A DNA stretch of 29,745 nt from a virus. Under the pieces are notes generated by a model. The model made no database searches and had not been told where the DNA came from. It saw only the letters and a list, made by a program, of their open reading frames with translations. The stretch's first letter is position 1, and every line of letters starts with the position of its first letter. The stretch covers positions 1 through 29,745 of IMG/VR virus record IMGVR_UViG_3300042938_001384. One strand, given 5' to 3'. A program made the translations under genes and the position numbers. This document shows, one piece after another, positions 1-29,745 of this stretch.

Positions 1-1130
1 TTTTGTGGAAAATATGATTCATTATCACCAAAAACATAATCTAACCCAACTCCAGTAGATCCAAATATATCCAAAACTATATTAAAGAATGATGCACCAG
101 CCAATGCTCCTGCATCAGACCAAGGTGATGGATAAAAATTTGATAAATTTGAACCAACGTGAGGATAAACATCTGTATAGTAAGTTCTGGATGCCGCTCC
201 AGTTGCACCCAATTTATCGCTTGTCATCTTAAACCATTCATCGGCATTCATTATGGTTGGTTGAAATGCTCTTTTTCCTTTCGGCAATGCTTTTAGTTGA
301 CTTGTAATTCTTTTAATTTCGGAATTTAAAGTCCATCCATTAGGAATGTCAACTTTATAATTTCTTTCTCTAAAAAGATTTACAAATGGATATACATATG
401 TGACACCAGCATTTGTACTATAATTTAACCAATTATTTTGATTGTATGAATATGTTGCAAATGTTGCACCACCATAACTTCCACCACGATTATCAATGTA
501 CGCTCCTGTAGGAACATAATTTGTAGCCGTACTTCCCTCTTCTAGTTGTGGGTGCCATAAATACACCGTAGCACCGGAAAGTTCTCCAGGATTATTACTT
601 CTAGATAAAATATAAAAAAATGATGCATCTTGCTGTGGTTGTGTTTTAAATGTTCTCGAAAAGCGAGTCCATGCAGTACCACTAGTAAATGACAAATTAG
701 GTTGTGTGTCATTCGACAAAACAGTACCAGTATTATTTATGTCTCTGAATTGCCCTCCGGTTGGTCCGCTTCTCCAATACGAATATGTGTATGTTGTACC
801 AGGCTTTAACTCATATTGAACTTGTCTAAGATATGCATAAACATTTTCTGGTAATCCTCCAGAAATTCCTATTGCAAAAGCCGTAGTCGTTCCATCTGGA
901 GCCGTTGCCCCAGCTGTTATTGATTTAATATTTCCATTGGAAGGTCTTTCCCACATATTAGTATTTGTCAAATCTTCGCTATTTGCAAATAAATTAACAG
1001 AATTCCAAGATCTGTACCAATCATCTCCAGACCAAACCCATTGATTTGGCCATTGCCATGCAAATGCAATAATTTCTGGTCTAAACCGATTTGCGGATGA
1101 TAAATTGGTATTAAGTAAAATGGGATGCAT
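1..1130 (-). CDS. Tail fibre / receptor-binding adhesin (3' end outside window)
   Basis: An open minus frame runs from ATG at 1130 off the left edge without a stop, giving at least 376 codons. The protein begins MHPILLNTNLSSANRF and is rich in Trp, Tyr, Asn, Gly and Thr, as fibre proteins are. Residues about 50-190 look like a carbohydrate-binding jelly-roll domain of the kind found in phage fibres: ENLT-like opening (SEDLTNTNMWERPS), APDGTTTAFAI in the middle, and the closing signature YLWHPQLEEGSTATNYVPT. Beyond that the sequence is unfamiliar. The likely role is binding the cell surface at the tail or baseplate. A perfect T4 late promoter TATAAATA lies 30 nt before the ATG, so late expression is expected. 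The exact position in the tail cannot be told. Confidence 0.75.
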   Translation of the reverse strand, partial: MHPILLNTNLSSANRFRPEIIAFAWQWPNQWVWSGDDWYRSWNSVNLFANSEDLTNTNMWERPSNGNIKSITAGATAPDGTTTAFAIGISGGLPENVYAYLRQVQYELKPGTTYTYSYWRSGPTGGQFRDINNTGTVLSNDTQPNLSFTSGTAWTRFSRTFKTQPQQDASFFYILSRSNNPGELSGATVYLWHPQLEEGSTATNYVPTGAYIDNRGGSYGGATFATYSYNQNNWLNYSTNAGVTYVYPFVNLFRERNYKVDIPNGWTLNSEIKRITSQLKALPKGKRAFQPTIMNADEWFKMTSDKLGATGAASRTYYTDVYPHVGSNLSNFYPSPWSDAGALAGASFFNIVLDIFGSTGVGLDYVFGDNESYFPQ

Positions 1131-1133
1131 TAT

Positions 1134-1161
1134 TTGACTTTCAAACCGTTCCGTGTATAAT
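1134..1161 (+). promoter_or_regulatory. Sigma-70-like promoter TTGACT-16-TATAAT
   Basis: TTGACT (1134-1139) and TATAAT (1156-1161) are separated by 16 nt. The predicted start of transcription is about 1168, only 3 nt before the ATG at 1171. It lies back to back with a late promoter on the other strand. Confidence 0.7.
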
Positions 1162-1168
1162 ATTTATA
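1161..1168 (-). promoter_or_regulatory. Late promoter TATAAATA for the tail fibre gene
   Basis: On the minus strand this reads TATAAATA, identical to the T4 late promoter consensus, and lies 30 nt before the ATG at 1130. It overlaps the -10 element of the divergent plus promoter by one base. Confidence 0.65.
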
Positions 1169-1170
1169 CT

Positions 1171-1368
1171 ATGACTAACAAGAAATTAGAAGAAATGATC
1201 TATGACTATGGTGAAACTTTAAAGCACATTGGTAAGTGTGAAACCGATGGAAAGACTAGTTTAAAGGAATATAACAAATTAGTTGACCACAAGGAAAAAT
1301 TGGTAGAACAATTTAATGAGCATTTTAACAGCAATTCAAAAATGGCACAAACTTTAGGAGTTATATGA
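1171..1368 (+). CDS. Small hypothetical protein, 65 aa
   Basis: The protein begins MTNKKLEEMIYDYGETLKHI and is charged and mostly helical by composition (many Lys, Glu, Asn, Leu). It has no motif that I recognise. ATG 1171 is preferred over an upstream GTG at 1153 because the GTG lies upstream of and overlaps the -10 box. There is no Shine-Dalgarno site; the promoter predicts a 3-nt leader. Its last 15 nt overlap the 3' end of the convergent 65-aa gene on the minus strand. Use of a sigma-70-like promoter points to early expression. The function is unknown. Confidence 0.7.
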   Translation: MTNKKLEEMIYDYGETLKHIGKCETDGKTSLKEYNKLVDHKEKLVEQFNEHFNSNSKMAQTLGVI

Positions 1369-1551
1369 CTGATTCGCAAAAGTTGTTTTAATAATTTCTT
1401 TGGCTTTTTCAGGTGTGACATTTTGACGAGCCATGGCTTGCCAAAATTGGTCCATCATAACTTTTGTAACATCTTTTAATTCCGAACTTCTATTTTCATT
1501 TGGCTTAGAAGTTTCAACGTTATATACATTTCCTTCGTTTATATCTTTCAT
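1354..1551 (-). CDS. Small hypothetical late protein, 65 aa
   Basis: The protein begins MKDINEGNVYNVETSKPNEN. It has a polar N-terminal half and a helical C-terminal half with the stretch VMMDQFWQAMARQNVTPEKA. I recognise no family. A late motif ATAAATA (1557-1563) lies exactly 5 nt before the ATG and there is no Shine-Dalgarno site, so the predicted mRNA is leaderless. The 5' end lies back to back with the plus gene at 1562. Composition and the promoter argue that it is real despite its small size. Confidence 0.6.
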   Translation of the reverse strand: MKDINEGNVYNVETSKPNENRSSELKDVTKVMMDQFWQAMARQNVTPEKAKEIIKTTFANQSYNS

Positions 1552-1556
1552 ATTAT

Positions 1557-1563
1557 TATTTAT
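1557..1563 (-). promoter_or_regulatory. Late promoter motif ATAAATA, 5 nt before ATG
   Basis: The minus strand reads ATAAATA-ATAAT-ATG. If transcription starts 6 nt after the motif, as in T4, it starts at the A of the ATG. Confidence 0.55.
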
Positions 1564-1840
1564 GCCCAGACCTCGTAAAACATCGACTCAACCCAAACGC
1601 AAATATAATAAAAAGCCTGTGGAAATCCCTAAGAAGGTTTACCCAGAATTTGTTCAAAATTTTATAAATGAGGTAGAATCCAAAACTCCATATAAAGTTG
1701 TGGTTGCCCAGTATAATGAAGGTTCGGGATACCATGTGGGAGTTTGTAAGTCTGTTCCCACTAACTGTTATCACTGTATTTGGATGGTGAATTATGCCAA
1801 AACTAAAGAAGAATTAGATGGATTTTGGAATATAATATAA
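1562..1840 (+). CDS. Small basic hypothetical protein, 92 aa
   Basis: The protein begins MPRPRKTSTQPKRKYNKKPV, a strongly basic Pro/Lys/Arg tail of about 25 residues. A compact domain follows, with two Cys near the end (NCYHCIWMVNYAK). The frame is open further upstream, but ATG 1562 is chosen because the upstream stretch overlaps the promoter and 5' end of the minus gene and looks non-coding. A TATTAT at 1551-1556 would place the start of transcription next to the ATG, though no good -35 is seen. The basic tail suggests nucleic-acid contact, but no family is recognised. Confidence 0.6.
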   Translation: MPRPRKTSTQPKRKYNKKPVEIPKKVYPEFVQNFINEVESKTPYKVVVAQYNEGSGYHVGVCKSVPTNCYHCIWMVNYAKTKEELDGFWNII

Positions 1841-1843
1841 TCT

Positions 1844-1850
1844 CTAAATA
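1844..1850 (+). promoter_or_regulatory. Late promoter motif CTAAATA
   Basis: CTAAATA lies 8 nt before the ATG at 1859, with no Shine-Dalgarno site between them. The predicted leader is about 3 nt. Confidence 0.55.
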
Positions 1851-1858
1851 TTTGTAAC

Positions 1859-2107
1859 ATGTACGACAAATACTCTCAAGCAAATCAATTTTCACTTGGT
1901 TCTTCAAAACTTCCAAAACATAAAGGTATTTTGTTTACTGGAGCAAATTCTACTACTACTGCAGCATCAACACTACATGTAGTTAAGATTGACGGATCAA
2001 CTGCATCACTCAGTTTAATTGTTAACCAAAGCCCATATATATTTCCTATGCAGGCATATGCTGTTACTGCATTGGCTGCTGGTGTGACTGCTTGGTATCT
2101 CAACTAA
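1859..2107 (+). CDS. Small late protein, 82 aa, probably structural
   Basis: The protein begins MYDKYSQANQFSLGSSKLPK. It is rich in small and hydrophobic residues (Ala, Thr, Ser, Val) and ends with an alternating stretch ending GVTAWYLN. This is typical of small beta-rich phage structural proteins, but I cannot name a family. It follows a late promoter motif, which supports a virion role. The next gene starts one base after its stop, so the two are probably translated together. A role as decoration or tail component is a guess. Confidence 0.6.
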   Translation: MYDKYSQANQFSLGSSKLPKHKGILFTGANSTTTAASTLHVVKIDGSTASLSLIVNQSPYIFPMQAYAVTALAAGVTAWYLN

Positions 2108-2108
2108 T

Positions 2109-2315
2109 ATGTCTAAAGACATTCGATGTCTGATTACCAACAACCTTCTTAAGAAGGGTGAGTGGTTTTGGCTATCGTGGGAAATGGATGCTGCAATCTC
2201 AGCACCGGGTCTAGCAGAATTAGAAATGCGCCGTCATGATCCTGACGATGACTTTGCTAGAATGTTATGGCAAGAATGGGAATGGACTCGGGAAATCGGA
2301 AACCCAGATCTTTAA
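2109..2315 (+). CDS. Small acidic hypothetical protein, 68 aa
   Basis: The protein begins MSKDIRCLITNNLLKKGEWF and is acidic and Trp-rich (six Trp in 68 residues). The C-terminal half reads DPDDDFARMLWQEWEWTREI. Its ATG follows the stop of the 82-aa gene by one base, so it is likely coupled to it. Its stop codon overlaps the stop codon of the convergent 288-aa gene (TTAA shared), leaving no room for a terminator. The function is unknown. Confidence 0.65.
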   Translation: MSKDIRCLITNNLLKKGEWFWLSWEMDAAISAPGLAELEMRRHDPDDDFARMLWQEWEWTREIGNPDL

Positions 2316-3178
2316 TCTTTTTTCAACTTATCTTGCATTGTCTTCAATGCTTCGGATGCCCATGCATAGGCTTCATTGCCATGCTTTTTAGGACCTTCTT
2401 TTACAATAGCCAATATTTTTCCAAGACGTTGGCTTGGTTGTTCAGTTCCTTTGAACATTCCTTTGGGTGCACCACTTGAATTTGGACTTTTTGATGGAGT
2501 CTCGGAATCAGAACCTTTAGCAACACGACCACGTTGTGGTTTAGTTTCTTCATCTGAATTTTCATTCATCATTTTTGAAATTTTAGAGGTAATTGATTCT
2601 CTTACTGTTTGCCAGTTTGCAGTTGGAATAGAATATTTGTAGTCATCTTCCGGGTCTGCATAGTCATTAGCATCTTCTTCTGCTTCGCGTCTTTTTCTAT
2701 TTGCCAAAGCATCTTTACGAATTTCTGCGGCTTGTACCATTTCATCTTCAAAATCTGACAAATCAGGATCAGCCATGACACCATCTTGTCCATCCAAAGC
2801 AACTTCATTTGCATTACCATCTGGCTTTGCATCAATTGGACCCGTGTTTTGTGCCATTTGAGCCAATCGTTCTGCTCGTTTCATTTTAGTAATATTTACA
2901 TAAGCACCAACATCACCATCTGCCAATGCAATGCTAGTTGGCGAAGGTTTGCCGAGACGGGAAATTGCGTCTTTTACATCCTCAGGATGTGCGCTAGGAG
3001 AATCTGGGTTAATAATTGAGGCTACTGGCATTTGACCCATCAATGCGGCTCGTTGAGCGGGGTCTGTAATCTTCGCAGCCTTGGCTTCGTTGATCATACG
3101 AAAACCATTTTGTTGGGCTTCTAATCCAGCACGATTTAATTGGTGAATCCAACTGTAATAACCTTTATTGTTCTTCAT
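2312..3178 (-). CDS. Late virion-associated protein with capsid-targeting-like N-terminus, 288 aa
   Basis: The N-terminus (MKNNKGYYSWIHQLNRAGLE, then QNGFRMINEAK) is amphipathic and reaches an I-N-E|A site near residue 31. That resembles the [LI]-x-E cleavage sites of T4 internal head proteins. The middle is polar and acidic (about residues 110-190). The C-terminal third is low-complexity Ser/Pro/Lys, then a short helical end (KHGNEAYAWASEALKTMQDK). CTAAATA sits 5 nt before the ATG with no Shine-Dalgarno site, so late, leaderless expression is predicted. I infer a head-internal or other virion protein; the family is not recognised with certainty. Confidence 0.65.
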   Translation of the reverse strand: MKNNKGYYSWIHQLNRAGLEAQQNGFRMINEAKAAKITDPAQRAALMGQMPVASIINPDSPSAHPEDVKDAISRLGKPSPTSIALADGDVGAYVNITKMKRAERLAQMAQNTGPIDAKPDGNANEVALDGQDGVMADPDLSDFEDEMVQAAEIRKDALANRKRREAEEDANDYADPEDDYKYSIPTANWQTVRESITSKISKMMNENSDEETKPQRGRVAKGSDSETPSKSPNSSGAPKGMFKGTEQPSQRLGKILAIVKEGPKKHGNEAYAWASEALKTMQDKLKKD

Positions 3179-3183
3179 ATTAA

Positions 3184-3190
3184 TATTTAG
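3184..3190 (-). promoter_or_regulatory. Late promoter motif CTAAATA, 5 nt before ATG
   Basis: The minus strand reads CTAAATA-TTAAT-ATG. The spacing predicts transcription from the A of the start codon of the 288-aa gene. Confidence 0.6.
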
Positions 3191-3192
3191 AT

Positions 3193-3220
3193 TTGACTTC
3201 TGTTATACATGATATATACT
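3193..3220 (+). promoter_or_regulatory. Sigma-70-like promoter TTGACT-16-TATACT
   Basis: TTGACT (3193-3198) and TATACT (3215-3220) are separated by 16 nt. Predicted +1 is 3227, which is the A of the ATG of the 44-aa gene. Confidence 0.7.
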
Positions 3221-3226
3221 TGTATC

Positions 3227-3361
3227 ATGACTTATGGTTCAAACGGTGCAGGTAAGGGAAGTTCCCCCAGACACGTAAATTTGGAACAATATGGCAAAAA
3301 TTATGAAGCAATTTTTAAAAAGAAGCCAGTAAAGAAAAAGGCTAAAAAGACACCTAAATAA
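3227..3361 (+). CDS. Very small basic protein, 44 aa
   Basis: ATG 3227 to TAA 3359-3361. The protein begins MTYGSNGAGKGSSPRHVNLE, then QYGKNYEAIF, and ends in a Lys-rich tail (KKKPVKKKAKKTPK). I have a memory, not checked, of similar tiny proteins with a G-x-G-K-G-S-x-x-R-x-V head, a YxxNYxxIF core and a Lys tail in marine tailed phages; the function is unknown. The ATG coincides with the predicted start of transcription, so the message would be leaderless. The late motif CTAAATA overlaps its stop codon and leads into tRNA-Tyr. Confidence 0.65.
   Translation: MTYGSNGAGKGSSPRHVNLEQYGKNYEAIFKKKPVKKKAKKTPK
3354..3360 (+). promoter_or_regulatory. Late promoter motif CTAAATA before tRNA-Tyr
   Basis: CTAAATA overlaps the stop codon of the 44-aa gene and ends 6 nt before the first base of tRNA-Tyr. 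If active, it would start the tRNA transcript almost at its mature 5' end. Confidence 0.4.
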
Positions 3362-3366
3362 ACTAC

Positions 3367-3449
3367 GCAAGAGTACTCAAGTGGTCAACGAGGGCAGACT
3401 GTAAATCTGCTGATTAATTTCTACGAAGGTTCAAATCCCTCCTCTTGCA
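3367..3449 (+). tRNA. tRNA-Tyr (GUA)
   Basis: Acceptor strands GCAAGAG (3367-3373) and CTCTTGC (3442-3448) pair fully and the discriminator is A. The anticodon arm is GCAGA-CTGTAAA-TCTGC with anticodon GTA. The long variable arm (class II) is as expected for bacterial tRNA-Tyr. The T loop is TTCAAAT. The T stem GAAGG/CCCTC has one A-C mismatch in the middle. CCA is not encoded. Confidence 0.93.
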
Positions 3450-3470
3450 TTCAGCCAAAAAATATAAAAA

Positions 3471-3734
3471 ATGTATACATCTAATAAACAACACGAATAC
3501 GATCCATATCTACAAGACTTTGGATCAAAACAAGTTGGTATCAATCAAGCACTAAATGACAGAATGAAAATTATAGAACTTCAAAATTCTGCTTTAAATA
3601 TAAAAATAAAAAAGCTTGAAGAAATGATTGCAAAAATGTCTATTAATACTAATGAAACTCTAGAACAAAAATTAGAAGAAATGACTGATAAACTAGATGA
3701 TCTTCAATCTAGGATTGATTTACTTGACGAATAA
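3471..3734 (+). CDS. Coiled-coil hypothetical protein, 87 aa
   Basis: The protein begins MYTSNKQHEYDPYLQDFGSK. From about residue 30 to the end there is a heptad-like pattern (IIELQNSALNIKIKKLEEMI, then LEQKLEEMTDKLDDLQSRID), so most of the protein should be a coiled coil that oligomerises. No Shine-Dalgarno site is evident; the stretch before the ATG is A-rich. It follows tRNA-Tyr and could be on the same transcript. The next promoter overlaps its 3' end. The function is unknown. Confidence 0.7.
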   Translation: MYTSNKQHEYDPYLQDFGSKQVGINQALNDRMKIIELQNSALNIKIKKLEEMIAKMSINTNETLEQKLEEMTDKLDDLQSRIDLLDE

Positions 3735-3751
3735 ATAAACCGGAGTATACT
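3724..3751 (+). promoter_or_regulatory. Sigma-70-like promoter TTGACG-16-TATACT with embedded ATAAATA
   Basis: TTGACG (3724-3729) and TATACT (3746-3751) are 16 nt apart. Predicted +1 is 3758, the A of the ATG of the next gene. A late-type ATAAATA (3731-3737) lies in the spacer, so the same site might serve early and late transcription. Confidence 0.68.
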
Positions 3752-3757
3752 CTTATT

Positions 3758-3931
3758 ATGCCTAACTCAAAACAACGTATTACTAAACGTGCTCATAAGA
3801 AGCGTGAAGAACGCATGAAGCGCAATCGTATTCAGAGCCTTATGAAGGCTCGTGTTGGTACACTTCGTCAGCTTGACGCGAGTGGACAACTTCCTGTGTG
3901 TGTCAAGCAAAAGAGACTGCCCAATGGCTAA
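3758..3931 (+). CDS. Small very basic protein, 57 aa
   Basis: ATG 3758 to TAA 3929-3931. The protein begins MPNSKQRITKRAHKKREERM and continues with KRNRIQSLMKARVGTLRQLD. The first half is almost all Lys/Arg with helical spacing, like ribosomal or RNA-binding peptides. I recognise no family. It is the first gene of the operon that ends with the RMF-like gene, and its ATG sits at the predicted transcription start. The next gene starts 8 nt before its stop. A role in binding nucleic acid or ribosomes is inference from charge only. Confidence 0.65.
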   Translation: MPNSKQRITKRAHKKREERMKRNRIQSLMKARVGTLRQLDASGQLPVCVKQKRLPNG

Positions 3932-4223
3932 GACTGTTATAAATATGACTCTTGCAGATGTTCGCAAGAAGTATGATTCTATTGATTGTTTTTTCACTTA
4001 CTATGATGGTGAAAAAGCTTCGTTCGATTTTTATGGTACCGATGCATCTGGTGCTGAAGTTCGTATTTCTCTTGGTGGATGTTCTGCCTGGATTAAGAAC
4101 ATGGCATTTGGTCCAAAGGATCCACTAAATATCAGTGACGCAATGAGTCGTCACGTTCGATATGTTTCTGTCACGGATAACCGTGCTAAATTGGTTTACG
4201 AACAAATTTTTGATACTAACTAA
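3924..4223 (+). CDS. Hypothetical protein, 99 aa
   Basis: The protein begins MAKTVINMTLADVRKKYDSI. It looks like a single compact alpha/beta domain (FFTYYDGEKASFDFYGTDAS, then a SLGGCSAW turn). I recognise no motif or family. ATG 3924 is chosen because it fits the 8-nt overlap with the preceding gene; the open frame upstream is a shadow of that gene. It is the second gene of the 3758-4875 operon. Its codons are richer in GC than those of the late genes, like its neighbours 3758 and 4663. Confidence 0.7.
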   Translation: MAKTVINMTLADVRKKYDSIDCFFTYYDGEKASFDFYGTDASGAEVRISLGGCSAWIKNMAFGPKDPLNISDAMSRHVRYVSVTDNRAKLVYEQIFDTN

Positions 4224-4231
4224 GGAAAGAT

Positions 4232-4666
4232 ATGAATAATTCAGATTTTAATGATTTTAGAAACTGGCAAAATGGCGATGATGGTGAAGAGAACAATCCA
4301 AATAACGGATTCTTCTTCTTTGGTAATTCTAGCCCAGAATTCAAGAAGATGTGGGATCAAATGCGTAATGGTGAAAATCCCGCAGATAGTCTTCGTGACT
4401 ATCTTAACATGGATGACATTTTAAATCAATGGACTAAAGAAAATCAAAAAAAGCCATTTAATAAAAATAATCCACCAAAACATTCTCGTAGACCAATTCG
4501 ACATAAGCCTAAGACTACTCCATTTACTCAAGAAGAATATTTTAAACTTATTGAGATTCGTGGATACCTTGCTATTCAAGAACAGTATGCACATGTTAAG
4601 GCACTAGATAAGTTGCTAAATCAAATTATTATTAAACCAATAGATAATTCAGGAGAATTCCAATGA
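4232..4666 (+). CDS. Hypothetical protein, 144 aa
   Basis: The protein begins MNNSDFNDFRNWQNGDDGEE. The N-terminal 30 residues are Asn/Asp/Gly-rich and disordered-looking. About residues 30-70 hold an acidic helix pair, 72-95 are a basic Lys/Pro/His linker, and 96-140 form a predicted helical hairpin (EEYFKLIEIRGYLAIQEQYA). A good Shine-Dalgarno site (AAGGAAAG) lies just before the ATG. The downstream gene overlaps by ATGA. No family is recognised. Confidence 0.7.
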   Translation: MNNSDFNDFRNWQNGDDGEENNPNNGFFFFGNSSPEFKKMWDQMRNGENPADSLRDYLNMDDILNQWTKENQKKPFNKNNPPKHSRRPIRHKPKTTPFTQEEYFKLIEIRGYLAIQEQYAHVKALDKLLNQIIIKPIDNSGEFQ

Positions 4667-4875
4667 CATATATTCCAGGTGAAGCGTATCAAAAAGGTTA
4701 TGCAGCCCGTATGGGTGGTGCAGAAAGAGCATCAAATGTAAATGAGTCTACCAGTGTGTATTGGGAAGAATGGGCTACTGGTTGGGATGATGCTAACACT
4801 AGAGTGATCACAGAAGCCAGACAAAATGCTGGTTGTTCAAAACCTAAGTGTTGTAAGACATTTATTCAGGAATAA
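4663..4875 (+). CDS. Ribosome modulation factor (RMF)-like protein, 70 aa
   Basis: Residues 8-43 follow the RMF pattern. The segment AYQKGYAARMGG matches AHQRGYQAGIAG of E. coli RMF as I remember it, and WATGWDDA about 20 residues later matches WLGGWREA. Length (70 aa) and spacing fit this family, which also includes phage and plasmid CrpP-like members. RMF binds the 30S subunit near the anti-Shine-Dalgarno region, makes inactive 100S dimers and blocks initiation. The Cys-rich tail (NAGCSKPKCCKTF) is extra. It starts by ATGA overlap with a strong CAGGAGA site and is the last gene before a strong terminator. Family membership is fairly likely; the activity is not shown. Confidence 0.6.
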   Translation: MTYIPGEAYQKGYAARMGGAERASNVNESTSVYWEEWATGWDDANTRVITEARQNAGCSKPKCCKTFIQE

Positions 4876-4902
4876 AAAAACCCCCCGAAAGGGGGTTTTT
4901 TT
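4874..4902. terminator. Bidirectional intrinsic terminator
   Basis: A7-C5 pairs with G5-T7 around a CGAAA loop, giving a perfect 12-bp stem with U-tracts on both strands. It lies between the convergent RMF-like gene and the 514-aa late gene and overlaps the stop codon of the latter. Confidence 0.93.
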
Positions 4903-6445
4903 ATCTGGCTCTTCTTAGATTTGGTGCCAAAATTCTTTGAATTTGTCTATTAAGTTTAGGACTAAGCATTTTTTCCATTGCTGTAAGAATATCTGTTTTT
5001 GATGTTGAAACAGAACCTGGACCAGACAATTCTTTTGCTACTTCTGCAACAGTAGGTTCCCGTCCTCTTACTTTATATTCAACTCTACCTTTGCTAGGTC
5101 TTGGACTTAATTTTGGTTGAGCAGATGATCCACCATATTTTGTAATAAGATCTGGTGTAATTTGTGTAACCAATCCTGGAAAATTATAAGGTTTTGTGGA
5201 TCTTCCCGGTGTAATTACCCAATGTAAATCTGGAGATATATTTAAAAGGCCTTGTTGAAATATTTTTCCAAGTTGTTTTTGTGATCTTGCACCTATTTGT
5301 TCAGTTGTTTTACGTATTTTTGCTTTTTGATCAGAAGTTAATGTACGCCCACGTTCAAACATTTTTTTTACTGTTGCGTCAAATTGTGGTAAGTTTGGAA
5401 ATAAATTTTTCTGATCATCAGAGATATGCTTAAATGGAGATGTATTATCACCTTTATAATCTGCTGGTGACCATATTCCATCTTTAAATGTCCAGCCATC
5501 TGCACCACCAGTACTTACTTCACTTGATGCAAGTGGAATTAATCTGTCTGCAGTTTCATCTTGATGACTTTTACCACCCTTTGTTAAATCTGCTGTAGCA
5601 GAAAACAAAAAACCAGATCTTTGTGTTTTTGCGCCTCTTTTTGGTTTGCCTGTATTTGGATTAAAATCTATTTCAGGTGGCTTAATAATGTTTTGTGCTG
5701 CGATATTTACCAAATCTCTGGCAGCACTAGAATATGATTCTTTCAATTGTTTCTTTTCTTTATTTGAAAAGTTAATCCAATGAACATTTGATGCTCCGGT
5801 ATCAGGATCAACTGATCTTAAAGCAACTGCTCCTGTTGGATTTCTTAATTGATATCTACGAACATATTTTTTTGTTTCACTATCGGGAACATATTTCCAG
5901 TCACTGGCACCCTGAAATTGTTTAAATTCTTCAGGACAAACATCAAACATCTCACATGAATCTAAACCCTTCAATACAGGCTTACGATGCTGCATAGGAG
6001 CCATTACAGGGTCCATACCCGATACTTGACCCGTATTGTAGCCAGGAGAGCCCCCAGCAGCTGCCATGCCTCCTGAGCTCATATCCTCCACTAATGCAAT
6101 ATAGCTTACTTCTGGGTATCCTTGAATAACCAATTGACCTTCCATAAGTCCAGCATACTCTGCCTTTGTAATACCAAAAGTATTTGCTTCTTCTCCAAAC
6201 AATTGCAAAGTACTTAGATAATTTCCAAGTTTGGCTTTTGTCATGCCAAAGGGAAGTTCCTCAAATATTTTCTTTAATTTTATAATAAGGTATTCTAAAG
6301 GATCAATGCTGCTCTCTGGCTTTAGAAAATTTCCTTGAGCATCTATGGCACCAGCTTTGAATGCCTGAAAAGATGTATAAGAAGCCGAAATTCCTTCTGC
6401 AAACTTGTAAAAGTAAAACGATGGAATGTATGAAGGGCTTCCCAT
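4901..6445 (-). CDS. Late virion-type protein, 514 aa
   Basis: The protein begins MGSPSYIPSFYFYKFAEGIS. A helical N-terminal domain (about residues 1-125, with SSIDPLEYLIIKLKKIFEEL) is followed by a Gly/Met-rich linker and a long polar body with many Lys, Ser and Pro. The C-terminal end is basic (LSPKLNRQIQRILAPNLRRA). I have a vague, unchecked memory of this N-terminus in other marine T4-like phages; no function is known to me. ATAAATA lies 7 nt before the ATG, overlapping the stop of the preceding gene, so it is probably late and near-leaderless. It ends in the bidirectional terminator, closing the late block that starts near 15700. Confidence 0.65.
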   Translation of the reverse strand: MGSPSYIPSFYFYKFAEGISASYTSFQAFKAGAIDAQGNFLKPESSIDPLEYLIIKLKKIFEELPFGMTKAKLGNYLSTLQLFGEEANTFGITKAEYAGLMEGQLVIQGYPEVSYIALVEDMSSGGMAAAGGSPGYNTGQVSGMDPVMAPMQHRKPVLKGLDSCEMFDVCPEEFKQFQGASDWKYVPDSETKKYVRRYQLRNPTGAVALRSVDPDTGASNVHWINFSNKEKKQLKESYSSAARDLVNIAAQNIIKPPEIDFNPNTGKPKRGAKTQRSGFLFSATADLTKGGKSHQDETADRLIPLASSEVSTGGADGWTFKDGIWSPADYKGDNTSPFKHISDDQKNLFPNLPQFDATVKKMFERGRTLTSDQKAKIRKTTEQIGARSQKQLGKIFQQGLLNISPDLHWVITPGRSTKPYNFPGLVTQITPDLITKYGGSSAQPKLSPRPSKGRVEYKVRGREPTVAEVAKELSGPGSVSTSKTDILTAMEKMLSPKLNRQIQRILAPNLRRAR

Positions 6446-6452
6446 ATATTAT

Positions 6453-6459
6453 TATTTAT
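6453..6459 (-). promoter_or_regulatory. Late promoter motif ATAAATA, 7 nt before ATG
   Basis: It lies upstream of the 514-aa gene. Its TAA also serves as the stop codon of the 141-aa gene. Confidence 0.55.
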
Positions 6460-6881
6460 TGTTCTGTCTGCGTCAACTTTCTATCTACTCTTGGATCGGT
6501 ATTTAATTCAGAATACTTTACTTCTGGCAAAGTTTTGATGTTAAATTCCAAAAATATAAGAAAGGATTTAAGATAAGAATAGAGTCTAGGCTCAACTCTG
6601 AAGAATAAAATACGAGCAGTATTCTCTTCTCCAAAGACATTTTTTAATATTATTATATGATTGAGAATCAAACGTTCTCTAATGGACTTGAGAGTCTTGT
6701 GTTTATGAATTTTCTGTAATAATCTTTTAACGTATTTTATACGCTTCAAATCATCCATAAACTCTGCTTTACCAGAGCATTCACTATTAAAATAACAACC
6801 CTGACAGAATTCTGTAAAATTTTCTTCTGTCAGGGGTTTATTCATTTCAATCAATGTTTCAATGTTGGCACCCGCAATCAT
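6456..6881 (-). CDS. Conserved small phage protein, 141 aa
   Basis: The protein begins MIAGANIETLIEMNKPLTEE. A Cys cluster FCQGCYFNSEC (about residues 26-36) suggests a small metal site. A long helical part follows (DLKRIKYVKRLL, then RERLILNHIIILKNVFGEEN and TARILFFRVE). From memory, the RLILNHIIxLxNVFG..xxARxLFF pattern occurs in many T4-like phages without a known function. ATG 6881 is chosen, though a GTG at 6887 is possible; GGAAACGAG upstream can act as ribosome site. It overlaps the 3' end of the 185-aa gene by 23 nt and is probably translated with it. Confidence 0.7.
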   Translation of the reverse strand: MIAGANIETLIEMNKPLTEENFTEFCQGCYFNSECSGKAEFMDDLKRIKYVKRLLQKIHKHKTLKSIRERLILNHIIILKNVFGEENTARILFFRVEPRLYSYLKSFLIFLEFNIKTLPEVKYSELNTDPRVDRKLTQTEQ

Positions 6882-7416
6882 TTGCACTCGTTTCCATATT
6901 ATATGAAGAAGATTCAGTTGGAACTATGACAAATGTTACACGTCGCAAATGGTTTGGTTGTTTTTCAATATTTACGCTAAGAGCAAGAGAATAACCAAGT
7001 TTTTCCTTGATTCCATCTCCCTGACTAAAACCAGTTTTATTAACATCATCATAAGGATTTTGTCCATATATACCCAACTGTGGGCTACCATATTGGACTA
7101 ACTCTAACATATTTAACCCATCACTTAAACTCTTCTTGGGCATACCAAAATCCAGTCCAACAAGATTTAATTTATTTTTTACCACACCAAGAACGCCATC
7201 TGGATCAATATAATCTCTAGATGACAAGGAATATAACATTGCGTTTATAGCATCAATGTGTCTTGGCATCTGAAGATTGTGGGTACCTTTGTCGGTAAGC
7301 ACAGAAGGACCTAGTTTGCCTTGCGGATCTCCAATATAAAGACCACCACCAAAGGTGTGTTCACCAGCATTTTCGACAAGTTCATTGATTTTATTGAGAA
7401 GTGATTTAAATTTCAT
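6859..7416 (-). CDS. Late protein with capsid-targeting-like N-terminus, 185 aa
   Basis: The protein begins MKFKSLLNKINELVENAGEH. The first 15 residues form an amphipathic helix and reach L-V-E|N, which fits a T4-type head protease site. The rest is a compact Gly-rich domain (FGGGLYIGDPQGKLGP, then SSRDYIDPDGVLGVVKNKLN) ending in ANDCGCQH. No family is recognised. It has a Shine-Dalgarno site (AAGGAAAG) and a CTAAATA motif 10 nt upstream of the ATG that also overlaps the stop of the 252-aa gene. An internal head or tail-completion role is inference. Confidence 0.62.
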   Translation of the reverse strand: MKFKSLLNKINELVENAGEHTFGGGLYIGDPQGKLGPSVLTDKGTHNLQMPRHIDAINAMLYSLSSRDYIDPDGVLGVVKNKLNLVGLDFGMPKKSLSDGLNMLELVQYGSPQLGIYGQNPYDDVNKTGFSQGDGIKEKLGYSLALSVNIEKQPNHLRRVTFVIVPTESSSYNMETSANDCGCQH

Positions 7417-7425
7417 GGCTTTCCT

Positions 7426-8184
7426 TTATTTAGTTCTGTATTTTATTAGTCCATATAAATCTGAATTGTATTTAATATCATTCAAATTTTGAAGAGTATC
7501 GTGGGCAATAGTTTTAATAAAGTCTTTGCACTTCCCACCAGGTGAAACGTTTTCTTTTAACATGGATGTTACGGATTTAGTGCTCCATGTTTTGCATGCC
7601 CAATACCGTGCTTTCCATCTTGGTCCAGGGTTGTCACAGTTATGACGAGCACGAAAGTTTTTGCGACGAGCAGGATTATCGCGTTTAATCTCCATGTTTG
7701 GATCGCCAAAATTTACTTTAACGACATTACCTTTATCATTCTTGACGTAAACTTTATATTTTTTTACATCACCTTTCATGATCTTATTAAGCTTTACTTT
7801 TTTATTTGCTTCTTCATGAATTTCAATTAGATCACCATATTCGTTGTATTCTTCACCTTCAGTTACATCAACGAATCCAATAATTTTATTTGGAGCAAAG
7901 GTTTCAACTAGTTCACATCCATGTTTATCTGTGAACGTTACCTTATAAGTATTTTCATTAATTTCAATTGCATCAACATTTAAAATGTTTCCAGATTCAT
8001 TGATAACAACGTCACATGGTCTCACATCTTTAATTTCTATAGATGAAAAGGGAACAGATGGTATATAAGTCATTGTTTCAACAATGAATTTATTGGAGGA
8101 TTGTTGAATGGCTATGACACGTTCATTCAAACCAACTTTGGTCTGAATCTTGTTCATAATCATATTGACATATTTCCTACTCAT
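7426..8184 (-). CDS. Conserved phage virion-type protein, 252 aa
   Basis: The protein begins MSRKYVNMIMNKIQTKVGLN; L-N-E|R near residue 21 could be a head protease site. The N-terminal half is beta-rich. About residues 145-205 hold the most recognisable part: YKVYVKNDKGNVVKVNFGDP, then KRDNPARRKNFRARHNCDNP and WKARYWACKTW. I recall this last block, without checking, as very widespread in marine T4-like phages and unnamed in function; the two Cys and the His/Arg-rich context may bind metal or nucleic acid. It overlaps the 791-aa gene by ATGA, so the two are translationally coupled and may act together. Confidence 0.65.
   Translation of the reverse strand: MSRKYVNMIMNKIQTKVGLNERVIAIQQSSNKFIVETMTYIPSVPFSSIEIKDVRPCDVVINESGNILNVDAIEINENTYKVTFTDKHGCELVETFAPNKIIGFVDVTEGEEYNEYGDLIEIHEEANKKVKLNKIMKGDVKKYKVYVKNDKGNVVKVNFGDPNMEIKRDNPARRKNFRARHNCDNPGPRWKARYWACKTWSTKSVTSMLKENVSPGGKCKDFIKTIAHDTLQNLNDIKYNSDLYGLIKYRTK
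7427..7433 (-). promoter_or_regulatory. Late promoter motif CTAAATA
   Basis: It lies 10 nt before the ATG of the 185-aa gene. Unlike most other cases here, a Shine-Dalgarno site (AAGGAAAG) fills the gap. Confidence 0.45.
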
Positions 8185-10556
8185 TTCCAGCTATCCTTAT
8201 TTTGTTTTTCACCTTTGTGATGACCATTATCAGATCGATTAGCAGAACGATCTCTTACACGTAAATTATTTATACCGTTTGATCCACCACTACGAATAGC
8301 TTTTTTATGGTCAATGTCTTTACCATCTCCCTTTTTAGCTCTTCCTTTTTTGATCATTTCTTCTCTGGCTTTAGTTCGTGATGCACGCTCTTTGCGTTGC
8401 TTTGATTTACCATGATAATTCTTGTATTCTTTTTTGTAATTTCTTTCGTATTCTTCTTCAATAAAATCTTTAATTAAAGTGTTTAGCAACAGTGGATTAC
8501 TTTGAATTCTTGCTTTTGCATTTTCAAAAATTGATTTCAGATTGATCATTACATATTCAGAATCTTCCAAAAGCATGTTTCGTGAATTTGATATTAATAA
8601 ACCTTCAGAATCATTTAATATTTCATAGTTTACCAAATTAGCTAAAACAAAATTATTTGTAAGTGCTTCAACAAGAAGATCATTTAACATTATAATTTCT
8701 TCACCAAGAACTTGGTTGGTGACATTATCATCTGTTAATACTGGAATCTTAGTTGTTTTATTGTCTATTGTAATGTAGTTATATTGAATCGAATTAAGAT
8801 CTTTTGGTTTGAAACCTGGCAATAAACTGGCATTTAATGAAAAATCATTGTTATTGGTTATATAACCAACCATGATCTGCATTGGATCAATTTTAGTTTT
8901 ATCAACTAATATATCTTTCAATCCCATTTTCTTTTGTTTGGGTTCTGTTGCTTCGACTACAGTTGTAAATTTCTTTAACTGTTCTGCTGCAGCAGGATTA
9001 TATCTTTGTATGTTTGATGCAGTCATTACATCTTTAGCCCGTTTGACATCTAGGGTGGCATCATTTGAAATGCTATCAAAATAATCATCTGTCATTGGTA
9101 AAATACCATTGACAGTTATAAGATGATTCGGTGCAGTCTCAGGAGGAACAATTCCATCTCCGCGCAACATGGTTTTTAATAGGTTCGATGATACGTACTT
9201 TTTAAGAGGATTATCTTTTTTACCTTTTAATAAATCGTATGCACCGTCTTCCCATGCTTTTTGATAATTTATCATCGATGCTAGAGGATTTAAATTTCCT
9301 TCTTCATCTACTACAGTTCCTATTTGTTGTCCTGATGCATCCTTAATAGGAGTATTTTGTAACTTTTTCAACATTTCAGGATCTTTACGAATCTCTGACA
9401 TGGCGTTATCGGGAACGAGCATTTGAGAGAACTGAGAAGCAATTTCACCAGTTTTTTGTAGAGTCTCAGAAATTCTTGGATCTGATGCTGTTAGATCAGG
9501 GTTGCTTAAGGCTTGAGTTAAAGCATTAGCCACAAAGCCTTTAAAGTTTTTGTTTGATTGATTGAAATCAGTTGATGAAAAAGCTATTTCTCCACCAGCA
9601 GCAACTTTGAAACGGTACTCTCCACAAGACATATCGGAAGCACCTTCAGAATTGACTGGCTTACCTGTTGTCTCAACGTTTGTTAAAAGAGTTTGTAGGC
9701 ACTGATCACCAATTTGCGATAAGATTTTTCTAGCAGTAAAGAATGCTGTTCTGGTAAATTCTCTACCGGCTGGAGCTAATGCAAGATATGTTTGCATTTC
9801 TTGTTCGCTTGCGCCTGCTTTAATCTTAGCAAGAAAGACAACTGCATTCAATACTTGTTGGTTATAAGGAACTCCGCTGATATCACTCAGACCATATGCT
9901 ACAGTTAATTTTTCATAAGTCAATTCATCAAAATCAGAATTGGGAGTCGGCTGACGCATCATCTGGAAATACTGATTGCGTAGTTCAGGTGGCATCTGAA
10001 GCAACTGCTCTGGTGTCATCTGAGTCATGGTCTGGAACATTTGTTCCTTGTCCATTTTCTTTGCTTTGGTTTTTTCAGACTTTTCAGTTTCTTCTGCTGA
10101 CTTTGGACTTACAGATTTTCTTTCTGATGTTTCTTCTTTGTTCTTAGATTTTTCATCTTTTTCTTCACTACCTTGTTTTACATTGCCAAATAATAATTTT
10201 GAAGCTCTAGTCTGTTCAAACCCCTTTTCTTGGGTAGCTCGCTTGGCTTCGTCAACAGTCATATCCTGTTTATTAAGTTTTTGATGATATCCCTTATTAA
10301 AGGAATCTTTAAAAATTAATTGCACATTTCCACTGTTTGTCTTTACTAAAATAACATCTTTAATAAGTTCTTGTGCAGGCTTCTTATCTCTTGGTATCTG
10401 TCTGGATCTTTCAACTTTTTTACGGGCTGCATCTTTAGCTTTATTGTCACCAGCACCAGCTTTTGCTGTTTCCAACTGTCCAGCCATAGCAGAACCATCA
10501 GCCTCATTAAGGATTGCGTGTTTGGCAATTTGATTTAAAAAAGTGTTAAAGTTCAT
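8181..10556 (-). CDS. Late virion-type protein with C-terminal HNH nuclease motif, 791 aa
   Basis: The N-terminus MNFNTFLNQIAKHAILNEAD is amphipathic and reaches L-N-E|A at residues 17-20, a good fit to the T4 head protease site. About residues 30-165 are a highly charged Lys/Glu/Ser linker, followed by a Met/Gln-rich part and a large helical body. The last 50 residues form an HNH domain: D749-H750, then KKAIRSGGSNGINNLRVRDR and the closing ANRSDNGHHKGE. No zinc Cys pairs are seen. A CTAAATA lies 7 nt before the ATG. The downstream 252-aa gene overlaps by ATGA. I infer a packaged or assembly-linked nuclease; a free enzyme would not need the large N-terminal body. Confidence 0.7.
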   Translation of the reverse strand: MNFNTFLNQIAKHAILNEADGSAMAGQLETAKAGAGDNKAKDAARKKVERSRQIPRDKKPAQELIKDVILVKTNSGNVQLIFKDSFNKGYHQKLNKQDMTVDEAKRATQEKGFEQTRASKLLFGNVKQGSEEKDEKSKNKEETSERKSVSPKSAEETEKSEKTKAKKMDKEQMFQTMTQMTPEQLLQMPPELRNQYFQMMRQPTPNSDFDELTYEKLTVAYGLSDISGVPYNQQVLNAVVFLAKIKAGASEQEMQTYLALAPAGREFTRTAFFTARKILSQIGDQCLQTLLTNVETTGKPVNSEGASDMSCGEYRFKVAAGGEIAFSSTDFNQSNKNFKGFVANALTQALSNPDLTASDPRISETLQKTGEIASQFSQMLVPDNAMSEIRKDPEMLKKLQNTPIKDASGQQIGTVVDEEGNLNPLASMINYQKAWEDGAYDLLKGKKDNPLKKYVSSNLLKTMLRGDGIVPPETAPNHLITVNGILPMTDDYFDSISNDATLDVKRAKDVMTASNIQRYNPAAAEQLKKFTTVVEATEPKQKKMGLKDILVDKTKIDPMQIMVGYITNNNDFSLNASLLPGFKPKDLNSIQYNYITIDNKTTKIPVLTDDNVTNQVLGEEIIMLNDLLVEALTNNFVLANLVNYEILNDSEGLLISNSRNMLLEDSEYVMINLKSIFENAKARIQSNPLLLNTLIKDFIEEEYERNYKKEYKNYHGKSKQRKERASRTKAREEMIKKGRAKKGDGKDIDHKKAIRSGGSNGINNLRVRDRSANRSDNGHHKGEKQNKDSWK
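8267..8274 (-). promoter_or_regulatory. Possible internal late promoter TATAAATA
   Basis: A perfect TATAAATA on the minus strand lies inside the 3' end of the 791-aa gene, 83 nt before the ATG of the 252-aa gene. It could give that gene extra transcripts. It is also a coding sequence in AT-rich DNA, so chance is possible. Confidence 0.35.
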
Positions 10557-10562
10557 CTCAAA

Positions 10563-11165
10563 TTATTTAGGCTCCTGAGAATGCTTATATTTTTCTAAAG
10601 GATTATAAACTTTTAAATTTTTATAAGTTTTAGCTTTGCCATTTACCAGTTTTTTAAGAGCAGAATAGTCTAAACTATTTTGTTTGGCAAACTGAGAAAG
10701 ATTGGGAATAGTCATGACTATATTAGTTGTAGTATCAACCAATATGTACAATTTTGTAGTCATTATGGTTTTGGCTTTTGGTTCTTCCAATTTTTCATGA
10801 GAACCAATTCCATCTTTTACTTCACGAATTTCGACTGCTGTCCAGCCTTTGTAAGTCTTTCGTTTACCATTTAACAGTTCACAAATTTTTACAGAAGTCA
10901 TTCCTTGATTCTCTGCAAATTTGGACATATCTTTAAAAAAAGTCTTTTCTCCAGTATCAACTCGTTTTAGCCAATACCCATTTTTTTCTGCAATTGGATT
11001 TGTCCAATTCCAATATCTTCCGTTTTGCGTAAAAAAACCACCATGAGTGGCAATAAATTGACTTCTGTGTTTTCGTGCCTTAGAACTGTCATTCATCATA
11101 ATCCAAAGTTTTGTTCCTCTGGTATTTACATTTTCTTCTAATGTTTTTTCTTTATGAAATTCCAT
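10563..11165 (-). CDS. Tandem NUMOD1-like repeat DNA-binding protein, 200 aa
   Basis: Two similar segments are visible: about residues 78-108 (MSKFAENQGMTSVKICELLN, then GKRKTYKGW) and 157-190 (LSQFAKQNSLDYSALKKLVN, then GKAKTYKNL). Each has a helix-turn-helix followed by NGKxKTYKx, the pattern of NUMOD1-type repeats that give homing endonucleases their DNA specificity. No GIY-YIG, HNH or other nuclease motif is seen. It is translated from an AGGGA site inside the end of the nuclease gene next door (14-nt overlap). It could be the DNA-binding remnant of a homing enzyme or a regulator. DNA binding is fairly likely; the role is unknown. Confidence 0.65.
   Translation of the reverse strand: MEFHKEKTLEENVNTRGTKLWIMMNDSSKARKHRSQFIATHGGFFTQNGRYWNWTNPIAEKNGYWLKRVDTGEKTFFKDMSKFAENQGMTSVKICELLNGKRKTYKGWTAVEIREVKDGIGSHEKLEEPKAKTIMTTKLYILVDTTTNIVMTIPNLSQFAKQNSLDYSALKKLVNGKAKTYKNLKVYNPLEKYKHSQEPK
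10564..10570 (-). promoter_or_regulatory. Late promoter motif CTAAATA, 7 nt before ATG
   Basis: It precedes the 791-aa gene and overlaps the stop codon of the upstream 200-aa gene. Confidence 0.58.
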
Positions 11166-11820
11166 TTAATTCCCTGTATTCAGTTATTAAACTTTTTAAG
11201 TATTTTACATATGAAATTGGGTTTCCTTCAAAAACTTGGCTTAATCCAGCTTCACATGCAATTACTATTGCAAAATTATCTATAATAATTCCAGTTCTTT
11301 CTTGAAACATTAAAGAATATGCACATGCTTGAGCAAAATAAGTGTCAATATCTTTTTCACGTTTTTCTTTTGTACTTGCTTTAAAATCAATAATGGATAA
11401 TTTACCATCATATTCTGCTATACAATCTGCTCTTCCTGCTAATCCAAGAGTCTTCGACCAAAGTGGAGTTTCTAATGCAACTATATTATTTATTTTATTT
11501 AATTTGGGTTTAATTAATGAAAACAAACCTTTATAGCTAGAATGAAGATTGTCGTAATCTATTTCTTCATTCTTTAAATAGGATTCTATTATGCTATGGA
11601 ATTTAGTTCCTCGTGTTGTAACACGCCTACTTTCCTCTGGATTTTTTGCTCTCCATCCAGCAAAGAATTGTTGTTTCTTAAAACCAACAACGGTTGTTAC
11701 GGATGGAAAAATTCCCTCTGGAGTTTCATATAGACGTTTTCCATCTGATGAAACTTCTTTGAGGGAACCAAGGATTTCGATAGGTTTATGTACAAACGGT
11801 ATTGATGAATTTATTAACAT
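11152..11820 (-). CDS. PD-(D/E)XK nuclease, MGME1/exonuclease-like, 222 aa
   Basis: The order of motifs fits the Cas4/RecB-like exonucleases: FPSVTTVVG near residue 40, RGTKFHSIIESYL (about 68-80), then LAGRADCIAEYDGKLSIIDF followed by KAS, which carries the catalytic D...DxK, and YFAQACAYSLMF with the helix Gln/Tyr. The family trims or degrades DNA, often with 5'-3' polarity. ATG 11820 is chosen over a GTG at 11832; a late-type motif lies about 45 nt upstream, overlapping the stop of the 408-aa gene. Its 3' end overlaps the NUMOD1-like gene by 14 nt, suggesting joint translation. Confidence 0.78.
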   Translation of the reverse strand: MLINSSIPFVHKPIEILGSLKEVSSDGKRLYETPEGIFPSVTTVVGFKKQQFFAGWRAKNPEESRRVTTRGTKFHSIIESYLKNEEIDYDNLHSSYKGLFSLIKPKLNKINNIVALETPLWSKTLGLAGRADCIAEYDGKLSIIDFKASTKEKREKDIDTYFAQACAYSLMFQERTGIIIDNFAIVIACEAGLSQVFEGNPISYVKYLKSLITEYRELNGIS

Positions 11821-11865
11821 ATATTTACACACTTTAATTATAACAGCATATTTTAAGTATGCAAT

Positions 11866-11872
11866 TATTTAT
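11866..11872 (-). promoter_or_regulatory. Late promoter motif ATAAATA
   Basis: It overlaps the stop codon of the 408-aa gene and lies 45 nt before the nuclease start. A second motif GTAAATA (11822-11828) lies almost at the ATG. Confidence 0.45.
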
Positions 11873-13095
11873 CGCAGAACTTGTCGTCGTGCATATTTAC
11901 CAACTAATTCCATTCCTAAGTTAAGATCAATTTCTTGTGCTTTACCTTGTTCACGGTATGGTTTACTGGAAACTTCTGCTCCAGGTCCAAAGGGTAACCA
12001 AAATTTAGGTTTTGGTGGTGGTGGTGGTGTTGGTGGTGGTTTTGGAATTGGTTTTGGAACTGGATCTGGTTCTGGAACCGGTGATGGGAATGGTGCAGGA
12101 AGCGGTGGTGCATCCGGTACTGGGACTGGCGGTTTTACTGGTAGCGGTGGAATTCCAGGCACTGGTAGCGGTGGTGTTCCGGGCACTGGCTTAGTATCAG
12201 GATCTTCCTCGGGTTCTTCCTTGGGACCAGGTCCTGGAGCTGGAGCTGGCGCAGGTCCTGGAGCTGGTGCAGGTGTTGGAATTGGCCTAGGTGTAGGAGG
12301 TGTAGGTGTAGGTGCAGGCGGAGCAGGTGTAGGTGCAGGCGGAGCAGGTGTAGGTGCAGGCGGAGCAGGTACAGGCAATGGCGGTGTAGGTGTAGGTGTA
12401 GGTGTAGGTCTAGGTGCAGGCGGTGGTTCAACCGGTGGAGTAGCTGGTGGAGTAGCTGGTGGAGTTTCTGGTGTAAATGGATATGTTGGAGGTGGTGGAC
12501 CTGGTTCGGGTTCCCATATAGGTCTAGGTGTCCATGGTCTTGGAGTCCTAGGATCTGGTACAGGTTCAGGATTTCCTGCAGTAGCAGGTTTATAAGTTAT
12601 AATTTCTGGAGCGTTTTGAATTAGCTCTTGTTGAGTTTGTGAAACCTGTGTATCAACTTTATTACGAAGAATATCCAAGGCTTTTTCATTTTTTAATAAT
12701 TCTGGATTTTTCTTCAATATACGTGCAAGAACATCATCTGAGGTGGCTGCACCTGTCTCTAAATAATTTCTTATAACTTTATTAACACTTTCGTCTGCAA
12801 TTTTTTCTAATTCTGGGCTTGGAAATTTAATATTTTGATTTTGTGCTTTTAACCACAATTGCATCAATTCTTCTTGTGCGGCTTGTACGCCTTTAGCTGC
12901 AGCACCAGCAGCTGATTTGTCTACTGCTCGTTCTGCACCTCTAGAAAATAATTTAGCAAGTTGTTCTGCTGTCCATACTGCACCACGATCAACCATTTTT
13001 TCTGCAGCACCTTTTATGCCAGCTTCCGTTAAAATCTTTGTGCAGACATAACGGGTTTCTAGAATAAAATCAATTATTGGATTAGTAGACTTCAT
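11869..13095 (-). CDS. Late proline-rich virion-type protein, 408 aa
   Basis: Three parts are visible. Residues 1-26 (MKSTNPIIDFILETRYVCTK, then ILTEAG) hold an L-T-E|A head-protease-like site. About 27-165 are helical and Ala/Lys/Glu-rich. About 170-360 are almost pure Pro with Ala, Thr, Val and acidic inserts, in PAPPAPT repeats. The last 48 residues are ordered-looking (FWLPFGPGAEVSSKPYREQG, then a helix ending GKYARRQVLR). Such Pro-rich rods act as spacers or flexible tethers. CTAAATA lies 7 nt before the ATG. The Pro stretch makes the DNA locally GC-rich and repetitive, unlike its neighbours. The function is unknown. Confidence 0.65.
   Translation of the reverse strand: MKSTNPIIDFILETRYVCTKILTEAGIKGAAEKMVDRGAVWTAEQLAKLFSRGAERAVDKSAAGAAAKGVQAAQEELMQLWLKAQNQNIKFPSPELEKIADESVNKVIRNYLETGAATSDDVLARILKKNPELLKNEKALDILRNKVDTQVSQTQQELIQNAPEIITYKPATAGNPEPVPDPRTPRPWTPRPIWEPEPGPPPPTYPFTPETPPATPPATPPVEPPPAPRPTPTPTPTPPLPVPAPPAPTPAPPAPTPAPPAPTPTPPTPRPIPTPAPAPGPAPAPAPGPGPKEEPEEDPDTKPVPGTPPLPVPGIPPLPVKPPVPVPDAPPLPAPFPSPVPEPDPVPKPIPKPPPTPPPPPKPKFWLPFGPGAEVSSKPYREQGKAQEIDLNLGMELVGKYARRQVLR
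12305..12367. repeat. Three perfect 21-bp tandem repeats
   Basis: The unit ggtgtaggtgcaggcggagc(a) occurs three times without mismatch (12305-12325, 12326-12346, 12347-12367). It encodes the seven-residue PAPPAPT unit in the 408-aa protein. Partly degenerate G-rich repeats continue on both sides (about 12010-12590). Unit number is likely to vary between isolates by slippage. Confidence 0.9.
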
Positions 13096-13101
13096 GGTAT
13101 A

Positions 13102-15684
13102 TTATTTAGTTGGAGATGGTCTTGCTCTGCTAGCTTTTATAGCTGCCTTAATCTCATCATCTGAAACATTCTGTGGTGTAGTTAAAAGAGCTTGTTTTTC
13201 AGTTTCTGTATAACGATCCATGTCACCTACGCGTTCTTTTGTTCCCGCACCACGTTTTGCCATGTCTTTATCATATTTTTCTTGTTCTTTTTGAGCTGCT
13301 TCATACTCTTTATCATTTACATCATAATATGATTTTATTCCTTTTTCTCCCAATTTATAAGCACCGTATGCAGCAGCTGGTCCGAGCGTGATTGCTAGAC
13401 CAACGGGACTTCCCAAACCTGCCAAAGCAGCCATTGTTTCTGTTGAAGCTGCGGCAGCACCGGCACGGATTGCTGCACCTGCGCCAACACCAGAACCAAT
13501 CGCTCTTGGTATACCTGTAACTAATTCTTTTACATAAGGAGCTGTTACAGCTCCGGCGAATGTAGAAATTGGCCAATCATAAACTAAACCTTTTTCTGAA
13601 GTATCTATAAAGTCATTTGTTAGCATTGGTTCTTCATTTGCTCCAACCATTTTTGCTAGCGGTTCGGCAATTCCGTGACTACCATAATGAAATCCGGGCA
13701 ATGCATATGCTAAATGACTTCCAACTTCTTTTGCGGCTTTTCCAGCATCTTTAGCATAATCTGTTGCTTTTTGAAAAAGTGTAGGTGGAGGTGGAGTAAC
13801 AACACCTTCGCCTACCATAGCCACTCTTGTGGTTTCTTTACGTTTTCTTTTAATTCTTTTAGATGTCTTTTTGGTATTGGCTGTACCAAGATTTTTTAAT
13901 ATATCATTAATTTTGTCTTGTGTTGATTGTTGATCAGCAGCATCTTGGAAAGGTTTAATAATATCTTTTACATAATCTGCAGCAGGTTTTGATGTTGTTG
14001 CTTTTTGATTTGATAAATTAGAAAGATCCATTGGTTCATTCATTCCACCAGTGGATTCACTATCATCTTTTATATTATAATCTTCAGCATCTACTTCAGT
14101 TTTTACATCTGGATTATACGGACTTGGAACTGTATATGAGTATGCTGGTGGTTCTGAAGGAGTTTTTGCTTGTGTATCCATCAGCGGAGCAGATATCTCA
14201 CCATACAACTTATCTTTTATAACATTTGGATTAGTTTGTGCAGTATTTAACTTCATTATTCTTTGCAATTCAGCTGCAACATTTTTTCCAGAAGCTCCAA
14301 CAGATGTAACTAGATTATTAATAATATTAGATACTCCAACACCAGGAGGTTGTCTATAAGTAGAATCTACTTGACCTTCAGGATAAATCGGATACTCTCC
14401 ACGGTTAACATCAAGATTTACACTAGTTTCAGGATAGCGAACACCTGGAGAATTCAGTGATTGTTTTTTCATCCAATCAGATCCGCTTCTCATCATATCT
14501 TGAAGTGTATTTGTTGCAGCATCAGTAACAGAACGTTGAGCGTCTGATATACCTCTTCCAGGTTTAGATCGGTCTACGTAAGGACTATATCTTATAGGAT
14601 CAGCATCTGTTCCACTTCCATACATATTTTCATCATTATTATCTCTAAGTTGAACATCAAAATTTCCACCACCATCTCCTCGTATAGGTTCTACAATTGT
14701 TCTAGAACCATCTTTGTTTAGACTATCACCAATTTGATCCATGTAGCCTTGTCTTGCATCTTTAGTTGCAGCTTTTTGTTCAGCACCAACAATTCTTCTA
14801 GCTTCTGCTCTAATTTCTGCATCTCGTTTAGCTTCTTCAGCATTAATACGTATTAATGCTGCAGCATCATCGGCATCCCATTGAGCTTTGGCTCGTGATT
14901 GTGATGTTGTATTGGCTACGGTACCATCTACAGTGTCATACCTAGCCTGTGGAGTTCCAAATTGTGGAATCACTGCTGGTCTACGACGCATGGTATGGTA
15001 TGCAAGACTGTCATATGCAGGTCCTTGTCCTACACCAGCCGTTGGAGCAACAGTTGATTCACCAGAAGAATTTAAATCAAAAAATATCTGTCTATGTTTT
15101 GCGTTTCTTGCATCATAATCTTCACCAGTTGCTGTTTTAAAATCATTCTGAGTAACCCAGTACATTGGACTGATTCTTTTATTTGCATTTACAGTAGTGA
15201 ATGCTCTGTCTTGTCCCGCTGCTTTATCTTGTAGTTGTTTTTGATATACATCTGGGTTTTGTGTACGAAATTTATAAAGTTTTTCTGCATCATATTCGTC
15301 TTCAGAAGCTTTAACTTCTCTACCATGGGCTATATTTTCTTCTCTGGTGTGTTCTCTCCAATTCCAAGGTTCTGCTTTTTCATTTAAATTTTTTGGAGTA
15401 TTGGCAAAAGCATTTCCATATACATTGCTACCATGGGCTGCACTATGTGAAGCCCCTAAATTCTTAGATTGTTCCATTGCACCAATAGCATTATTAATGG
15501 TATTCGGAGAACTAATAGATGGATTAAACGAAGTTGGTCTATACAACTCATTCTTGTTTAATACATTTTTTATGTTTTCAACTAATGAAGGGGAATTTTT
15601 CTTTTCCTGTGGAACAGGATTTGGCAAATTTCCCATAAATTGCTTGACTTCCCAATAAAATTGTCTATCTTGTTTATTATCCAT
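13102..15684 (-). CDS. Very large late virion-type protein with Gly/Ala-rich hydrophobic segment, 860 aa
   Basis: ATG 15684 (MDNKQDRQFYWEVKQFMGNL) is preferred over a start at 15717, which would precede the late promoter. Most of the protein is polar, low-complexity and probably extended (many Asn, Asp, Pro, Arg; repeated Tyr-Pro segments). A basic patch (KKTSKRIKRKRKETTR, about residues 620-635) precedes a hydrophobic Gly/Ala zone at about 700-800 (IGSGVGAGAAIRAGAAAAST, then LAGLGSPVGLAITLGPAAAY) that looks able to enter a membrane. The end is charged. I infer a virion protein that could act in DNA delivery, like ejection proteins, but no homologue is recognised. Confidence 0.6.
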   Translation of the reverse strand: MDNKQDRQFYWEVKQFMGNLPNPVPQEKKNSPSLVENIKNVLNKNELYRPTSFNPSISSPNTINNAIGAMEQSKNLGASHSAAHGSNVYGNAFANTPKNLNEKAEPWNWREHTREENIAHGREVKASEDEYDAEKLYKFRTQNPDVYQKQLQDKAAGQDRAFTTVNANKRISPMYWVTQNDFKTATGEDYDARNAKHRQIFFDLNSSGESTVAPTAGVGQGPAYDSLAYHTMRRRPAVIPQFGTPQARYDTVDGTVANTTSQSRAKAQWDADDAAALIRINAEEAKRDAEIRAEARRIVGAEQKAATKDARQGYMDQIGDSLNKDGSRTIVEPIRGDGGGNFDVQLRDNNDENMYGSGTDADPIRYSPYVDRSKPGRGISDAQRSVTDAATNTLQDMMRSGSDWMKKQSLNSPGVRYPETSVNLDVNRGEYPIYPEGQVDSTYRQPPGVGVSNIINNLVTSVGASGKNVAAELQRIMKLNTAQTNPNVIKDKLYGEISAPLMDTQAKTPSEPPAYSYTVPSPYNPDVKTEVDAEDYNIKDDSESTGGMNEPMDLSNLSNQKATTSKPAADYVKDIIKPFQDAADQQSTQDKINDILKNLGTANTKKTSKRIKRKRKETTRVAMVGEGVVTPPPPTLFQKATDYAKDAGKAAKEVGSHLAYALPGFHYGSHGIAEPLAKMVGANEEPMLTNDFIDTSEKGLVYDWPISTFAGAVTAPYVKELVTGIPRAIGSGVGAGAAIRAGAAAASTETMAALAGLGSPVGLAITLGPAAAYGAYKLGEKGIKSYYDVNDKEYEAAQKEQEKYDKDMAKRGAGTKERVGDMDRYTETEKQALLTTPQNVSDDEIKAAIKASRARPSPTK
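13103..13109 (-). promoter_or_regulatory. Late promoter motif CTAAATA, 7 nt before ATG
   Basis: It precedes the 408-aa gene and overlaps the stop of the 860-aa gene. Confidence 0.57.
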
Positions 15685-15694
15685 GGTTATTAAA

Positions 15695-15701
15695 TATTTA
15701 G
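15695..15701 (-). promoter_or_regulatory. Late promoter motif CTAAATA, 10 nt before ATG
   Basis: It precedes the 860-aa gene at 15684 and lies back to back with the plus motif at 15708-15714. Confidence 0.5.
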
Positions 15702-15707
15702 ATTTAC

Positions 15708-15714
15708 ATAAATA
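15708..15714 (+). promoter_or_regulatory. Late promoter motif ATAAATA, 10 nt before ATG
   Basis: It precedes the HNH gene at 15725, divergent from the 860-aa gene. A weak AAAGAA between motif and ATG is the only ribosome-site candidate. Confidence 0.45.
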
Positions 15715-15724
15715 CATAAAGAAT

Positions 15725-16219
15725 ATGAAGAAACAAGTACTCTTGCTAAATCAAGACAATACTCCTCTTAATATTATTACTATTGGAAAAGCATACAAAC
15801 TCATTGCCCGAGATAAAGTTTGGAGCGATGAAACTAATGAATGTTTTGAAGTTGTCTCTATTTCCAAAATTATAAAGATTCCTAAAGTTTTAATTTTAAA
15901 ATATTACGTAAAATTGCCTTATAGAAAGGCAGCTTCTTCTAGGCAAAATATTTTACGTAGAGATCAATTTTGTTGTCAATACTGTGGAGTTACTTTAAAT
16001 AATAAAGATGCAACAGTTGATCATATTATACCAAAATCAAAAGGTGGTGCATCATCTTGGGTAAATATGGTAGCAGCATGTAGATGCTGTAATTTGGCAA
16101 AAGGAAACAGAACCCTTAAAGAAGCCAAAATGGAATTAAAAATCAAACCAAAAGAACCTTCTTATGGATTCTTGTTTGAAGCCATGCTAATTACCTTTAG
16201 AAGGAAAAAAAATGCCTAA
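15725..16219 (+). CDS. HNH endonuclease, McrA-like with zinc Cys pairs, 164 aa
   Basis: ATG 15725 gives MKKQVLLLNQDNTPLNIITI, the usual start of a bacterial HNH subfamily that opens with VLLLNQ-type strands. The nuclease domain lies at about residues 78-130: CCQYCG (first zinc pair), VDHIIPKSKGGASSW (catalytic DH), N at the third position, and CRCCNLAKGNRT (second zinc pair). The family nicks or cuts DNA. No intron or flanking core-gene fragment is seen, so it is a free-standing enzyme. It overlaps the zinc-ribbon gene by 8 nt and is probably in one operon with it. Confidence 0.88.
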   Translation: MKKQVLLLNQDNTPLNIITIGKAYKLIARDKVWSDETNECFEVVSISKIIKIPKVLILKYYVKLPYRKAASSRQNILRRDQFCCQYCGVTLNNKDATVDHIIPKSKGGASSWVNMVAACRCCNLAKGNRTLKEAKMELKIKPKEPSYGFLFEAMLITFRRKKNA

Positions 16220-16517
16220 TTACGCTTTTAAATGTGAAAATTGTGACCATACTTTTGATGAAATCTTAAATCTATCAGAGCGTAATACTCCCTTAGAGAA
16301 ACCCTGCCCAAAGTGCAGTAAAAAGAAAATTATAAAGGATTGGCAAGCAAACACACCATCACTTGCAATGGATTCTACTTTGACACCTTCAAAAGTAGTT
16401 GGAAGCCAGTTTAAAGATGTAATTGACAAAATTAAGGGTAGCGGTCAAGTCCCTAAGAGATTCCATGAAAAATTAGATAATAGTGCCAGAATGAATGCTG
16501 GACGTATTGTTCGCTAA
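16212..16517 (+). CDS. FmdB-type zinc-ribbon protein, 101 aa
   Basis: The N-terminal MPNYAFKCENCDHTFDEILN followed by CPKC at residues 32-35 is the two-knuckle zinc ribbon of the FmdB/CxxC-CxxC small-protein family, often annotated as a putative regulator. The C-terminal half is basic and polar (VIDKIKGSGQVPKRFHEKLD) and may bind nucleic acid. A strong Shine-Dalgarno site (AGAAGGA) precedes the ATG. It overlaps the HNH gene by 8 nt and converges on the resolvase gene with a 4-nt overlap. Role in the phage is unknown; zinc binding is near certain from the Cys spacing. Confidence 0.82.
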   Translation: MPNYAFKCENCDHTFDEILNLSERNTPLEKPCPKCSKKKIIKDWQANTPSLAMDSTLTPSKVVGSQFKDVIDKIKGSGQVPKRFHEKLDNSARMNAGRIVR

Positions 16518-17062
16518 TTTTTATACTGAATCATTGCCTTTAAAATATAATAACTGTCGATCACATCCGTAACAGGATTGCTCAAAGTTTTCTGGTTAAA
16601 TACCGATAAAAGATTGGTTTTTGTTTCTATTGAGAAGGCTTCGTACATTGCCTGTTTGTCAGCGTTACCTTTGCCCGTAGCGCATTTCTTGACTCGGGAT
16701 GGCTCAATGATGGTCACGGGAATGGCGAGCTTGTAGAGCTTATGCTTCAAGATTCCCATATTCTCTGCTAGATTGAATACTCGACCTTTGGAGCCAAACG
16801 AATACCCTTCTACCGCTATATCTCCAGCCCCAATACAAAGATTAGAAGCCCATTGAGATATAGTATCAAATCTATCAACATCTAGAATATATTCCTGAAA
16901 AGATTCCCCAGTAATATTTGGGGCAATTTTATCAGCATACTTTTTGGTATTTGTCAAATAATAAAAGAAACAATTTTCAAACTTAAATTCTCTACGTTCA
17001 TCATAAAGACAAAGGCAGGGGCAGGTTATAGAGTAATCAATGCCGATTAACATGTGGAACAT
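16514..17062 (-). CDS. RuvC-like Holliday-junction resolvase / RNase H-fold nuclease, 182 aa
   Basis: Motifs of the RuvC/RNase H fold appear in order: LIGIDYSITCPCLCLYD (first Asp, residue 8), DIAVEGYSFGSKG with the catalytic Glu near 85, IEPSRVKKCATGKGNADKQA (substrate-binding Lys/Arg region, about 138-157) and NPVTDVIDSYYILKA with the final Asp pair. Such enzymes cut four-way junctions during recombination and packaging. T4 itself uses a different enzyme, gp49 (endonuclease VII). ATG 17062 is chosen for the AAGGT site upstream. A long structured 5' region (17063-17172) precedes it. Specificity for Holliday junctions is inferred from the fold. Confidence 0.78.
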   Translation of the reverse strand: MFHMLIGIDYSITCPCLCLYDERREFKFENCFFYYLTNTKKYADKIAPNITGESFQEYILDVDRFDTISQWASNLCIGAGDIAVEGYSFGSKGRVFNLAENMGILKHKLYKLAIPVTIIEPSRVKKCATGKGNADKQAMYEAFSIETKTNLLSVFNQKTLSNPVTDVIDSYYILKAMIQYKN

Positions 17063-17080
17063 ATGTACTTATACCTTGGT

Positions 17081-17162
17081 CAGAAGTGGTGGTTCCTTAG
17101 CAGTCTGATGAAGTATACTTCGATTATTTCAAAAGGATTGCGTGGAAACCCAACCACTTCTG
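17081..17162. other. Structured intergenic region with long inverted repeat
   Basis: CAGAAGTGGT (17081-17090) and ACCACTTCTG (17153-17162) are perfect inverted repeats, extended inward by GGTTCC against GGAAACC with a bulge. The enclosed part contains the perfect 12-bp palindrome GAAGTATACTTC (17110-17121). On the minus strand this is the leader of the resolvase gene. It could be a leader RNA structure or protein-binding site; no known riboswitch fits. Confidence 0.5.
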
Positions 17163-17179
17163 CCTAAAATATTTAGGCA
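17161..17179. terminator. Short hairpin at the end of the 632-aa gene
   Basis: TGCCTAAA-ATA-TTTAGGCA forms a perfect 8-bp stem around the stop codon of the 632-aa gene. It lacks a U-tract, so termination is uncertain. On the minus strand it also contains CTAAATA (17170-17176), a late motif 107 nt before the resolvase gene. Confidence 0.35.
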
Positions 17180-19071
17180 TATCGTCTATCTTGTTTCGAT
17201 GAAGATTTTTCTACACCTCTATATATGGCTTTACCTTCTGGGGTTCCCATCATTTCAAGAGCTTTTAGCGGTGCTAGATCTTCACCTGGTCCATTTTGTT
17301 GAAGAATCTTATACATTCTATCTCTATCTTTTTCTATTTCTTCATCTGTTTGATCACTCGTAGGATAACTACCTGTTGATTTTAATAATCTACCTTTAAT
17401 ATCTCTCATAAATGCAGGCATTTCAGCTCTACTCCAAAAATAATTATTAGGAGTTTTAAATCTATTATCTGGTGAAGGAGTTGGAGTATCCATTTTATCT
17501 AATGCAGTTTTTGCAATCTCTTTTTGTTCTGGAGTCAATTCCCAACTATCTAAAATTCCTCTTTTTTCTAATTCTTCATAACCAGATCCTAGAGCAATTC
17601 CACTTGTTGAAGGTTCAATACCATATTTAATAGTAGCAGGAGATTTATATTCTGGTTTTTTTTCTAAATTAGAACTAACTGCATTTTCAACTGCAGCAAC
17701 TCCCCGTAATTGAGTTCCTATTGCATGTTGACCTTCATGATTCATAACCTGAATATATTGATCCCAATCTTTAATATTATCTTTATTCATATCAATTGTA
17801 GTTTCAAAAGTATTTGGCGCATTACTCATTTGATTATCAATTAGTTTTTGAACAGATTGTTCAACTGGTAATTGTGGTGTTTTCTTATCTCGTTGAGCTT
17901 TATTAAAAGTAGAATATGGATCTAGAAGATGCTGCACATTCCATGTTAATTTAGCATCAACTAATTCAGGGTATTTTACGTTGTTTCTTCCTAAGAAAGC
18001 TTCTGGTGGATCAAAGTATCTGAAACCAGTTTTATCAAAATGAGTTATCTCTAATGGCTTATAAAGCATTGCTTCATCATGTTTTGGATCTCTTAAATCT
18101 GCATACTGTCTAGCCAGTTTTGCTTGATCACTATAATCTAAATCATTTGGTCCAGAACGTTTCAAATATTCTTTTTGTTTTGCTAAAAAGTCATTTCTTT
18201 CTTTGGTTTTATCTTTTCCAAATTCTAAAGAAATCATATCAAAAGGAGATAATTTGCTGTTTTCTTTCTTTACGAACATAGTATTAGCATTATATAAAGT
18301 ATTTGCAATTCCTGTTATTCTATCAAAATAATCTTGTGAATCATGATAATTTTCAGGTGGATTTGGATTAGCAACTGAAGGAGTTACACCTAACCGTGCA
18401 TTTCTTGCTTCTTTTTCTCCGGCTTCATTGTGTGCTTGCCATAATGGACTATTTAATTTTTTTCTTTCTCTATAATTTTGTGAAAATGCATAATCAAAAG
18501 GATCATTACTACGTAAAAAATTTGTGACATCATTAAATCCTTGAGATATCTGAGTTCCTTTATCTTTGACTTGTCTTAACAAATCAGTATGCAATGATCC
18601 AGCGTCAAGTGGATTATCTGGATTTAATATAGAACCTAACCATCCTTTTTGTCCTAAATCTGGAGGTTGATTCATAGTTCCTGTACTGGAGAATGACCTG
18701 GATGATTTCATCTCCTCAGGTGAACGTGGCTCGTTCTCCTTATTATTTGGATCCATCACCGTACTTTCAATATATTTCCTAGTATTATTAAATGCATCTT
18801 CAAAAGGAGTTTCATCAATATCATCAGATAATCCAAATTTTTGATTATTTGCTAAAATTTTCTCATTTTTAAGTTTTAATGCTGTATCATAAGCATCACG
18901 ATCTGTTCGTGTATATTTTACAGGATTCAAAGCTGTACCAGAAAAATTTACTGGACTTATCATTGAACCATTTTGATTATCAGGAAAATCAGCAAGATCT
19001 AATGGTACATTCATACCACCATATTTGGTATCTTCTTGTTTTTCTATTAAGTATTGTTTAAATGAGAGCAT
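17173..19071 (-). CDS. Late virion-type protein with zinc metallopeptidase motif and head-targeting tag, 632 aa
   Basis: It begins MLSFKQYLIEKQEDTKYGGM. The first ten residues resemble the capsid-targeting start of T4 internal proteins (MKTYQEFIxEA as I remember it), with L-I-E|K as possible cleavage site. The N-terminal half is polar and Asn/Asp/Pro-rich. About residues 350-570 form a zincin-like domain: VMNHEGQHAIG carries H445-E446-H449, and FWSRAEMPAFMRDIKG offers E550 as third ligand. The nine N-terminal residues are shared with the next gene. No late motif lies close; it follows the 286-aa gene by 26 nt and is probably co-transcribed with it. Peptidase activity is inferred from the motif. 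Confidence 0.65.
   Translation of the reverse strand: MLSFKQYLIEKQEDTKYGGMNVPLDLADFPDNQNGSMISPVNFSGTALNPVKYTRTDRDAYDTALKLKNEKILANNQKFGLSDDIDETPFEDAFNNTRKYIESTVMDPNNKENEPRSPEEMKSSRSFSSTGTMNQPPDLGQKGWLGSILNPDNPLDAGSLHTDLLRQVKDKGTQISQGFNDVTNFLRSNDPFDYAFSQNYRERKKLNSPLWQAHNEAGEKEARNARLGVTPSVANPNPPENYHDSQDYFDRITGIANTLYNANTMFVKKENSKLSPFDMISLEFGKDKTKERNDFLAKQKEYLKRSGPNDLDYSDQAKLARQYADLRDPKHDEAMLYKPLEITHFDKTGFRYFDPPEAFLGRNNVKYPELVDAKLTWNVQHLLDPYSTFNKAQRDKKTPQLPVEQSVQKLIDNQMSNAPNTFETTIDMNKDNIKDWDQYIQVMNHEGQHAIGTQLRGVAAVENAVSSNLEKKPEYKSPATIKYGIEPSTSGIALGSGYEELEKRGILDSWELTPEQKEIAKTALDKMDTPTPSPDNRFKTPNNYFWSRAEMPAFMRDIKGRLLKSTGSYPTSDQTDEEIEKDRDRMYKILQQNGPGEDLAPLKALEMMGTPEGKAIYRGVEKSSSKQDRRYA
19048..19071 (-). 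repeat. 24-nt direct repeat, copy 1 (5' end of 632-aa gene)
   Basis: It matches 19935-19958 at 22 of 24 positions. It encodes MLSFKQYL on the minus strand, ends exactly at the ATG and marks a duplicated targeting tag. Confidence 0.8.
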
Positions 19072-19097
19072 ATTAATATAAGGTTTTTTTTAGTTTA

Positions 19098-19958
19098 TTA
19101 TTGAATACCCTGACCAAGACTTCTAAGATTTTGTCTTGTCATAGTACTTTTTTGTTTCTTCTTTTCTTCTTCTGGCATATCTCTATCAGTAAGATATCCT
19201 TGAATTCCTAAAGATGCTGCTGTTCCAATTCCTGGAATATAATCTGCAACTTCAGATGCTGCTTCCAATCCAGCTCCCACATAATCACCTGCTTGGGCTC
19301 TTTGTGTCATGGCTGCTACAGAAGCTGCGGTTCCGATGACTGGTAGAGCTTTTAGAACAGCTTTTCCAACGCCTTTGCCTATACTTAGACGTGCCTGCCA
19401 TCTAGATGCATCCGATTGTGGTGGGTTTATTGTTATATTTGGATCACCTTTTGCAGATTGTGTGCGTCCTGATGTGCTTGGTTTTATTTCACCGGGCGCA
19501 GGATATGTCGTAGACAAATCTTGATCCAATACAGGTTTTGTATAATCTATTACAGGTTTTTCATTTGGAGTTGTACCGAATATTACATCAACAGGTTCTC
19601 GGGATGTATATAATTGTCTGTTAAAAGTATCTGGAGGAGCCGGATCATTTCTTAGTTTAACAAGACTATCATTATATTTCGGGTCATCTATATCCAATGG
19701 ACTATAGTAATAACTTGATGCCCGTGTAGCCATTTCCCTTTCTTCTGGATTCATAAATTTAGTTCGTATATATTCTTCCATGTTTCCCCCAAAAGAGGTA
19801 CGTAAAATATGTGGATCGATGTCATTTTTATGTTTTTGATATAAGTCTTTATAAATTTTATCAACCTCATCTTTATAATTTTTAGACCATTCACCCATGT
19901 TAAAAGAGCCTGTTTCAGAATTGTTTTCTAGAATTAAATATTGTTTAAATGACAGCAT
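19098..19958 (-). CDS. Late virion-type protein with glycine-rich hydrophobic segment and head-targeting tag, 286 aa
   Basis: It begins MLSFKQYLILENNSETGSFN, with the same first nine residues as the 632-aa protein and I-L-E|N as a possible cleavage site. Residues 20-190 are polar and Pro/Asp-rich. Residues about 193-256 are hydrophobic and Gly/Ala-rich: GKGVGKAVLKALPVIGTAAS, then DYVGAGLEAASEVADYIPGI and GTAASLGIQGYL, a pattern seen in membrane-inserting toxins and ejection proteins. The end is basic. ATAAATA lies exactly 5 nt before the ATG and leans against a terminator. I infer an injected protein that may act on the membrane; no homologue is recognised. Confidence 0.63.
   Translation of the reverse strand: MLSFKQYLILENNSETGSFNMGEWSKNYKDEVDKIYKDLYQKHKNDIDPHILRTSFGGNMEEYIRTKFMNPEEREMATRASSYYYSPLDIDDPKYNDSLVKLRNDPAPPDTFNRQLYTSREPVDVIFGTTPNEKPVIDYTKPVLDQDLSTTYPAPGEIKPSTSGRTQSAKGDPNITINPPQSDASRWQARLSIGKGVGKAVLKALPVIGTAASVAAMTQRAQAGDYVGAGLEAASEVADYIPGIGTAASLGIQGYLTDRDMPEEEKKKQKSTMTRQNLRSLGQGIQ
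19935..19958 (-). repeat. 24-nt direct repeat, copy 2 (5' end of 286-aa gene)
   Basis: Second copy of the repeat at 19048-19071, with two mismatches. The similarity stops just after the MLSFKQYLI tag while the rest of the two genes differ. Confidence 0.8.
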
Positions 19959-19963
19959 ACCAA

Positions 19964-19970
19964 TATTTAT
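19964..19970 (-). promoter_or_regulatory. Late promoter motif ATAAATA, 5 nt before ATG
   Basis: The minus strand reads GGGGGTTTATAAATA-TTGGT-ATG. The motif directly follows the terminator stem, whose TTT gives TTTATAAATA. Confidence 0.6.
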
Positions 19971-19998
19971 AAACCCCCAGGATTGCTCCTAGGGGTTT
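19971..19998. terminator. Terminator hairpin after tRNA-Asn
   Basis: AAACCCC-C-AGGA pairs with TCCT-A-GGGGTTT around a TTGC loop: 12-nt arms with one C-A mismatch. It ends the nrdJ-tRNA-Asn transcript and separates the replication block from the late block. The U-tract is only three bases on the minus strand. Confidence 0.8.
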
Positions 19999-20007
19999 AT
20001 TTGTATG

Positions 20008-20080
20008 CTCCTCCGACTGGATTTGAACCAGTGACCCGAGAGTTAACAGCTCTCTGCTCTACCAACTGAGCTACAGAGGA
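20008..20080 (-). tRNA. tRNA-Asn (GUU)
   Basis: On the minus strand the acceptor TCCTCTG pairs with CGGAGGA (one T-G pair) and the discriminator is G, as is usual for tRNA-Asn. The D arm holds AGCTCAGTTGGTAGAGC. The anticodon arm GAGAG-CTGTTAA-CTCTC has anticodon GTT. The T arm ACTGG-TTCAAAT-CCAGT is perfect. CCA is not encoded. It lies 7 nt after the nrdJ stop. Confidence 0.96.
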
Positions 20081-20087
20081 AAGTAAA

Positions 20088-21977
20088 TCAGACGATCTGA
20101 CATCCACCTGCGCTGCAGGCAAACTCCTTTGCAGATTCAGTATTGTCTTCTGCCTCGTATGTAGACAGATCCTTAAAATTAACTTTAACTTTAGGATGTG
20201 CTGCATAGGTTGCAGAATCAATCTGCTCAAAGGGTGCCTGAGCGTAGGTGTGACTATCACCACCGGGAAGGAATGCTATTCCTGTTGCAATATCAAAGTT
20301 TTCCCAAAGCCAGTTGCCTACTTCAAGGAATTCAGAGTCCTTATAGTTGACGGTGATTGATGGCTTGTGATGACAGAAGTGTTCTTGATAAGTTTTCCAC
20401 AGATCAAGATGGTCTAATGCACGAAGTTCTTCAGTGGTCATGGTTCCCTTTGGAGCCTTCATCGCAAAAGTAAAGACGGCAGTAGAAGTTGGGTTGATCA
20501 CATCATCCTCGCACGGGACTCCTTGATCCTTCATCAAGTTATATAAAGGATCTTTCTTGTCCAGACGAATTCGGCGGAAATAATAATCCGCATAGCGAGG
20601 ATGCAGACCCGAGGCAGAGTCCACCAAACACGATGTAGTGCCTTCAGGCTTCACGCAAGTCACTGACTTGCTAGGGTTGATTCCCAACTTCTCTGCCCAC
20701 TTGAGATTCGTCGCAGTCGCATGATCACGAAGAGTCTCAAGAAGACGAACAAGCTTTGGCTTACCTTCTAAGCCACTCGTAAGCTTGTTATCAAAAATTC
20801 CTGTCATAGATACGCCAAGTAGTCTTTCCTCTTCACAGTTCTTCTTCCACTCCGGACGAAGATATGGAAAGTGAGTAAAGGTTGATTGAACTGTACCGAT
20901 GATTGTAGCAATCTCAATCTTTCTCTTCAGTATTGCTGCAGTATCGTCTTGACGAACTACAACTGTAGAAAGATTACAGAATTCAAATGGCTTGAGAATG
21001 ATCTCGGAACATGGATTAGTTCCATATTCACAGTCAGGATCACGACCAGACTTTTCAGCCTGTTCTTGTAGTGCCTTACGATTGATCATTCCACGTTCAC
21101 CACTATGACTGTTGTATAGTGATGTCCACTCTTCTAGGAATTGACCCATTGGAGGACGACCATTATAAACAGCAGAGTTATTAGCATAAGAACGAAAGCC
21201 AGCCTGTTCCCACCATGCACCGCTCTTGCAAAGAGCCATTTCACGATCAGCAAGATCACTCAATGAAATCATAGCAGAACGACGAACACCACCGACGATT
21301 ACTGCATTAGCAATAGCACAGCAAACATCATGGCATTCAAGTGCAGACAGTCTGCGTCCTTGTGCATTGTAGAAAACCTTCACGACAAACTTGAATAGAT
21401 TGTCTAAAGGTGCGGGACCACTAGCACGACCACCAAAAATTTTAAGTCGTGCACCAGATGGTCGAATCTTTGACAAGTCCCACTTAGGGTGCTTACCAGA
21501 ATAGAGATCATTAAATAATATTTTAATTGCATCTCCCCAACCTTCCTTTGAATCTTCAACAACAATTACATTATCAAAATTCTTTACAATCTTGTTAGCA
21601 ACAGTTGGAAGTTTATCAGTGTATTTTCTTTCTACAGAATATCCAGTACCTGTGCCATTCATCAGAATAACAAATAGTTCTGCAAATGAGTCAATAGAAT
21701 CAATTGGTAGATAGGAGCAATTGTATAAACAAGTATTGTCGTGATCCAATGCAGGACCAGCAGTCATAAGACTACGCATAGAAGGAAGAACTTCCAAGTT
21801 CAGAATTGCTTCTTTTACATCAGGACGTTCTGCAAGTTGTGGAACTTTATTAGTAAAATATTTCCACCAACGGTCTACGCATTCATCCCAAGTCTCACGA
21901 CGATTTTGGTCGTTAAGCCAGCGAGAGTAGCGAGAGATAAAAATAAACGATTGAAATGGTGATAAAATTTCTGCCAT
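20088..21977 (-). CDS. nrdJ: Adenosylcobalamin-dependent class II ribonucleotide reductase, monomeric type, 629 aa
   Basis: It reduces ribonucleotides to deoxyribonucleotides, making DNA precursors without oxygen or a second subunit and using vitamin B12. Visible features are the redox Cys region NTCLYNC (C83, C87), the finger-loop NPCSEI with thiyl Cys C323 and E325, partner C334 in FEFCNLS, the phosphate-binding VTCVKPEGTTS, and the C-terminal reducing pair C621/C626 in FACSAGGCQIV. Length fits the monomeric triphosphate-reductase branch. No specificity insertion is obvious. A Shine-Dalgarno site (TTAGGA) lies 7 nt before the ATG. It directly follows thyX, so two steps of dTTP supply are adjacent. 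Confidence 0.93.
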   Translation of the reverse strand: MAEILSPFQSFIFISRYSRWLNDQNRRETWDECVDRWWKYFTNKVPQLAERPDVKEAILNLEVLPSMRSLMTAGPALDHDNTCLYNCSYLPIDSIDSFAELFVILMNGTGTGYSVERKYTDKLPTVANKIVKNFDNVIVVEDSKEGWGDAIKILFNDLYSGKHPKWDLSKIRPSGARLKIFGGRASGPAPLDNLFKFVVKVFYNAQGRRLSALECHDVCCAIANAVIVGGVRRSAMISLSDLADREMALCKSGAWWEQAGFRSYANNSAVYNGRPPMGQFLEEWTSLYNSHSGERGMINRKALQEQAEKSGRDPDCEYGTNPCSEIILKPFEFCNLSTVVVRQDDTAAILKRKIEIATIIGTVQSTFTHFPYLRPEWKKNCEEERLLGVSMTGIFDNKLTSGLEGKPKLVRLLETLRDHATATNLKWAEKLGINPSKSVTCVKPEGTTSCLVDSASGLHPRYADYYFRRIRLDKKDPLYNLMKDQGVPCEDDVINPTSTAVFTFAMKAPKGTMTTEELRALDHLDLWKTYQEHFCHHKPSITVNYKDSEFLEVGNWLWENFDIATGIAFLPGGDSHTYAQAPFEQIDSATYAAHPKVKVNFKDLSTYEAEDNTESAKEFACSAGGCQIV

Positions 21978-21999
21978 AGTTAAATCCTAAGTGGGTGTC

Positions 22000-22728
22000 T
22001 TATTTAGTTGTTAGAGTCTGCCACGAAACCGGGAAAAGGGGAGCAATTAATTTGTCAATTGCTTTTGCATATTCTTGAATTTCCCATTGAGCATGTGCAT
22101 CGATTCTCAAATTATAAACACGGGCAAATGCATAGAGAGAACCAGTCCATACAAATTCCGTATAAGTTCCTTGTGGTAATATTGAACGGGCTTGCTCAGG
22201 AGCAACACCATCTACCAAAAGTCTATTATAAAGATCTAAACATTCTTTTGCAACTCCATCATATTCTTGACGAAGTTTAATACAATGATCCAGATCTTCA
22301 ATAGGACCACTGCTACCTTGCTTTGCTCCATCAGTAGGAGAATTTCTCCACAGAGGAGTATAGATCTCAGGCTCATAGGTAACATACCTACGACTGACTT
22401 CATTCATTACAAGACCAATCTGATGCTTGCCAAGTTGAGCACGCACAAAGATAGGACACTTGATACGAACACTAATCTGTGGATGACAGAATGGTGTAAA
22501 GTGATTATGCTTTGCAAGATAACGAATTAGTTTTGCATCTTTATCAGATAGAGAACGAATTGGAACATGGCTATCAGCATAATCCCAAGAACTTTCTTTA
22601 TTAAAAGAAACTCTTGCTGCGTTTGCCACACTTAAATCTGAACCCATATAATCTACTAGATCAACGTGTCCGTGATCTAGGACAGAGTACTTAGTCTGCT
22701 CCATTTTTATTGTTGTTATCTGTGTCAT
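22000..22728 (-). CDS. thyX: FAD-dependent thymidylate synthase ThyX, 242 aa
   Basis: It makes dTMP from dUMP with FAD, NADPH and methylene-tetrahydrofolate. The ThyX signature is present as LGKHQIGLVMNEVSRRY; the usual RHRxxSxNExSxRY appears with KHQ in place of RHR, and the NE-S-RRY part is intact. SILPQGTYTEFVWTG and WEIQEYAKAI near the end also fit the family. ATG 22728 is chosen for its GAGGAAG site; 22746, 22740 and 22704 are alternatives. It overlaps the 3' end of the 78-aa gene by 38 nt and precedes nrdJ. Confidence 0.93.
   Translation of the reverse strand: MTQITTIKMEQTKYSVLDHGHVDLVDYMGSDLSVANAARVSFNKESSWDYADSHVPIRSLSDKDAKLIRYLAKHNHFTPFCHPQISVRIKCPIFVRAQLGKHQIGLVMNEVSRRYVTYEPEIYTPLWRNSPTDGAKQGSSGPIEDLDHCIKLRQEYDGVAKECLDLYNRLLVDGVAPEQARSILPQGTYTEFVWTGSLYAFARVYNLRIDAHAQWEIQEYAKAIDKLIAPLFPVSWQTLTTK
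22001..22007 (-). promoter_or_regulatory. Possible late-type motif CTAAATA before nrdJ
   Basis: It overlaps the thyX stop and lies 23 nt before the nrdJ ATG, with a Shine-Dalgarno site in between. A late motif before a nucleotide gene is unexpected, so it may be chance. Confidence 0.3.
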
Positions 22729-22927
22729 CTTCTTCCTCATCGTCATCTACAAGTTCAACTCTTACACCAGCAATATTTGTAAAGTCTGCAGCGTATTCTC
22801 GTGCTCGGGACCACAAACCTGGATCCATTTCTTTTACATATTCACCAAATCGCTGCACAAAAGTCAGATAAGCTTCACTGGCCTTTAAGATATCTTCTTC
22901 TGTCATATCTTCGTTATTATTATCCAT
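22691..22927 (-). CDS. Small acidic hypothetical protein, 78 aa
   Basis: It begins MDNNNEDMTEEDILKASEAY. A helical core (YLTFVQRFGEYVKEMDPGLW, then REYAADFTNI) is followed by a strongly acidic tail (VDDDEEEDDTDNNN). I recognise no family. A Shine-Dalgarno site (GAAGAAGG) lies in the end of the primase gene, whose stop is one base upstream, so it is co-translated with the primase. Its place between primase and thyX suggests a replication-linked role, and the acidic tail could mimic DNA, but neither is shown. Confidence 0.75.
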   Translation of the reverse strand: MDNNNEDMTEEDILKASEAYLTFVQRFGEYVKEMDPGLWSRAREYAADFTNIAGVRVELVDDDEEEDDTDNNNKNGAD

Positions 22928-22928
22928 T

Positions 22929-23915
22929 TTAAACCTTCTTCCAGTAAGTATACTTCATTTTAGCTTTAAGTCCAGAATAAACATTATTAATAATCAACTT
23001 CATGGTTAGATTTGTTCCATAGACTTTAACCATATCATTGACATCTTTTTTATCAATTTCACTTGGCCAGATTACTACATTTCGTCCAGCATCAATATAT
23101 CTACCAATTAAATTTACTATTTCAATATTTCTAGGTTCATTATCAAAAACAAAAACTATATTTGCTTTTGCAATTTTTTTAGGCATTGTGTCTAACCAAC
23201 CTGCACCTTGCATTGCAACTCCATTTGGAATAAACATAGAGTCAATTGGACCTTCTGTAACGTAAACAGTTTCTCTTGGGTCTACTTTATCTAGGTTGTA
23301 CCAAAGCCGTTCTTCGCCGTCTTTCTTGAGGGTAATGTAGCGTATGGCATCCCTCTTTTCTTCAAAGGATCTCCCCTGTACGCCAAGTAGTGACCCATCC
23401 TCGTCATAGAACGGTATGACGAGTCTGTCTTCCTTGGTCCCTTCACGGTCAAAATCCGCCATGATCCTACTGAAATCAGCGCAGTAATAAAAACTACTAT
23501 ACTTTTCTTTAGGAATTTCTCTAGATTGAACATATTTTACTGCTTTATGGGTTGGGTCGAGTAAGTCAAGCCTTGTTCCGAGATTCGTGAACATAGGTTC
23601 ACGCACAATTGCTTCCTCTCGTTCAATCGGTTCTGGATTTTTGTCCTTGAAATTTTCAAACGCATATTCTTTGCAGAGAGATGGGCTGATACTTTCAAGA
23701 ACAGAATATAAATTACAAGCAATACCGCAATTGTGACATTTATAAACATATTTTCCTTTATTCTCAAAAAAATATCCCCTTGTCTTGGATCTATTTTTCT
23801 TTGAGTCACCACATGCGAAACATCTGCATGTGGCTAGGTTATCTTTCTTCCACTTAAACTTCTGAAGTGAACCAGAAACCATATTCACATATTTCTTATC
23901 AATATATATGCTCAT
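22929..23915 (-). CDS. 61: DNA primase, T4 gp61-like, 328 aa
   Basis: It makes RNA primers for lagging-strand synthesis together with the helicase. A zinc ribbon is visible at the N-terminus: CRCFAC (C30-C35) and CHNC (C60-C63). The TOPRIM metal-binding residues follow: VYVTEGPIDSMF with E221, and VFVFDNEPRN with D258 and E260. The basic SKKNRSKTRGYFF between the Cys pairs likely touches the template. Length is close to T4 gp61 (about 340 aa). It starts by ATGA overlap with the helicase gene, as expected for partner subunits of the primosome. Confidence 0.92.
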   Translation of the reverse strand: MSIYIDKKYVNMVSGSLQKFKWKKDNLATCRCFACGDSKKNRSKTRGYFFENKGKYVYKCHNCGIACNLYSVLESISPSLCKEYAFENFKDKNPEPIEREEAIVREPMFTNLGTRLDLLDPTHKAVKYVQSREIPKEKYSSFYYCADFSRIMADFDREGTKEDRLVIPFYDEDGSLLGVQGRSFEEKRDAIRYITLKKDGEERLWYNLDKVDPRETVYVTEGPIDSMFIPNGVAMQGAGWLDTMPKKIAKANIVFVFDNEPRNIEIVNLIGRYIDAGRNVVIWPSEIDKKDVNDMVKVYGTNLTMKLIINNVYSGLKAKMKYTYWKKV

Positions 23916-25330
23916 TTTGGTGCGTCTTGAAAAACCCAGTTTAATGCCTTGTTCTTTTTAATTCCAAAATCATCTGAAAATACTAGTGGACCAGAACCTG
24001 ATCCAAAACTTTCTTCATTTGTATTGTTGGCATTGACAAGATTATTATTTGAATTTTCTACATCATAGAACTTCATCTTGGATTTGTTTACACCAATAAG
24101 AAACTTACGATTCTTAGTTGTATCATTACCACGGTTCTTTAACTGCTTCACCATGAGTTGACCATTCTGTGCTAACTCTTCAGTCTCAATGAGCGCAATG
24201 AAGAAGTCTGTAGTTTGTGGTAGACCAAAACTTTCAGATGTATCTGTCATCTCCATGTCACTACTCTTTGCACCTTCACGGTTTACCTGAGTGGCAGACC
24301 ATAGTGGTACATTGAACTGCTTGGCAAGACCACGAAGTTCTTCTGCAATACCCTTGACATAGGTGTAACTATTCATACCGTTTCCCATCTTGAATCTTGC
24401 ACATGAGCAGATGTTTAGATAATCAACAATAATAATGTCAGGCTTGAACTTCTTCTTGATCTTTAGTTCTTCCATTAGATTACGGAAGTGAGTTACATTT
24501 GCTGCAGCGGTAGGATATTCTTTAATAATAAGTTTACCACGGCAAGTCTTCTTGAGATTATTTACCTTGTTCTCGTACATAGCAAGAGGCATCTTCTCAA
24601 GAACATGAATATCTGTATCTAAAAGATTAGCATCAATACGTTTAGCAATTTCTTCTTCAGACATTTCAAGTGTGATATACAGCACATTCAAATTCTGTGT
24701 AAGACACGCAGCAGCATGATGGCATAAGAATGCACTCTTACCAACACCTGATGCTGCCATCACTACGTTGAGCGTCTTCTTACGAACTCCACCACCGGTG
24801 ATGAGATTAAACATCTCAAGATCAAATGGTACACGCTCTTCTACACGATGATAATACTCATATCGTTCATCTACATCCTCAAAAAAATCGTGTCCTACCC
24901 GAGTATCAAAGGACACAGATAGAGCCTTAGACATGATCTCAGGAATTGCATTCTGAGTCTGTTCCTTATCCTTACCTTCAATGATACCGATGGATGCCAT
25001 GATACCATTATAAATGGCTTTTTCTTTGCAGAACTTTTCAGTATGTTCTACAAGCCACTCAGTATCAGACTTCTCACCTTCCTTATACATCTCATCAGAG
25101 ATAGCAACACACTTCTTGAATTCACTTTCTCCAAGAGTCTTGTCATCTCCAAGTGAAATGAGTACAGCATCCTTAGTAGGAATATTATTGTACTTAAGAA
25201 GAAACTTACTTACGATATTGAATACAGTCTTTTCAGACTTATCGTGAAAGTATTCATCCTGAAGGAACGGGACAACCTTGCGAGCATAGTCCTCATTGAG
25301 AACCAAGTTCTTTAAAATAACTGTTTCCAT
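23912..25330 (-). CDS. 41: Replicative DNA helicase, T4 gp41 / DnaB-like, 472 aa
   Basis: It unwinds DNA at the fork as a hexamer. The N-terminal helical domain (1-150) is followed by the RecA-like motor: Walker A AASGVGKS (192-199), the LEMSEEEIAKR segment, Walker B PDIIIVDYLNI with D303, and WSATQVNREGAK with the sensor Gln. The C-terminal tail (from about 430) is Asn/Ser-rich and ends FGIKKNKALNWVFQD. Length matches T4 gp41 (475 aa). A sigma-70-like promoter places +1 on its ATG, so it may have its own leaderless transcript. It overlaps the primase by ATGA. Confidence 0.95.
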   Translation of the reverse strand: METVILKNLVLNEDYARKVVPFLQDEYFHDKSEKTVFNIVSKFLLKYNNIPTKDAVLISLGDDKTLGESEFKKCVAISDEMYKEGEKSDTEWLVEHTEKFCKEKAIYNGIMASIGIIEGKDKEQTQNAIPEIMSKALSVSFDTRVGHDFFEDVDERYEYYHRVEERVPFDLEMFNLITGGGVRKKTLNVVMAASGVGKSAFLCHHAAACLTQNLNVLYITLEMSEEEIAKRIDANLLDTDIHVLEKMPLAMYENKVNNLKKTCRGKLIIKEYPTAAANVTHFRNLMEELKIKKKFKPDIIIVDYLNICSCARFKMGNGMNSYTYVKGIAEELRGLAKQFNVPLWSATQVNREGAKSSDMEMTDTSESFGLPQTTDFFIALIETEELAQNGQLMVKQLKNRGNDTTKNRKFLIGVNKSKMKFYDVENSNNNLVNANNTNEESFGSGSGPLVFSDDFGIKKNKALNWVFQDAPK

Positions 25331-25336
25331 GTTTTT

Positions 25337-25364
25337 AGTATATCACTGATTTAGTGTTTGTCCA
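25337..25364 (-). promoter_or_regulatory. Sigma-70-like promoter TGGACA-16-TATACT before helicase
   Basis: The minus strand reads TGGACA (25359-25364), a 16-nt spacer and TATACT (25337-25342). Predicted +1 is 25330, the A of the helicase ATG. It overlaps the 3' end of the 107-aa gene. Confidence 0.6.
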
Positions 25365-25674
25365 GGGGATCTTCATGAACATCTGCTTCAAGATCTCTGG
25401 GTTCTGCTTCTACTTGATTTTCTACAATATTAACAAATATTTCACCAGCAATGTTTGTAAAATCTTTATCTTGCTGGTCAAATTCATCTGGTGCTGTAAT
25501 GATTTCAATATCCATTGTTACATTCAATCCATCATTATCAGTTTCTTTAAAAGAAATTTGCCCATAACGATAAATGATACCAGAAAATTTACCTGATGTA
25601 ATTTCAATAGGGCAAGTTTGTGTACTGTCTATTGATACTTCAGGAATAAATTTATATTCAACTGCCTTGCCCAT
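25351..25674 (-). CDS. Conserved small protein of the replication block, 107 aa
   Basis: It begins MGKAVEYKFIPEVSIDSTQT. The first 70 residues look like a small beta domain (CPIEITSGKFSGIIYRYGQI, then SFKETDNDGLNVTMDIEIIT), followed by a helix (DFTNIAGEIFVNIVEN) and an acidic tail. From memory, unverified, the same layout (Y-R-Y-G-x-[IV]-S-F) is common next to uvsX in marine T4-like phages, without known function. An AAGGA site lies 7 nt before the ATG, inside the end of uvsX (17-nt overlap). Confidence 0.75.
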   Translation of the reverse strand: MGKAVEYKFIPEVSIDSTQTCPIEITSGKFSGIIYRYGQISFKETDNDGLNVTMDIEIITAPDEFDQQDKDFTNIAGEIFVNIVENQVEAEPRDLEADVHEDPLDKH

Positions 25675-26680
25675 ACTTAAATCCTTTTTGAATTTCTACA
25701 TCTAACTTGTCAAGAATATCTTTTGTAAAATACTTTTCAGGATCTTCATCTATATTTTTCTCAAATGCTTTTGTACCATCTGGGAGTTCTACTCGTGTTG
25801 AAACCTTCTTGAATATATTATACTCAATTGCTAGGTCTGTCAATCCATAATATCTACTTAACCCAGAAGTATAGTTAAGTCTTGTCTGAACATGCATATT
25901 TTCTTTGACAAAACGATTCTTGTAATTGGTACATTTAATAAAGTTACCAACGATACCATCATCAGTCTTGTCCTTGCTCTTTGATAGCATGATAATATTA
26001 CTTGCAGCATACTTAATACCTACACCACCACCAAGATCCTTAGTAGGAACATATGAACCAATAACTTGATAGGTATGGTTTGTAAGAAGAAGTGGTATCT
26101 TCGCTTTACCAAGTTTCAATGTAAGAACACGGAATGTAGCCTTAGTAAGTTGTGCTTTAGTCATATCACGCACATCCTTGCCTTCAGCCGAATCACTCAT
26201 TTCTTTGTTTGTCGATAACATTCCCAAAGAATCAAGAACCATAAAGATTGGCTTGCGATCTTCTTCAGGTGTTTCAAGTACATCATTGACGATCTTGAGA
26301 GCTTGGTTCTTGAACTCTTCGATTGTTGCAACAGGAACAACTGCAATTCTTTTGGAATCGATTCCCCGTTGTGCAAACATGTCTGAAGTGATTGCTTGCT
26401 CCGTGTCAAAGTAGATGACAACACCATCTTTGTGGTCTTTGAGAAATTGCGTAGCGATTCCAATTGCATAGAAAGTCTTTCCAGTAGCAGGATCTCCTGC
26501 AAGACAAGAGATCTTGTTTGCTGGTAGTCCACCATATATAGATCCTGAAAGCAAAGCATTCAGAACATAAGATCCAGTATCAATAAAGCCAGTAACATCT
26601 GCTCCATCAATACCATCGGCTACAATGGCTGCATCAGGATTGTTTAGTTTGCTTAGTAGATTTGTTAGGTACTTTGACAT
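25658..26680 (-). CDS. uvsX: UvsX recombinase (RecA family), 340 aa
   Basis: It coats single-stranded DNA and drives strand exchange for recombination-dependent replication. Walker A GDPATGKT is at 62-69. Walker B is IFMVLDSLG with D150. The loop region after it (NKEMSDSAEGKDVRDMTKAQ) and LLLTNHTYQVIGSYVPTKDL with GGGVGIKYAA fit T4 UvsX closely. The C-terminal third (LSRYYGLTDLAIEYNIFKKV) is as in the family. It is about 50 residues shorter than T4 UvsX. The ATG lies inside the 3' end of the 144-aa gene (47-nt overlap). Confidence 0.96.
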   Translation of the reverse strand: MSKYLTNLLSKLNNPDAAIVADGIDGADVTGFIDTGSYVLNALLSGSIYGGLPANKISCLAGDPATGKTFYAIGIATQFLKDHKDGVVIYFDTEQAITSDMFAQRGIDSKRIAVVPVATIEEFKNQALKIVNDVLETPEEDRKPIFMVLDSLGMLSTNKEMSDSAEGKDVRDMTKAQLTKATFRVLTLKLGKAKIPLLLTNHTYQVIGSYVPTKDLGGGVGIKYAASNIIMLSKSKDKTDDGIVGNFIKCTNYKNRFVKENMHVQTRLNYTSGLSRYYGLTDLAIEYNIFKKVSTRVELPDGTKAFEKNIDEDPEKYFTKDILDKLDVEIQKGFKYGQGS

Positions 26681-27068
26681 TCTTTTCTTTCTGCTTTTTT
26701 GCTATGTTCCAATTTTCGTTTTCCCAATACTGACACGCTTCAATAGAATCGTTAAGTCTATGATAATGACCTTTAAGTAACACTTCAATGGCATGAATTC
26801 TATTATATAGATCAGTATTACTCTCTTTACTGAAATCAGGTCTATTCTTTAATGTATGACCTCTATATTCACAATGAGAACGATACTCATATAGTAACAT
26901 AGTAAATGGCATCTCTTCAATAGATTCATAAAATTCCTGATATGGAACTTTTAAAATATCATATTCATATTGCCATGGAATCGTTTTAGTAATAGTAACT
27001 TTAGATTTTTTTGTCACTTTGCTTCTTACCTTTCTTATAATTTTTGGTTGTAATGATAATACGCGCAT
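26634..27068 (-). CDS. Hypothetical protein of the replication block, about 144 aa
   Basis: The frame reads MRVLSLQPKIIRKVRSKVTK, then a domain with IPWQYEYDILKVPYQEFYES and EEMPFTMLLYEYRSHCEYRG, ending in a Lys-rich tail (KQKEKNVKVPNKSTKQTKQS). I recognise no family. The start is uncertain: ATG 27068 has GAAGAAA upstream but means a 68-nt overlap with the 100-aa gene; GTG 27017 would give a 17-nt overlap and a 127-aa protein. Its 3' end overlaps uvsX by 47 nt. Aromatic and acidic content suggests a protein-contact role, which is only a guess. Confidence 0.65.
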   Translation of the reverse strand: MRVLSLQPKIIRKVRSKVTKKSKVTITKTIPWQYEYDILKVPYQEFYESIEEMPFTMLLYEYRSHCEYRGHTLKNRPDFSKESNTDLYNRIHAIEVLLKGHYHRLNDSIEACQYWENENWNIAKKQKEKNVKVPNKSTKQTKQS

Positions 27069-27303
27069 AGTTTTCTTCAACTATGGTGTCATCAATAGTA
27101 ATTGATTCTACGATTACGTCATCTACGTCATTGACAATGTCAAGTAGTCTATCACCAACCATAACGCATGGACCACCTTCAAAGTCAAATAAACCATCGC
27201 CACCCCTAGAAAATAAGGTGTGACCTTCGATACTATAGTTTCCGTCTTTACGTTTTGTGAGGATTCGTTCATCACCATATCTAGATTTAAAGGTCTTTAC
27301 CAT
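27001..27303 (-). CDS. Hypothetical protein of the replication block, 100 aa
   Basis: It begins MVKTFKSRYGDERILTKRKD. It looks like a small beta barrel: GNYSIEGHTLFSRGGDGLFD, then FEGGPCVMVGDRLLDIVND, with an acidic stretch (DDVIVESITIDDTIVEENYA) and a Lys-rich end. I recognise no family. A GGAAAG site lies near the stop of the upstream gene. It sits between the polymerase and uvsX, so a replication or recombination accessory role is plausible but not shown. Confidence 0.7.
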   Translation of the reverse strand: MVKTFKSRYGDERILTKRKDGNYSIEGHTLFSRGGDGLFDFEGGPCVMVGDRLLDIVNDVDDVIVESITIDDTIVEENYARIIITTKNYKKGKKQSDKKI

Positions 27304-27306
27304 TTC

Positions 27307-27558
27307 TTAACTTTCCATTTCAATAAAAGATTTTAGATCTGTCTTCAAATCTTTAATTTCTTCATTCAATGAAGTAATTTCTTCACGCAATTTTTTAATT
27401 ATATCGTCTTTTATTTTAATAATTGGATAGTCTATAGTAGGAGGTTTTGCCTTTGTATAGTGATTATACTTTTTTTGATAATTTTGCATAAATGTTACTT
27501 CAAATTCCTTGATTGTTTGTTTTTCTATTCTCTCATTCATATTATCAGTATAACTCAT
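27307..27558 (-). CDS. Small coiled-coil protein downstream of polymerase, 83 aa
   Basis: It begins MSYTDNMNERIEKQTIKEFE. The C-terminal half (IIKKLREEITSLNEEIKDLK, then TDLKSFIEMES) has clear heptads and should form a coiled coil. The N-terminal half is basic and polar. It starts by ATGA overlap with the polymerase stop and so is translated together with it. The function is unknown. Confidence 0.72.
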   Translation of the reverse strand: MSYTDNMNERIEKQTIKEFEVTFMQNYQKKYNHYTKAKPPTIDYPIIKIKDDIIKKLREEITSLNEEIKDLKTDLKSFIEMES

Positions 27559-29564
27559 CCAAAGAAGGATTCAAGTGTTACTTGTTGATTTATTGACCAT
27601 TTAATTGCTTGCAAAATATTGTCAAGTGGTTCACCAAAAGTTTTATCAAATTGCTTCTTTCGATCAATATACTTTTCAAGATTAAATTGTGAAGGAGCCT
27701 TACCAATGAATCCCATTACTGCATCTCTACCACCCATACCATATGGATTTGGAACACGAACAAATATAAATTTAATCTTGTCGTTTTCCTTAATAGGTGG
27801 AATTTCTTTATCCAAATTTATTTTCTTGACGTATGCATTGTGTAACAATGCAGCCTTAGTAGCAATCGGAGTACCGGACTTATATATGTCTGAGAAGTCA
27901 GTATATTTACTGATACCCTTAACACCCCGAGGAGATGCGATAACATCTATAGGGAGTTCCATAAATTCATCATAAAATATATTCACATACTTACGCAACT
28001 CCTCGGGGGTCTTGGTCATGATAATCATGATACAGTCTTTAAGTTTAGTACGAACAATACCGGGAGTACTGCTTCGTGCTGTCTCAAGACCCATGATCTT
28101 TAACTTGGGTTCACTGAAGCGAACACCTTCAAGATCTGTCATCAATAGTGCATATCGCTTCTTGGCAATAAACATTCCACTTGATGCAATGGCTTCACGC
28201 TTGAATGAAATCTTGTTGGTGAGACAATTAAGTTTTGTTGTCAACTCCTTCATCGTCCCAGTCAATTCCTTTTGAATATTCTTTTCACAGATATTATCAA
28301 TAAAGGTTGTGATGTCACCGATATCACTCTTGCTAGAAACCTTTGTAATAATATCTTCAAGATTCAGATAAACAGAATCTGTGTCCACGGCAATAACATA
28401 ATCCTTTGAGTCTGCATTCTTCATGACTCTATTGATATATGCATTCATCTGTTCTTCAGCAGAACGAATGATCACCTGACCCGTAACCGTAACAGCCGTT
28501 GCTAGTTCCGGAGACGAATATGTAAATGCAGGATTACCAAGACAGCCATACAAACTGTTTGCTAGAATCTTCTTAACAGACTGACGAATCTTTAACGCAG
28601 CAATTAATGGAACAAGTTTCTTGTCCTTCGATACTTCGTATTCCTTCTCCAACTTGATCATCTTCTTCTTGGCTTCCTGACGCTGGTTGAAAGTGATTTC
28701 AATCAGAGTAGGAATGAATCCCTTGACGCTATTGGAAAAAACTGATCCATTACATGCTAAGCATGCATTCTGATCTATGGCATCCTTAATCATATCTGGA
28801 ATTTCTTTACGACTACTACGCAAAAAGTCATCTGCATTCAACGATGAATTCTTGACAATACATGTCTCGGGTGAAATGTTCCAACCAATGATAATAGATG
28901 GATATAGAGATGTTGCATCGAAACTCACAACATTTTTGTATAGACCGGGAATGACATCCTTGACATACGCACCAATGAACTGTTCGTCCTTAGAATACTT
29001 TGTCTTTAGTGGAGGAACAATATTTTGTTTGGCGAGATAGTCACAGCAAATAGTTTCCCAAATACGAGTTGCGAAGAAAACGGTATCAAAGGTGATCTTG
29101 GCTTCATATGCAATCGAAACTGCAAGATCAATTAACTTTAATTTACCGTCAAGTCGCTCAACCAAGACCACATCTTGGACATTGTACTCAGCAAACTTTT
29201 GAAAGTTTTGCGTATAAAACTCACGCAACGACCCATATTCGGTATAATCCAGTTTTTGTTCATCTAGTTCTACCTTTGCTATATTATTTAGGGCGTAACT
29301 TTCTTGGTTAGTTCCAGAAAATTTCTTATATAAATCCATGTAATCCAGAATGGTGTATCCCGGAAACTCATATAGAGTATAGTCTTTACCGCCAATATTG
29401 GTAATACGCATCTTCATGAAGCCAAAGGGCATCCATGCCTGAATCTCCTTTTCTTCAAAGAAGAGTTTGGCACGACCAATGATATAGGGCATATCAAAGA
29501 GTTTGATGTTCCAGCCAGTCAGAATGTCTGCATCACATTGACGAAGAATGTCAAAGATCTTCGT
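27555..29564 (-). CDS. 43: DNA polymerase, T4 gp43-like family B (C-terminal part; gene interrupted)
   Basis: This is the replicative polymerase with 3'-5' proofreading. The open frame begins at 29564 and its first ATG is only at 29492. Exo II is LTGWNIKLFDMPYI, Exo III is FAEYNVQDVVLVERL, motif A is SFDATSLYPSII, motif B is KKILANSLYGCLGN and motif C is AVDTDSVYL. The end QVTLESFFG matches the clamp-binding end LDFLFG of T4 gp43. The 5' part of the gene lies in another frame (next entry), separated by a frameshift and a deletion of about 65 residues relative to T4. As sequenced, translation from 29492 would give 645 aa lacking Exo I. Polymerase motifs are intact. Confidence 0.93.
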   Translation of the reverse strand, partial: TKIFDILRQCDADILTGWNIKLFDMPYIIGRAKLFFEEKEIQAWMPFGFMKMRITNIGGKDYTLYEFPGYTILDYMDLYKKFSGTNQESYALNNIAKVELDEQKLDYTEYGSLREFYTQNFQKFAEYNVQDVVLVERLDGKLKLIDLAVSIAYEAKITFDTVFFATRIWETICCDYLAKQNIVPPLKTKYSKDEQFIGAYVKDVIPGLYKNVVSFDATSLYPSIIIGWNISPETCIVKNSSLNADDFLRSSRKEIPDMIKDAIDQNACLACNGSVFSNSVKGFIPTLIEITFNQRQEAKKKMIKLEKEYEVSKDKKLVPLIAALKIRQSVKKILANSLYGCLGNPAFTYSSPELATAVTVTGQVIIRSAEEQMNAYINRVMKNADSKDYVIAVDTDSVYLNLEDIITKVSSKSDIGDITTFIDNICEKNIQKELTGTMKELTTKLNCLTNKISFKREAIASSGMFIAKKRYALLMTDLEGVRFSEPKLKIMGLETARSSTPGIVRTKLKDCIMIIMTKTPEELRKYVNIFYDEFMELPIDVIASPRGVKGISKYTDFSDIYKSGTPIATKAALLHNAYVKKINLDKEIPPIKENDKIKFIFVRVPNPYGMGGRDAVMGFIGKAPSQFNLEKYIDRKKQFDKTFGEPLDNILQAIKWSINQQVTLESFFG

Positions 29565-29745
29565 TCATTGGGCGCATCAAGATTGGGAAACCCCCCTTCC
29601 GTCTCACACTCAAGGTCTAAGTAGGCTACTTTGATCTTGGAAAGATCGTATTCCACCTCAGACGGATAAGTCTCCATGATATATTGAGTGATAAAATCAG
29701 TGTTTCCATAAATTGGACAATCTTCTAGTTCTCTGTATTGATCAA
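29519..29745 (-). pseudogene. 43: N-terminal fragment of the gp43-like polymerase in a different frame
   Basis: The minus frame is open from the right edge to TGA at 29519-29521. It encodes polymerase N-domain sequence (DQYRELEDCPIYGNTDFITQ, then YDLSKIKVAYLDLECETEGG and FPNLDAPNE). KVAYLDLECE is Exo I (DxE), matching T4 VANCDIEV. Homology stops at NER near 29566, and the remaining residues are out-of-frame polymerase. The sequence resumes in the other frame at KIFDILRQCDAD. The missing stretch covers most of the region between Exo I and Exo II. The true N-terminus lies beyond the window. Confidence 0.8.

Follow-up and report, generated by a model that had tools for sequence, protein, structure and literature searches.

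The window, the whole 29,745-nt stretch of viral DNA that was analysed, carries on its minus strand seven open reading frames (ORFs) that a preliminary description had singled out as late-block proteins beginning with a short amphipathic stretch that ends in [LI]-x-E. This claim held: all seven ORFs are present on the minus strand, and each N-terminus was confirmed to read as described. An 871-aa protein that was absent from that list is possibly a further cargo. Its N-terminus is common to relatives with a differing remainder, and an [LI]xE site is not constant (five of eight N-termini). In the following list, a slash marks the putative cleavage site.

2312..3178, minus strand: 288-aa putative cargo, tag MKNNKGYYSWIHQLNRAGLEAQQNGFRMINE/A, codons 3086-3178
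6859..7416, minus strand: 185-aa putative cargo, tag MKFKSLLNKINELVE/N, codons 7372-7416
7426..8184, minus strand: 252-aa protein, proposed tag MSRKYVNMIMNKIQTKVGLNE/R, codons 8122-8184, doubtful
8181..10556, minus strand: 791-aa putative cargo, tag MNFNTFLNQIAKHAILNE/A, codons 10503-10556
11869..13095, minus strand: 408-aa proline-rich putative cargo, tag MKSTNPIIDFILETRYVCTKILTE/A, codons 13024-13095
13102..15717, minus strand: 871-aa protein, likely start 15684, N-terminus MDNKQDRxFYWEVKxF
17173..19071, minus strand: 632-aa putative cargo, tag MLSFKQYLIE/K, codons 19042-19071
19098..19958, minus strand: 286-aa putative cargo, tag MLSFKQYLILE/N, codons 19926-19958

The functions of these proteins can only be inferred. 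The 632-aa protein is possibly a zinc metallopeptidase, an activity inferred from an HExxH motif at 445-449 plus E550. H445, E446, H449 and E550 are conserved in a 39%-identical homologue (L004), which lacks much of the N-terminal half. A SprT-like match was weak (E 0.26), and the structure prediction was of low confidence (pLDDT 31.6) with no usable fold. Residues 702-787 of the 791-aa protein form a C-terminal domain, phrog_4590, which by eye looks HNH-like. Its predicted structure was of moderate quality (pLDDT 64.2), with the tag as a low-confidence helix at 3-18, and a Foldseek search of the model against the PDB gave no match (best E 0.46); for these reasons we claim no function from the structure. 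For the 185-aa protein, no PDB relative was found by sequence. The collection of cultured phages contained no near phage for window positions 17000-29700 and no match to the 632- and 791-aa proteins.

Several of the genes are preceded by late-promoter-like boxes, and two share a 26-nt repeat in their tag-coding DNA.

3184..3191, minus strand: late-promoter-like TCTAAATA, 288 gene
7427..7434, minus strand: late-promoter-like ACTAAATA, 185 gene
10564..10571, minus strand: late-promoter-like CCTAAATA, 791 gene
13103..13110, minus strand: late-promoter-like ACTAAATA, 408 gene
19964..19971, minus strand: late-promoter-like TATAAATA, 286 gene
19046..19071, minus strand: 26-nt tag-coding repeat, copy 2, start of the 632 gene
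19933..19958, minus strand: 26-nt tag-coding repeat, copy 1, start of the 286 gene

A NNTAAATA box lies 11-16 nt upstream of five of the seven gene starts (286, 288, 185, 791 and 408). The 252 gene has one only at 90 nt, and the 632 gene in the window has none within 120 nt. The exonuclease gene also possesses late-promoter-like boxes. In G001, a relative of 135,768 bases whose 791-aa protein is 98% identical, NATAAATA occurs within 120 nt of 8/17 tagged, 8/40 structural-block and 16/94 other genes.

The stretch with TATAAATA upstream of the 286 gene precedes the 632 gene in G001, and the two repeat copies are identical at 24 of 26 nt (counted by eye). No homologue of the 286-aa protein was found at the loci of any of the other five contigs in which the 632 gene occurs. 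Judged from these sequences, the 286-aa gene was probably inserted at tag-coding DNA, and new cargo may be acquired by joining at such DNA, as this gene illustrates. Exchange at the tags may have been put forward already in a 1994 paper on the polymorphism of T-even internal proteins (IPs).

An [LI]xE ending at residues 8-36 was found in 15 of 29 called window genes (at least 80 aa) against a mean of 6.9 and a maximum of 14 in 200 shuffles, and in 46 of the 135 genes of G001 (shuffle mean 28.6, maximum 43). By chance alone, roughly one gene in four to five has it. Of the 31 window ORFs for which relatives were compared, 11 have an [LI]xE in each of their distinct N-termini (at least two per ORF). 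Six of the 11 lie outside the list: the gp41 helicase, an exonuclease and four small genes. The bare motif is enriched, yet not diagnostic. Being frequent by chance and conserved in unrelated genes, it was rejected as too weak a criterion.

The whole tag, unlike bare [LI]xE, occurs far beyond chance. Among the 506 proteins called in the window and ten relatives, 15 begin with the strict tag pattern (four of them being copies of the 632-aa protein), whereas in the same proteins it begins at 1/2,108 internal methionines and 1/103,883 internal positions. Among the 400 of these contigs' proteins that have at least 100 aa, 53 pairs are alike only in the first 36 residues, compared with one pair alike only in the last 36 and none only in residues 41-76. 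The pair counts are not independent, several contigs being near-identical, and contig genes were called with a simple in-house script. A first rival explanation invokes chance or a nucleotide-level signal, i.e. AT-rich, translation-favouring starts that yield F- and K-rich N-termini in which [LI]xE is common. In its favour are the chance rate and the six unlisted families that keep the motif. Against it, the strict tag was found in no ORF of 2.99 Mb of reversed sequence and in none of the control loci (only the collected loci of the control contigs were scanned, not whole contigs). Furthermore, 172 distinct tagged ORFs encode their tags by 158 different 30-mers with varying synonymous codons, although the tag residues themselves were preselected by the search pattern. 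We consider this rival very unlikely.

The tags resemble those of T4 to different degrees. T4 IPII and IPIII begin with MKTYQEFIAE, and the starts of the 632- and 286-aa proteins are near-matches to this capsid-targeting sequence (CTS). T4 IPI begins with MKTFKEF and has ITE/A at 19; the 791 and 185 tags are of a longer form resembling IPI, with F at position 3. Published mutagenesis assigned targeting mainly to residues 4 and 7 and processing to residues 8 and 10 (PMC9026906). A T4-type criterion built on these positions (F/Y at 4, an aromatic residue at 7, L/I at 8, E at 10) is fully met by the 632 tag only. The 286 tag has one extra residue (E11), and the 288, 408 and 252 tags fail the criterion; 288 and 408 carry a different tag in which the site is kept.

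Comparison with relatives showed that most of the sites are conserved. [LI]xE is present in all eight distinct N-termini of the 791-aa protein, although its two clades differ in tag length (11 and 18 residues). All nine distinct N-termini of the 185-aa protein contain LVE, IYE, LAE or LQE, so that the middle residue is free; this protein is strongly conserved through its body. The site of the 288-aa protein at 29-31 is kept in 5/5 distinct N-termini, and conservation collapses directly past residue 31. That of the 408-aa protein is kept in 2/2 (LLSE in L004), and the 472- and 495-aa proteins of G001 have similar starts ending in LLLE and LLNE. The 632-aa site is retained in the diverged L004 homologue, whose tag is MLRFKQFLIE. 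The 286-aa protein has no relative in which the site could be assessed; its body, like that of the 408-aa protein, is lineage-specific. The 252-aa protein did not bear out the proposal: LNE/R is not kept in relatives, where LILE, NLIE or ILLE occurs at 11. Residues 120-200 of the 252-aa protein match proteins in which the region of similarity sets in at residue 26-30, following MKTFKE[FY], and its C-terminal domain stands directly behind a tag in other phages (57-69% identity).

The 172 tagged ORFs fall into 60 body families without detected similarity to one another, two of which are T4 IPII and IPIII (ORFs under 60 aa were left out of the clustering). The two tag-A DNA scans behind these counts yielded at least 120 stretches each, with many shared loci. 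As either the tag or its first half served to select the loci, the counts give only a minimum for the prevalence. A set of 57 sequences, made up of the 286-aa protein plus representatives of 56 of the 60 families (T4 IPII and the representatives of L119, L233 and L275 being omitted), was compared with Pfam, PHROGs and PADLOC; the tables cover the first 25 of 36 Pfam and the first 25 of 44 PHROG families. Pfam identified ART-PolyVal (E 1e-23), SAM lyase (5e-18) and GNAT (4e-9) domains and, more weakly, zeta toxin (1e-7), lysozyme (5e-5) and others. PADLOC matches of tagged proteins were weak (best E 1.4e-4) and scattered and were not used.

One body occurs with two different tags, tag A or tag B, the difference sitting a few residues before the site. 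In tag C, position 29 is L/I in 41/44 and position 31 is E in 42/44 sequences, with a mean entropy that rises from 0.98 bits as far as the site to 3.05 bits beyond; the bodies of 288-type proteins are variable. Nothing in the cultured-phage collection matched the tag B and C peptides, so they come without any known function. The tag is likely to be modular: more than one type appears to serve the same purpose, and tags are found on many unrelated bodies. A second rival holds that the proteins belong to the tail, the baseplate or other parts of the virion, their N-terminal peptides being uncleaved docking segments. It is favoured by residues 195-262 of the 286-aa protein, which resemble part of phage peptidase/endolysin profiles, and by one pair alike only at the N-terminus (MALDFPP...), which we take to be tail fibres. 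The variable middle residue between fixed [LI] and E, the collapse of conservation past the site and the position of the tag A/B difference fit cleavage better than docking. We judge this rival very unlikely.

From the published key residues, we formulated the rule M..[FY]..[FYL][LIVF].E for ORF starts. In the whole of T4 (168,903 bases) it retrieved IPII and IPIII and no others, missing IPI and Alt, i.e. two of the four known cargo proteins. It matched seven ORFs in G001, none in 681,816 bases of 67 control loci and none in reversed G001. In the whole of cyanophage S-SM1 it selected one ORF, the GC190 cytidyltransferase (MKKFSAFLNE/A), which has been detected by mass spectrometry in purified virions (PMC3037559). 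The strict pattern has no match in S-SM1, and the rule was relaxed to the published positions only after GC190 had been noticed. GC190 is the one of 41 S-SM1 virion proteins linked to a tag; the full 41-protein table was not screened, and GC15, also named as detected by mass spectrometry, has no tag. When residues 8 and 10 were left free in a scan, E10 was found in 50/78 and L/I8 in 47/78 ORFs, and 34 of the 78 failed the joint test; four of the 82 matches were dropped as ORFs under 30 aa.

The window itself (29,745 nt) contains no prohead protease. The gp21-like protease called for in the preliminary description was found in the close relative G001, and S77-family proteases are present in G001, T4 and S-SM1. 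The protease was found in 9/11 strict-tag contigs of at least 58 kb and in 3/3 large contigs whose examined loci show no strict tag; the 12 contigs without the protease are not T4-like by this test. Possibly, the pairing of tag and protease merely marks T4-like phages. G001 gp23 has [LI]xE at the T4 cleavage position. In the same relative, a 137-aa protein with SLLAE/N is encoded in the interval from the gp20- to the gp21-like gene, and a 228-aa protein in that from gp21 to gp22; gp20 and gp22 are what we take these genes to be by position and by eye.

These genes bear on a third rival, in which some of the seven, above all the 185- and 288-aa proteins, are prohead core or scaffold proteins like T4 gp67, gp68 and gp22 that are cut and mostly discarded, not injected. 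T4 core proteins bear the same cleavage motif, the 185 body is highly conserved, unlike arms-race cargo, and the 137- and 228-aa proteins are placed among the head genes. Against this, tens of kb separate the tagged genes of G001 from its head module, though in T4, too, the IP genes stand apart from the head genes. Moreover, 288-type bodies are variable, 286 and 408 bodies are lineage-specific, and tagged enzymes elsewhere make poor sense as scaffold. We regard this rival as unlikely.

We favour the head-cargo reading, in which the seven proteins likely carry T4-type head-cargo tags of a wider and more varied kind than in T4. It is supported by the near-exact T4 CTS on 632 and 286, the IPI-like form on 791 and 185, the site kept on the 288 and 408 tags, the gp21-family protease in G001 and the presence of the rule's one S-SM1 pick in the virion proteome. 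The preliminary suggestion that the proteins may be targeted to the prohead and trimmed there in the T4 manner is supported; without proteomics of this phage, their packaging, cleavage and injection remain inferred. By our own estimate, head targeting is very likely for the 632- and 286-aa proteins and likely for the 791- and 185-aa proteins. For the 288- and 408-aa proteins the balance tips slightly in its favour, and for the 252-aa protein, with its unconserved site, slightly against it.

According to the head-cargo model, the short amphipathic N-terminal address tag would bind the scaffold core of the prohead. Once active, a gp21-type protease would cut after [LI]-x-E and free the mature protein inside the head, where it would stay with the DNA to be delivered into the host. 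More than one tag type would do this job, and tag-coding DNA could act as a join for new cargo. A bolder reading, which we hold to be only slightly more likely than not, sees a general cargo-loading system with several interchangeable tags and tag-coding DNA as a recombination joint capturing new cargo. Reading the tags would then bring to light many so far unrecognised effectors that are packaged in the head and injected, among them ADP-ribosyltransferases, SAM lyases, kinases, acetyltransferases and proteases.

The closest known system consists of IPI, IPII, IPIII and Alt of T4 with their CTS and gp21. Common to both are the ten-residue tag with aromatic residues at 4 and 7, L/I8 and E10, the longer IPI-like form, unrelated mature bodies, neighbouring genes, and T4-type gp21 and gp23, found here in a relative. 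The present set differs in more tagged genes per genome, larger cargo (up to 791 aa), at least two further tag types (B and C) unmatched among cultured phages and, in other contigs, varied enzymatic cargo. The claim that the set is larger and more varied than the T4 internal proteins fits with 13 G001 ORFs matching one of five tag patterns. In the giant phage SPN3US, a prohead protease (gp245) similarly cuts head proteins that are ejected into the host; it belongs to a giant-phage lineage, and the cleavage motif of its protease differs. GC190 of S-SM1 (Kyanoviridae) is alike in its tag and virion detection (PMC3037559) and differs as a core gene of cyanophages. In the literature searched, we found no description of such injected proteins in T4-like phages outside coliphages. 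The main text of a T4-like cyanophage review lacks the word 'internal' (PMC2984593), and only a T4 review paired capsid targeting sequence with cyanophage.

Ip1, Ip2 and Ip3 of T4 each inhibit a type IV restriction enzyme (PMC12373910), and injected phage proteins can counter host defences from the first moment. A rule that retrieves two T4 IPs, no false T4 matches and a cyanophage protein detected by mass spectrometry would allow candidates for injected proteins to be listed from metagenomes.

In a comparison of 400 proteins encoded by the window or by ten relatives, 53 pairs had only their N-terminal 36 residues in common; one pair shared only the C-terminal 36 residues and none shared only residues 41-76. 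The pairs are not independent of one another. Four tags emerged from these N-terminal-only pairs, and one further pair of this kind is formed by what we take to be probable tail fibres.

N-terminal tags derived from N-terminal-only pairs.
Tag A (type of the 632- and 286-aa proteins): M[KL]xFKx[FY]LxE
Tag B: MxxLTNYYKNLxEQLQ
Tag C: MKNxGYYxWIHxLN...
Tag D: MDNKQDRxFYWEVKxF

Strict tag A stood at the start of 15 of 506 proteins versus one of 103,883 internal positions. Tag D is without a constant [LI]xE (5/8 N-termini).

In the preliminary description, seven late minus-strand proteins of the window (632, 286, 791, 185, 408, 288 and 252 aa) were read as possibly carrying T4-type capsid targeting sequences (CTS), cut after [LI]xE by a gp21-type protease, with packaging into the head and injection. 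All seven N-termini held as written. An [LI]xE ending at residues 8-36 occurs in 15 of the 29 called window genes (shuffles: mean 6.9, maximum 14) and in 46 of 135 genes of the relative G001 (shuffles: mean 28.6, maximum 43). The motif is thus enriched, but it is also retained by six window families that are not among the proposed seven, including gp41 and an exonuclease, and therefore cannot by itself support head targeting. Orthologues of the 791-aa protein have LNE↓A, LLE↓V, IME↓A and LNE↓A (arrow, proposed cleavage point), and LTE↓A in a clade with a tag seven residues shorter. The 185-aa family shows LVE, IYE, LAE and LQE at an unchanged position, the 288-aa family INE, LNE, LAE and LTE, and the 408-aa family LTE and LSE, G001 proteins with similar starts ending in LLE and LNE. 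A 632-aa homologue in contig L004 bears the tag MLRFKQFLIE, but much of its N-terminal half is absent. The site proposed for the 252-aa protein failed, being FNE in L004, with [LI]xE at residue 11 in relatives. No relative of the 286-aa protein was found.

A degenerate scan for tag A DNA gave at least 84 matches in at least 80 loci; 77 were ORFs of ≥60 aa. With residues 8 and 10 unconstrained, Glu occupied residue 10 in 50/78 ORFs and Leu or Ile residue 8 in 47/78, and 34/78 failed the joint test. Seven of these failures carry the domain of the window 252-aa protein (57-69% identity), the match starting at residue 26-30 beside LxE or IxE followed by Ala, as in T4 IPI. Over 288 loci, single-linkage clustering (E 1e-3) of 172 distinct tagged ORFs produced 60 body families with no similarity found between them; T4 IPII and IPIII make up two. 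Tandem tagged genes were frequent: 20 of 142 loci had two or more, and in 19 cases neighbours on the same strand were separated by less than 200 nt. Pfam searches with 57 sequences assigned cytidylyltransferase to two, M15 peptidase weakly to one (E 0.0015) and, to single members, ART-PolyVal, S-adenosylmethionine lyase, GNAT, zeta toxin/AAA_33, acid phosphatase, methyltransferase and lysozyme, among others.

Scanning for tag C gave 64 matches, of which 57 started near an ATG; 55 of the 57 had [LI]xE at 30 or 31. Among 44 distinct N-termini, residue 29 was Leu or Ile in 41 and residue 31 Glu in 42, residue 30 being free. Mean entropy was 0.98 bits over residues 1-31 versus 3.05 over 32-60, several early positions being set by the search pattern itself. 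For tag B, 90 of 94 matches lay near an ATG, and 76 distinct bodies formed 26 families; [LI]xE followed at a variable distance (residues 20-60) in 88/90, with Ala after the first in 39/87. Comparison of 304 tagged proteins gave two cases of one body under both tags. The first carries tag A in contig G004 (MKKFKEFLRE↓AVENWDEQ) and tag B in L368 (...NFLEKQYLTE↓VENWDEQ), with 80% identity over 129 residues; since the match starts six residues upstream of the site, the tag B form retains a tag A-like tail. The second body follows directly after tag A (G001, 157 aa) and after a long spacer behind tag B (L408).

By its profiles (DNA polymerase, DnaB-like/gp41 helicase, UvsX-like recombinase, primase, ribonucleotide reductase) the 29,745-base IMG/VR record is a T4-like phage fragment. 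No near relative of its replication half was found among cultured phages, gp41 identity being at most 55%. With the 791-aa protein as query, contigs were retrieved with homologues from 98% down to 47% identity. The 98% contig, G001 (135,768 bases), encodes a Peptidase_S77 protease (E 3e-39), as do T4 and cyanophage S-SM1, so the gp21-like protease whose search the preliminary description suggested is present in a relative. The NHP and VS[ST]RG blocks, which in gp21 hold catalytic residues, are kept in G001. We take the adjoining ORFs, by position and eye, to be gp20 and gp22; G001 gp23, near the protease gene, can be aligned with T4 gp23. T4 gp23 is cleaved at FLTE↓A, and the [LI]xE at this position reads HLYE↓D in G001 and ILTE↓T in S-SM1. 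Between gp21 and gp22 of G001 (98615-99301) lies a 228-aa protein starting MKSTLSVKTQNYLIESLNKR...FILTEAVPP, with two possible sites. The window DNA polymerase ORF (27555-29492) has 645 aa, its G001 counterpart 835.

No tagged ORF was found in reversed sequence (2.99 Mb) or in 67 loci retrieved via an unrelated domain (681,816 bases). Peptidase_S77 was present in 12 of 14 contigs of ≥58 kb from two tag scans and in 0/12 control contigs (31-61 kb). A strict tag stood at the examined locus in 11 of the 14, nine of these with the protease, counting L258, which fell below the curated cut-off; L232, L235 and L252 had no strict tag there, yet all three had the protease. Tag and protease both accompany T4-like phages, and the contig test cannot separate one from the other.

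The rule M..[FY]..[FYL][LIVF].E, applied to all T4 ORF starts, returned only IPII and IPIII, overlooking IPI and Alt (MELITELFDE) and so recovering 2/4 known cargo proteins. It found seven proteins in G001 and a single one in all S-SM1, the cytidyltransferase GC190 (MKKFSAFLNE↓AERS). An earlier, stricter pattern had no match in S-SM1, and the rule was loosened to published positions after GC190 was known; the S-SM1 result is therefore not blind. Mass spectrometry of purified S-SM1 virions detected 41 proteins, GC190 among them (PMC3037559). This is the sole direct virion evidence and concerns another phage than that of the window. The window also encodes a DUF7207 protein (6456-6887) with 40% identity to S-SM1 GC198, which lies a few genes from GC190, suggesting a shared gene block.

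Functions of the window cargo remain conjectural. Because HExxH and a later Glu of the 632-aa protein are kept in a 39% homologue, it might be an injected metallopeptidase; this is a guess in which catalysis and injection are both inferred, the Pfam match is not significant (SprT-like, E 0.26) and the structure model was uninformative. The 252-aa protein carries a phrog_7595 domain. The 791-aa protein has at its C-terminus a phrog_4590 domain, which by eye we take to be HNH-like and which also occurs as small stand-alone proteins. Many viral contigs have these versions (L013-L079; 73-87 aa among those displayed), and none of the 12 larger ones, tested as controls, had the S77 protease.

The 286-aa gene (19098-19958) represents about 884 extra bases relative to G001, between the ribonucleotide reductase and 632-aa genes. 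Its first 20 bases and the 26 bases upstream, with a TATAAATA box, are those of the G001 632-aa gene, and the sequence upstream of the window 632-aa gene is a different one. Both genes open with tag-coding repeats of 26 nt that are nearly identical. The simplest reading, probable though inferred from sequence alone, is insertion at the tag DNA. Alternatively, the gene might have been lost elsewhere through recombination between the repeats; no homologue was found at the loci examined of five other contigs with the 632-aa gene.

Earlier work established the T4 CTS, the rules its residues follow and the fact that it can be transferred (PMC9026906, PMC3012670, PMC9958956); T-even IP genes were found through the signal sequence, and their products Ip1-3 block type IV restriction (PMC12373910, PMC9391042). 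The kind of system is thus already known. As we found no paper on CTS-type cargo outside coliphages in the open-licence literature searched, the novelty seems to lie in how far the system reaches, in the additional tag types, in the occurrence of two different tags on one body and in the proposed insertion at tag DNA.

Late-promoter-like TAAATA boxes were noted in G001 (L081-L087) and at window 3184-15702. In 15 of 150 G001 genes such a box begins precisely 11 nt upstream of the ATG; 31 boxes lie at 9-20 nt, and contig G003 has a similar peak (six at 11, six at 13). The peak lies at 26-30 in S-SM1 and at 32-34 in T4 60-109 kb. Should the box be a promoter that follows T4 geometry, many of the late mRNAs would be almost leaderless.
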